DNA from: Incurvaria masculella
Taxonomy: Eukaryota > Arthropoda > Insecta > Lepidoptera > Incurvariidae
NCBI GenBank assembly: GCA_946894095.1
Contig: OX335642.1
Coordinates: 22,517,021 to 22,581,020 of the forward strand
DNA: 64,000 bases
Direction: 5' to 3'
Position numbers and translations under genes: made by a program. The notes beneath the pieces were generated by a model, which was given only the letters and a program-made list of their open reading frames with translations, did not search any database and was not told the DNA's origin. Shown piece by piece: positions 1-64,000 of this stretch. The first letter of the stretch is position 1. The number at the start of each line of letters is the position of its first letter.

Positions 1-1165
1 ATACCGCCGTCTTATGCCTCGTTCCGCGCGCACTATAACATTCAGCCTTGCTCAGGTTATTGAACGATTGAGGCAAAACGAAAGGTCTATTTTAGTTCGA
101 GTGTTCGGAATCTAGGTCCGCCGCCGGCCCATCTCAGCGTTTGCAAAAGATTTTACCTTTTCCAACGTAAATGTTTCTTCTAATACTGGTAATTTTACTG
201 CTTAGGTACCTCGTTTTTTTAATAATGTAAGTAATGGGGTATCAGTTATTATTATATATAAATGCTTTACAATACTGTTAACAAGTGCAGAAGTTCATTG
301 ATTATATTATTTAGACACTTTCTAAATTGCGCTACGAATGTTACGTGCTTAAATATATATATCGTTAAGGTCAAAGTGTGATGGTTATTGAAAGTGTAAA
401 TCCTGGTACGTAAAGATCATAAAACGTAGATATTGTTAAGTTTTTAGTTATTTTTGTAAATATTGTTTTCAGTCGAATTACTAAGTATTTAATTATTACA
501 TTAATGATCCTCTAAATAAACGTATGCTGCATTTACTGTCTATGTGTCAACATAACATATCGTTCCCATTATTCAAATATTCTATTCCTCTTTAGTTATC
601 TGTTTGTAACCAAATGTTTAATCTTCTATCTATAAAAAATATCTTGATATTTAGACATATTGTTTTAATGAATACGTCGACATTACCGTTATCACACAAA
701 ATTAGAGGTTATATAATGACAACTTCATTGAAGTATTGTTTTAGATTTAAAAAAAAAATGGTTTGGTTACTCATCATGCTTCAGACAAATATCCATGCAA
801 AAATGTTTTTAAGGTAGATGTCCCTATACAACCACAAATTCGAAAGTATCTTGGATTGTATAACACTTAAACGTAGTCTCAGATTATTTTAATTTGTTAC
901 TCAAATGTCCGTTTTGCCTCAGGGTTGCTAAATTTTAGTATTTTTTTTCATTTACATCTAAATAGGCTACCTTATAATATAATATAATTTAACCGTCGTA
1001 TTTAATGCCCGTTTTACCAATTACGTATTTATTAGGTCCTTACCTATGAAATTGGCGTTTTTTTGAACCGCCTAATTGAATCTCAAATATTTGGCGTTTG
1101 GTTAGGAATTCCAAATTCCAATTTATTTTAATTTAAATAGGTTTCTAAATTTGAAGTCCTTTTTT
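1..1165. other. AT-rich DNA without recognised gene
   Basis: I read this stretch on the minus strand for the missing TM4 exon of the channel gene and saw no exon with a membrane helix. Short AT-rich ORFs here have no family resemblance. Confidence 0.5.
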
Positions 1166-1690
1166 AACCGACTTCAAAAAAGGAGGAGGTTATCAATTCG
1201 TCTGCATGTTTTTTTTTTGTTTTTTTTTTTATGTTTGTTACCTCATAACTTTTGCCTGGGTGAACCGATTTCAATGATTATTTTTTTAAATGATAGCTAG
1301 TGCTTTCCAAGTGGTCCAATTTTAATTTGGTTAAGTTCTGACAATGATATCCATAAGAAAATCATAAAAGTCTTAAATTTGTATTGTGATGTGCGCGACA
1401 AATGGACGAATAACTCAATATAACGCCAACCGATTTCGGTGATTCTTTTTTTATTGGAAAGGACGTGTACAAATTAGTAAGTGTACTTCAGATTCACTAA
1501 AAATAAACAAATAAAAAAAAATTAACAAAAAAAAAGTCGGTGTCAGCCAAGGTTAGGTTAGGTTAGGTTAGGTTCTCTTGATTGGCTCAGCGCGTGCCCG
1601 GCTAACGCCGACTCAAAAAATAACAGAAATCGTAACTACAAAAATGAAAATTATTTTTTAATGTTTAGTGCTTTTTCCTTGAAGTCGGTT
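1166..1690. mobile_element. TIR element with ACCGACTTCAA ends
   Basis: The left end AACCGACTTCAA (1166-1177) and right end TTGAAGTCGGTT (1679-1690) are exact inverted repeats bounding 525 bases with poly(T)/poly(A) runs and no coding capacity. The same left end and following GGAGGAGGTTATCAATTCG occur at 18125 and, in reverse, at 56998, so this is an interspersed family, probably a non-autonomous DNA transposon. Confidence 0.65.
1551..1574 (+). repeat. Interstitial (GGTTA)n insect-telomere-type repeat
   Basis: Almost five GGTTA units lie inside the TIR element. TTAGG is the ancestral insect telomere unit; here it is interstitial. Confidence 0.85.
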
Positions 1691-2105
1691 ATTTTTTTTG
1701 TTAAATTTTTTTGTTCTTCGGATTTAGTTATTCATTTGTTTTCGAGCCATTTTTTCTTTAACTTCGTTCTGTTTAAAATAGTAATCGAAAAATAGAAATA
1801 TCGCATTATTAACGAATACGAATTTTACCGTGGAAACAGGGCTTCGGCGTCAATCATAAAATAATTTTAATATTTTTTAAAGGAATTGTAAAATAAAAAA
1901 AGTTAAAAAAATGGTTACCGCATCAATTGATTGAAGCAAATCAACAAACATGCATCGAGTGCTACGTTTCAGTAGTTAACCGTCACAGCACGAAGAGATT
2001 TTGTATCGTATTTAATTAATTAAATTTTTATTTAAATTTAATTAATAAAAAAATTAAAATGGTCCCTTTTCTTAAATTTCTTTATAAATTGAAAATAATG
2101 AATAC

Positions 2106-2266
2106 CTTTACGGGCGGCAGACAGCAGATCAGGCGCAGAAATCTGTGCGTCAACAGCGACTGGAGCCAGCCAGTTCTACAGCTTTTCTCCAGAGCCGGCT
2201 GCATCATTACCAGCTGCACCAGCATGGCCAAGAGTGTCGTCATCAACACCACTTCATATAGGACCA
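2106..2266 (-). CDS. Exon 11 of the FAMeT-channel gene: TM3 and start of the cytoplasmic loop
   Basis: The acceptor is TTTACCACAG and the donor AAG/GTATTC; phases are 1 to 0 (161 bases). It encodes VVLYEVVLMTTLLAMLVQLV, which is TM3, then a basic stretch ending ICCLPPVK. The frame is open into a further exon that should carry TM4. I did not find it in the remaining 2.1 kb of the window. Confidence 0.82.
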
Positions 2267-5200
2267 CTGTGGTAAATTTTATAAATACACATTTTCACAT
2301 AATTGTGACAGGCAGAGATGATAGAGCGCCGTGTGATACGATCGCAACTACATCATCAACATCACTTTGACAGCTGTGCATCTATTGATTAGGGGTGGCA
2401 CAAATATGACCTTGGAATATTGAATAAAATCTGGGAAAATGTAAAAACAATACGGGAGTCAACGAACTTCAAATAATATATCTGAAGGACCTAATTTGAA
2501 GGTATGCATGCATATTGCACGAACAATGGATTCAAGCATAACATTGTTTTTGCTAATAGTGGCGTTAGAATTAACCGCTGTGATACAGCAGTTGATTCAT
2601 TGTATACCTCAAACAAAAAAATGAGATGGTAATCATGTAAGTAGGTAACCTAAGGTATTTAGCACAGACCTATGGAAGGTAGGGTATGGCTCGCCACCAT
2701 GGTGTCTATGTAGGAGAGTAGTGCGCAGAGCAGCACGGCAAGGCCACTGTAGAAAGCAACGCGTGTTGGCGCCAGAGGTTCAGTCCAGAATGATATCAGC
2801 AGGAATACCACAGCCGCTGCGAAACGATAAAAATAAAGTTAATAAGATTTTTTAGTGTTTTTAGTTCTAAATGAAATCATCTTTAATTCGGAAGCAATCG
2901 AAGATCTTTCCAGCAGGTTAACCAAATGTTAAATGTATTTACAAAAACTTTCGCAAAGGCGGTTAAGCTCGCTAATGCATATATTCTCTACGATTGTTCG
3001 GTAGTCATAATATCAAGCTAACATTGTACATCACATTACGTACGTTTTTTCGAAAAGGTTAAGTTAGGATATGTTAGTTACCTAGTAATATAGAAAAATA
3101 AACGGTTTAGAAAACTAGTTGCCGGAATTTTGCTAAATTACTAGGGACTTTTATATTACATTGCGAGATTTTGTGAGGCTTTATATTTCTATGATTATTC
3201 TGGTAAAATGATAAAAGTACAGAAAAGGGCCTAAACAAGCCCTGGAACTTACAAGTGTCCTCCAGTTTTCTGTGAGTTCTCGCATGTGTTAACATGGCCC
3301 AATTCGGATGGGGTGTCAGAAAAAATACTCTTTATAATACAATGTTTTTGAACTTACTCAGCAATGGCGTATAAAGTAAGACATTGAATGCCCCCTTCCT
3401 GTTGAAATTTAAACGCAACACCAGCTCGCTATTCTGTGTTGGATACTCATCGCCGTTGCATGTCACATTGGTGTAGGGCGAGTGGGAGGTGGGACTAAGC
3501 TGGTAGCCAGCGAAGGTTAAATCCCATTCGTTAACTATGAACGAGTTCTCCTGCAAGTAAAGTTTTCTTTGACACGATTTCGCTTGATATATTCTATTGG
3601 ATATTATGTTCATAGGTGAATACTGTGACCTGCTTCCTTTAGAGTTTTCGAGGACTTTGAGATATATTTAAATAACTACAGTTTCACTAAAGCCCGAGTT
3701 TATAATTAATTGCGTTATTTTATTTTCTCAAAATTATTCATCTCATATTTGTTTTAATAGATGAAGAGTAGACATTCGGTATTGTAAGCAAATCCACTAT
3801 TATACTGTCATGATATAAGTTAAGCCCACCACATGGTAACTAGGTGCCATGCCAGATGCTTTATAATGCACGGCAACTGCATGAAACAACCGGAACGCCA
3901 TCTTTCATTCAATGCTTCGGTACCAATTTGCTTAGAATTCTGCTAGGATGTAAGATCTGCATGGTTCTAAACATAAAACTGCATCAATTTGGTCTTCCAA
4001 ACTCCCCTGGAGCGATGTTTCACCTCAGAACTATCAGAAGCTTCTTCTTCAGCGATGTCTAGCATCTCGATGTGAATCTCCTCATGCATCTCCCAGGCTC
4101 CGATATACAGCTCGCAGGAATACTTGTCCCGAGGCCAAGCGCTCAAATTGCTAGATTTGTCTTCGCACCAACTCGAAACCTTCCATTCGAACAAACATTT
4201 ATTTATATAAGTTTATTGCACTCAAGAAAAATCTCTTACAACTTACAACAACTTCATTCTGGAGGCATTTTCTACCAGTCTACCTTTGGGTATCGTGAGC
4301 AGTAGTGCGAGTGGTAACTATGGAGAAAATAGCTTTAGAGGAAACATAATTCCTACAAAATATACAACAAATACACATTATACTTATACTTAAAAATATA
4401 ACTGTACATAAATATAACTACATCAATATCAATAAATAAATACTAAATACTATATATATAACGACACGCCTGGTGAAGGGGGGCTCGCTATCAGAGTGGT
4501 CCGACATGATGTAAAACCCGAATTTATAATCAGGATGTGATCTCTGTTGGTTTATTATTCACTAACAATCGATAATCGGTGATTTAACCGGATTGAATTG
4601 GTAAACGCGGCGAGTCCGTTACAGCGTGGCGACCCGACCGACCACTCAACCCAAAGTGTCCTATCTCTCGCTCACGAGGCATGTAGGTACTAACAGCGCC
4701 CCTAGTGCCTGTTTCGCCAACCCCTGTAGCGATCTCACCCAAGTAGAACTACTTGACGTTTCCAACTCTGCCGATAGATGGCGATACTTCGTAGGATCAT
4801 TGATAAACAATCAAACACTACTATGGAACTAAAAGTTGGCGTTACTGCAACGCCGACATATATGTATATATTATGAAAACAAATAAAAGATGATACTTAA
4901 TACAATATAATTAAAGGGAAAAAAAAAGAAAAAGAAATAAAAAACATACTGAAAAACTTAAAAAAGTACGAGGAAGGAAATTAAAGAAATCATAAAGACA
5001 GATAATAAGCAACCTCACCTTCGAGTAAGTAATTTGATTTGTACTAAGCAACTTCGCTTTTTCAACGAAAATTATATGAATGTAGGAACGACCGAGCGGC
5101 AAGGAAACATTAGTTTATAAAAGAAAGCTTTAAAAGGACTACTTTTCGCAGGTATTGTGTCTATAACCATTTCGCCACCCGCTCTATAAACCCATAATTT

Positions 5201-8200
5201 AGAATTCTCCAGCAGTGCCTACTATACTTGATTATTAATATACACATATCAACGTCGGAATTGTTATATTATGTTTGATAGTGAATGATAAAATTTAAAT
5301 TTTAGTTGCATTATTTGCAACATTACTGTCAAACGACGTGTTGTTCGGCCAATTGAACTGACACTTGCCATGGAACGATTTTCAATAAAACGTCGATAAC
5401 TGTTCAATTGGAAAATTAGTTTATCATGGTAACCTCCAGGCGACTATGATTTCCGATGCATCATTACCTTGCATTCTCAAAATTCGAATACTAAAATATA
5501 CGTACTGGTGTGCGAATGTGCAGAACTGCAACTCCAGAGCTTAAAAAGTAAATCGGTTCAAAAGTCTTGGACTCTAAGGCTCCGATTCCCACTGAACTGC
5601 AAAGAAATAATAATTCAAAAGTATATAAGTAAGAATCAATGCACTTGTGAGTAACTTCTTTGTTCCACTTAAGAACGGCCCGTAAGCTATGCTCCCCATA
5701 CAAACGTAGTTTACTAATCATTTGGAAACCGCTATTCCAATTAAATTGATATTTACAAGGCATGCAGACACAGATATAGCATAATATTAGATACCAAACA
5801 TCAAGTAAGTTGGAAGAGTGGTTTTAAAATTATTAGTAAACTACGTTTGTATGGGAGGCGAAATTTTATGATGCTTACGGGGCGACCTTAAGGTGGCCCA
5901 ACCCGCTCATCTCCCCATACAAAAGGGGAAAGAAGATCACGCCCATATTTCTTGTCAGAGATCCAAAATATTGCTCAAAGTAGCTTTATTTGATCGAACT
6001 AGATGTCTGATGACCATTGGCATTGTAAAATTGTGTTTGGTTTCTAAGTTATAAGGTCCGAAAGTTAGAATTTTTATACAATAACTTTGGAGGTGGATTA
6101 TGCAATGATAAAGTAAGAACATCGTAAAAAGATTAGTCATCAGACATAGCTTATTTAATCAAGATTTATGATCTATTTGGTTATTGTTAGAATTTTGACT
6201 ACAGCGGTCGTGAATTACTTTTAGCTATAAGTCGTTTTGAAATTAAAATTTTCGTAAATCTTACCCAATCATAAACTATGCACATTGTCTTTTTTGTGGA
6301 CATGTTGCATCTTCCTCATCACGGAGCCTGTCTTATTCTTTGAAACAGAGAAGGTCCCAGAGCGCAACAGCACGGTTTTGTACCGTGCCCGCAAATGAGT
6401 TGGGCCCGCCGGGTTGGGCCACCTTAAGAAATTACAGTACAGTAGGAGATAAACCTAAGTATGCACTTCTAATTAAGAGGATAATGGTGTGATGGAGTTC
6501 CATTAAATTTGCACGAGCCTGTCATATTACAAATATTTTTCAGACTATTTTCCCATTGAATAAATTAACTGAGCGAAATGAAATCATGAATCCATAATCA
6601 CGAATCAAGAAAAATCTTTTTACACCTGAGGTGCATCATGACATTTTGGAACCACTTCGAAGTCTGTTAGCTATTTATAGCGCCAAATAAATACACAATC
6701 TGTGAAAATTTCAGCTGTCTATCTGTTACGGTTACTGAGATACAGCCCTGTGACAGACGGACGGACGGACGGACAGCGGAGGCTTAGTAATAGGGTTCCG
6801 TTGGCACCCTTTGGGTACGGAACCCTAATAAACGATACCTTCTTAGCTTTGGTTAGGCATAGGCTTTAGCACTGTTGAGGGCTTAAACCAAATTGACTGA
6901 TGGTCCTTTAACCTTTTGAGTCTTAATAGCTAAGCTCCTAAACTAATTGAACTAATTTCAAGATGGCGTCTAACAATCGACGACATCGTTAAATTATTTT
7001 GAATAAATAATCAAACCAATAAAATTATGATATTCGTTGATTGTTGATGATTAATTTTTGTGTTAGCTATTCTAGCGATGAAGATGCCATGGTGTTACAA
7101 ATATGCGAAAACCTTAAGGAAATAGGTAAAAAAATCCTTTCCGCCATAAAATACTCCATAAAATTTGTAGCTGAGGATTAGGGGTGTCTAGCAGAAACAT
7201 AAAAATATATACGGCCATCTTCCATCCCATCCGGATGCATGGGAGCATCCCTCAAACGTAACGACTTTATAACAATCTCCATTTTGATATTTAATAGTAG
7301 ATACTCGTACCTGGTTTGAGTTCTTCTTTCCTTGAAAAGTTCTTTTTTTTCCACTAGGTAGGTCCATGTGTAGGAGTGATTTTAATGTTTTGCGTACTTT
7401 TCACAAAAATGCAAAACAACAAAACAATGTGTAATCGGGTAAGTATGAAATTCAATCAGTTTCATTTATTTGAAAAACTTACTTCAAAATATAAAATTCA
7501 GGTTTCCAAATCTCGCCCTGTCGGAAGATGAGCTGCGTAGTGCCGTTATATTTGTCAGGGTCCCACACTATCTGCTCGTCTTTCCAGCTCTGTAACAAAG
7601 TGACGAGAATGTATTTGCTTATGGAGCTTTCATATAACTTATAGTTGTGACGAGAATGTATTTTCTTTTGGAGCTTTCATATAACTTATATAGTTTATTT
7701 GTAAAGACCATGCCCGCCATTTTGCCAATTGGAGCAAGCCAGTCCGCACAAACAGCACGTCGGGCACAGCCATCGCCTCTCTCAACCATATTTTAGGGAA
7801 AGAAGAGACCCGAACCTTGCGTCACCGCAAGCAAGGACCTTAAAGCGACTACTCCAGTGGCATTTTAGTTTTTAGACGATTTAGTTTTAATACTATTATT
7901 TCTGTCATGAACTAACAGTGACCTCTTAACCAAGAGTCAAAATACATTATCATTATTATTCTTACTGCTAAGAATATATATATAGCATACTCTGTAAAAA
8001 TGTATGAATAAGATTCCTGTATGATACATATTCTGACCAATACCTACAACTAAATAATGCTTAACTAATTCGGGTGTACAGAGGCCGATTTTGTTTATTC
8101 AAAACAATTTTACATTCAATTTACTTAAATATTTTAATTATATTAATTATAAACATGGTTAAATAAACATTGTGTCCTACTGATGAGGAGCACACTGACG

Positions 8201-11200
8201 CCCAATACTGACTAATTCGCAAGTATGTTAATGATAATGAATTGGGGTAGTTCGATTTTTATTCGTTGATTCATCTACATTTTATCGGTTTACATTTTCG
8301 AGGTCATTTCTGCAAAAAAAATATCAATAAGGCTGCGTTTTTAATAAACAAAATCTCTTTCATTTTGACCATTAGTATATTAACATTGCTATATTAAAAT
8401 TTGAATAAAACAAATTGATTAAATAAGTATTTCTAAATTCACTTCTGATAATATACCTTTAGAATAGCATCACATTTATCCAATTCGTTTTTTCTCTGGT
8501 TACACTTTCTAAAATTTTACACTTAATGAAAATAAATCCCACTTCTGGCACTGAACTTGAACTCAGGAATTTGACAGAAGAACAATGTCATCGGCAAAGC
8601 GAAGATAAGAATAGCACTATGGGATATTATACGTAACGAGGCAATCCTCTAACGTACCAGAGTATTGGACACCGGGTGGCTCAAGTGGCCTTGTCAGTCC
8701 TACCTGGCGGCAGTGGACAGGAAAATGGAATGTGGGAAGACCACCCGCCAGTTGGGACGACGACATCAATTGCGTCGGCAGTAAGCAGTGGTTCCGTACT
8801 ACTGCGGGCCGGGAAGACTGAAGAAAAATTGGAGACGCGTTTGTCCAGCAGTGGACGCAAACACGCTGACTGACTGACTGGCACCCAAAAATTTAAATGC
8901 GCTTACCGAACCTATGTTTACATGTTTTAAAATATAATCTTTTTATTATTGTTTAGTATTTCTACAAAATTAATAAATTTTACTGGTTTTCACTGCCAGA
9001 TATTTAGATTACTTCTCGAAATTACACAGACAACGAAATTCCACCATAATTAGTGAGATTGACCTTTACCTTACGAAACTGAAATGGCTTTATATTGCTC
9101 ACATAACAACATCAAATCCCATTTAACACGGTCAACCTTTCAGGCCCATTTCACCCGGGAATCCTTAAGCTGCGTTCACATTGAGTCGGACCCACCGCAA
9201 ACTTCCGCACGACTGTGGTCCGAGGAGACCGCTAGCCGCGTTTACATAGTTTACGTCACCAATATTTTTTATTAAAAAAATGTCACAATAAGTGGAAACT
9301 TTTATAACGGTATTAAATTTTATTTTGCGGTTTATTAATGCGATTTCACAGCACATTTTTTTCTCATAAATCTAATTATTAAGTTTCAAAAATATATGTA
9401 TTATCAAGTCGATCTAAGATTTACTATCCCTAATGCAATATCCTTGTATACTAATAATTCAGAAATAAACTCACAAAATGCTATTTAAATGACGCTGATA
9501 CGTCACTTCGAATACTAAACTCCAAACACTGAACTTTAACTTAAATAACTGTTCACTCATATCACTTCGGAGTCTCACTATCGCTTGTTTCGCATTCGGA
9601 CTCACACACGAAGGGTTTCGTACCATTATTTAAGATTCGACCCAAAGAAGTCAATTTATTGTTGGGTTTTTATTTTATTTTTGAGGGATGGACGGACGGA
9701 CGGATGGACGGACGGACAGCAGAGGCTTAGTAATAGGGTTCCGTTTGGGTACCCTTTGGGTACGAAACCCTTAATATGACTGCCTCTCCCTAGTGGTCGG
9801 CTACCTTTTATATCGGTGGATTTTCTTTCTACAATACGGTATTCCAAGGTCGGTCAGCATAGCGCGCTCGTAACACTAATAAACACACAAAAGCGTATTT
9901 GTTGGTTTGTCTCTCTTTCACGAAGCTACGGAAAAATATAAAGACATTATTTTTGTTTCGCTTTGAGATAATTTATGGGCCTAAGAGTGAAATTGTAGGC
10001 TACTTTTCAAAACAATGTTTTCTATATTATTCGTAAACTAGTTAGGGCTTGAATATATATTTTTTGGATTTTGTTCTTATTTTAGAAATATTTCTTAGTT
10101 AAAAATATGATATAAAATATGTGGTCATATAACATCGTTGAACTTTATATTTGTAACTTGTAAATGAAAAGAGGTGATTTGTGTTTGTAAATAAAAACAA
10201 GAAAATACGTGAACAGGTTGTAATGTTTGTCATTTGTTTTCACTTTCATTTGATTAGTAATGAACTAACTTCTAGACCTTAATGTGAGCTGTGTTAACTA
10301 CTGATGATTTTGTTAGCATTCTAATCTAATCTACTAGTAATCTCAAATCACTTGCTTTTGTGTAATTATATTTCTCCAGGTACACTTTTTCTTTTTATAA
10401 ATAACGCCACTTTCATAATGTGTTTTAGTGAGGGATACAGAAGACAGATTTTTACACTTGTTACCAATTAATTCTTTGTATCTGTGTTTTATCGTCTGCC
10501 TTGGTTTTTCTGCCAAAATAAATAAATAAGCAACGTACAATCAGCACTGTAGTTCACTTATCAAGGGGGATCTGCAGCATAAATGCTGAACTGGCTCATA
10601 CTAAACGTAAAACATACACATTTATGTTTAATTTTGTAATTTATTCTAAATTTTGTTTTGGGAAAAAATAATCGTTATAATTTTTTTTCTTTCATATACA
10701 CTATTTGTATTGTCTTTGTTGATCCCTCAATCATAGTTTTCCTCCTAATTACTTAACATGACCGTTTTGCCGTCTTCTCCTGGACTACATCTCGGCCGGA
10801 TGACAGGCAATGCATTGTAATGCCGCATTACACGGACACTGGAGTTTTATAGCGCCACATTTGTACGGCACGCTCCGAGGTGAACGGAGCGAGGTTTTTT
10901 ACTCGACTTGAATGGTGCAATTTGTTGTGATGTTTCGAACCTCACTACAAATGCACTGTTGCAACTTTTTTTAAAACACCTTTTTAATGTTTGTTAAGAC
11001 TAATAGTTTGGATCTCAAGGTAAAAACCTCTTTCTTTCTTATCCGAAATATATATGTGCATTTCCGTTAAAGATTTTTTTTTATGAAAAACCGTAATGGG
11101 TGGCTGGGCTGAGGACCAAAGGTGCTCAGAAAAACCAAAAACACCTCGCCTCGCGAAACCCCGCTCAGCGAGGCACCATGCCAGATACAGGTCACACCGT

Positions 11201-14200
11201 AGTTAGGAAAGTATGTAACTTTCCGGAAAGTTTCCAGGTAGGATTTCCAGAACCTCGTTGAGCTTAACGCGATCAAGATGCAGGCGTGCGTATGCAACGC
11301 GAAGCGGACTTCAGTCATTACAGCTCGAAGATACAACAGTGCATATGTATTGTCGACGATTACCGCGTTGGGGTTTTTCGTGTCGACCCGATGCATGACC
11401 TGAGCTTTGTACGCCATATCGAGGATAGCCAAGCTCGCCTAAACAGTTGGGAGTCCTAAACGGAGTGCACCAGTGTTTCCATGTATGCTCCACAGCCCTC
11501 ATAAGGTTTTGCGTGGAGTATTGTTCTCATTTGTGTCTCATCGTCGGAGGTGCATCTGAAATAATGTTAGGTCTCTCTCCGTGTTCTATCGTCATCGTCG
11601 GAGGTGCATCCGAAATAATGTTAGGTCTCTCTCCGTGTTCTATCGTCATCGTCGGATGTGCATCCGAAATAATGTTAGGTCTCTCTCCGTGTTCTATCGT
11701 CATCGTCGGAGGTGCATCCGAAATAATGTTAGGTCTCTCTCCGTGTTCTATCCTCATCGTCGGAGGTGCATCCGAAATAATGTTAGGTCTCTCTCCGTGT
11801 TCTATCGTCATCGTCGGAGGTGCATAAGGTGGACGGCCTCTTTTCTACCATCGCTCAACGAGAAGCGTACCTATTCACATTCTTAAAATAAGAAACGACC
11901 GAACCTTCAGTTTCTTTATCTAATAGGGTTCGTAAACTATGGAATGCAATCCCTATGTACATATTCATACTGTATCATAATAGTGCCTACAATTCAATTG
12001 CAAACATTAGGGCATTTGCATGAACAGCTTCGGAACCATCATTTTTAAATGTTAACCATAAACATATTCAAGAGTCTTGATTTTAAATAACTTAATCTTT
12101 TTCATGATTCATTCTTGTGTAATGACAAAAAAATCAGTCAAAATCACAGGTATAAACAATATTTGGCAATATTTGTATGCTACTAAGTGTTATTTACTTT
12201 ATTAAATGGATATACTTCTAGAGTAACTAATAAATTCTTAATTTAATGTTGCTCTGAAGGCTTTTGCCCAAATCACTGCAGCTGTCCTACGTCTCTAAGG
12301 TTGAAAGTTAGAGAATGCCTTACAGCATCATTTTCTTCCTCTTTGTAACCATATATATAGCTGCAAATATAGTATCCTTTCATGTTTCATTACTACGACA
12401 TAGCTATTCAGCGTCGCCAGCAACAAAGCAACCGAATGAAAATGGAATAAGAAAATTCTAACCGAAATGATCGTGTGATTTCATTCGGAAAAATATATGG
12501 CAAAAGTTTTAAAACTTAATTTGGAATAACATAATTTCTTAAGAACCGTTAAAACAGACGGAATTAGATTTTATAAGAAATATGCAGAACAATATTTTGT
12601 CACAAGCGTTTGTTGGCATGAGATTATCATGAAATTCAAATATCATTGGAAAATATGCAAAACATCTGTTGGGTGACGCGTGCAGGGTCTCGAAGCTCAG
12701 GGGCGCGGCGCTTTGCTTCTAAGGGCAGAAATAATTGGTTCGGACAATTTCCTTTCTCTCTCTGAGATGGATAAGTGTATTTCGTGTCGGGTGTTAGCTT
12801 ATCCATAGTTCGGAATACATGTCCCATTTCCCTACTAGCTATTAGAGTTTTGAGCCATCCCGGGTCTTTACCATCACATTGGATGAAAATATAGTCTAAG
12901 CGGCAATAAAAAATTGTCCGTGTTTTCCATCCAGTTCAATGCAGCAGTGACATTACTTCTTTCAAAATTTCATTATTCTAGACCATTGGGAGGTACCACA
13001 TAGGTTGACATTTATTTGCCAGTGTCTAAATATGCGGAACAATTGGCCGTATTTTTTGGTCGCGTTGACTTCAAAGCTAGATCTATTAAAAGCTCCAAGG
13101 ACCACGGACCTAATAATTGGATATGCATATCAACTTAATATACGCATTACTGATAAAATGGTTATGACATATAACTATATGGACAGACAGACCGACAACA
13201 AAGTGCTAATAGTATATAAGGGTTCATTTTTAGGGTTCTGTCCCAGAGGTTGTCAACGGGAATCTATAATTACTATGCCTCCACTATCCCTCCGGCCGTC
13301 CGTCCGTCGATCCGCCTATCAGCGGGCTGTATCTCTTGAACCATAGTGCAAAGGTAGACAGTTTTAAAATTGCACAGAGTATTTATGTCTGTAGTCGCTA
13401 TAACAACATGTATTTCAAAGAAAATATTAAAGAGACGATAAACGTGATTTTTGGCATGGTACAGAACCCTTCGTGTGCGAATCCTAATCGCACTTTGCCG
13501 GTTTTTGTAACTTTTGAGGGACGGACACTAAAAACCTTTTTGAATACCTTTTTACCAAGTTCATAACTATTTTTGGTACCTTTATTTTATTTACAAACGA
13601 TAAACAATTTTCATGTTCAAGTTCGAAGCAATCCAGACGAGATTGCTGAAGTAAGATGGGCGCTAGGGGTGGGTCTAAGTTGTATAGCTTCGGGCAAATG
13701 GGCAGAGACCGGACGTCGCCAGACGCTTGTTTATGAGCTATCAAGATCTAGATGCAGATAAGTCGTCCCTAAATCGGGGTTTCCCATGAAATATCAATTT
13801 AAATTTGTTTTGGTTACACTTGCTTTTATATTGATCATAAAGTAATTAATCATCCTGTCCCAAAAAGCGAAAAAAAATACACTCATGGTCTGGCTCTGCC
13901 GCCCGTTAGTAATACGCATTTTGTACCGTATTGTTTTTTATTAAAAATTGCTTGAAAATCAGAAAAAAAACCAATATAGGTATAGTTATGTCGTTGTATA
14001 CCAATATATTACTTTTGCTCAATGCTTTATACTTTTGCGGGCGGGTATTGAACCCGTGACCTCTGGTTCAGGCTGAAGATGAGGGATTCAATTTGATCGC
14101 TAGCAATGCATTTTTAAGTTTTCGTGACATAAGACTTTCTCGTTGGATTTTTTAAATGTTCGCAGGTAAAAGTATCATTTTTATTATTCTATCTAACACG

Positions 14201-17200
14201 CGAATTATTAGGTGTTTTGCAATAAAAAAAGTAACCCTTTCATTCAGTTTACATCTACTCGAGTCACTTGCCACTACCTCGCAACTATTGTCATGAATGT
14301 TATAGATTTTGCAAGAAAGGGTGCCTTGAGACAGTAGAGTGAGTTACTTTGGTATTTTTAATGTTTAATATTTGTAAGCCACATATTCCTAGAATTGACA
14401 CATGTTTCATCTATCATCATGTTATATATCCAAGACTCATCTATAATAATAAATACCACGTCATCCGCATCGGTATTTTTTCTACATCCATCAGAAGCCT
14501 GGAGAGATTGTCAATATACGATGAACAAGGTAGGGGCTAGAGTACTACCTAGTGGAACTCCTTTGTTGTTCGTGTTATATTTTTTTATTTCATTTATGGT
14601 GATAGTGTTATCTATGATAAATATTATTTAAAGTAGATATATGTAGGAGTTGCTGATTGAAATAGCTAACAATTAAAGTACTAATTATTAACTTTGCAGT
14701 ATATTTCTGATAATATGTTGTGAGGTTATATTGGTAGTTGTTAAAGTATTTTAAAAAAATACTGGTCTTATTACAACAATTAATTGTGTAAAGTACCCAA
14801 GCTGTAATTTGTTTTATGGATTAACTGGAAGAGCACCGTCTAAGTGTTCGAAAATCCGCAAGTGATTCTTGACACACGGCAATAGTTTCCTCGAGTGAAT
14901 GGTAATCCGCTCCAATTCCAGTTTCAAAATACACTGTGTAGTTAATCATCGATCTAAGTTTCAGTTCCAAAGTTTTGTGCTTGTATTGTTCCGCGTTAAA
15001 TAAAGATATGGTAAATGATGTTAAATCTACGTCCTGTTTATTGCATTGCACAGTTTTTTTTTTATAAAACTCGAATGGATAATATGACACCTATTGTGAT
15101 ATTAGCCCAAATAAAAAAAATGATCTAAGAACAACATCAGGACTTTTCATATATTGCACAGATGCATTGAATTGGATGGAAAAATGGGCAATTTTCATTG
15201 CCACTTCGACCATCTTTGACTCAATACGGTGGTACTAATCCGGACGGGATTCACCCTACCGCCTAATAAGTAAAGAAGGGAACCAACAGTGTTACGTGGA
15301 ACCCAAAGCTGGACACTGTTTATCCGTCAACGTAAAATAATAGTTATTCAGATATTTTCTAGTCATACTTGGGAGGATAATACAAAATAATTTGATAAGT
15401 TAAATTTACAAATTAGTTCACAATTCATTCCAGGTGTACTCATCTTGTGAAATCAAATCACTGAGACATTCATATCGTCCAAAAATAACCATGAGACGTG
15501 TTTTTTTAATATGAACTCTTCAATTTTTAACTTCGTTAAATCCATTCCAATCAGAGTGTACAGTACCATGTGAATACTTTCAAATGCATTGCGCATTTAG
15601 CATTTTCGATATTGTCCTCCCTTTTTATAAACAAAATTGGATTTTCAAAAGCGAACGAAAGGATTTTCTCACGAAAGTAACACAATTAACGGTTCTCCGA
15701 CAAACGCAGTTAAAATGAAATCGGAGCGCTCACTAACTAATTGCACAAAGCTTTCGAACTGTATTCGTTAAGACAATGAACGGGATAGGAATACTTTTTG
15801 TTTCTGAGGCCCCGTCGTTGGACCAAAATTAGGATAGCAATGAGCTGCGACGCTTGTTTTCCTGTTTTTGCTATTGCCGATGCACCAGTCCTGGTAGTTT
15901 TGGTAGGGAGAGAATGCCCTTGGGCATTAAGCCCGCCTTTTGTAATATTTTTTAACAAGAACAATAAATAATTATTATTAGTATTTATTTTATATCAAAA
16001 TTCCGGTGTGCGTGTGTTTTTTTGTATTTTTGGAGCCACCTGGATTCTTCTTATAATGAAAGGTCAATTTCTATTAGAATGAGACATACCAATGTGTATG
16101 TACCTACACATCCTTAAATTTGCTTTTCATTTTTTTCTGCTAATTACTTTTTTTATGTTGATGCCCTCCACTCTCTTTGAAATCTCCACTTTTACACGCC
16201 AAATACAGAAAATATCTTTATAAAGCAACTTAAATCAAATTATGCCTTTTTGGAGTTTTGACAATTTCTTCCCGTGAATGAAATCAAAAAGTATTAAGTG
16301 AATTTAGATTTTGCGTCGATCTATTTAGGTTTATTTTACGTTTTACTTTCAGGGAAGGTTACAAACAAGCGGCGCTTGTCACGTTTCGAAGCTTGTCACG
16401 AGAACCATCCACGCAAATAAAATCGAATGCGAACACATGAATAGTGATGTAGCCCTTTCAATCGACAGGATGCCAATATGATTTAAAACTAACGACCAAA
16501 CTAGGGACTAAAATAATCATAGGGATGTCTCTGAGCGAATGTTCTGTTTTTGGGTGCCCTAAATGGTATTTTAAAATAAAGTTTGCTCAATAATTTTAGT
16601 CTCTACAAACATTTGAATTGCTTTTTTGGACTCTTCAGCAGTACCCGTTTTAAAAAAAAGTCCAACCGAGGGATAGCGTCCTCAAATTAAGATAGAAAAA
16701 CCAAATCAAAATTTCGTTACTAATTGTGCTACAATATTCCCAAATAGAGTAAAATATTTATGCCTTTTTTACCGTTATTGTTTAATTATCATCCATTGAC
16801 AGGGCACTTATGTTTGTCATATTTTAATATTTAGCCATTTGAATAATGTAATCAAATCGAATAATAACTGGCAAGAAACTTTAATTTATCAGCAACCCAA
16901 GTCAAATATCATTGTTGGGATTTCTTTCAGCATTTAACTTATAGGCTTAGAATGTAAAGACATACAGAGTCAACTGACGGATCAGACCGAAATCGTTTTA
17001 TATGAAATGCACCAAATGTCTTTTTTTTCTCAAAAACTTTTCCATGTAGCCTTTAAATAATGATTTCAAGTTATAATCAAGTTTTACTCTGATTAATTAT
17101 TTTTGGAAAAGTTAAGAGATTTGATCGACAAAGAATCTGTGGTCCACTCCTTATTTACCATAAAAAAGGTTTCTGTGCGTGTTTGTTACTCCTGTTCACT

Positions 17201-20200
17201 TAACAATCTATATATGCACAGGTCACCGTACTTTATTTAAGGAAAACAAGAAAAATCACAAATACTTCACAAAAAAACATACCCTATCACTCCCATACCG
17301 TGTTCGTCTTCTAAGCACATCGCGCTATGCTAGGTCTGTGATTTAAAATGATATTGTCAATTGAAGTATGATTGTCTCCACAAACATCACCTGCTTACAA
17401 TTATCACAATGGATCCAGCCATCGTCTCTCTTAAGGTGGCCCAACCCGGCGGGACTAACTCATTCACGGGCACGGTACAAAACCGTGCTGTTGCGCTCTG
17501 GGATCTTCTCTGTTTCAAAGAATAAGACAGGCTCCGTGATGAGGAAGATGTAATATGTCCACAAAAAAGACAATGTGCACAGTGTATGATTTGGTAAGAT
17601 TTACGAAAATTTTAATTACAAAACGACTTATAGCTAAAACAAATCGACGACCGCTGTATTAAAAAATCTAACAAAAACCAAATAGATTATAAATTTTGAT
17701 TAAATAAGCTATGTCTGATGACTAATCTTTTTAAGATGTTCTTACTTTATCATTGCGTAATCCACGTCCAAAGTTATTGTATAAAACGCGCGAAAAACTC
17801 GAACTTTCGGACCTTGTAACTTAGAAACCAAACACAATTTTACAATGCCAACGGTCATCAGACATCTAGTTCGATCAAATAAAGCTATTTTGAGCAAAAT
17901 TTGGGATCTTTGGCAAAAAATATGGGTGTGATCTTCTTTCCCCGTTTGTATGGGGAGTTGAGCGGGATGGGCCGCCTTAAGCATATTTGAGGGAGCGATT
18001 CGGACACAACATATAATACATACAACCTTCCATTTCCTAAGATGTATTTATACGATTATTTCAAATCGTACATATTTTGTTATAAACTAATACAGGGTCG
18101 ATGATATCAGCCCTCACTTTTATTAACCGACTTCAAAAAAGGAGGAGGTTATCAATTCGTCGGAATCTTTTTTTTTTTTTTTTTTTTTTTATGTATGTTC
18201 ACCGATTACTCGAAGACCCGTGGACCGATTTGGAAAATTCTTTTTTTGTTCGAAAGGGTATACTTTCTAGTTGGTCCCATTTATTTTTTATCAAAATCGG
18301 TCCAGTAGTTTGGTACTTAACTATAACAAACATCGAATTTCTTAACCCCGCGAACCCAGAAATGTGATTTTTTAGTTACAGTAGCTTTCTTTTCGGGTGA
18401 GATTGCTCAGTATGAGAGGTTTTTTTTTACTTCAACTGTTGGGGGTATTCAAGGGGGGTAAAAGAGGGCAAATTGTACACATTTCTATCTCTAGAGCCGC
18501 TGAACCCAGAAATGTCAGAGTATGTTTTGTTTTAGATGGGAATGCTTAAGAAGAAAATATTTTTGGAAATTATACTATTAGGGGGGTAAAACAGGTCAAA
18601 ATGAACACATTTAGGCGAAAACCACTCATGTTGAGATCTCTGAAACCAATTATCCTCGAAACTTAAAATTTTCAGTGACTTCTTGTTAAGACGAAAAGGC
18701 TCGCTCACAACGGATTTTACAAAATTCAACTGTTAAGGGGGGATAAACGAGGCCGATATGTACACATTTTCATACAACTTAAACTTACGCAAGAAACAGA
18801 CTATCCGGAACGATGGAAGGATGAGAAATTCAGAAGCTCAGCGGTTCCGGTCATTCGTTGTTTTGTCTTTTTAGGGTTCCGTTCCCAAAGGGCACCAACT
18901 TCCGCTGTCCGTCCGTCCGTCCGTCTGTCACAGCACTCTATCTCACGTGATCTCATCGTATCAATTATCGTACGTATCAACCGTGAACTCATGAATCCAG
19001 ATAGTTACCGGTCTACCTTTCGTCAGAAATGAGATTTCTCAATGGTTGAATTTCTGCTAATGCTCGTTCATTGTATTGTATTGTATTGTATATGTATGTA
19101 TATCTTCTTTCCACTTTGTATGTGAAGTTGAGCAGAAGGGGTCGCCCACCTTGACTTAAAAGTTACGCCACCACTAAAAAGCAAAAAATAAAATATTTTT
19201 AAATAAAAAAAGGACCGCCTTCAAAAAAACCGGAACTTAAAAGCAAAAAATAATTGGTTACTTTTAATTAATGTACGAAAAACTATTTTAATTCTAACTA
19301 ATTATGTACAATTTCTTAATTTTTAATCATCTTTTGAAGTCGGTGCCTTGGGTAGACGTTCTTTAAGGGCTGCAAGTAGTTGTATTAATATCACCTATGG
19401 CTAAGAAAGAAATATAAGTAGGTAGCTACTTACTTTTACCTACTTGAATAAAACACAAAAACGAAAATTAAATAAACAAACTGGTCGGAAAAACGTATGT
19501 AAGTAGGTATTTAGGCAAGTACTTTGTAATTTAAATATGCCTTATACTTAAACTAAATACCTAACACAATTAAAACAAAATATTTACAAGAAAACCCTAC
19601 GAACAAGCCAATATAAAAACAACGACCACTTATATGATAAATATTTAGGTAGGTGTAGCTTGTACTTTTTATTCTACCTAAATACCTACATAACACAAAA
19701 CAAAAAAAATACAAACATAAAAAAGAACAGAAAACAATAGGTAGCGTCTGCTCTCAACTACGTGTCAAAACGAGTGTGCGGTTAGTACATATCTCACCAA
19801 TTTCGGCAGAAATCGTCTCGTTCAGACAACGATGTCGCAGGGAAGTACCAATCAACACAGAGCAGCGAATTAACGTCCTCCTTCACCAGTCCAGCATTTA
19901 TAAAGCCGAAAGTACTAATAATAATCGTTGAAACCCAATTTCAGTACGCTGCGCTGTATCGATATCAGCTTGCACGTAAACCAACGCTAAGGGCATCTCC
20001 AGTTAGACGATCGGTCGCTTAAAATGCTCTGTGGACCAATCATTGCTGACTCAGGTTGTTTACGCTCTCGTAGACTTCGGGTGTGTTCGGCTGAAATAGT
20101 GCCTGTTCGGTCAGCAGCGTGCGAAGCGAACTCTACCCAAGGCACCGACTTCAAAAGATGATTAAAAATTAAGAAATTGTACATAATTAGTTAGAATTAA

Positions 20201-23200
20201 AATAGTTTTTCGTACATTAATTAAAAGTAACCAATTATTTTTTGCTTTTAAGTTCCGGTTTTTTTGAAGGCGGTCCTTTTTTTATTTAAAAATATTTTTA
20301 TCGTTAGACATATTAAAGAACCCGTAAGGTGTAATATGGATCTATGTATGACTGTTGCATGGTAAACATTTAATTAAGTAGTGAACTTAAAAGTTTATAG
20401 TTGAGGGTAAGTCATGGGTACTTCATTGTGTGCTTGATAGTAAACTATTTTCATAAGTAGTTTTAAGTAATATTAATTTAATTTAAATTATGTTTTAAAT
20501 ACATATAATCAATATAAATATAATACACAATATTTTGTGTATTATATTTATATTGATTATTGAGGTGGAAAGGAGTGGTAAAGTTTGTATGGATTTTATT
20601 TAATTTGTGGTCATTTTCGATTATTTTTTTTAATTCAACCTCTACAGGCGTGAGAATGGGTAGAAACGGTTGCATGGAACGTAAGTTATTTGCGAGTAAA
20701 AATCTCGCTGCTAGCAGTGGGGTCATGTTAGCATCTAATGTAGTATATAAAGGGGTACTTTAAGTATAAACTACATAATCTTAACCCTTAGTTATGTCGT
20801 GATTTTGTAAATTCATTTCAAATCTAAATTTTAGAAATATGTTTTTTTTTTTTGTAAATAAACTTAATAATGAGTATGAGTGCCGAAATGGAAGTTGTCA
20901 GAAATGGAATTAATTTTGAAATTAAAAATGAAATACTTTATAATGAAGAATGGGGGAATACACACTTTTATGGAGAAACAAGGTTCATTTCCGATGTCAT
21001 TCAACGGTTTCTAGCGCAAACACAGCCGCGGAAAAAAGCTAGTCCATATATAAATACGGTAGAGAACTATTGCTGGACCTAGCGTGATGCTCGTGAAGTG
21101 GTGTGTACATGAAGTGAAAGTGCTGGATTATTTTTATAATAATTATTTATATAATTATAGTTTTCGGAACCAGAAAGCATGGCTCGTGGTGTAGGGGCTA
21201 GAGGACTTGCCTTTCATCCGATAGGTTATGGGTTCTAAACCTCGCTCCGCTCATGCACACTTTCTGTCTCTTTCTGAGTTGGATGAGTGCATTTCTTTAC
21301 GAATACGAGCTGTCCTATGGTTCCCATGTAAAACTGTAGGTCCCGTTACTCTACTAGGTGGTAGGGTTAATCCCGCTCGGCTTGGTACCACCGCATTGGA
21401 TGAAACTATGGTTGAAGCGGCAATGAAAAATTGTTCGTGTTTTCCATCAAGCTCAGTATAGCCGTGGTCATAAAGGGAAGGTGCTGGCATGGCACTTAAT
21501 TGCTTTGGGAACATGTTATTTGGGCTAATATTATGACGGTAGCTCTTTGGTATAAGATATCTATGTCAGCACTATCCCAAATCAACGAACTGCTCTTATG
21601 GCACTATAATAGTTTTTGGAAATTGGGATTTAGTACATGCAGGTTCCTTATGATAGCCATCACACTATACCTGTATTTTCAGCGGCTTTCACTTCCCAGG
21701 CCCAACAGATAATTTGTGGATTTAAAGGAATTAGGATCTTCTTACTCGCCAACCAGGTTAGATTAGAAACATTAGAGTATGTCTGTTCGAAATAGAATAA
21801 ATTCGGTCGTAATTAAAGAAAGCGTTTATTTTTCTGTTAACAAGACTATTTGAATAAGGATTTTATTAACCTAAATGAAGTGGAAGTCGAATAAAATCCA
21901 GCGATGTTTCTTGCCAGCTCTTTTTGGTTTTGTTTAATATAACTGGCAAATGATAAAATATCATAAATCTGAGTGCAGTGCATATTAATGATGAATAAAA
22001 CATAAAAACATCAATATCGAGTTTTATCAAAACCAAAAATATCATCCATTAAAACCACGTTTTCACATACTTTTTCACGTATTTTGAATGCATAAAAACA
22101 TATTCGTTAGTGGTGAAGTCGAAATATTGGCTAATTCGGTTATTTTTTGTATTTACATTTTCGTTATTCACTCATAACGCCTGTTAATTGTAATATTTTA
22201 ATCATTTGTTACCATTTTTTTTTCCTTTTCATGAACTCAAAATGAGTTCTTACTCAAAATAGTTTCTACCGCAGAAATCATTTATAAAACAATCTCACCC
22301 TATCTGGGACTCTAATTTGTAATAATTATGATAAAAAGTAAGGAAAAATTAAATAATATATAAATATATTCATATTATTTATCTGTGAATCCGGTTTTCT
22401 TCCGATCACATGCACTATGAATGTTATGTCAAATAACTTGATTAACTTTAACTTATTAATCCTATCATATCACACATTCTGTGTGGTCGGCACTTTAAAG
22501 AAAATACAATTTAGCTTACTGCATTTCTTCCGGTGCATGTCGTAAGAACCGACTAAGCGATTCGACGTTCGTGGTTCGAATTTCACGTTAAACTCTAGGT
22601 CCCCTTCTCTACTTACATGGGTTAATCCGGCCGTGGTTGGTACCATCGCATTGAATGAATTCGCATTGAAATAAATGTCGTCAGTGTTTTCCATCCAGTT
22701 CAATGTAGCTGTGCAATAAAAGGAAGATCTTGGCATGGCACGTAGTTCCAATATGGTGTGGGTGTGGGCTAATATCATGACAGCAGGTATAGTATTAGCC
22801 ATCCATGCCAGTCACATTATAAAGTATTTTCAATTCATAGGATTGTTGTAAGAACGCTGCTAGATAAATAAAAACATGTAAGTCGTGTGAGTCTTGCCTG
22901 TTGTCTGTGTGACCATAAACCGTGTGTGAGCTACGCAAGAGAAGTCTCACACATTACATAGACGTTATTCAGCCGATTCGTCTAGAAGCTAACGACAGTA
23001 ATGACTTTATAAGGGTAAGGTCATACAAAGAATAAGTCATATGAGTTTAAAATTGAATTTTGAATTGTATGAGCGGCTAACTTTTTTCGGCCGTGTTAAG
23101 CGACCAAGGACACCCATCAAGTGGCATCTGAACAACTTGTCATAATACAAAATGGACTTTTACAAATTATGTGCCTTCTGTTATCACCTGGCGTGCTCAT

Positions 23201-26200
23201 ACGTCAACGGAGCAACAAGAGTTTTGTCCTTACAATTAATCCGGATTTATTTAATTAAATTAGCCATTAATTATAAAATATGACAAATCCGAGTGCCGTG
23301 TACTGCCTAGGGATGATGTTTAAACAATCAACAATTGGTGTGCTTTACACAGCCCTTTTCTAATCAAGGTGAGTAACTGACAAGTGTCATACACAGCGGT
23401 CACCAATTTCTAAAACTTAATTTCGGTGAACAATAACAAAAAATCAAACATTTTTAAGTAGCGTAAACATTAAAATAACCATAAAATCATCAAACAAATT
23501 AAAATAATTCAACTTAGATCCTTGATTTGCTCCTATTACATCTGTTACCAACCCACCATGGGTGATTAAATTTCATTCATTAATTCTTAAATTACGTGCC
23601 TTAATTTTGTTCACATATAAGGTACTTGTCGCGTGTGACTCCGACTTTACGCGAGCGTTATGCAAACAGTTTATCTGAGGACTGTCAGCGGCTTGCCGGA
23701 GCGGCGACACACTACCGGCTTCCAGTGTAACCAGAGACTGAGTATTTCTATAGAGCATCAACTACCATGTGCCATCCCTGGAACTTCCCGTTATGAGCAC
23801 GGCTTCATTTACTAACTCCATGGAAAACACGGGCAATTCTTAATTGCCGCTTCGACCAAAGTTTGTTCATGCAATGCTATGGAACCAACCAAAAGGCTTA
23901 AACCCTACCACCTAGGGAAGGGGACTTCCAGTTGTATATCCATATATATTGATGAACTTTTTATCCTCGACAAAATAATCCCCAGAAATAATGTAACAGA
24001 AATGATAAATAAACATAATTATCATTTATTTTATATGCCTATTAGCATTTATAAATACTAGTCGTTGGACTTTTTCTGTAAGCAAATCACAACGGCTGTC
24101 GTTAACAATGTAGTCCCTCTTCGACTACAGTGCGCACTGCGCGCGCGCATTACAGTTTCGGCGATAACTCCAGTAGCGAGAGTCGCCGGCTACAAGCCGC
24201 AACGAAGTAATTATTAGTATTATCTTTGCCGCAACTCCAGTTACGAGAGTCGCCGGCTCCAAGCCTCAACCGACGTTACAGCTACTGCCGCCCGCCATTG
24301 CGCGAGCGAGACAGTCGCGGCTGGCGGGTCGTTGCGTCGAGACGGCTCGCAACCTACGGGCGTGCGCGATCCAGTGCGCTACAAGAAATTTGTAGCGGCC
24401 ATACTGCTCTACGTAAAATGAATACTTCGTTTTTACACTAGTAACAGTTATACGAACCCATTTCTCATTTCTCGTCCCACGACTAATAGGCAGAGATGAT
24501 AAGGCGCCATAGGGTACGATGATAGCACACCTCTTTCGATACATCTACATACATACATCTTTTCATACATGCTCTACTATTACGGGTACTATGTATTTGA
24601 CCTTGATTATGACCGGTAATTCTACCCATAAATTGTTGCTGGCAGACCAAACTAATATATGGCCTCTTGTGCTCTATATAAATACGCCAGTTTATATTCT
24701 CGCATTAGTAGACGCTCACATCGGATTAAATTATGCAAGAGATGATTTCGTATTACCATGAAGACATTTCTCCCCATATTAATTCACTGCTCGCAGGGTT
24801 TTGTGTACCTAGAATCTGAGTTGTAATATCTCAGTACGTATATAATTCGTTTTCGGCTCTTACATTTGAAGTTCATCTAATTTTAAGCGGGATATAGCAA
24901 TTCTAGGAATCTTTTTTTTTTGTAAATTAATATATTTTTCGCATTTTGAAGCTGAAAGCTTTAAGTTTTCGGCTATTGCATTTGAAGTTCATCTAATTTT
25001 AATAGGGATATAGCAATTCTAGGAATCTTTTTTTTTGTAAATTAATATATATTTTGCATTTTAAAACTGAAAGCTTTTTAATAAGTGTTTATAAGGTGTC
25101 ATTACAGAACGAAATTATAAGTGATTTAACGTTAAGTTAGTTAAAACCTGTTGTTTTAGCGTACAGGGTTTTCATTAAACAAACTGGATTTTGTATGAAA
25201 TTATATTCGACTGGCTTAAAAATAAATATGGAGAAAGTAATTGAGCATTTAGCTCCTTAGATAAAATATTATGTACCCCTCCACATCCCAAGTTATGGCC
25301 AGTGGATATAAATGAATAAGTGGGAAATTAATTCAATGTATTTATTGTAAAAAAACACTACAAGATATAAATAATGAAAAGGACGAACATGAAAATCTCA
25401 TTTATTTCTAATTTGATCGCATCTTCAAACAACATTTATGAGGATCATACTCTCTTAGTACCATACGGCAATTTTCGAGAACCTTGATTTTTGTCGTCAG
25501 CGAGCATAAAAGGGCGGGAGCATAGGCTTACAATGTTAAGAGTCAACTGATAGATCAGACCAAAATCGTTTCATACAAAATGTACTGAAATTTTTTTTTT
25601 TCATTTTTAATTTTTTTATTTTTTTTTTTATTTTTTTTCTCACTCCCACGCTTCGATCGTCTTGTAAGCAGAGCGCACTATGCTAGGTCGATGGGCGGGA
25701 GAGTCCTTTTGTGCGGCGGCAGCGTAAAAACCTCTATCTGAATGTAAAGTATGACAAGAACATGAAATGTTTGTTGGAATTGATAGCGTCCTGCCAAGTT
25801 CTTTCGTTGGAACTTGCGAAAATCGCCAGTAAGCAAATTTGTATGCGAACTCAATCGCCGGATCTGCCACCATTGTATGTAAAGTGAATACGCCGCCTAT
25901 TTACGAAATAAATATGGTTGCTACTCCCATTCGGCCGTTCGCAGCAGTAAAAGATTGACCAGAAGCCCGATTCTGCTATTTGTCCAATTTCAAACCATTC
26001 CGTATGAGTTATGTTTCGGTCAAACATAACACGCTAAGTTTTGAGTGCGTTTCCAGAAGTCGGTATTCAGCTAATTCACGCACACGTTTTGTTATTGTCT
26101 ATGGAGTGGTTTGTCTTGCGCGCCGCCTAAAGAGTAAAATAACCTGCCAGGATTTTCACAGTTATTTTCTCACTCAAATATGACATACGAAAAGAAAAAG

Positions 26201-29200
26201 ACAGCGATATAGCAACGTAATGTAGAAACGTTACATTCGCAATTCGGCGAAGCGATGCTTCGAAGCAAGTATATACCTGCGAGAGAGGCGCTCGACTCCT
26301 TTCATTTGCCTATACATATGCATGCATACATATATAGTACAAAATATGTCGATGTGATTTATTTGGCCGTAGGTTTATAGATAATGCCAATATTGACATT
26401 AAAATAGTGACAAAATTCTTTTCCTTCGTATATATTTACGTAGTATGTGTTTAATTTGCATTAAGAGTCAGCAAACGAATTACCTACTTTGTGAAAAGAT
26501 GTACGTAAAAAATAATTTTAATCTAATAACACAAATGCATAAATGTTTTTAAGGAAACATCGATTTATAGGTACCGATACCATTTAATTTGACAAATACA
26601 CTTCTCAAAACCGCAACTTTTCGGCAAAACGTGTGCCCACGAGGGGGGAGCGGCAGAACGTCTAATATGCAGATCGTATGTCATATTTTAACAAAATTTT
26701 AAAACCATGCACAACGTATAATCGGCAGTTTGTATAATTTTATACGTAATGCATGGAGAAGTTAAAAAAATTACATTTCTTATTTCTCCATGCATAACGT
26801 ATAATAGTCACAACGTATAATATTATGATCATTATTTAAAAAAAAAAGAAAACCATGCATATCAAATAATCCAAAAACTTTTCATACGATAAGCGCCCTT
26901 ATGAATATACTTTTAAGCGTATACTCGCACGCGACTTTTCGACCGTCTCAATTAGCGTTGTAGCAAATTGTTACTCTTCAACAAATATCGATTCGTAGCA
27001 ATTTCATCCTTAAATGTATCGTTATTAGGGCGCTTTATGCAGTGCTTCTTGGCATAGTATACGTTCTGCATGGTTTTCTTTTTTTGTGAATTCATGTTAG
27101 GAATGTTTGAAAAATGTTACGGCTTTTCACGCGGCAAAGTAGAGATATTCTCCGACGTTTCGAGCTAATCATTCAGCCCGTTGTCAAGGAGGCATCCGCC
27201 GCGCTTGTGCGCAGCAGACGACTGAGGTGACCGCTAGGCTCGCCGTGGGCGTAAATCGTAGCTGTGAGTGGGGGCGGAAGCGGAAATGTGTCTGGCTGCG
27301 GTCCGAACTTCAGACGACAGGAAATTCATGTTAGGAATATTATACGTTGTGACTATTATACGTTCTGCATGATGCAAAGAGTTGATTTTATTTTTAAACT
27401 TTATTCATCCACAACGTATAACATTATACGTTGTGAATATTATACGATATGCATGGTTTTCTTTTTTTGGAAAAAAAAACTTTTATACGGTGTGAATATT
27501 ATACGTAGTGAATACGACTCCCCACGACAACACGGAGCGCGCGTTACGAGTTTGCGAACAAAACACAAACAAAACGCGTGCGTTTTGAAAACTGCGCTAG
27601 TAGAATACGATTTCGTTAGTTATCAATCCGGCAGTTATCAATGAGTAGAATAGGGCTTCTGAACGACGGAAATCAACTGCCATATGTACATTGACATATT
27701 GCGAATAACTTTAACACATCTTTATGTTAAATTCCGGTTATTTTTTGCAAGGCGCAGTTGTTTTCGACCATTTTATCAATAGATAAGTATGAATAATGCC
27801 TGAGCAGTATACATAGTTGCCGAATTCGAATTTAGCGGTTATTATAATTAAAGAAACTTTATTAAAATCCAATCAAAATGTCGATGTCTTCAAGACATAG
27901 TCAAATTACCCTTCATAATTATTTATATCCTGAGCAATACATAAAATCAGCGTACCGAATGTCTTTTTAGGGTTTCGTACCCACAGGGTGCCAACGGAAC
28001 CCTATTTCTAAGCTTTCGCTGTCCGTCCGTCCGACCGTCCGTCTCTCACAGGGCTGAATCTCATGAACGGTAATAGGTAGGCACCTGAATTATTTACAGA
28101 ATGTGTATTTATGTTGCCGCTATAACAAAAAAATAGGTAAATTTAATAAATCATAAATATTAAAGGGCCCATACAAAAAAAGTGATGTTTTGGTGTGAAA
28201 TCTTATACGCTGGTACAAAACCATTCGTTTGCGAGTCCGACTCGCACTTGGCCGGTTTTTTTGTGAATCATTATTATCACAGCGAGAAGCAATATGTTAG
28301 TATTAGATGAAACTGATTCATCTAATACTAACAAAACATATATGTACACAGACTGAGAAAACTCAACAGCAATCGTGTATTAGGAAAAAAAATAGTTATT
28401 CCTGAATTTGAATATTATAGGATTTGAATTGATATCACGTACGCCATTCATTAAATTATAATAGGGTAATACACAATATACACTTAGGGTAATATCATCG
28501 TGATTTCAAGCTAGTACCAACAAAGACGTGTTTAAAACAATACCGGATCTTGATGTAATACCGTTCTCCAGAATTCCTCAAACGTCTCCCGGTTATCCGA
28601 GCAACATAATCTCCTCAAAACTATTAAACCTCGTTTATCCGATCCATCCAGCTACCCTTCCACACTAGTAACGTGATTAACGATGCGTCCCTTAGCAGTT
28701 ATCTGTGTGCTTCCTCTATGAAGTGAGTGGTTTCATAAAAGAATGGGTGTCTCAGTTCTATTCCCAGCGATAAAAAATAGTTTTAAATCAAATATTTAAT
28801 TTGAAATAATTTTAAAGTAGCTGTTTCACAGGCACATACTACTTTCTACCAGAAATACAACTCGATCTGTCACAACACTGACGGACCATAAAATTCCCCT
28901 TGCTAAAAACACTTGGCTTGCCGTTTTATAATCGAGGTAAAGCAACTCTGGGTGAATTCAGGTTCTGGATACGTGACCTTTTCTTACTGTTTAGACTTGC
29001 CGTGATTCGGAATCCACGTAAACTGTTGCCCCTTCCAGGACGTGTATTCTTGGCATTCAGTCATTGCGGATTCAGTAGAGGTAACAGAAGAAGAATTTAC
29101 TTTGACATTACTGTTAACTCTACTGAATCCGCAATGACTGAATGCCAAGAATACACGCCCTGTACAATGTAGCCGTGCAATAAAAGGAAGATTCTGGCAA

Positions 29201-32200
29201 GGCTGCTACTTTCATACAAACTGTGGTGTGGTGTAGAAGTACCCATGTGTTGTGTTGGGCTAATATCGTGATACATTTTGTATTTATTTGAAACAACATT
29301 ACCGTTATCGAATTTTCAAAATCAAAATCAAATCTTTATTGCCGTTCTTTGCTTATTAATACATTCAATATGTATTGGCTCACTCTTCATAGGTACGTTA
29401 GTCAAGCTACAACTGCCTGGTTAGGCGTGCAATATGACATTGCATGTCAATGTCAAATGTCAAATGTCATTGATTTGATGTTATCCAAAGACATTGAAGC
29501 AATGTAATCAGATTTTTCTGAATATTTTGAAAATCTGATAACAATGCTTAAATTAAGATGTCATTGGATAACCTCAATATCAGTAATACCACGATATCCA
29601 TAAAAAGAGAAATTCTATTTTTAGTCGAAGACTTTAAATTGAACTTTTCATCGAGCTTTTTATTTAACTTAAGAGTCAATGAGATTACGACAGTTCATAG
29701 TCAAGTTTTGAGGCTGTCGTCTCGTACATAGAGAGATATGGCGCGACTGAGCGTTAAGAAGGGCTGCCGTATCAATCATTTGTGAACGAGCCGGCAGACA
29801 CTAGCGTTTGTCCTTAAACTGTGTTTGATTAATTGCTAAACGCCGGATTCAGGGTAGGCCGTTAGGGATTTGACTTTATTGTGAATCAATCTCGGAAGCC
29901 GATTAAGTGGATCCAGATTTCTTAGTATGTATATTCAAGCTGATTTTAGATAATATCGTGGCAATTGCTTGTAGTATACCGAACACCATGTTCATTATTT
30001 CATCAGATTGCCCATTTTCGAATACAAACTGCACTTAACAAATCAATGGCGATGAGTCAAATCAAAATCGGCATTGCCAAAAAAAAGTACATTTTCTAAC
30101 TCTGTAATAATTTAAATCGCAGTGAAAATATTTACGAGGACTGGAATATGGCATACGAGTACATACAATTTCCCCAAACTCCCTTCCGAAGTATTTCCCC
30201 CAAAGTTCAACCTGTTGTCCTTCAAAGATGGTGAGAAGAAGCTCCTGGCCGGCCGGTATGGCATCTTTACATGAATAAATGAATTATTTCGTAACACAAA
30301 ATCGCCTGTTCTATAAACTTTGCTTTATATGTTGAAGCAAATATTACATTTCAGTGGAAGACTGTTTATAAGTAAATAGTTATTATGTATGTATGTATTT
30401 TCCCTCGATTCCAAAACTATAGGAAAATAATAGCATACTAATGAGACCAATCTGTTGCCTTGGCATATGACGTCAATATGGAGAAATACTCACCAACACA
30501 ACGCCAACCAAGGTTTCCAGGACGGAGCTCACTGCGTCATAGTGCAGGGAAACAATAGTCAGCCCTATTTTGACGGTGACACGGGGTGACGGTGGCGTCA
30601 GGGGTGACCGTGACCCGAGCAGATCCACCTTCAGCTGCTGCGCCGTCGTCAGGCTGGGCATCACCACTTCTGATGTGGTCACGTCTGGAATTGTGTATGA
30701 TTCGGTTATGAGGTACGAATGTAGCCAACAGTTAATTAGAACTAATTCAAAATGTTCAAATGTACCGCACTCTTTGTACTTTAATAAAATGAAAAATCAG
30801 AAAAAATATATTTGGTATTTTAAATGTATTCTTAACTGTTTTTTATGCGAGTGGACATAGATAGTTAATAATAACTGGGTTAATAACACATCACATGGGA
30901 ACTAGGTGTATTTTTCTTATAATGCTCGGCTACATTGAACGGGTTGGAAAACGCGGAGCACTTTCATTGCCACTTCGAACATAGTTCATTAAATGCGATG
31001 ATACCAACCGGGTGGAATTAACTCTACAACCTAGTAAGTAAGGAAGAGGACCTATAGTTTTACGTGGAATCCAAACCACGGCCAGCCTCAACAGAATAAG
31101 CTGAGGAAAAAAGGTCGATCTTGACAGAACGAAAGGAAATAGAATCGACATAAGCAAGGAAAATAAATAAAAAGATAAACCTTAAGTATTTGATGCAGAG
31201 GGTGCTCAACTCTCATTAAAACACGAATGTTTCATTGATAATGCCACCAATTTCATGATTTCGATGAGTTCCTTCTGTAATGTGGTTTGATTTATGTCCA
31301 GGTCAAAAAAGCGAATACAAACTCTCAGCAGCATCGTTTCCGGCTACTGGACACTCGTACAGGAACTTGGCCTCGACGTTGGTCCAAGAGGCAAAGCTGA
31401 AGTAGTTCACGGAGAGAGGGTCCGAGTCCTCCCAGTGAAGGAACGGGATCACTTCGCCTTCCCTGCCGATGTCGACCGAGCCATCTGCAAGATAAAAAGG
31501 AAATTGAACAGTGCCGAGTCGAAGGTGATTTTTTTTTTCTAGAGTATATAGATAGTTATGATCCACGGAATAATGACGTCGACACAGCCAGCTAAGAACA
31601 ACACAAACAATTTAACAAGGATATATGAATGGTTGCGAAGCGAAGATCTGGTTTGTTTAAGCACCTGTACTATAGGTGGACACTCTCGACCGGCTCGTAG
31701 CTTAATGGTGCAGGGACTTGCCTTGCATCTCAGAGGTCTGAGTTTCAATCCCCGCCATGTTCATACACTATATTTCCCTTTCTGAGTTGGGTAAGTGCAT
31801 TTCGCCTCAAATGCAATATGTTTCTTTTTTCGGAATACATCTAAAACTGTAGGTCCTCTGTCCCTAGTGGTAGGTTTACCTTACGTTACATTATGTTAGT
31901 ATCATCGCTTCGAATGTTATGTAGTCAAAGCAGTAATGAAAAATTGTCCGTATGTTCCATCCAATTAAATGTTGCTTTGCTCATATATGGAAAGTCCTGG
32001 CATGGCACCTAATTACTTCTGAAATGCGGTATGATGACTTAATACCATGACTGGTATGAGCCATCAGTGCTCAGTTACATAAAAAAGAAACTCTTTTATT
32101 TAAGATAGACAGTAAAGTTATCACTTCTCCAAAATGCCGGCTTTTCCGTGTCACCAGTCGAGATAATAATAGCTAATATATCAATATCGAATACTTATTT

Positions 32201-35200
32201 TTTAAACAGGTTATACGGCGTATACCTATAAGCTAAACATTGTTAGGCTTTAATTTTAATAAATTGAAGAAATCGTTAAAAACTTTTTAAACATCGGTTC
32301 AGCCTACGAATACGCCGAACTGCCGGATTTTTTCAGGCGAGCGATGGTAGAAAGGGGAGCTCCAGAGCAGTCTCCGCTGTAGAGACTACAGTACAATGAA
32401 ATATAGCCTACATTCCTTCGGAGTTGTAGGATCTGAGAGTTCTCAAATTTATTAAAATATTTTGAATCACAGTAATAAATCCTTTTTTTTTACATGTTAC
32501 GCTCTAATCCGAATACTGCAACAAACATTTTAAATAAACCCTATTAGAAATAACAGATTAATTTAAAATGTATATATATATGTGTAGTGTATTTTGTTCA
32601 CAACTCTCAAAATATGATCGGACAAGTACAAAATTCCCTTTGCCAGAGATGCATGGGTGCATCTCAAAGCTAGGATCCAGGTTTCGACGCCTGGATTCTT
32701 TTTTTTTGTTTGTTATTCAGAGCTTGCAATTTGGCGACTGGCATTGTTCCGCTATCATCACATTGAGTTGCTATCTTTTGTAAAGGGAAAAGCTCAGGAT
32801 GAGCCAATGTTTCGTCGAAACAACTGACTTTTCAGATATTGTTTATTCGTGAACAATAAACGAACCGAAAACTAAGACATTATTGATGTAGCAATTACTT
32901 ATTTATATACGTTGAAGCATTGTACTTATCAGATATTTGTTTTTAAGACCATTGAACACATAAACAATATTAATCCACACTGATTCTAGTCTCTGATATC
33001 AGAATCGACTTTGGTTACAACTGCCGAAGATTTGATCGAGGTTGATTTAGAATGTTTTTTATTATTTAGGTTGTCTGAAATGCCTCGTTGCGCTTAAGAA
33101 GCCATCTAGTACTAGATAAGGGAAGCGATTGCCTTGATAGCTTACTGGTTAGAGCAGTGTGCATGTAATCCAAATCTCAACAATTCGAATTCGTCTCCAG
33201 ACAATCACGACATCTGCATTGAAGCATTGAAATCAGATTTTGAAAAAATGCCCATAGGTTTTTCAACTTTCTCGAGGGGTCTTATGCAGAAAGTAATGTA
33301 GAAAAAATGTTTTATTCAGAAATTAATTTTATGGATATCGGATTCTGATTCAAATAAAATTACTAAAACATATTGTATTTATGTCGTAACATCATTTAGT
33401 ATTACAAAATGAGGCGGTCAGGATTAGTTAACCAATGTTTCGTGAGGCGCGTTATATCCAATAATGAAGCTATTGTTCAAAATACTAACGGTTCGACCCA
33501 AAGAGGATCGTTATTTTAGGGATCCGTACCTTAATTCGAGTGCAAGACAAATCTTCAAAAAATTTATGTCTACATTTGTTCGATATTGAGTGCTTATATT
33601 AAAATACTAATAATATTAACATCAGAATTATGTGTCGCTGATCACTGGCTGCAAAAGTATAATCAAATCGGCACTACGTTCTCTGGAGAAAATATGGGGT
33701 TTGCTTACACAGAGCAACTAACAGTGGAAAACTACACTTTTACTTATAGAGATTACGATAAATAAACCTTAAGTACTTGTTCACTCTCACTGGTTAGTGT
33801 ACTGCTCGCACCATTACACGTGTGCGGGCGAAGGGGCGCGCGTGTTACAAAGCTCTATTTGATGTTATAAAAGAAAGCGTGAATCTTGGGATCACAATTT
33901 CTAGTAATGGAAGAAACTGTCACAAGTGAGTACTACAATGACTATTCAAACCGCACAAATTGCATTTATGCCGACGCAATGAACCAGGAATAAAATGAGG
34001 CCCCTGCTCTCGAGAAAAATGGACCGCCTCTTTTTCTCAAATTAAAAATATTTCATTAAACAAGTTTGAGGAGCCTACGATAAACTCAGAGCTTACAATG
34101 TAATAAATAATTATTGAAAGGGGCAATTAAGTTACGTTTCAATTGATCGATTGTATATGTTTTATTTAATGGATGTAAAATTACCGTTATATGAAATCCT
34201 AAGGATTTGGACTTTTGGACAATTTTTTTAAATTAAAAACAAATTGATCTGCATTTTTACTGAGTTCTAAAATTATAAAGATGGAAGCAAAAAAGTAAGA
34301 GGAGCCAATGTAAAACTGTGTGCTAAGCCTAAAATGTAATATGGCATTATTGAAAGAAATCCAAATGCGCAAAGAAAGTTTTTGATTATTTAAAAAAATC
34401 TACTCATACATTGTGCTTCAATATACATAGATGATATTGTTTAACCTCGAACATTTTAATCGATCAATATATGAAGAAAAATCTGAATTAAGCTTACACG
34501 AAGAGGCTATATTTCCAGCTTGAAGCTCCAACTGAAAAACATGTTTGTTCTACAAGTGTTACAGACGAGCCGATAAGCTCTCCAATAGAAACAAGCTGTG
34601 AAATAGTAGACAGCGGAACACGTGCTCCCGCAATGGGATGTACTCGACATCCAGGCAATTATTTATCATTTACAATTACAAAATCATAAACCGATTTCAA
34701 ATGTGTATATATCATGACATTAGGAAGTGTTAAACGTATTAGCTCAATCGAGGTCGGAACTAAACGAGTAGCCACTCAGGCTCCGCTGCCGTTCTTAGTG
34801 GCTATTCTAGCTCCTTACGCTAACTGCACTGCAGTTCTTGTTAACGAAGAACTTAGTAAAACTGCTCATTGAAGTGTCTGGGGCTCAGCGCGCGCACAGT
34901 TTTCTTGCAGAATATATCAGTCTAGCAATTCAACTGGGTAGCGCTGCCTTTATCATTGAAACTTTGTCAAATGCAACAATGGACGAATTATTAGTTCTCA
35001 CATGCTATGCATGTTTTCATAGAAAGGGTTTTTATTCTCTACACTTTATTGTAACTCACCACCAGAGGGCGATGCGACGTATGGACTTAAATACACAAAG
35101 AGAAAAAATCTCTAAGAGTTTATTTTCTCGTTGTCTATACACTTCTACCGATCGCCATTAAATTTGGTGTGTTGGTTATTTGAGCACGGAGAATATTTTC

Positions 35201-38200
35201 ATTTTACCGGGCTCCGCTCGGATCAATGTCTAAATCGAAATTGGCCTGAGTGGAGCCGGGTACCTCAGCTATTATTTCATTAATTGTGTATTGTTTTCGC
35301 CAGTGCGTCACAATTTGGTATCCATAACGCAGATTCAGTCCGTTCGTTTTAATGCACGAAATTAATTTCATCTTTATTTTTAACCTATTGTATGCACTCC
35401 TAAAAGGTCGTTCTATAGAGCATCAAATTTTATGTTTCACGACGCTAGTAATAGGTAAATGACTAGTTAACCGTAAATGGATGAATATTCGCTAGCTATA
35501 TTATTCTGAAAACGATGTTTGGGGACGTGCGACTAATTATGCGGAAGTTCAGGCCTCAGATTTGTGGCTGTGAGGTCATAGATTAATTTTAATATCATTC
35601 CACTTGGAAATGTTATGAGCCTGAGGTTCTATCGAATCATTATCTTTTGAGAGTCAAATCTTGTGGAATCAAATATCGATAGAGCTGTGATATATATTCG
35701 CTGATTTCTCTTTATTTATGAAACCTGACATGGATGGGTACCACACTATTAACGACATGATATTAGCCTAATACACCATATTCCTGAAGGAATCATGACC
35801 TTCCCTTCACGAGCACGGCTACACTGAACTAGATGGAAAATGCGGGTAGTTTTTCATTGTCGTTTCAACCATAGTTTCATCCAATGCGGTGGTACCAACC
35901 TGGGCGAGCTTAATCCTATACGATCTAGCAGACGAATAGGACATACAGTTTTACATAGGTTCTGAACCATGGACCAGCTAGAAATGCACTTATCTATTTC
36001 AGAAAGAGAAAAAAAGTGGTGCTTAAGGCTGTTCCGACCCATATAAAGTTGTTTGCACATATAACGCAAAAAGTATTGCACTTTAAGCCACGAATTAATA
36101 ATAAAAGTTTAATATAGTCATATTACTTGCAGCGAAAACAATTTCACAATTTCAGGATTATTGGTTTTGTTACAATTTATTTAAATACGCCACACACACA
36201 CACACACATAACAGCGCCATCTAACGGTGTAAAACTTCTAATCGGCAATTACAACGAAACCATTAAACCTGAAATTGTGAATATGTTTTCGCTGCAACTA
36301 CTATGGCTATATTTATATTTTTGAAGAATTCGTGCCTTAAAGTGCAATACTTTTTGCGTTCTGTGTAAAAAAAAACATTGTATGGGTCGGAACATCCTTA
36401 ACTGCGGCGAGGATTTAAACCTATAATCTCTCGCATGGAAGGCAAGTGCTCTAGCCCTTAAACCACGAGCTGTACAGTACTGTACTACTAACTGTGTACT
36501 GCTAATACTAGCACCTTAAGAAAATAACTAGACATGGAAGTGAGTAAAAGCATAACTGTCAGTCAGTCAGTCAGTCAGCGTGTTTGCGTCCACTGCTGGA
36601 CATACGCCTCTCCATTTTTTCCTCCAGTCCTTCCGGCCCTCAGCGGTACGTAACCACTGCATTTGATGTCGCCGTCCCACCTGGCAGGTGGTCTTTCCAC
36701 ACTCCGTTTTCCTTTCCATAACTAGCTTATGCTTAATTGTTCATGTCGACAACATGTGTATTATTATCATGTTCCACTGACCATCCGTGATCTTAATCCA
36801 GAAGGCCCGGAAGTGTATCGGCGACAGGATGCCCAAAGTTCGTTCGGATGCCTTCGTGAGGCGCCGCTGCATCCTTCGGAGCTCCGAGAACCTGTTGGCG
36901 CCGCCACCTAACACTGCAACACAACTTAACAGTGAGGTTAATAAAAATCACAGAGAAATCAAGCCGATGTGAGTTCTGTGAGCAAAACAAAACTAGTGTT
37001 AAGTAAATATACTTGTTCGTCTAAGCATTTACGTCGCTTATTCCACAAGGAATGTGACATGTACGTATGTATAATCGACCGCGGAAGCAAGGACACATTA
37101 ATTCAAGAAAGATCCCTGTAAAAACAAACACTTTTCGAATATACTGCAAGGCTGGTATCATTCGCGGGTATTGCGAATATAATGGAGACTCTTTCATCAC
37201 TTATCACACCCTCGACGAGGGGAAAAGTTATGCAGCCAACGTTTGTTGCACCAACGTTTCCTGGGCCTATAAACGTTGCTCAAACCGCCTAGCTTGAGTC
37301 ATTTAAAGCTATAGTGATTTTGCCTAAAATGTTTGTATTTTAGTTAGTGCTCTATTTAAGGAAATAAAACATAAAAAACATTATCGCGGATGCCATATCT
37401 GGCTCCCGATCATCGATATAAGTGTCAGAGTACCCAGCCGTTGACTTAGCGAGCATGGAAGGACAGGAGTAGTGATTGAAACTTATTCGTATGGCGTAGC
37501 CACGAGTAACTGGAAAACGTCTAACTGTAGTAGTAGTAGTCCTTATGTGTCGTTGGAACTCGAGAAAATCTATAGTAAGTGGATTCGTAAGTGAACGCAC
37601 TAGCCGGCACTGCCGCCATTGTATATAACATGTTTTATATCGTCTTTGGACGAACTTTCAGCTTCCTTTTGACCCGGAATCAGAGGTGAGCAGAGAAATA
37701 AACATAACCAATCAGTCAGTCTTCTTACCGATTTCGTACACAGGGTCGGAAGGTCCCGGCATTTCGATCGGCGAAAGCAGAATGTGACCATTGCTGGCAG
37801 CTAGTATGGCGATGTGCATCTCAAACATCGCTCCAAGTTCGGGATCAGGCTGCGCAGACACCTTGTAGAACGGCCCGTAGTGATAACCGTTCGTACTAAG
37901 GTGCTCCTTGCAGCGGTGCGCCACTGAAATTAAAGATGAGAACATAGAATCAGTTAATTGATGTAAAACTTTACTTAACTTGGATGAACGGGGCGAGGAT
38001 TTGAACCCAGCCTTATGGTATGCTAGGCAAGTCCCCGCGCCACTAGACTACGAGCTTACTAATTCGTTAACTAACATATGTATTCCTCCATTCTTCCCTG
38101 TTATGTATTTAATTACATTTAACCATCGCAGATTTCATAATTGGCCTGCAGGTCTGACTCTGCAAACAACTGACGTTGACTACTAAGTTCCACTCTGTCG

Positions 38201-40392
38201 CCCCGGCCAGGCGTGTGTATAGGTCCAATCTGCTGCAATCGCGCTCCGGAAAGTTGCATTTCGCTGCAAAATCTCGGAATTATTCGACCTGTTAAACGCT
38301 TCTACTGCGCAGCGTCTAGACGGAGGAAGTGACAGCCGGCGCCCCGTGGAACTTTCTACTTACTGGATCTTGTAAAGGTGCGGTCACGGTGAAAAGACCA
38401 AACGTATAATTTACCATTGCGCGCTTTCACATTTTTGATCATGTTTATTATTTTGTTGTAGTGTAGGCTTTCTTTGGCTAGTGTTTTATTTGTTCCAGAT
38501 ATCTTTCTTAATAGACAATCTTTAATAACTCAAAAATAATATACCGCGAAGGGTTAATGTAGGAGTAAGAAAATGGACCCCTTAACGTCGCTTGTGTCAG
38601 TGACTGAGGGTTCATTTTAATAATAAATTTGAATTTTCAATAAGAATCAAGGTCACTTCATGCGGAAATCGCGTGAAACTGTAACTCACTGTCCCTACAT
38701 ACTAGGTGAATTGTAGGATGTAGAATAAAATGTAATAATGTTAAAAAAATCTGGTATATTTTGTATGAAAAACTGGTTGTTGACCCAAGAGAAACGAATC
38801 TTCAACTCATGTTTGGAATAGTCATTTATGTAATTGACTCGTCCATCCCTCGCAATGATTGAGTCCATTTCAAAACGAACTTGTCCAACCGGATAAGACG
38901 GTGACAGGTCGTCTGACGGTTACGTTTTAAATCAGTTTGCACCTGAGCCCACCCAAGTAGCTATAAAAGCGTCTCTTCCTAAACTTTCTGCTTTTGAAAA
39001 TTTTTAGAGATTTTATATTTTTCTGAGATATGGCATATGTCGTCAAAACATGACTTTTAAGGTTCATAAAAACTCATAAAGCTATTTTTTTATATTGATT
39101 GAGCCATTCTTTTGATATTTTGCAACAATTTTGAGAACTTTCTAGTTCAGTAGGATTCGATGAAATGACGTTTGGATTATATGTCTGCTGCTCTAACCAC
39201 AACAGTTAGTCCGAATCTATCATTTAAATATAAATGAAATATATGACGACAATCAACGAGTTAATTTTTTATTTGCACCTACAGTGACATTAAACATCGT
39301 GATTTTGTTAAAAAGAAAGCAAATCACACTTATTCTTTCAATAAATGCTAAAAACTATTCTTAAATAAAGAGATCTAAAACAATAAGAAAAGTACATATT
39401 ATGTTTCAGCAGATACCTAGATCATTACCCTAAATATCGGATGCACGGGAACGCCGCTTTATAGAGCCAGAATAAATAATACTCCAGTGAGATTCAAAGA
39501 GCGTCAATTTTAAAAGTAATTAAATATAAATGGAGTTGTGAATCGTAACAAGAAATGGACAGAATTCGTAAAGCAACAATTTAGATTTTAGTCCTACGCT
39601 CACTTAGTGTCTGTTGCAAATCAGAAGTCGATTCATTTTAAGACTACTAAGAAAGGAATTAGTTTATTATCAAGCTGACATTTTAAGTGGTGTCTGGAAA
39701 AGTATTTCGCCTGAATACATTCGAAGATAATAGTTCATAATTGTATTTAAATTAATCAATCCAAATAAGAAACTCTTTAAGAATAAGTTGTAAGTTCAAA
39801 AATGGTTCGTCAGATGTTCGTCAAACTATGCATGTGTAATGTCAAAAGTGGCTTTATCTTGCTTGAACAATATGTCACGGAATAGCCATTCGTTTCGCAT
39901 TTCTACTAGAAAGATTTACAGTAATGAAATATAGAAAATATCAACGCTATTTGTGATCTATTGAGTGATTGAATTTTTCAGCGATAGTGAGTGTGAAAGA
40001 CCAGAAAAAGCCTTTTAAAAAATATTGGTTTTTCATTAATAAAAAATTCTCTGAAATAAAAAAATACGTTGTGAAACAGCCTACAACTTTACTGCATGAC
40101 GTTAATTTAGGTTTACATATTTATTTATCAGAAAAAATATTCTTTTTTTTTTTTTGAAGTGCTGGCATACGGCATATGCCAAGCTTAACATTAAAAAAAC
40201 TTTAGATCTGATAACATTTCTTCGATGTCTTTTTTTTTTAATTTTAACATCTTTACTTAGTCTAGTCTATTTACTTAGATACATTGTTATCAATTTAAGG
40301 TTCTGATACTCACTGCTATATGTGAAGTTATAGTCAGCAAAAACCCCCTGAAAAAGGATTTGAGTGACAATCACTAATGATTTCCAGGCCAT
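2106..40392 (-). CDS. FAMeT (DUF3421) domain fused to a Cys-loop ligand-gated ion channel subunit; multi-exon, 3' incomplete
   Basis: The gene is read as exons 40392-40314, 37923-37729, 36913-36782, 31484-31353, 30684-30494, 7589-7483, a tentative one ending at 5019, 4179-4024, 3550-3358, 2816-2670 and 2266-2106. Residues 1-19 are a signal peptide (MAWKSLVIVTQILFQGVFA). Residues about 20-180 match the FAMeT/DUF3421 fold (HILLSP, DPVYEIVLGG, ILSPIHFRAFWIK, GREGEVIPFLHW). A pentameric-channel ligand-binding domain follows (VTVKIGLTIVSL, SWKDEQIVWDPDKY, GEIWKPEF, Cys-loop WPRDKYSC, IGAW, EWDL), then TM1, TM2 and TM3. Splice phases agree at every join except around exon 7. Known: Cys-loop subunits form pentameric channels at the plasma membrane; DUF3421 was named after crustacean FAMeT, whose enzymatic role is disputed. 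Inferred: one secretory-pathway membrane protein with an extracellular FAMeT module. TM4 and the stop codon were not found. A decayed gene is possible, but every placed exon is open. Confidence 0.82.
2670..2816 (-). CDS. Exon 10 of the FAMeT-channel gene: TM1 end, TM2
   Basis: The acceptor is TTTCGCAG and the donor GTCTGT; phases are 1 to 1 (147 bases). It encodes TAVVFLLISFWTEPLAPTRV, then AFYSGLAVLLCALLSYIDTM and VASHTLPSIG. This is the end of TM1, the TM1-TM2 linker with P-T-R, the pore-lining TM2, and the TM2-TM3 loop. Confidence 0.85.
3358..3550 (-). CDS. Exon 9 of the FAMeT-channel gene: loop C and start of TM1
   Basis: The acceptor is TTTACTTGCAG and the donor GTAAGT; phases are 0 to 1 (193 bases). 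It encodes ENSFIVNEWDL, the loop C region with a single Cys (NVTCNGDEYP) and the pre-TM1 strand LVLRLNFNRKGAFNVLLYTP. The vicinal Cys pair of alpha-type nicotinic subunits is absent. EWDL and the R-K before TM1 match the family. Confidence 0.85.
3800..3965 (-). mobile_element. SINE body fragment (shared-body family)
   Basis: Read in reverse it carries the family's tail (GGCTAATA, TGGCATGGCACCTAG) and body blocks, with an internal deletion and divergence. It lies in the intron just beyond exon 8 of the channel gene. Confidence 0.6.
4024..4179 (-). CDS. Exon 8 of the FAMeT-channel gene: Cys-loop
   Basis: The exon is 52 codons, phase 0 to 0, with donor GAG/GTGAAA. The acceptor GGAAG is the only in-frame AG after an upstream stop. 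It encodes VSSWCEDKSSNLSAWPRDKY, then SCELYIGAWEMHEE and an acidic tail. W-P-x-D-x-x-x-C and G-(A/S)-W are the conserved Cys-loop and loop B positions. The two cysteines are 16 residues apart instead of the family's usual 13. Confidence 0.8.
4510..4623 (+). mobile_element. Possible solo LTR end with primer-binding-like sequence
   Basis: The segment starts TGTAAAACCC and ends GTTACA (a TGT...ACA border). It is followed two bases later by GTGGCGACCC, resembling the primer-binding site of gypsy-type elements. No gag or pol frames follow. The left end could lie further left. Confidence 0.3.
5019..5102 (-). CDS. Tentative exon 7 of the FAMeT-channel gene (right edge unresolved)
   Basis: The minus strand reads IIFVEKAKLLSTNQITYSK up to a good donor (AAG, then GTGAGG) and would join exon 8 in phase 0, giving TYSK-VSSWC. 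That resembles the strand before the Cys-loop in related subunits. However, no AG acceptor in the phase left by exon 6 lies downstream of the in-frame TAA near 5111. Either a short extra exon is missing, or the acceptor has been lost, or this is not the exon. The right boundary given is only the limit of the open frame. Confidence 0.35.
5695..5855. mobile_element. Short MITE with 24-bp terminal inverted repeats
   Basis: CCCATACAAACGTAGTTTAC continuing to 5718 is exactly mirrored at 5832-5855, enclosing about 110 bases without coding capacity. It lies about 30 bases from the next TTAA element. Confidence 0.65.
5888..6427. mobile_element. 540-bp TTAA-flanked MITE, copy 1
   Basis: The ends are TTAA-GGTGGCCCAACCCG and its inverse CGGGTTGGGCCACC-TTAA. 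The full length is repeated, inverted, at 17431-17980. TTAA on both sides fits a piggyBac-type target duplication, although the TIR itself does not start CCC. No transposase is encoded. Confidence 0.75.
6640..6832 (-). mobile_element. GTCCGTCCGTCC-type lepidopteran repeat
   Basis: Read in reverse it carries AGGGTTCCGTACCCAAAGG, then GCTGTCCGTCCGTCCGTC, the CACAGGGCTGTATCTCAG block and AAATTTTCACAG. The same family recurs at 9680, 13225, 18868 and 27965. It has no coding capacity. Confidence 0.7.
7483..7589 (-). CDS. Exon 6 of the FAMeT-channel gene: ligand-binding domain, WKDE...WDP and IWKP motifs
   Basis: The acceptor is TTTGTTACAG and the donor GTAAGT; phases are 0 to 2 (107 bases). It encodes SWKDEQIVWDPDKYNGTTQL, then IFRQGEIWKPEFYIL. 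The W-x-D-x-x-x-x-W-D-P-x-x-Y-x-G and IW-x-P-(D/E) motifs are diagnostic for nicotinic-type subunits. It is separated from exon 5 by an intron of about 23 kb. A 47-bp tandem duplication begins 11 bases beyond the acceptor. Confidence 0.85.
7600..7690. repeat. Two-copy 47-bp tandem duplication next to exon 6
   Basis: GTGACGAGAATGTATTT starts at 7600 and again at 7647, each followed by GGAGCTTTCATATAACTTAT. It begins 11 bases beyond the exon 6 splice acceptor, so it alters the branch-point region. Confidence 0.8.
7695..7790 (-). repeat. Interspersed repeat shared with 40765-40870
   Basis: The blocks ATGGCTGTGCCCG, GACTGGC and CTCCAATTGGCAA are shared, in opposite orientation, with 40765-40870. 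The family is not identified. Confidence 0.5.
8660..8880 (+). mobile_element. LINE 3' end: reverse-transcriptase C-terminus remnant with (CTGA)n tail
   Basis: One frame reads NVGRPPASWDDDI, then KQWFRTTAGRED, a stop, and FVQQWTQTR before the terminal stop and CTGACTGACTG. This is the C-terminal signature of lepidopteran endonuclease/reverse-transcriptase LINEs. Further copies lie at 36558, 48887 and 49167. Confidence 0.75.
8885..9679. other. Intron DNA, nothing recognised
   Basis: AT-rich intron of the channel gene with a short less AT-rich patch at 9150-9245. I saw no gene. Confidence 0.4.
9680..9775 (-). mobile_element. GTCCGTCCGTCC-type repeat, short copy
   Basis: The GGAC-rich stretch is followed by AGCAGAGGCTTAGTAATAGG and GTTCCGTTTGGGTACCC, as in the copy at 6640. 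Confidence 0.65.
9780..11540. other. Intron DNA, nothing recognised
   Basis: No coding homology seen. The part at 11090-11450 is less AT-rich and holds several overlapping chance ORFs on both strands. Confidence 0.4.
11543..11826. repeat. 54-bp minisatellite, five full units plus a partial
   Basis: Units start at 11543, 11597, 11651, 11705, 11759 and 11813, each beginning GTCGGAGGTGCATC and containing AATAATGTTAGGTCTCTCTC. The units differ by only one or two bases. The period is 18 codons, so frames stay open on both strands by arithmetic; I do not call a protein. Confidence 0.97.
11830..12695. other. Intron DNA, nothing recognised
   Basis: AT-rich, with no family resemblance on either strand. 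Confidence 0.4.
12700..12960 (+). mobile_element. SINE copy, degenerate (shared-body family)
   Basis: It contains the blocks TTTCTCTCTCTGAGATGGAT, CGGAATACATG, CACATTGGATGAAA and TGTTTTCCATCCAGTTCAAT in family order. Confidence 0.65.
13225..13555 (+). mobile_element. GTCCGTCCGTCC-type repeat, long copy
   Basis: It starts TTTTTAGGGTTCTGTC, carries CCGTCCGTCCGTC, GGGCTGTATCTCTTGAACC and GTCGCTATAACAAC, and ends near CGCACTTTGCCGGTTTTTG. Compare 27965-28265. Confidence 0.7.
13760..15080. other. Intron DNA with a tRNA-like B box
   Basis: On the minus strand, CACGGGTTCAATACCCGC near 14038-14056 resembles a tRNA B box and T-arm, probably a SINE head remnant. Otherwise nothing recognised. Confidence 0.35.
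15085..15330 (-). mobile_element. SINE copy (shared-body family)
   Basis: Read in reverse it carries the body blocks GTTCCACGT, CAGTGTC-type divergence, ACCGTATTGAGTCAAAG and AAATTGCCCATTTTTCCATC, and the tail GGGCTAATATCAC. Confidence 0.7.
15340..16930. other. Intron DNA, nothing recognised
   Basis: AT-rich, with only short chance ORFs. Confidence 0.4.
16945..17340. repeat. Interspersed repeat shared with 25525-25690
   Basis: GAGTCAACTGACGGATCAGA, AAATCGTTTTATA and CGCTATGCTAGGTC recur in the same order at 25540-25690. The family is not identified. Confidence 0.5.
17431..17980. mobile_element. 550-bp TTAA-flanked MITE, copy 2 (inverted)
   Basis: It matches 5888-6427 throughout in the opposite orientation, with the same GGTGGCCCAACCCG end and TTAA on both sides (17431-17434, 17977-17980). 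A fragment of one end also lies at 19100-19160. Confidence 0.75.
18125..18240 (+). mobile_element. Left end of an ACCGACTTCAA element
   Basis: AACCGACTTCAAAAAAGGAG, then GAGGTTATCAATTCGTC and a poly(T) run as at 1166. I did not find the other end. Confidence 0.55.
18868..19030 (+). mobile_element. GTCCGTCCGTCC-type repeat, short copy
   Basis: TTTTTAGGGTTCCGTTCCC, then CGCTGTCCGTCCGTCCGTCC and the CACAGCACTCTATCTCACG block. Confidence 0.65.
19190..20299. mobile_element. 1.1-kb element with identical 167-bp terminal inverted repeats
   Basis: Bases 19190-19356 and 20133-20299 are exact reverse complements over the full 167 bases by eye. The interior (776 bp) has several TAGGTA/TACCTA motifs and no ORF resembling a transposase. 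The arms contain TTTTGAAGTCGGTGCC, echoing the GAAGTCGGT ends of the 1166 element. A target duplication was not clear. Confidence 0.85.
20505..20560. repeat. Perfect 26-bp hairpin with a 4-base loop
   Basis: ATAATCAATATAAATATAAT and the rest of the arm to 20530 is exactly mirrored at 20535-20560; the loop is TATT. Confidence 0.95.
21181..21556 (+). mobile_element. SINE, near full length, tRNA-like head
   Basis: The head has a polymerase III A box (GGTGTAGGGGCTAGAGG) and B box (GGTTCTAAACC at 21231). The body carries TTTCTGAGTTGGATGAGTGC, GTAAAACTGTAGGTCCC, GGTACCACCGCATTGGATGA, TGTTTTCCATCAAGCTCAG and GGCATGGCACTTAA. Confidence 0.8.
22570..22820 (+). mobile_element. SINE body copy (shared-body family)
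   Basis: TGGTTCGAATTTCACGTTAA, then GGTACCATCGCATTGAATGA, GTGTTTTCCATCCAGTTCAA, TTGGCATGGCACGTAGTTCC and the tail TATTAGCCATCCATGCC. Confidence 0.75.
23768..23930 (-). mobile_element. SINE body fragment (shared-body family)
   Basis: The reverse reading gives the GTCCCC, GTAGGGTTTAAGCC, GGTTCCATAGCATTGC and CGTGTTTTCCATGGAG blocks. Confidence 0.65.
24090..24440. other. GC-rich patch in the large intron
   Basis: CpG-rich DNA with CGCACTGCGCGCGCGCAT. ACTCCAGTAGCGAGAGTCGC, then CGGCTACAAGCC, recurs 67 bases later with a few changes. It could be an LTR or promoter remnant of a retroelement; no family recognised. Confidence 0.4.
24849..25080. repeat. Two-copy 116-bp tandem duplication
   Basis: GTTTTCGGCT starts at 24849 and 24965. 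Both copies continue ATTTGAAGTTCATCTAATTT and GGGATATAGCAATTCTAGGA. Confidence 0.88.
25525..25690. repeat. Interspersed repeat shared with 16945-17340
   Basis: AGAGTCAACTGATAGATCAG, AAATCGTTTCATACAAAATG and GCACTATGCTAGGTCG recur from 16945, separated here by a long poly(T). Confidence 0.5.
26705..27510. repeat. Cluster of AACGTATAAT/ATTATACGTT motifs with palindromes
   Basis: About twelve copies of AACGTATAAT or its inverse lie at 26705-26815 and 27050-27510, with CCATGCA and GGTTTTCTTTTTTTG next to many. At 27410-27435 CACAACGTATAA and TTATACGTTGTG form exact 12-base arms around CA. A GC-rich insert (27125-27325) separates the groups. Confidence 0.75.
27965..28265 (+). mobile_element. GTCCGTCCGTCC-type repeat, full copy
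   Basis: It runs from TTTTTAGGGTTTCGTACCC through TGTCCGTCCGTCCGACCGTC, CAGGGCTGAATCTCATGAAC and TTGCCGCTATAAC to GTCCGACTCGCACTTGGCCG and a poly(T). It is the most complete member in the window. Confidence 0.75.
28296..28332. repeat. Perfect 16-bp hairpin with a 5-base loop
   Basis: GTTAGTATTAGATGAA is exactly mirrored after ACTGA. Confidence 0.92.
28935..29280 (+). mobile_element. SINE copy interrupted by a hairpin
   Basis: Family blocks GATTCGGAATCCACGTAAAC and CCCCTTCC precede, and AATGTAGCCGTGCAATAAAA and GGGCTAATATCGTGATA follow, the hairpin at 29041-29157. The hairpin replaces the middle of the body. Confidence 0.65.
29041..29157. repeat. 40-bp perfect hairpin inside a SINE
   Basis: CGTGTATTCTTGGCATTCAG and the next 20 bases (to 29080) are exactly mirrored at 29118-29157. 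After one mismatch TAACAG and CTGTTA add six pairs, leaving a 23-base loop. Confidence 0.95.
29475..29575. mobile_element. Foldback MITE of about 100 bp
   Basis: GTTATCCAAAGACATTGAAG, then AATGTAATCAGATTTT, is imperfectly mirrored by AAAATCTGATAACAATGC and GATGTCATTGGATAAC. One half recurs at 33217 and 46705. Confidence 0.6.
30165..30270 (+). mobile_element. LINE ORF2 C-terminal remnant (LPxxVFPP type)
   Basis: The frame reads LPSEVFPPKFNLLSFKDGEK, then KLLAGRYGI. This is the terminal motif of LINE reverse-transcriptase ORFs with LWNxLP...FK...LLGR. Relatives lie at 47560 and 57785. Confidence 0.6.
30494..30684 (-). CDS. Exon 5 of the FAMeT-channel gene: start of the channel ligand-binding domain
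   Basis: The acceptor is ACACAATTCCAG and the donor GTGAGT; phases are 1 to 0 (191 bases). It encodes VTTSEVVMPSLTTAQQLKVD, then PRVTVKIGLTIVSLHYDAVS and SVLETLVGVVL. It aligns with the first strands of Cys-loop receptors (P-V-x-V-x-x-G-L, then NxVWLxxxW). The Trp/Arg at the loop D position is Gly here (VGVVL). Confidence 0.8.
30890..31095 (-). mobile_element. SINE body copy (shared-body family)
   Basis: Read in reverse it gives GGATTCCACGTAAAACTATA, GGTCCTCTTCCTTACTTACT, GGTATCATCGCATTTAATGA and CTAGTTCCCATGTG. It sits in the short intron between exons 4 and 5 of the channel gene. Confidence 0.75.
31353..31484 (-). CDS. Exon 4 of the FAMeT-channel gene: end of the FAMeT domain
   Basis: The acceptor is TTTTATCTTGCAG. 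It encodes DGSVDIGREGEVIPFLHW, then EDSDPLSVNYFSFASWTNVE and AKFLYE. The GREGE...PFL block is the hallmark end of FAMeT domains. The phase-compatible donor (phase 1, at 31353) is the weak GTCCAG. The nearby CCA/GTAGCC at 31348 would end in phase 0 and would then need one more small exon before exon 5. The domain assignment is sure; the exact 3' edge is not. Confidence 0.75.
31691..32085 (+). mobile_element. SINE, near full length, tRNA-like head
   Basis: The head GGCTCGTAGCTTAATGGTGC has a degenerate A box; GTTTCAATCCC (31742) is the B box. Body and tail run to the poly(A) after CAGTTACAT. Confidence 0.75.
33113..33345 (+). mobile_element. Second tRNA-derived SINE family
   Basis: ATAGCTTACTGGTTAGAGCA (A box region) and CAATTCGAATTCG (B box) are followed by CAGACAATC and ATTGAAGCATTGAAATCAGA. 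The same order, inverted, is at 46690-46815. It differs from the shared-body family. Confidence 0.55.
33350..35720. other. Intron DNA, nothing recognised
   Basis: This is part of the intron between exons 3 and 4. A less AT-rich patch at 34740-34960 holds a chance ORF with no family resemblance. Confidence 0.4.
35725..36472 (-). mobile_element. SINE split by a TTAA element: body 35725-36022, head 36402-36472
   Basis: The reverse strand gives the tRNA-like head (GGTTTAAATCC B box) at 36402-36472 and the body and tail at 35725-36022. Between them lies a 371-bp inverted-repeat element with TTAA at each junction, so the element jumped into an existing SINE. Confidence 0.75.
36027..36397. mobile_element. 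371-bp foldback element with about 140-bp TIRs, TTAA target duplication
   Basis: The outer ends GGCTGTTCCGACCCAT and ATGGGTCGGAACATCC and inner blocks ACGCAAAAAGTATTGCACTT and TGCAGCGAAAACA are mirrored. A (CA)n run lies between the arms. TTAA at 36023-36026 and 36398-36401. Confidence 0.8.
36558..36720 (-). mobile_element. LINE 3' end with (TGAC)n tail
   Basis: On the minus strand it reads RPPARWDGDIKC, LRTAEGRKDW and EAYVQQWTQTR, then the stop and TGACTGACTGACTGAC. It lies 61 bases from channel exon 3, on its donor side. Confidence 0.75.
36782..36913 (-). CDS. Exon 3 of the FAMeT-channel gene: centre of the FAMeT domain
   Basis: I chose the acceptor GTTGCAG over a later TTAG because it restores the family signature EIVLGG across the junction; phases are 1 to 1 (132 bases). 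It encodes VLGGGANRFSELRR, then TLGILSPIHFRAFWIKITD. This matches the family pattern GGW-N-x-x-S-x-IR followed by ILS-x-x-x-FRGFWI. The usual Trp after GG is Gly here. The donor is GTCAGT. Confidence 0.85.
37729..37923 (-). CDS. Exon 2 of the FAMeT-channel gene: first half of the FAMeT domain
   Basis: The acceptor is TTTAATTTCAG and the donor GTAAGA; phases are 1 to 1 (195 bases). It reads from MAHRCKEHLSTNGYHYGPFY through FEMHIAILAASNGHILLSP to GPSDPVYEI. The pattern of a beta-strand followed by a small residue, H-I-x-L-S, and then P-x-Y-E-I is the recognisable front of the DUF3421/FAMeT domain. Confidence 0.85.
37985..38058 (-). mobile_element. SINE tRNA-like head, solitary
   Basis: The reverse strand reads AGCTCGTAGTCTAGTGGCGC and, at the B box, GGGTTCAAATCCTCG. 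It lies about 60 bases upstream of the exon 2 splice acceptor. Confidence 0.65.
38060..40313. other. First coding intron of the channel gene
   Basis: A GC-richer patch at 38190-38370 (GGAAGTGACAGCCGGCGCCC) has no recognised content. The remainder is AT-rich with no gene. Confidence 0.4.
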
Positions 40393-40419
40393 TTTAAACT
40401 CGCATTTGCTGGCAACAAT
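40314..40419 (-). CDS. Exon 1 (coding) of the FAMeT-channel gene: signal peptide
   Basis: The acceptor TTTGTTTCAG precedes the exon at 40420, so a 5' untranslated exon must lie upstream (higher coordinates). The ATG at 40392-40390 has A at -3 and G at +4. It encodes 26 residues: a hydrophobic signal peptide ending VFA, then DYNFTYS with a possible N-glycosylation site. The donor is GTGAGT and the exon ends in phase 1. The three-codon upstream ORF ATG CGA GTT TAA (40405-40394) stops one base before the main ATG. Confidence 0.8.
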
Positions 40420-40764
40420 CTGAAACAAAGAATACATTTTTCACATAATCCGATCGTTTTCCCAATGTGTTGCCTCACCTAATTGAAATTAAATAATGAT
40501 ACATTGTTTTACTGGTATGTAGATTCAGATCAAAATGTTGTCTGTAATATATTATAGAAATGATTGCACAACATTTAGTTGCTCAAGATATTTTTTTGGA
40601 TTGCTAATACCACACCCACCGAATTAGGTCCCATTTCCAATAATACCATCTACAAAAGTTGCAGAGAAATTGCTGATTAGATCAAATAGGGTAGATTCCG
40701 CATACGAAACTGAATGTACGCCTTTTGTTCTACGATTTTGAATATGACATTTGATGGCTATTGA

Positions 40765-40870
40765 TGGCCAAGGCCTTTTATGACAAGGTGATGGCTGTGC
40801 CCGGCGTGATGTTCGTAAATGGGTACTGTTTTATGGGACTGGCCTGCTCCAATTGGCAACATGTTAGTTG
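40765..40870 (+). repeat. Interspersed repeat shared with 7695-7790
   Basis: GATGGCTGTGCCCGGCGTG, GGGACTGGCCTGCTCCAATT and GGCAACATG match the inverted copy at 7695. Confidence 0.5.
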
Positions 40871-41024
40871 GTGGGGATAGTCTTTGCAAATAAAATTACA
40901 TTTGTCATGAACTGTTGCATACCGCATGAATTGTAGATGTTCGTCAATTATTGTTAATTTGGTGTTTTACCTATGTTTTTATTAAAAAAATTGACAAACA
41001 AAAACTCTTGTAAATTTAGACTAA

Positions 41025-41410
41025 GTCAGCCTCAATGGCCCAGTGGCGCGACACTTCGGCGATCGCTCTCCGAAGTTAAGCAACGCTGGGTCCGGTCTGG
41101 TTTTGGATGGGTGATCATTCGACCGTTGAGAGAGGCTGGCCGTGGTTCGGATTCCACGTTAAACTGTAGGTCCCCTTCCTTACTTACTACTTACTTACTA
41201 GGTGGTAGGGTTTATCCCGCCCGGGATGGTACCATCGCATTGGATGAACGATGGTCGAAGCGGCAATGAAAATTGTCCGTGTTTTCCATCCAGTTCAATG
41301 TAGCCGTGCAATATAAGGAAGGTCCTGGCATGGCACCTAGTTCCCATGTGGTGTGTTGGGCTAATACCATGACAGAAGGTGTGGTATTAGCCATCCATGC
41401 CCAGTCACAT
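41025..41410 (+). mobile_element. SINE, full length, 5S-rRNA-like head
   Basis: After GTCAGCCTCAATGGCCCAGT comes CTCCGAAGTTAAGCAACGCT, GGGTCCGGTCTG and TTGGATGGGTGATC, the A-box to C-box part of 5S rRNA genes. The body then matches the tRNA-headed SINEs (GATTCCACGTTAAACTGTAG, GTGTTTTCCATCCAGTTCAA) and ends before a poly(A). Confidence 0.85.
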
Positions 41411-41419
41411 AAAAAAAAA

Positions 41420-44400
41420 ACGTTGAAAAAAATCAGCGTAGTTTCTTTCTAGTTCTTCTTCGCTGTGTTTTGTTTTGCAGAACTGGCCAATGTTAAAATG
41501 TGACAAATCCAAGTGCATTGTACTGTCTATGCAGGATGAATAAGCAATGTAATACAGTACAATTTACAAACAAAAAAGTTCTTCCTTTATATTGATTTGG
41601 TATGAAATTAATTAGAAAAACCAATTTCAAAAATTCTACCTCCTCTGTTTTGACTTCCCACCTCACCATATAGCGGAGCATTTTTCATGAAAAACGTTTT
41701 CTACAACAAATAATTCTGTTTCGGCTTTATTCAGATCAGATCTTGAGATGACCTTCACTAATTTTTGTCAGTTGGTTTGAAGTCATTAATGCATGCTAGA
41801 AAGTTATTTTTCAAAATTGCTTGCTTGAATTGCAAAACATTGCAAAACATTAACATATGCAAAACAGAACCACTTAACATATGACATTCTTAGTGTAATT
41901 TTATGTATTTGAACTCGTAGATCGAAGCGTTAAAATATATCTCATGTCGATAAAATTCAAACATTGGTATACCTATAAATACACAGTCCTTTTCATTAAT
42001 TTCAATTAAAAACAGATCTGAGTTTGGTCGCTTCATACATTTTCCATGCAGTTCGGCGTGACTTTGGAACACATCGATGACACTTTTTGAACACATTTTC
42101 CTAAATTCACCCGATCGAAATCGGTTGCCGTACCTTTAATAAATATTGAAAAATACGACATTTCTTGCACAATTTTCCAAGTATCCACTCTACTCGTTTA
42201 TCCAAAACATCTCTTCAGATATGAATAAAGCATGAATCACGAACCCGAGTAATGCTATCCGATGCGTCCAGCCCTCACAAGACGGCAAACACATTTGCGT
42301 CTCGGAACATAGAGCTCCGGCTCCCACACTACTTGGTGTAACCTACGTTGGGTCTGAATGTTAGCACGCCGCTAAAGCAAATGCCACCGAATGGAAACCA
42401 AACATGTGGAGCGTTTACGGGATGCGCGTGAAATTGAAACCACATTTTTGCATGAACATTTTCTCAGTATCGGTCCATCTATATCAGAAATTCATTGTTT
42501 TACAGCTCCCATTATTAAATTTAAAACATCATAATATGAAATGATATAGCTGCAGATCTAAGACATGGGGACAGTCGATCCACAGGTACAGATGTCGATA
42601 AATAAAAACAACGAAGTGACGTATTTTCGCGATCTAACTACACATATACGTCTATCACATCGAATACGTAATTAAATAATTGCAATGTAGCTTCTCTTTT
42701 TACAAGCATTGCTACATAGATTTTAAAAATAATCTGTAAACTATTTCGGTAATTCAATTGCAGGAGGTTTGTAGCGTGCTTCAACGCAAAAAAAACTGAT
42801 TATTTTCAAAATCGGATAACAATAGTTCAATATATTGTATAACCTAAAATTAATGAGGTAAAGGTAATATCGTATCCATTAAGACACATCAATAGGTATA
42901 TATATTGCTCTTTTTGGCACTTAGTAGCCGAACACCCTATTTTTTCTGAAATTAGATCACCTTAATCCGAGGTGCAAAAATATGTACAGTTAGGTGAATT
43001 AGAACTTTGGTAACCTTATTAATGATTCTGTCTGTCTTCCGAAATCCGTCAACTTTCCAAAGTTTATAAATCAAAACTTCCCTGCCGCCTCGGCCTACAG
43101 GAAAAACTTCTTAATGGCCGCCTCAGATCGCCTGAGATTACTTTAATATCCTTTTACGAGTGCCTCCACAGCCCCCCGGGATAGTCGGCGAGTTTAATGA
43201 AAATATTTCCCTTGTGACAAACATAAAAATCAAGGACAAAATATATTAGGCTCCGGTTTATTTCTTAATTGGATGTTTTTTTAGGATCCAAAACGTCAAT
43301 AAAACTGTGCACGAAATTTATGAAGATGCTTGAAAGTTCTTTTAGTTACTAAAATAGTTTTAAATTATGTTATCTTTTTTAATACCATATCTTTTTATAG
43401 CATTTCTTTTTTTAATTGACAATAGACAAAATCGTTTATTCAAATATGTACATTTTTTTATTTCTTCTAAATACGGTACTAAAGTAAATAGTATTTGACA
43501 TGTTTCAACCAGTTGGACCCTTTTTGCCAGTAGATTATACAAACATTTAGATTTATTATTGGACAAAAATATTAACAGCTTGTCGCAATTGTGGAACCAA
43601 GTTCATGCATTTAAATCTAAACGGGATGCATTGTGTATGTCGATATCTCCGGACGTGTGATAATACATGCATACATATGTTCTAGTTGAATATCCTTTGA
43701 TACTTATTATTACCAAAATGTGAATGAATAAACAATATTGGATCATCCACAAACCGCGAGTTCTTAGTAACTTAACAAAGCTTTGTCCGATAATCCATTA
43801 TATCCTTTCGCAATGGCTCGTCTGTAGGCTTGGACAGTTCGTACCCTCAGCACCTTAAGAGGCTATATTTTTCGTGTCGGCCCATATAAAAGCTATTTCC
43901 TACTCCATTTCTAAATATAGTCGGTTTAAATTATTCCAACAACATCATCTAAACAGTGCGTAGTCGCTTATGTTTTTAAATTTTATCAAAACTTTGTATT
44001 TACTGGAATGCTAAGTACTTTATATGAAATATTTTTAATAAAAAAGTACACACGATCAAACTGCTCTAACTAAGTAATTTACGGAAAAAAAATTTATGAA
44101 AACAAAAGAGAGCACTAGTAGGATTTTTAAAATATATTAAGGAAACAAAATTCACGTGAAAAACAGGTTAATCCTGAGGGTAGCTGCGTGACATCTTTGT
44201 AGGTAGATAATGGACGTTTAGTTTTGAAAATGTAGGCTCTTAAGGACCTTATAAATTCATAGAACGGAGTCTTAGCTGATAACTTGCTAGCGAATATTAA
44301 CTAATCTGCGTAACTTTATGCTGGCTAGTAAAAGTAATATACTGTCCGGTCCGCTGTATGGTCAAAGTGGCCACATAATTGTAATCCGGCGATAGTTCGT

Positions 44401-44475
44401 ATACCATAGAGTCGAAATATCGCCAACGCGCGCGAATTCGCTCTAAAAATTGACTTCGGCAAGTCAGTTCCCACC
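41420..44475. other. Intergenic DNA upstream of the channel gene
   Basis: The 5' untranslated exon and promoter of the channel gene should lie here or further right. A less AT-rich patch at 42240-42440 is a candidate but has no clear signal. No other gene seen. Confidence 0.35.
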
Positions 44476-44479
44476 CACA

Positions 44480-44575
44480 CGAATCCTCCAATACGTCTGC
44501 GAACATGTTTTAATGTGGCATATACGTTAAGGTTGGGTTGGTAGTTTTTGAAACAGGTAACAACGGGACGCATAG
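44480..44575 (-). repeat. Repeat shared with 62045-62130
   Basis: Read in reverse, TTTCAAAAACTAC, TATATGCCACAT and CGCAGACGTATTGGAGGATT match the 62-kb copy in order. Confidence 0.6.
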
Positions 44576-45559
44576 TAAGCGCGCTAGATCTCCTTTCTTT
44601 TTATCTATGGGTAGGACTAATTTCTTTAGCCCTGTACAACAAAATCGTTTCAAACTATTTTTCTTCTAATATGCCAAAGAAAACCTGTTTATCGTTTCAA
44701 CCATAAGCACGTTAAAACTCCGTTTATTTAATAATCTATGGTGTTAATGTGTAAGGTTGGACTCGAAAGTCCAAGCAAGCGCTCATGCCCAAGTGTGTTC
44801 TGATTCCGCCATCTGTAGGCCTACTCTACGAATTCCGCATTAACTAATCAGGAACAGCGATTTTCTCGGCGGAAGAACTTAAATAATTGGAATACCATGT
44901 TCTGGAATATTTTTGTCAAGAAACCCCCTATGACAACGGCCATTACTTTCTCGACTGAAATATTCCTCATTCCTGAGCAACACATTCCAAGAGCAGGCCT
45001 ACTGGTCTAAGCACCATACTTGAATTTGCTCCTACAGTCCCTAAGCCGGTAATCAATGTCCTATTAAGACAGTGTTTTACATACTTAGTTTTTCACCTTT
45101 ACCTGTGTTCATGCCTTATTGACAAATTTGCATATATTTTTCGTTAACGACTGGCAGATTAGAGTAAAGGAAATTTTAATTCAAATTCACCATAAACTTG
45201 CATTCAATCAATCTAAAATGTGACTACATTAAATATACACCGTCACTCAAAGTAAAGCAGCGATAAAGCAAACGAAACGATAAACTAATGAAACTGTCTT
45301 TCCGAACTGAAAGAACGAAACAGTCGGGAGAGTAAATTTTCTCCCGTCCGCAGAAACTGCTTCATTTCCTTGAGACCCCTTCGCTGAGGGGTGTGAGGGG
45401 ACCGGGCGAGGGGGGTTACCGAACAACCCCTTCATCACTCCGAGCCATAGATGTCTTATTTTTGCACTGGATATACCATGATTTTATGATAAAAATCTAC
45501 CACTCTTTGGTTACAGATTACAAAATTTTCTTTTTGGGTTATTCATTTTAGAAGTTCTT

Positions 45560-45665
45560 TCTATGGCATGGCACCTAATTCCTTCGGGAATGTGGTGTAT
45601 TTGGCTAATATTATAACAGTAGTTGTGTGGTATTAGCCATACATGTTAGGTTGCATTAAAAAATA
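45560..45665 (+). mobile_element. SINE tail fragment
   Basis: GGCATGGCACCTAATTCCTT, then ATTTGGCTAATATTATAACA and GGTATTAGCCATACATG before an A-rich end. Confidence 0.65.
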
Positions 45666-45669
45666 GATA

Positions 45670-46640
45670 AATAATATTACAAAAATTAGATACTTAACAA
45701 AGGGTGCATGAAACGAGCCTTGTTATGACAATTTCATTTTGTTTTATTTTATGAAGAAGCTTAAGTTAAGAAAGTAATCTAAGAGGTTAGGTTATTGGAT
45801 GATGTATATATCCCAAAAGAGTAATAGCCCCTTTAATATTATTATTTAAATGTGGTTTAGGTTGATGTCATATAATTTGCGTCTACGTCAAAAAACTCTT
45901 AAAAGTTTTTTTGTTACAAAATGAACACTTTCGTCACTCGAAAAGATTGGGCCGTGAAGTTGTTTGTCACATCTTAGAGATTACATTTGCTGGGTTCGAT
46001 ATGTCGTCTCACCCAATGAAGTAAAATTCCAAACAGGTAAGGGGAAAAATTCACCTTTCAATTCATGATTCACCTTAATACCGCCAACATAAGAAAAAAA
46101 ACATGATAAGACTCGTTCCTGCATAAAATATTAAACGTAAAGTTTGAATATTTTAAATATTTTGATTAATCTACATTTAGACGATGAATGACATGTCTAG
46201 GTGCAAGTGCACATCAGTGGCGCAATACGAGCTGGCGCGCAGCGTACTTTTAGAAGAATACTGGCGCAACTCTATTTGTCAATTGTTTCAAGTCAATACA
46301 AGAACGGATGTATTTATGGATAAATATACCCAGTTTGGTACTATTTTGTTGATTCGTAATTTTAAATAAATACAATTATACCCCATAGTATTTAAGTGTG
46401 AATTTTACAAGAATAATCGTAATATTTCAGTTAAACTAAAAAAAAGTTAACGAGTAACTTTAAAGGTGCTTCGTTTTATAACCAAAACATGTTGTATGAA
46501 AACCTAAATTTGTGTTTCAAACTTTTACGGTTACACTTTTTTTTCATTAAATTGAACATTTCTATAATATCTCGCACCATGTCCCCATGGTCACTCTGAA
46601 ATCGCCATAAAAGTGTAGTGATTATGGTATTGGATTTTGA
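45670..46640. other. Intergenic DNA, nothing recognised
   Basis: AT-rich with no gene signal. Confidence 0.4.
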
Positions 46641-46689
46641 TTGTTTATTTTTAATTTAAAATTGCTTTCATGTGCAAGCATATTTTAAT

Positions 46690-46815
46690 GATTAGCTTGT
46701 TTGCATTGAAGCAATTTAATCAGATTTTGAAAATATTCAGAAAAATAATTGGTCCGGACATAATTCGCACCTGACATCATTGTCCCTCTCTACCGCTAAG
46801 CTACCCAGACAATCA
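46690..46815 (-). mobile_element. Second tRNA-derived SINE family, inverted copy
   Basis: The reverse strand reads GATTGTCTGGGTAGCTTAGC and GGTAGAGAGGGACAATG, followed by the ATTTTCAAAATCTG block, as at 33113. Confidence 0.5.
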
Positions 46816-47559
46816 CGTCTCTCGACATTTTCTAGTTCTAATCGACTAAATGCTTACTTTATCTATAAATCGGCGCTTATTAATCCAACGAAATGGGATT
46901 TTTACCGCAAATATTGAGACTTAAACCTATGTTTCGAAAAAGAATTTAAGTTAGGACAGCATTGTACCGAAGCGAAGAAAGCTTCGCGAAGAGAGGGAGC
47001 AGAGCTTAATAAACGCCGCCGCCTTCATAAATAATTAATCAACCGACAGTCAATACCGTCTCATATATCCCTCCCTCTAATAGTTCCAGGCGAGTCGTGT
47101 AAGACCTAGATTGCATTTGAAGTGCACTTGCGGATGGACCATTTCGCAAGTCAATTATTACGTTACCATGTTGTATTTTGCATGAACTATTCATTCTCAC
47201 TGAGGTTTTTTTGTATGTTAAGCGCGGCAAATGGCGAACGTTAGAAAGAAAGAAAGAAGAAAGAAAAATCGTTTATTTGTCTCTTTTTTGCATTAAACTT
47301 AAGTACATAGTAACGATGAAAAGTAAATAACAGTAGACAAAATGGACCCATGGCAGCATATGCTATAGATAATGTGTCTATACCGCTGATATTATGGTGG
47401 GCCCGGGTGGTGATATGAGTAATCAGGGAAAGGACACATAGTAATGAACAAATAAAATATTACAAAAAAAAAATTGACAGGTGTTCTACTTTTAACACTT
47501 CATAATACCTAATACCTTCATAGGACCTATTAAGATGCCCGACGACGCCCATGGGTTTT

Positions 47560-47660
47560 CTAACATTTAGGGGTGCTGCGGAAACCATGCCGGCCGGCCA
47601 GGTCTTTTTTCACACCACGTTTGAAGGGCCCCAGGTCGTAATTTGGGGAAAATACCGCGG
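47560..47660 (-). mobile_element. LINE ORF2 C-terminal remnant
   Basis: On the minus strand the frame LPSAVFSPNYDLGPFKRGVK, then KDLAGRHG, is intact for 28 codons. Same family as 57785. Confidence 0.65.
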
Positions 47661-47879
47661 AAGGGAGTTAATCCCTTGGTTTTATTTGAGGTAGTGACAA
47701 GCTAAAAGAAACTAAGTGACAAAGACAGAGAAAGGTGGTTTCGATATGTAGAACTGAATTAATGACATATCCAATAATCAGAGCGGCAGTAGGTGAAACT
47801 GGTGAACAAGATTAGCTATGACTGGATTTTTTTTTATTCAACTGGGCAGGATGACTAAAACCACAACCTACATACGTCA

Positions 47880-48055
47880 TAATATTAGCCCAACTCACCA
47901 CATTACCAGAAAAAATTGGATCCATGCCATGACCTTCCCTTTATAAGTACAGCTACTGCATGGAAAATACGGACAATCTTTCATTGCCGGTTGGACCATA
48001 TTTTTATCTAATGCGAGACGGTACCGGGCGGGCTTAACCCTACAACCTGATAGAA
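47880..48055 (-). mobile_element. SINE body fragment (shared-body family)
   Basis: Reversed, it carries TAGGGTTAAGCCCGCCCGGT, ACCGTCTCGCATTAG, TGTCCGTATTTTCCATGCAG and GGTCATGGCATGGATCC. Confidence 0.7.
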
Positions 48056-48544
48056 CGCTTGATGAGGTTTTTGAGAAGCAAGGCCTTTCCAGTTTACTCA
48101 TGCTGCTAAAAAGACTAAAATAAACACTCGACTCAGTATATACGATTGTAAGATTTTTTATACTTTTCTTAAAACAAACTCATTCGTACATTACATTAAA
48201 GTTTCACAAGATTTGTAATGATATAAATTTAAATGTAGCGTAATGAAAGCGAATCAGTCCGGGAATTTTTATTGATAATATCACCGCAAAAGAGTTGGGA
48301 GCTTTTTCCCGCGGTCTTCTTGAGTTAAATGGGGTCCTCGAGATTAGATAACAAGGAGATAGATTGCCGGGTAGGCCTTACTAAGGATCTATAAAGAGTT
48401 TATTAAATGTGAAAAAAAGTATCCAATCGATGTTATCTTTTCTTATCAGTTTTTTAGTTTTTTAAAACTTTTATGGATTGTGTGGCGATAACTTAATTTA
48501 TATTTGATTATACTATCTGTTTATGAGCAAATCTACTTTGAACT

Positions 48545-48793
48545 GGTTAAAAGCCCCGGATTTTTTTTTATTGCTGCTTCAACCATCTTTTACTCCAATG
48601 CGATGGTACTAAGCAATTAATATATAATATTGACCTACATTGGATTCCGCACCATGGAATACTCGCATTCGTAACTAAAATCCACTTATCTGACTCGAAA
48701 TGAGAAAGACATTGGTACATGACCGGAGCGGAGATTTGAACCCATAACCTCTCGCATGAAAGGTAAGTCCTCTAGCCCCTACACCATGAGCTG
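48545..48793 (-). mobile_element. SINE copy with tRNA-like head
   Basis: The head at 48725-48793 reads (reverse) AGCTCATGGTGTAGGGGCTA and GGTTATGGGTTCAAATCTCC, a good A and B box pair. The body follows leftwards with deletions. Confidence 0.75.
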
Positions 48794-48886
48794 TAAATTC
48801 AAGATAGATTTTAGACAAAAAGCAGATTTCAAAGTAGTGATCTCTGAGATACACCACAAGTTATAATTATACATATATACATAGGA

Positions 48887-49012
48887 GTTTGGAACCACGA
48901 CATCAAGTGCGTCGGCGGAAAGCAGTGGTTCCGTACCGCTGAGGGCCGGGAGGACTGGATAAAAATTGGAGAGGTGTATGTCCAGCAGTGGACGCAAACA
49001 CGCTGACTGACT
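48887..49012 (+). mobile_element. LINE 3' end, open for the last 42 codons
   Basis: The frame reads WNHDIKCVGGKQWFRTAEGR, then EDWIKIGEVYVQQWTQTR and the stop with CTGACTGACT. It abuts a SINE copy. Confidence 0.75.
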
Positions 49013-49166
49013 TGGTATTATATTGATTAACTCTAATAGTAAACAGTAATCGAACCTTTTTTGTGCCTGCCTGTCCGTGTGTGCCATATGGCGGGAAACA
49101 ACGAATAAACTACTCGCATAATCATGTCACCTTTGCAATTTTTTAAAAACAGTTTTACTGGCTTTA

Positions 49167-49210
49167 GTCAGTCAGCGTGTTTGCGTCCACTGCTGGACAT
49201 ACGCCTCTCC
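49167..49210 (-). mobile_element. LINE 3' end, terminal 44 bp only
   Basis: Reversed it gives EAYVQQWTQTR, stop and the TGACTGAC tail. Confidence 0.65.
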
Positions 49211-49979
49211 AATCCTTCTCAAATCAGTCTTATTATTTTTCCCCGTCCCTGGTAGTACTTGGCTCGGCTACCCCCTAAGGGTACGTTTATTCTACACCTT
49301 ATTTGGAGTGGTGGCGTGTGATGACGCGGACGGAGCCGCCGCAAAAGCGAAGGTTCCGGTCGAACGTCACACTGGCTTTAGAGCACCGGTACCCAACTGG
49401 TATGGGTCCAAGGGCAATTGAAAATCCCGATACGCTACGCGCTGTGATGTAAAAAAAACTACATTATACATTAGCATATTTATTTCATGCGTATCTACTA
49501 AAGACTCATAGTGTAACATAGTTATTGTTAATTTAATTAATTTTTCCCCAATGTTTTTTTTTTATTTGTGTATTTCTTTTCCGATTTTGTTCCCGGGCGC
49601 CTAGATAACAGACCGCGGGCTACCAGGTACCCGCGAGTTACCGGTTGAGCACCACTATTAGCCAGAGGGTTGCACAGTGCTCCACTGCCAAACAGACTAA
49701 TGCCTTATTTTAAGGCACGACATATTTGTTTTTTTTTTCATGTAACTGAACATGAATAGGTATTATAGGTTTTTTTTATCCTGGTTTGTGGATATAAGAA
49801 TATGTATTAGTGTACTATATAATTTATATTAGTATATTTAATCATATGTAAAAATATGTATATATTATGGTATATGTAGGTAAATAGAGTTAATATATTT
49901 TTTTCTCTTTTCAAATTCTGGTGTGTCACCTACCTACAGATATTTCTATTGCCTTTCCTCATCGCCACACTGGCCGTCC

Positions 49980-50160
49980 GATATTAGCTTAACACGCATG
50001 GGAACTAGGTGCTATGCCAGGACCTTCCTTATATTACTCGGTTACATTGAACTGGATGGAAAACACGGACAATTTTCATTGCCGTTTCGACCATCGCTCA
50101 TTTGATGCGATGGTACCAACCCGGGCGGTCCCAAGGCGTCGCACACACGAGCTACCGAGG
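49980..50160 (-). mobile_element. SINE copy, 5S-type border, head deleted
   Basis: Reversed: GTCAGCCTCGGTAGCTCGTG borders directly on the body (GGTACCATCGCATCAAATGA, CGTGTTTTCCATCCAGTTCA, GGTCCTGGCATAGCACCTAG). The border is that of the 5S-headed copy at 41025, without the 5S part. Confidence 0.7.
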
Positions 50161-50164
50161 CTGA

Positions 50165-51230
50165 CAAATCTTGATTGATATCAAAATGCCTATACAATGT
50201 AATATATTGATTTCCGGATGGCTACGTATAATAGATTGTTTTTTAATAATTTGCTAATTTTGTCACAGACTGAACAAACTTCCTAACTTACCAATGCTTA
50301 TCTATTATTAATATTTCTTATGGAACTGGACATATTATGTAGATGGCTTACCCGCTGTAATGATATTGACATTGAAATTGTCTACGAATGTCTCCATCTA
50401 GTACAATGCAGCCTCAACTTTGGTATCGGAACAAATTTTACCTATGTTTCTTGCATTACATTGAAATATTTTAACGTGACACATATTTGGAATCATGCAA
50501 TATCTTATCTGTTTCTCAATCTTCTCCGTTATTTCTTATAAAATGTGCTCAATTCCTCAGAAAGACATCATAGATTTATCATAATATTTTCTGTTATAAA
50601 TCAGAGATAAAATTAAAAAATATCAATACTTTTCCCTAATATGATAAATTAATGCTAACAATAATATAATCGCGTCAAGTGGCCTGCAAAGATAACAACG
50701 AAAACAACTTGCACAGAAAACCCTAGTGAGTAACTATAGTACACAAGATCGTGAAATTATAATTACATATTTATGATTTTTTAGAATTAGTGACAAAATG
50801 AACTGGCACCGCTAGTGTCTAGGACAGCGTTTGCAAAACGAAAACGAAACCTTGTGCCATATATATGAATCTTGGTGTCCCGGCATACACATATATGACT
50901 TTAGTAGATATAATTGCATGACCATTATAGTATTTTTAAGCTCATGAATTCAGAACAGATGAAAGGTTTCTAATTGAAAAGGAGATTATATAAATACTTG
51001 GACCACGTAAGAAAGACGTCGTGTCGATTTGTTGTTTTCTCCGCTCTAATTTAAGTTCTCAACTTAATTTTTTCATATGCAGCCGTATGTAATTGATCTT
51101 TATTAAATATTTTCCAACCGATTAATATATATTTATATTTTATAATCATTATTGCCACTCTGACTCCCTTGCTCCTATTTTCGGTATCCAGAGTACTTAG
51201 CTGTCTATGCAGCTATTAAGTACTGTTGAA
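50165..51230. other. Intergenic DNA, nothing recognised
   Basis: AT-rich. An ORF near 50320 has no family resemblance. Confidence 0.4.
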
Positions 51231-51234
51231 CTAA

Positions 51235-51624
51235 TTTCGCCCAATGATTGTTAAGCCATAGAAAAAATTCTTGCTGCAAAAACGTGCAATACGTATTACT
51301 TGCAAGTCAGCCTGGAATGAACACTGCACACCATTATTTAAAAAGTAAAATATGCTAACCATGTATGACGCGTATGTTAAGGTGGCGCTGTTTGCGAGGT
51401 GGCACGCATTCGTACTCATAAGCCATACACACTTATTGCAAACACCAAGCCACAACACTACGAAATTTCAAAAAGCCCTACAATGCAAAGGTGCCATGTT
51501 TTATAATAAATTTCCTTACGATATACAAAACATAGAAAGTGACCAAATATTCAAAAGAATGTTACATTCATGGCTCCCAAGCAAAACCTTCTACAATTTT
51601 ACCCTTTTCCAGGAATGTAAGTAA
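51235..51624 (+). pseudogene. LINE reverse-transcriptase ORF2 C-terminal fragment
   Basis: A single frame reads KKFLLQKRAIRITCKSAWNE, then HCTPLFKK, a stop, NMLTMYDAYVKVALFARWHA, LLQTPSHNTTKF, CKGAMFYNKFPYDIQNIESD and FKRMLHSWL. The order LQKRAIR, CTPLF, YD, HNTR and G-x-x-x-YN-x-(L/F)-P-x-x-I is the standard C-terminus of Jockey/CR1-clade LINE ORF2. Two in-frame stops and the missing RT core make it a remnant. The last 90 codons are intact, so it is not very old. It lies about 460 bases upstream of the chitinase TATA box. Confidence 0.8.
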
Positions 51625-52085
51625 AGTGAATTTAATTTGACAAATGTGAATTTATAATATTTTTTTCTGATATTTAATGTATAATTTAATTTCTTTTTAA
51701 ATTAATTTATTTACATTTTTGATAACTTTGACGATCTGTACACAAGATCTGACAAATGACTCTAATGTTCTTGAAATCACAGAATCAACAATTTTGATTT
51801 CGATTTAATTTTTGATTTTACATTTAACTAATGATAATGCTAATAATGCTATCAAGACTAATGATAAAATATGACAAATCCGAGTGCAGTGTGGATGATA
51901 TATAAACAGTAAACAATAAACAATTGGCCCGCTCATTTCTGTTTTTCCTTTACCGTAAAGCATTCGTGTTAAATATTAATATTTTACCAATACTTTTATT
52001 TGCAAATAAGGTACAGCCATCATCTCATTACCTATATTCCTCATGCGACGCAACATTATATCTACTTAGGAGATAAAGGTGTTCT

Positions 52086-52120
52086 TATAAAAGGCGAAAT
52101 ATTTTTCATTTCCCGCAGTC
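52086..52120 (+). promoter_or_regulatory. TATA box and initiator of the chitinase gene
   Basis: TATAAAAG at 52086-52093 is followed 31 bases later by CAGTC (A at 52117), fitting the arthropod CAGT-type initiator at the usual TATA spacing. The predicted 5' leader is about 82 bases and unspliced. Confidence 0.6.
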
Positions 52121-52198
52121 AATTTGATGGCTTAGTAATATTAAATATATTACTATTAGTTATTCTGTTAAGCAACCATTAATTCAAAAAAATTTAAA

Positions 52199-52268
52199 AT
52201 GTTGAAATATTTAGCTTTTAGTGCTCTTTTCGCAATTTGGCAGTTGGATGTTCAATGTGACAATTCAA
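52199..52268 (+). CDS. Chitinase exon 1: signal peptide
   Basis: The exon encodes MLKYLAFSALFAIWQLDVQC, then DNS; the donor is GTAAGT, phase 1. The ATG lies about 82 bases after the predicted transcription start and is the first in-frame start. Confidence 0.88.
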
Positions 52269-55200
52269 GTAAGTAATTGGTTTCTGAATAATTGTTTTGA
52301 ATGTTTAGCTTTTTAATCGGGTTGCACTGGTTTTACCAGGTCACAAAAACGTATTGAGTGTTCTACCTTGATCTTGTGTTCTTTGATCTACATAAACGCA
52401 AACTGTAAATAATAAAAAATATGTCGCTAATTCCATAGTACTTCCTCAATTTTATATGTGTTTGCTAAACAGTTCTTATGTATCAATAAGCTCTCATGCA
52501 GACTCAATGTTCTTTGTCAATCTCAGTCCTTCAAAATGTGTTTTTACATTTTTGTCTCCTCAAATTAACAAACGCGTTAGTAATTATGAGACCTTCCCTT
52601 TTTTTCTGCACTAAACTTGATAAAAAACCAACTATATTTAAAATATTTTTTAGTTTAAATCCTTGAGACAAGAGTGTTTTTATAGAAACTCCTATTATGC
52701 AAACCTAAATATCTGAGTAATATTTTAGACCGTGTGTCTTCCAACATTCGGAATCCGAGTAAAACTGTAGGTTCCCGTAATTGTTTGTTGGGTTGGATCG
52801 TAATGGTTATATTAACGGTAATGGTCAAAACGTAAATGAAAAATTGTCTGTATTTGCAATCCAGTTCAATCCGTTGCTTTTACTATGACTGTGGGCACGG
52901 TATTAGCCATACATGTTCAGTTTAATAAAAAACACGTCAAAGGAAAGAAAAAAATAAACTCCTGGCAATATAATCTAATATCGGAAGTTGAATTTACTAA
53001 TCAAATAAGCGATCTTTAAGTACCCACTTGAACAATATGATCGCGATAAAATGATATTCGTAGAAGTATGCCATTAGAATTATCAATTTTAAAAGGGCTT
53101 TTTATCTATCAAGGTAACAATAGTTGATACTTCCCAGAGCCAACCGTATAGTTACGCATATCGAAAAAAAGTGGTGAAAGCTGTACCCTGGAATTTGAAC
53201 CCGCGGTCTTCTATACACAAGAGATAGGAGGAAATATTGATAAAAATAAATTCTTAACATTGCATTGCATCATAAAACGTTCGCAAATAATCGGTCAACG
53301 TATTCAGGTGTAATTAATTAATCGATAAGAAATGATAAGAATCTAGTTTCACGACCTTATTGCAAAGATATCGACGAGTGATCAACTGATGCTCCGTTTT
53401 TTATACATGGTGTTAATTTTTTTCGCGACATTACTATTCATGGATGTGGTGGTATTTAAAAATAAAAATCTAAAATAGTAAAAAAAAAAATAGGAATGTC
53501 GCGAACTTGTTTAACACCGTGCATAAGTGGACATGGAGAGCGAATACCAAGGTTATCTTTATGGTATTAGCCATACTCACGATATGGGAACTAAGAGCCA
53601 TGCCAGGACCTTGCTTATATTGCTACATTTTATTGGATGGAAAACACGGACAATTTTAATTGCCGCTTCGACCATCTGCATCGTTGTCAATGCGACAGTG
53701 CTAACCTGGGCGGGAATTACCATACCACCTAGGAAGGAAGGAAGGGGACCTACTGTTTTGCGTGGAATCCGCACCACGTCCAGCCTCACTGTTGAAAATA
53801 GTCACTCATTGATTTTTTACTACCGCGTAAGTGATTCACTTTTAGCTATAGGTCGTTTTATAATTTCAGCGAAACGGTTTTCGATCAAAATCATCGCATA
53901 TCCGAAGCTAGTTGACGTAGAGATGTTGCTTCAATGATCATTTATTCAATGCAATGTTACATACCTGGGCGGGTTTATTAAGGAACTGGACATAGATGGC
54001 TTATACCTGACCTACTGTGATGATATTATTTTGATTTTGATATTGATTGATTTTTTTAATTTCTTTGATGTTTGCATTCCTGATTTTGTAATATCAAGTA
54101 TTTAGTTTATTTCAAATGTCAGTCTTATAAAAGTCAGCCTCTTGCCATGTTAAAGAAAGATAGTGATATTTTTATGATTGCAAGTGCATCTTGAAGGAGG
54201 AAAATAAAAATTAATTAATTAACAATTAATAATGTTTTCTTTTCTCCTGTATATCTTTTAATAACGCGAAAAAATATATACCGCTTTCATTACAAGCGAA
54301 ACAATGTTTGTTCGGGCAAAAGTATGATTTATCATCATTGTATTTTGCAATAATGATTAGGTCTCAGAACACAATCAGTAGCCTCCCACATTTTTTCAGA
54401 AAAAGTAATGTGCTACTATGGAACATGGGCAACTTACAGAGCAGGCAGCGGAAGATTTGATGTCGACAATATTGATCCCATGATCTGTACCCACATCGTG
54501 TATACATTCGTGGGTCTAGCCGAAGATGGACAGATACGTTTCTTGGACCCATATTTAGATCTCTCTGACAACTGGGGTAGAGGTAAGAGTTATTTCATTC
54601 ATTTCATTCAACTTTTCCAGTGCAATTAAATATGTATTATAAAATTTGCCGTAAAGATTATTCATCAATTGACTTTTTAATAATGACGTCCTTACCTTCT
54701 TTAGATCCATGTACTTTGTATTCTCAATATGGTTAGGAAAAAAAATCATATTTATCTGCAGCATATAACACAACAACTATAATGCCTACATTTCTACGAT
54801 ATTTCAGACAATATGGCTAAGTTTAATGCCTTGAAAGAGAAGAATCCTGAACTCAAAACTATTCTGGCAGTTGGCGGCTGGAACGAGGCATCTGCCAAGT
54901 ATTCCGTTGTAAGTTAGTCTATTTGTACCGTTTGGCTTAAACTAATTTGCGTACAATCATACTTCATAATAACCGTATCGTTCATTCGCAAAAAAAATAA
55001 TATTTTCTCTGATAAAATCTAATAGATTATACCAAAGATAAGTAAAAAGACGATTACGTATAAGAGGTGTATAAAGCACGGAAAACTTCGGATTTTATTT
55101 CTCTTAATCTTGATTAAGGTTAATTTCCCTAAACACCGTAAATAAATGGAGTTGCATGTGCCAAATCATGTTCTCATGTAGAAATAAGAAATCACTTAAA

Positions 55201-58200
55201 TATCCTTTGTCAAATTCAGCACAAATATTACTTGAAAAATGTCACATAATCACAACGATCGATCAGAAATATTTCAATACCTGAAGTTGATTTTGCGAAC
55301 GTTTACATTGAATCGAAACCTTCAGTAAGTGACTAACGTTGAGCTTGGTTGATGTTTTCATGTACGGTCGCATTCAAAAGTCCAGTAGTACATTCCAACA
55401 CGATTGCTACGAAGCGCTTGCATCGCGCGAAGGTGAAGCGGGATGAGGGGATCGCATCGCGCGGTTTGCGGTAGGACGCCCCGCCTGTAGACCGGTCGGC
55501 AGGGAAAGGGACACGCCACATGTGCAAAACAAACATGACCGTAGGGTGCTACTGGATTTATGTCGTCGATGGTACCATCTCTCTATTAACCTGCTGGTTA
55601 CTATACCAGAACTACATTACATTTCTTCACTTTAACAGATGGCTAACAATCCGGCTCTTCGCAAAGTGTTCGTACAAAGCGCCACGGAAACCGTTCTCAA
55701 TTTTGGCTTTGACGGTCTGGACATGGACTGGGAGTATCCCAACCGCAGAGACTCTGTCCACGGACAAGCCGACATCGATAACTTCACGCAGTTGCTGAGG
55801 GAACTGAGAGAGGCATTCGATGAGCATGGGCTTCTTTTGTCGGCTGCTGTGGCTTCTGTTAGAGAGATGGCTTCATTGTCGTATGATATTCCTGCGATAT
55901 CACAGTGAGTTGAATCCCTTAATACAGTTAGTGGGTTTGCTCATCGGATGGCATAACTGATTCTTGCAATTCTTATTTTGGGACGTGAATTTAACTTATC
56001 ATTTAAGTTAATTCGTGGTTTGTAAATCATATGATTCCCCTTACATGGAGTTGAATAATAGATTAAGAAACAATGTTTGTAATGTTATCATATTATTCCT
56101 ACAATTCGATGTTAACTTGTAAAATTGAAGCAAAGTTTACCTTAATCACATGTTATCGTTTGAACGTTTACTAATTACTACTAAACTCCCTAGGATCCTA
56201 GACCTGGTTAGTCTCATGACATACGACATGCATGGTGCGTGGGACTCCTTCACAGGCCACAACGCCCCACTGCACCGTGGTACTGGCGACGATAATGTGC
56301 AGAAGGAAGAAGCTTATACCGTTGACGTAGCGTTGCAGTATTGGCTCGACCAGGGTTAGTTGATTCATTAAAGTGATCTAATTTTCACTGATCGTCTGGA
56401 AAATATTTTCTGATTGGCTCAGTGCTGTGTTGTGTGGTACTTACGATATGATATAATTGCTTACATTATTTGGAGATGAATAATCATAATTAGAAAGGTG
56501 AATATGGATCAAGCTCAATCTGCTTTTAAATCTTTTCCCCAGGATGTCCTCCTGAAAAAATACTGCTAGGGTTGCCACTTTACGGCCGCACGTTCACGCT
56601 GACTGATGCGAGCAACTACAGTGTACGCGCCCCTGCCAGTGGACCAGGCATAGCCGGGCCCTATACGGCACAGAATGGCATCATCGGTTACAATGAGGTA
56701 CTGAAGATTTTGGTACATCTTATAATTATATGCCATCATTAGGGATGCTAACAAGAAAATAAATAATCTCTAGTGACGACTTAATATCCGCAGCCTTTTT
56801 TATGAATTAATCGTTTTGGAAATGTGAAAATTGTATATAAATACTGTGAATAAAGAAATTTCCACGGTATGTGTGTAATAATTACCACCTTCCTTAGTCC
56901 CAGCAAATACGGAGATTGTCGATAGTACAAGCGTAGGATACATTTCAAAAAGATTCCGACGAATTGAGAACCTCCTCCTTTTCTTTTGTAGTCGGTTAAA
57001 GTATCGTGTTCTTTGATATTGTTCATAGTGTAAAGAGACTTTCTTTCAAGACTAACTAATGGTTTCAACGGTTTAACAACTAAACTTCCTCTTTCAACAG
57101 TTTTGCGACAGACAGAGAACCGAGACATGGGACCTCCACTACGACAGCCTGGCTGAAGTGCCTTTCGCCGTAAAGGGGCGCGACTGGGTTAGCTACGATG
57201 ACGCGGATTCTCTCACACTCAAGACGAAGTACGGCGTTGACCGTGGTGTTGGAGGTATAATGGTGTGGAGTATCGAGACAGACGACTTTCATGGTGCCTG
57301 CCATGGAGATTCATTCCACCTTCTGAGAAGTATCAACCAAGCTTTGGGAAGAAATATTTCTGAGTTCGTAACAACAACTACCGAATCGATTTCTGGATCG
57401 TCTACGACCAGTTCTTCGACTACTGGTAATTATTTAATTCTAATATACCTCAATAAAAAAAAAAATTAAGATTGTTTTTCGTAAATTTTATATACCTATT
57501 AATTTTCAAGGCTGTTTCTTAAAACATAACACAAACATAATGTTCTGACTTTGGAATCTCCGCCTGTATAATAATATTTTGCAACGCTTTTCTCCTTTGG
57601 ACAACTTGCTGGTAGTTTTGTTTTAATGCGATTCAAAGTTAAACATTTCAACCAAAATTTACTTCGCAATTCCAGAATTGCGACGCATAATTTTAAATGA
57701 TTCGATCAGTTCAATTATACTTGTATTTTATTTAAAGCACGAATTTACTTTGTGAGGCTCTTAACCATGACTGGGCTTTTGAGCTCTTTTTGTTGCATGC
57801 CGGCCGGCCAGGCGCTTTTTCACATCTCGTTTGAAGTTTCCAAGATTGAAATTTAGGGGACATACCTTTGCGTTCATTCCACTGTTTATCAACCATATCA
57901 GTGAATGATGTTGTTGGTTCTCTTAGGAACAATTTGGCTAGAATGCGGGTGTATTCCGTGGAACTGTGGAATAAAGGGTATTGCGTTGTACAGCTCAATT
58001 CTCCATATTACGAGTGATTTAGAGTCTCAAAAATGTTGACACTCGACGACAGCTCGGGACGGCTCTGTTTACTTTAAATCAGTTGATGAGCAGATCTTTC
58101 GTACACATGCGAACAAAACTACATGCAATACCTTATCTGGCGCCTTGTAGATTAGCAGTTTGTGGTAGAGCTTGAAACACTGAGGAAATACTTGCCTCCC

Positions 58201-58912
58201 AGCTTTTCCCAGATTATTAACATCGTTATTTTTTCAGTTTCCTCAACTACTAGTGGTACTCCAGTAACCCCTGCACCCGAAGATATCTGCCAAGAAGAAG
58301 GATACGCCAAGGATCCAAATGACTGTTCTGTTTTCTACATCTGTACCAGGTAATTTGTTATGCTGTGTTAATGGTACAGTAAACAATGTTAATAATATCT
58401 TTAAAAAATGTATACAGGAAATACTAATATGTATGGTATCAAGTTATATTCATGATATTATATAGAAGTCGACGACGCACAATGTTCAAAGTTGGTCGCA
58501 AATAGGGTGTAGTTTCACCATTGATTTTGCAATCATGTATCAACCTTTGATTAAGTGATTTAAGTCAAGTGAAGCAAGTAACTGATCTATGAACTAACTG
58601 AAGAAACGAACTAGATATTTGAATTAAAGGCAATAAAACAGCTGGCATGGAAAATAGACTGAACTGATAAATTAAATCATGACATCGGTGTATCAAAATA
58701 GAACAATCTCAACTAGATTGTAGTTCAAAGTATTTATTTCTAAGAATTCTTGGAGTAAGAGCCAATTTAAGATGAAACATTTGGTCTACAGATCCGATAA
58801 CGGGGGACTGACTGCTCACCGATTCGTTTGCCCAGGGAGCCTCCTGTGGGACCATGACGACAGGATCTGCAACTATCCAGAGCTTGTTAAATGCAGCGTT
58901 GCAGCCCCTTAA
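52199..58912 (+). CDS. Secreted chitinase: GH18 plus CBM14, nine exons, complete
   Basis: The exons are 52199-52268, 54400-54582, 54808-54908, 55639-55904, 56194-56354, 56543-56697, 57101-57425, 58238-58349 and 58792-58912. Together they give 1494 bases (497 residues and TAA), with all splice phases agreeing. Residues 1-20 are a signal peptide. Residues about 24-395 are glycoside hydrolase family 18, with KTILAVGGW, the catalytic FDGLDMDWEYP (D143, D146, D148, proton donor E150), LMTYDMHGAWD, GLPLYGRTF and GGIMVWSIETDDF. A Ser/Thr-rich linker (about 400-435) leads to one CBM14/peritrophin-A domain (C438, C450, C456, C471, C484, C492). Known: such enzymes hydrolyse beta-1,4-linked GlcNAc of chitin in cuticle or peritrophic matrix. 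All catalytic residues are present, so it should be an active endochitinase rather than a lectin-like chitinase relative. I cannot assign its insect chitinase group from the sequence alone. Confidence 0.95.
52735..52925 (+). mobile_element. SINE body copy in chitinase intron 1
   Basis: ATTCGGAATCCGAGTAAAAC, TGTAGGTTCCCG, AATCCAGTTCAAT and GGTATTAGCCATACATG in order, with an A-rich end. Confidence 0.65.
53405..53526. mobile_element. Foldback element in chitinase intron 1
   Basis: TACATGGTGTTAA and TTCGCGACATTAC are mirrored by GAATGTCGCGAA and TTAACACCGTGCATA; about 120 bases. Confidence 0.5.
53565..53800 (-). mobile_element. SINE body copy in chitinase intron 1
   Basis: Reversed: GTGCGGATTCCACGCAAAAC, AGTAGGTCCCCTTCCTTCCT, CGTGTTTTCCATCCAATAAA and GGTCCTGGCATGGCTC. 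Both ORFs over it are chance. Confidence 0.75.
54400..54582 (+). CDS. Chitinase exon 2: start of GH18 barrel
   Basis: The acceptor is ATTTTTTCAG and the donor GTAAGA; phases are 1 to 1. It encodes KKVMCYYGTWATYRAGSGRF, then the strand ICTHIVYTFVGLAEDGQIRF. The C-Y-x-x-(N/T)-W start and C-T-H-(I/L)-x-Y-x-F motif are typical of GH18. Confidence 0.95.
54808..54908 (+). CDS. Chitinase exon 3: AVGGW strand
   Basis: The acceptor is GATATTTCAG and the donor GTAAGT; phases are 1 to 0. It encodes DNMAKFNALKEKNPELKTIL, then AVGGWNEASAKYSV. K-x-x-L-A-V-G-G-W is conserved region 1 of insect chitinases. Confidence 0.95.
54909..55638 (+). other. Chitinase intron 3 with a GC-rich patch
   Basis: The patch at 55375-55515 (GCATCGCGCGAAGG ... 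GATCGCATCGCGCGG) contrasts with the AT-rich intron; origin unknown. Confidence 0.4.
55639..55904 (+). CDS. Chitinase exon 4: catalytic motif
   Basis: The acceptor is ACTTTAACAG and the donor GTGAGT; phases are 0 to 2. It contains FGFDGLDMDWEYPNRRDSVH with all four acidic residues of D-x-x-D-x-D-x-E, then LLLSAAVASV and YDIPAIS. Confidence 0.96.
56194..56354 (+). CDS. Chitinase exon 5: LMTYDMHG region
   Basis: The acceptor is AACTCCCTAG and the donor GTTAGT; phases are 2 to 1. It encodes ILDLVSLMTYDMHGAWDSFT, then GHNAPLH and a helix ending YWLDQ. M-T-Y-D-x-H-G is conserved region 3. Confidence 0.95.
56543..56697 (+). CDS. Chitinase exon 6: GLPLYGRTF region
   Basis: The acceptor is TTTCCCCAG and the donor GTACTG; phases are 1 to 0. 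It encodes GCPPEKILLGLPLYGRTFTL, then the substrate-cleft insert ending NGIIGYNE. Confidence 0.95.
56953..56998 (-). mobile_element. End fragment of an ACCGACTTCAA element in chitinase intron 6
   Basis: Reversed: TTTAACCGACTACAAAAG, then GGAGGAGGTTCTCAATTCG, matching 1166 and 18125. It ends about 100 bases before the exon 7 acceptor. Confidence 0.6.
57101..57425 (+). CDS. Chitinase exon 7: end of GH18 barrel and Ser/Thr linker
   Basis: The acceptor is CTTTCAACAG and the donor GTAATT; phases are 0 to 1. It encodes FCDRQRTETWDLHYDSLAEV, YGVDRGVGGIMVWSIETDDF (with the cleft Trp, W368) and a Ser/Thr-rich stretch that starts the interdomain linker. Confidence 0.95.
57785..57990 (-). mobile_element. 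LINE ORF2 C-terminal remnant in chitinase intron 7
   Basis: On the minus strand one frame reads NFNLGNFKRDVKKRLAGRHA, then TKRA; upstream, in another frame, lie STEYTRILAKLFL and TSFTDMVDKQWNE. The frame shift marks it as decayed. Confidence 0.65.
58238..58349 (+). CDS. Chitinase exon 8: linker end and first half of CBM14
   Basis: The acceptor is TTTTTTCAG and the donor AG/GTAATT; phases are 1 to 2. It encodes VSSTTSGTPVTPAPEDIC, then EGYAKDPNDCSVFYICTR, with three cysteines of the chitin-binding domain. Confidence 0.92.
58792..58912 (+). CDS. Chitinase exon 9: second half of CBM14 and stop
   Basis: The acceptor is TTTGGTCTACAG, phase 2. It encodes SDNGGLTAHRFVCPGSLLWD, then RICNYPELVKCSVAAP and TAA. 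The last three CBM14 cysteines and the F-x-C-P-x-G-x-x-(F/W) motif are present. The domain ends five residues before the C-terminus. Confidence 0.93.
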
Positions 58913-59116
58913 GCTCAGTGAATATTTGAGATTGTCTGATAAATTCAAGAAATTGTTAATGTATCATATTAATTCAGAGGGTAGACTACTGTGGTTTTTA
59001 ATTTCTAGTTCACGACGTGGCTACACAAATCTGTATAAGTACAATTTGATCGAAATATTAGTTTAGTTCCCTCTAGTAAAATTAATGGTAAAATGTAGTA
59101 CAAAATATATTATTCG

Positions 59117-59122
59117 AATAAA
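59117..59122 (+). terminator. Candidate poly(A) signal of the chitinase mRNA
   Basis: This AATAAA lies 205 bases after the stop codon, in AT-rich DNA; it is the best-placed copy I saw. Confidence 0.45.
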
Positions 59123-59124
59123 CG

Positions 59125-61090
59125 CCAGATATAATAAATTCATGATGGCTGTCTTGTTTATTAATGGTGTCATCTTAAATTATGCTTACAGGTTTTTAAT
59201 AATATTTAAAAGACTGTGTGTTATTATGCATAAAAAACCTGTGTATCTGTTGAGTACCCTCTGGAAATTCCCCTCATCAAATACCATTTCAGAAGCAATG
59301 TAATGTTAAGTCAAAAATTACATCATACGTCCATAAGTCAGATTTTTGGATCGAGCAATAGAACGGTACTTTTTGTAGAAATGTCTTCTTAATTAGTATG
59401 TAGGCGATTTATAAATAATGGCCTTCAAAGGGAATCTCAGAATTCCTGAAGGAAGGATTTTTGAAAAAATGCTTGTAGGGAGACAGAAAGGGAGCGGCTA
59501 GATCAAAGCAGGCTGGATGAGGAAAATTTTGCCAACGCTCAGGCTTCCAGTGAGTACTTTTGCTCAACCCATTTAAAGCTCAGATTATTACCTTTTGTTG
59601 TTTTATACATATTACCTAACACTTAGTACGTAGACTCGCTGCCAAGTTTAAATAAAATTTCTCAATATTTTAATAATTGTGCTAGGTATTATTTTCACCT
59701 TCAATTCTTCATTTGAATGATTGATTTTATTGGTTGATTCAAAATGCACCTGTTATTGTTTTATCACGCTGTTCACTTCCTCTGTACAGGAACATCGTTA
59801 AAAACATTAAAGGTGAACATTATGGAAGTGGTAACATTTGAATAAGCTTAAGCCAGCCGGTCTTCGGACCAGACCATATTTTCCGTTGCTATCCCGGAAG
59901 CAAGAAGTGCACGGATAATTGTGGGCCGGCCGGACCAGTCTCAAAGTCATTGAATAGGGACGGCATTGGTAAATGAGCGTATCGAGCTAACAGCTTTAAT
60001 ACAGGATATACAGTAAGATGGTAGCCAGTCTTCCTGGCGCACCAAGCGTGAATTATCAGACGTTAGCAAATTCGGTGGCGGGGAGTAGACATATTCCTCG
60101 TAGCACTCTCCATTAAGGCTATCGTGAAGTCACAGGAAATATAAGATTAATGGATTTTAAGAAATGAATTCTTTGTCCATTGGCCAAGACTTCATTTTGC
60201 ACGGCGACTGCCATAAAACTAGCGAAATAGTCTTCCAAGCCCAAACGTTTCCCTGCCCCTTGAAGTTGTCATATTTTAATCATTTTGTATAATTTGAGAA
60301 AGCTTAATTCACTGTCCGTTTATATTTTTTTGTTTTTTTTAACGTCTGTATTTTTCAGTAAAGAAAATCGAAAATTAAAGAAAGAAAAATTTTTTTTTTT
60401 TTCAATGTGTATTAGCGAATATTTTATAATCTAAAGGGTATATAAAAAAGGCAGACGTGTATTTAAATAATATTATTAAATTTTAGCATCCAAAGTTTAA
60501 AAAACCTAGTAAATCGGAGCGTGGAAACAGTTTATAGCCCGTAGCATGGGAAATTGATAGGGTAACGACTCTCTTAAGAGTACCGAGGTAATAACACGAG
60601 GCAGCAACATCTACTCCGCCAGAATTCTACAACGGTAGTGGTAAAGGTTACCCCTTTTGCTCCGGGACGTTTACATAAAACACCGAAGGAAAAGCTATTC
60701 CTGAAAACTCTCCCGACTGTACAAGCTTTAATAATAAATTTAATGACGAATTCTAGAAAACCAATCATGGCCCAATACAGCATTTCAAAGAATCGAATCT
60801 TAAATCCTAAAATAATAGGCCTGCTACATTTTCCTCGGTCCTTGAGAGTTCGACCTTCGTCACGCGTATAATCGAGAAAGTGAACAAAGCATATCAGCGC
60901 CGGTGAAGGATAAATTGGATAGCTCTGTCCGAGATGGAGCCATCATTGTCATTTTTGACATTGCTGAATTATAATTAAATTTCAACGCGTTTCTTGACGT
61001 ATATGTAAGACGTGCGGTAACCGAGGAGGTGAATAGTGTATGGAGAAAAAAATTTAATTCAACGAGCGCGCAAAAAATGACATTTGTCGC
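59125..61090. other. Intergenic DNA downstream of the chitinase
   Basis: No gene recognised. A chance ORF at 60638-60871 has no family resemblance. Confidence 0.4.
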
Positions 61091-61094
61091 GCCA

Positions 61095-61300
61095 TGAATT
61101 AGGAGCAATGTTTGGGCCTTTCCTTTATTGCGAGCGAAGCATGATTTTTAGAGTAGGATAGAAAACGGGAATCTTTTTTATTGTCGCTTCCAAATATTTC
61201 TATACAATACGATGGTACCGACCGGTAAGCTCAACCAAGTTTTTACTATATAAGGTAGGACCTACAGTTGTATGTGGGTACCGTACCATGGAGAGACTTG
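61095..61300 (-). mobile_element. SINE body copy, degenerate
   Basis: Reversed: ACATACAACTGTAGGTCC, CGGTACCATCGTATTG and TCCCGTTTTCTATCC in family order. Confidence 0.55.
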
Positions 61301-61873
61301 CATTTTTAATAAAAAATGATACTTTAATCTCTGAACAGAAAATTTAGTGGCGTGTGGTGGCTAAAACTGGGATTTATACTCCTGATATTCGAAAAACTAG
61401 ATCAACTAATTATTATGCACACACTAAAGTAGGATTTGATTTTTATTGTTTGTAACACCGATCAGTTAAGGTTACATTAAAGGAATAGGATATGAAATCA
61501 AAAATTATGATTTCGACGAAATACTGTATCTGCAGTTGAACAAAATAAATGAATGTTTTTTATCATACATAAAATATATATCATGGTCATCTCACGAGTG
61601 CAGTAGACCTCTGGTTATTTAATTTTTGCGAATACAACACGATGTGACGAGGCAAGTTTTTTTTCTAGACACTTTTTCACTTTTCAGAAAAACAACAAGT
61701 CATCTTGCTCTGGAGGAAGGTTGCCTATTGTTAGGCACCGCCGTGAAGCGATGTATGAACATTTTATACAATAAATACATCCCCAAAAATTTTATTGAAA
61801 TAATACGAAGAAAATGTTTTTGTGTGCTATGGGGATTCCGGCACTTCTTAATTATAAAAACGTTTCCACCGGA

Positions 61874-62265
61874 TATTTGCCTAATACACCACATGGGAAC
61901 TAGGTGCCATGCCAAGAACTTCCTTATAGCGCGGCTAAATTGAACTGGAGGGAAAACACGGACAATTTTCATTGCCGCTTCGACCATCTTTCATTCAATG
62001 CGATGTAACTATAGATATATGGCATCGAGCACCCCTCCTGTGGGATCCCCTGTCTCTAATTTTCAAAAACTACAAATCCAGCATAAACTATATGCCACAT
62101 GCAAACATAGTCGCAGACGTATCGGAGGGTTTGTGGTAGCAAGGAAAGGGACCTACAGTTATACGTGGAATCTGAACCGTTGAGGCGGTTGAAAATGGTC
62201 ACCCATCAATATCCTAACCGCGTTCAGAAGTGCTCAGTCGCGCCACTGGGCTACCGAGGCTGACC
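61874..62265 (-). mobile_element. SINE, 5S-type head remnant, interrupted by another repeat
   Basis: Reversed: GTCAGCCTCGGTAGCCCAGT, GGCGCGACTGAGCAC, GATGGGTGACC and the body at 62140-62265. The rest (GCATTGAATGAAAGATGG, CGTGTTTTCCCTCCAGTTCA, AAGTTCTTGGCATGGCACCT) is at 61874-62003. Between them, about 62010-62130 is the repeat also seen at 44480. Confidence 0.7.
62045..62130 (+). repeat. Repeat inserted in the SINE, shared with 44480-44575
   Basis: TTTTCAAAAACTACAAATCC, TATATGCCACATGCAAACAT and CGCAGACGTATCGGAGGGTT match the inverted 44-kb copy. Confidence 0.6.
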
Positions 62266-62269
62266 GTAC

Positions 62270-63515
62270 TATCACGGACGTCGCGCTGTGGAACTTGCAA
62301 TCCTTATTCCTCCCCATCAAAACTATATCTGGAGCACTCGCCGCAGCAAATCAGAGCACCATTTTGAGGTTAACCTTGTGGATTTGACAACGAAAACTAT
62401 GGTTCTGCTGCACCACCAGGGTTTGGACCTTTCTGCGGGCGGTACTTTTTCTCTTACCGTAATTTAAACGTGTTCAATAGCTCTGTAATAGTCCGCAAAT
62501 CCGTTTGTATGGTGCCTCACTGTGCGTGATTCCGCACGTTGAGTTGGTCTCTTCACACAGGTGGCAATGTATTAAAAAGGAACAGATTGTCCATGTTATC
62601 ACCTAGTTTAATAAGTTGACCAAAGCCATCCAATTGTTAATGGCTCCATGGCCGGTCCACAAGTATTGGGGTTGTGTAGATGGTGATCTGCCACTATTAT
62701 GATGGTAAGTAGCCTGTTGTGTCCGTCTAGGGGCGGGGACGCTTGACAAGGCTTCTTAGCGAGGGTTGCGTGGGAACAACTTCTGTCACTTTCTTTGTTA
62801 TATTTTTAACTTTAATTTGTAATTTAGGACAGAAATTTATTCAGAATGTAATTTTCTTACGGAAACTGATGGTACGGGTTCGGGTCGAATTGGTTTAGTA
62901 CCTGCCAGTGAGATAGACATACATAGCCACAAGCTTTGGCAGTTTGTTAGATGGATCCGCCGTGCTATTTTTGAAATTCTTTGCAATCGCTTGCAGCCAG
63001 CGATTAGCAATGCGATCGTAAACGCTCGACAACAGCCAATGGCCATCCAAACGTCATTCAAAAATACGAAACTGAGTTTTTAGCGATCAGAATCGCAAAT
63101 TGCTGCAGCAAATTGGTAGCGATCGTTTCAAAAATACGGCAGCCGGCCCTCCATTTAGCGGTCAGCTTGGCCTAGAGGAAAACCACAAGAAAAGGATCGA
63201 GAATGTCAAATGGTTGAGAGTGTCAGTAACATACAACATTACAAATAATATACTTTGAGTAATTCTTAGTGTAACCTTTGTTGTGCTGTTGTTTGGGAAT
63301 GGTCGCCGCCTGCACATGGTTCCACGTTGAGTTGTCCTTTGTGCTACTAGTGTAGCCTTTATCATTTTTTTATTTGAAAATATAAAAAAAAACTTCGATA
63401 TTATGAAATTTTGAAATATTGAAGGTGACGAGGAATTGGAGGAATACAAAAGCGGCATCACTTCGCAGATGGTGGGGCTCCGCGGTAGGCGCTGGGAGGT
63501 ACAAAAATTCGGACC
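62270..63515. other. Intergenic DNA, nothing recognised
   Basis: Less AT-rich than the surroundings, with chance ORFs on both strands and no family resemblance. Confidence 0.4.
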
Positions 63516-63518
63516 TCG

Positions 63519-63705
63519 CGGAATCCGCATAACGTTACAGAGGCCCCATATATTACAGAATCCTCATACAATTATGGAATCCGAACAGCCGTTACGGAAA
63601 CTGAACAAAATTATGGAATACTTGTATGTAACATTACTCAATCAGCATAGATCCGCACAAACATTATCGAATCCGCATTACGATATGTAATCTACACAAT
63701 GTTTC
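63519..63705 (+). repeat. Degenerate short tandem repeat around GGAATCCG
   Basis: GGAATCCGCATAACGTTACA, AGAATCCTCATACAATTATG, GGAATCCGAACAGCCGTTAC, AAAATTATGGAATAC and CATTATCGAATCCGCATTAC follow each other at roughly 25-base spacing. Confidence 0.5.
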
Positions 63706-64000
63706 ATTTACAATATCTGTTTCCAATCAGTCTGTATCGAACCATATTTAAATTCATCTAATATCGGATGTCGTCACCTAAAATCGAATGCCAGCAAAGC
63801 CCTGACTGACGCCGATGTGCGCACTACACCGACGCCTGTTCCTTCCCCGAAGCGGCGGCCCCGAAGGCCCGACGTACACGAACGCGCCTTCGTATATCAC
63901 CGAACTAATATGTACGACCTTTGTTGGTGATTTATGTAGTGCGAAGCTTTCTAATATTTCGGGTTGACGCCATTGTATTGCGTTGTATTGGATTATATAC
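63706..64000. other. Window end with a GC-rich patch
   Basis: The patch at 63800-63890 (GAAGCGGCGGCCCCGAAGGC) is GC-rich but not recognised. (TTGTATTG) repeats close the window. Confidence 0.35.

Follow-up and report, generated by a model that had tools for sequence, protein, structure and literature searches.

The window analysed here, a 64,000-nucleotide stretch of the genome of the moth Incurvaria masculella, carries on its minus strand a complete and intact gene of 12 exons, which when spliced encode a protein of 608 residues without an internal stop. All 11 introns are of the GT-AG type and in phase. Eleven of the exons lie inside the window and the last one, with the fourth transmembrane helix and the stop codon, was found 11.7 kb past its left edge. 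The order within the protein is signal peptide, Methyltransf_FA domain (FAMeT), short linker, Cys-loop receptor ligand-binding domain (LBD) and four transmembrane (TM) helices.

Exon 1 (40314–40392; all exons are given for the minus strand) holds the start codon and the signal peptide and ends at a phase 1 donor, GTGAGT. The FAMeT part is spread over exon 2 (37729–37923; phase 1) with the invariant Cys31, exon 3 (36782–36913; phase 1) and exon 4 (31323–31484), which contributes the invariant Cys180-Pro181 and the start of the linker up to a phase 1 donor, AGA/GTTTGT. Exon 5 (30494–30684; phase 0 donor) encodes the remaining linker and the beginning of the LBD, which continues through exon 6 (7483–7589; loop D Trp255 and loop A), exon 7 (5506–5596), exon 8 (4024–4179; the Cys-loop, C-x16-C, and loop B Trp348) and exon 9 (3358–3550; loop C region and pre-TM1 segment). 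TM1 and the pore helix TM2 are encoded in exon 10 (2670–2816), TM3 and the start of the TM3-TM4 loop in exon 11 (2106–2266). The introns on either side of the FAMeT part and those within it, four in all, are in phase 1; the introns of the receptor part have mixed phases.

A first-pass annotation of the window had proposed a set of minus-strand exons with ends at 40392 and 2106. These exons are present, with GT-AG borders and a consistent phase at each junction. However, the exon 4 donor had been placed at 31353, and this site had to be rejected: it would remove Cys180-Pro181, which occur in 47 of 47 aligned relatives as well as in the caddisfly homolog P0060. The donor was therefore assigned to 31323, where both the invariant pair and the linker are kept. 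A profile built from the C-terminal ends of the relatives located the missing end of the gene (E = 1.5e-07). The TM4 exon was found neither in the left end of the window nor in the first 10 kb beyond it, but is present in the next 30 kb: exon 12 (window positions −11675 to −11887, locus L010) encodes the rest of the TM3-TM4 loop, TM4 and a stop codon that coincides with the end of the profile.

Pfam scans of the spliced protein gave two matches far above chance. Methyltransf_FA (PF12248) covers residues 40–181 with an E-value of 2.3e-35 and profile positions 5–139 out of 140, and Neur_chan_LBD (PF02931) covers residues 216–389 (E = 4.2e-19; 69.3 bits at a cut-off of 26). The N-terminal domain had initially been labeled DUF3421. 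This label does not hold, as DUF3421 and DM9 (PF11901), which we take to be one family, correspond to a separate profile that has no match in the 608-residue protein. In a profile search of the genome, DM9 gave at least 16 matches, on contigs C1, C5, C6 and C13 and none on C2, the contig of the window. PF12248 was matched at least 11 times (both counts are lower bounds): seven matches lie on C6, two on C2 and one each on C1 and C16. The two C2 matches are exons 3 and 4 of the receptor gene, and C6 carries the PF12248 cluster together with DM9 matches. The match on C16, a 193-residue open frame at L021:4200–4778 on the minus strand, is a weak one (32.4 bits at a cut-off of 24.2) and sits apart from the C6 cluster.

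In the structural model of a relative, P0001, the head is folded: ten-residue blocks from residue 31 to 180 have mean pLDDT values of 80–90, with one block at 61. A sequence search of the FAMeT part against solved structures yielded nothing significant, with a best E-value of 0.71. Cys31 and Cys180 are both conserved in 47 of 47 relatives and probably form a disulphide that closes the FAMeT domain.

The receptor part of the P0001 model contains four TM helices (residues 424–445, 450–468, 476–503 and 580–606), and exons 10–12 align to the TM regions of the relatives. The structural comparison (VIA) covered residues 201–607 of this model, which align to nicotinic acetylcholine receptor (nAChR) chains; the best structural matches were nAChR and 5-HT3A. 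The packing of the domains in the model is uncertain (pTM 0.47). At E ≤ 0.1 the membrane-region profile, PF02932, gave no match in the window protein or in P0001 and P0016; it reached 25.7 bits in P0059 and 14.6 bits in P0060, both below the cut-off of 28.1.

The first-pass annotation had interpreted the locus as one gene with an extracellular-type FAMeT module ahead of a channel subunit and had suggested looking for the same architecture in other insects. Among 60 distinct homologous proteins, 57 carry both FAMeT and LBD, which supports this interpretation. All 34 proteins obtained with the fused query have both domains; a profile built from 24 of these returned 58 (55 with both), and words taken from the FAMeT part only returned 58 as well (56 with both). 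The searches covered candidates of 0.55 to 1.75 times the query length that share 5-residue words, a range below which shorter FAMeT proteins fall. Based on the orders to which the genera presumably belong, the two-domain homologs comprise many Lepidoptera, one caddisfly, one beetle and six further records. The absence of Diptera and Hymenoptera means little, since the searches depend on shared 5-residue words. The three exceptions, P0052, P0057 and P0058, were rescanned and look like partial or degraded models: P0052 (549 aa) scores 19.5 bits for the LBD, under the cut-off of 26; P0057 is marked partial and begins inside the LBD; and P0058 (374 aa) matches only the end of the FAMeT profile and reaches 15.2 bits for the LBD.

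The caddisfly homolog P0060 (Arctopsyche grandis, Trichoptera; 591 aa) and the beetle homolog P0059 (Popillia japonica, Coleoptera; 740 aa) align to P0001 over FAMeT, LBD and TM1-3 with 28% and 27% identity, respectively; the alignment also includes TM4 in the caddisfly protein. Residues 560–740 of the beetle protein contain a second signal-peptide-like stretch and a FAMeT domain, and this tail is probably the start of a neighbouring tandem copy. In the Tuta absoluta model P0035 the TM2 segment occurs six times in succession (residues about 437–701), either through exon duplication or through an assembly or annotation error. P0020 has no signal peptide.

The joining of the two domains in a single gene is confirmed. 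A rival reading is that of two adjacent genes wrongly joined, namely a secreted FAMeT protein from exons 1–4 ending at a TGA and a channel subunit from exon 5 on. Contrary to the earlier statement that exon 4 has no stop, an in-frame TGA lies at 31303–31305 in intron 4, six codons past the exon 4 donor, and is met only if this donor is unused. The donor AGA/GTTTGT deviates from the usual splice-donor consensus, and intron 4 contains an ATTAAA at 30785 as well as a frame of 73 codons that begins with an ATG at 31151 and is hydrophobic at its start, all of which would fit a gene boundary. We rejected this frame as an alternative first exon: it matched none of the 60 homologs (BLASTP, E 0.1) and is in part a dispersed repeat (intron positions about 234–439). 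The repeat, at window positions 31089–30884, has copies of 73–78% identity at five other places in the window and at several other loci. Furthermore, none of the 60 homologs matches inside intron 4, the residues on either side of the junction are conserved, and the 57 fused homologs include six on cDNA-sized contigs. These six records (P0007, P0019, P0020, P0028, P0042 and P0045; source label 'lgn') encode 579–612 residues on contigs of 1859–1994 bases, which leave no room for introns and so point to transcript assemblies. Because full-size frames sit on contigs under 2 kb, the FAMeT/LBD junction is very likely transcribed in these relatives. In view of this evidence, two wrongly joined genes are hardly credible.

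The read-through frame also raises the question of two products, the fused receptor and a FAMeT-only secreted protein of 195 aa arising when the exon 4 donor is read through. No stop interrupts this frame before the TGA, and its product would comprise the signal peptide and the whole FAMeT domain, but intron 4 contains no AATAAA and only the one ATTAAA; we regard a second product as improbable.

We compared the window protein with its relatives in an alignment of 49 rows: the window protein plus 48 homologs, the other 12 of the 60 having been dropped for lengths under 570 or over 640 residues. Where 47 relatives are referred to, these are the rows other than the caddisfly and the window protein, that is 41 Lepidoptera and 6 others. 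Besides Cys31 and Cys180, all 47 have loop D Trp255, Trp281, Pro283 and the WP of the Cys-loop together with its two cysteines, and loop B Trp348 is kept in 44. The two Cys-loop cysteines are in fact present in 49 of 49 rows, spaced by 16 residues in 39 rows and by 14–19 in the other 10. The window protein itself is an outlier, with a mean identity of 39.9% to the other rows compared to 46.6–55.7% for the 47. Such low identity, along with the loss of otherwise nearly fixed pore residues, could be expected if the gene were a decaying copy and its better conserved counterpart lay elsewhere in the genome. However, its reading frame and splice sites are complete, and the FAMeT matches outside the locus are the seven on C6 and the single ones on C1 and C16. 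In addition, a tree was built from 28 rows, namely the window protein plus 27 homologs out of the 60 (with the beetle cut to 560 residues, the Operophtera sequence partial and the root for drawing only). There the window protein sits beside the remaining lepidopteran rows as a whole, with unstarred supports of 87/80 and 93/94; deep placement is unsure because the beetle and caddisfly branches are long. A decaying copy is thus very improbable, and we consider the gene intact.

The pore residues were numbered from profile alignments to solved nAChR chains. At M2 −1′, where Glu marks a cation-selective channel, the window protein has Thr; among the 47 relatives this position is Ser in 26, Asp in 6 and Glu in 2. 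The 2′ position is a bulky Trp in 46 of 47 relatives and Ala in the window protein, 14′ is Leu in the window protein instead of the otherwise nearly fixed Gly, and 0′ is Arg in all 47. The loop C stretch lacks, in 49 of 49 rows, the adjacent cysteines by which nAChR alpha-subunits are recognized. The pore residues leave ion conduction in doubt: the relatives mostly lack the usual charge ring and have a bulky side chain at 2′. Taken with the lack of adjacent loop C cysteines, these features would suit a non-conducting, receptor-like or regulatory subunit in which the Cys-loop scaffold serves as a platform for the FAMeT head. On the other hand, the four TM helices of the P0001 model and the invariant 0′ Arg speak for a pore, and the Ala at 2′ of the window protein would not block it. 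A non-conducting subunit is therefore conceivable but somewhat unlikely, and we favor a channel with a non-canonical pore.

Several further features were observed around the gene. Exons of a GH18 chitinase lie at 54399–58900 on the plus strand, head-to-head with the receptor gene; PF00704 was matched in 4 of 4 tested chitinase pieces, one of them just below the cut-off. A gene model of Papilio machaon, P0054, joins receptor and chitinase, and for this reason the neighbourhood seems to be conserved. Within intron 5, which spans 23 kb, lies a tandem array with a 54-base unit (11538–11825; 5.3 copies, 97% matching); on its minus strand an open frame would encode a repeat of 18 residues.

Compared to Cys-loop receptors of the nAChR/5-HT3-like kind, the moth protein shares the LBD profile, the two Cys-loop cysteines with WPxD, the Trp residues of loops D and B and the four TM helices. 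It differs in the extra N-terminal domain, the rarity of Glu at −1′, the missing loop C cysteine pair and the unmatched PF02932. The canonical Cys-loop has 13 residues, whereas that of the moth-type proteins mostly has 16. As to Drosophila and house fly NtR, the lepidopteran proteins P0013, P0018 and P0040 are named NtR in public records, and the homologs returned contained no dipteran sequence. Drosophila NtR may belong to the same group as the moth receptor.

CPAMD8 is an extracellular protein. The FAMeT module was initially thought to be intracellular only, which does not agree with its presence in CPAMD8-type thioester-containing proteins according to PMC9363628; CPAMD8 is not a channel. 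Canonical insect FAMeT proteins (pfam12248-DUF3421) share Methyltransf_FA with the moth protein, which in contrast lacks DUF3421/DM9, has a signal peptide and is fused to a channel. PMC10015273 states that insects have only the pfam12248-DUF3421 type; a term search of the main text of this FAMeT survey gave no hits for ion channels, acetylcholine or neurotransmitter, and no channel fusion is named there. The same survey reports that in vitro work has never reliably demonstrated methyltransferase activity of FAMeT and that hormone levels were unchanged in a fly FAMeT mutant, which makes a catalytic role for the head unlikely. In the open-licence literature of PubMed Central we found no description of a FAMeT-channel fusion and no papers on CG6698 or on Neur_chan_LBD together with farnesoic acid. 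No passage on NtR was found in PMC6998375, 'NTR' in PMC9998090 stands for N-terminal region, PMC4992803 lists PF12248 among 83 accessions used for training, and terminal parts of the sequences were discarded in PMC4795631. The architecture is already recorded in public databases, with both Pfam domains and under names like nAChR, 5-HT3 or NtR, but within the scope of our search it is undiscussed.

A folded domain N-terminal to the LBD is what we found here, with PF12248 before PF02931. Extra outer-side domains ahead of the LBD are likewise described, in PMC9897478 and PMC12664993, for DeCLIC and other prokaryotic pentameric ligand-gated ion channels (pLGICs). The N-terminal domain of DeCLIC, which influences gating kinetics according to these papers, consists of two jelly-roll lobes; it resembles the FAMeT head in its position ahead of the LBD. 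By this analogy, the best-supported role of the head would be that of an accessory binding or assembly domain which modulates the receptor.

Taken together, the locus very probably contains a single intact gene for a divergent Cys-loop pentameric subunit with an extra N-terminal extracellular FAMeT domain. We suppose that phase-1 introns allowed a FAMeT module to be added to an ancestral receptor gene, an event that would predate the split of beetles from the moth and caddisfly lineage. The signal peptide would direct FAMeT and LBD to the outer side, where the subunit presumably assembles as a pentamer. The FAMeT domains, each tied to its LBD by a linker of about 20 residues, would then sit as a crown over the N-terminal helix of the LBD, at the outer face. 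By binding a ligand or a partner, or by helping assembly, these heads may modulate a channel with a non-canonical pore. A bolder reading, which we consider unlikely, is that of an animal pLGIC class in at least moths, caddisflies and beetles in which sensing falls mainly to the FAMeT head, with a glycan, a peptide or a lipid-like molecule as ligand, while the classical transmitter site and the pore have been remodelled; by having an accessory N-terminal domain, its members would be without precedent among eukaryotic pLGICs.

PMC9897478 states that no eukaryotic homolog shows such additional N-terminal domains, and the insect family described here appears to contradict this statement. It offers an animal system for asking what an extra N-terminal domain does in a pLGIC and extends the settings of the FAMeT module to one that is tethered to the membrane at the outer surface. 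It also shows that proteins automatically named nAChR or 5-HT3 subunits in lepidopteran records are members of one distinct group.
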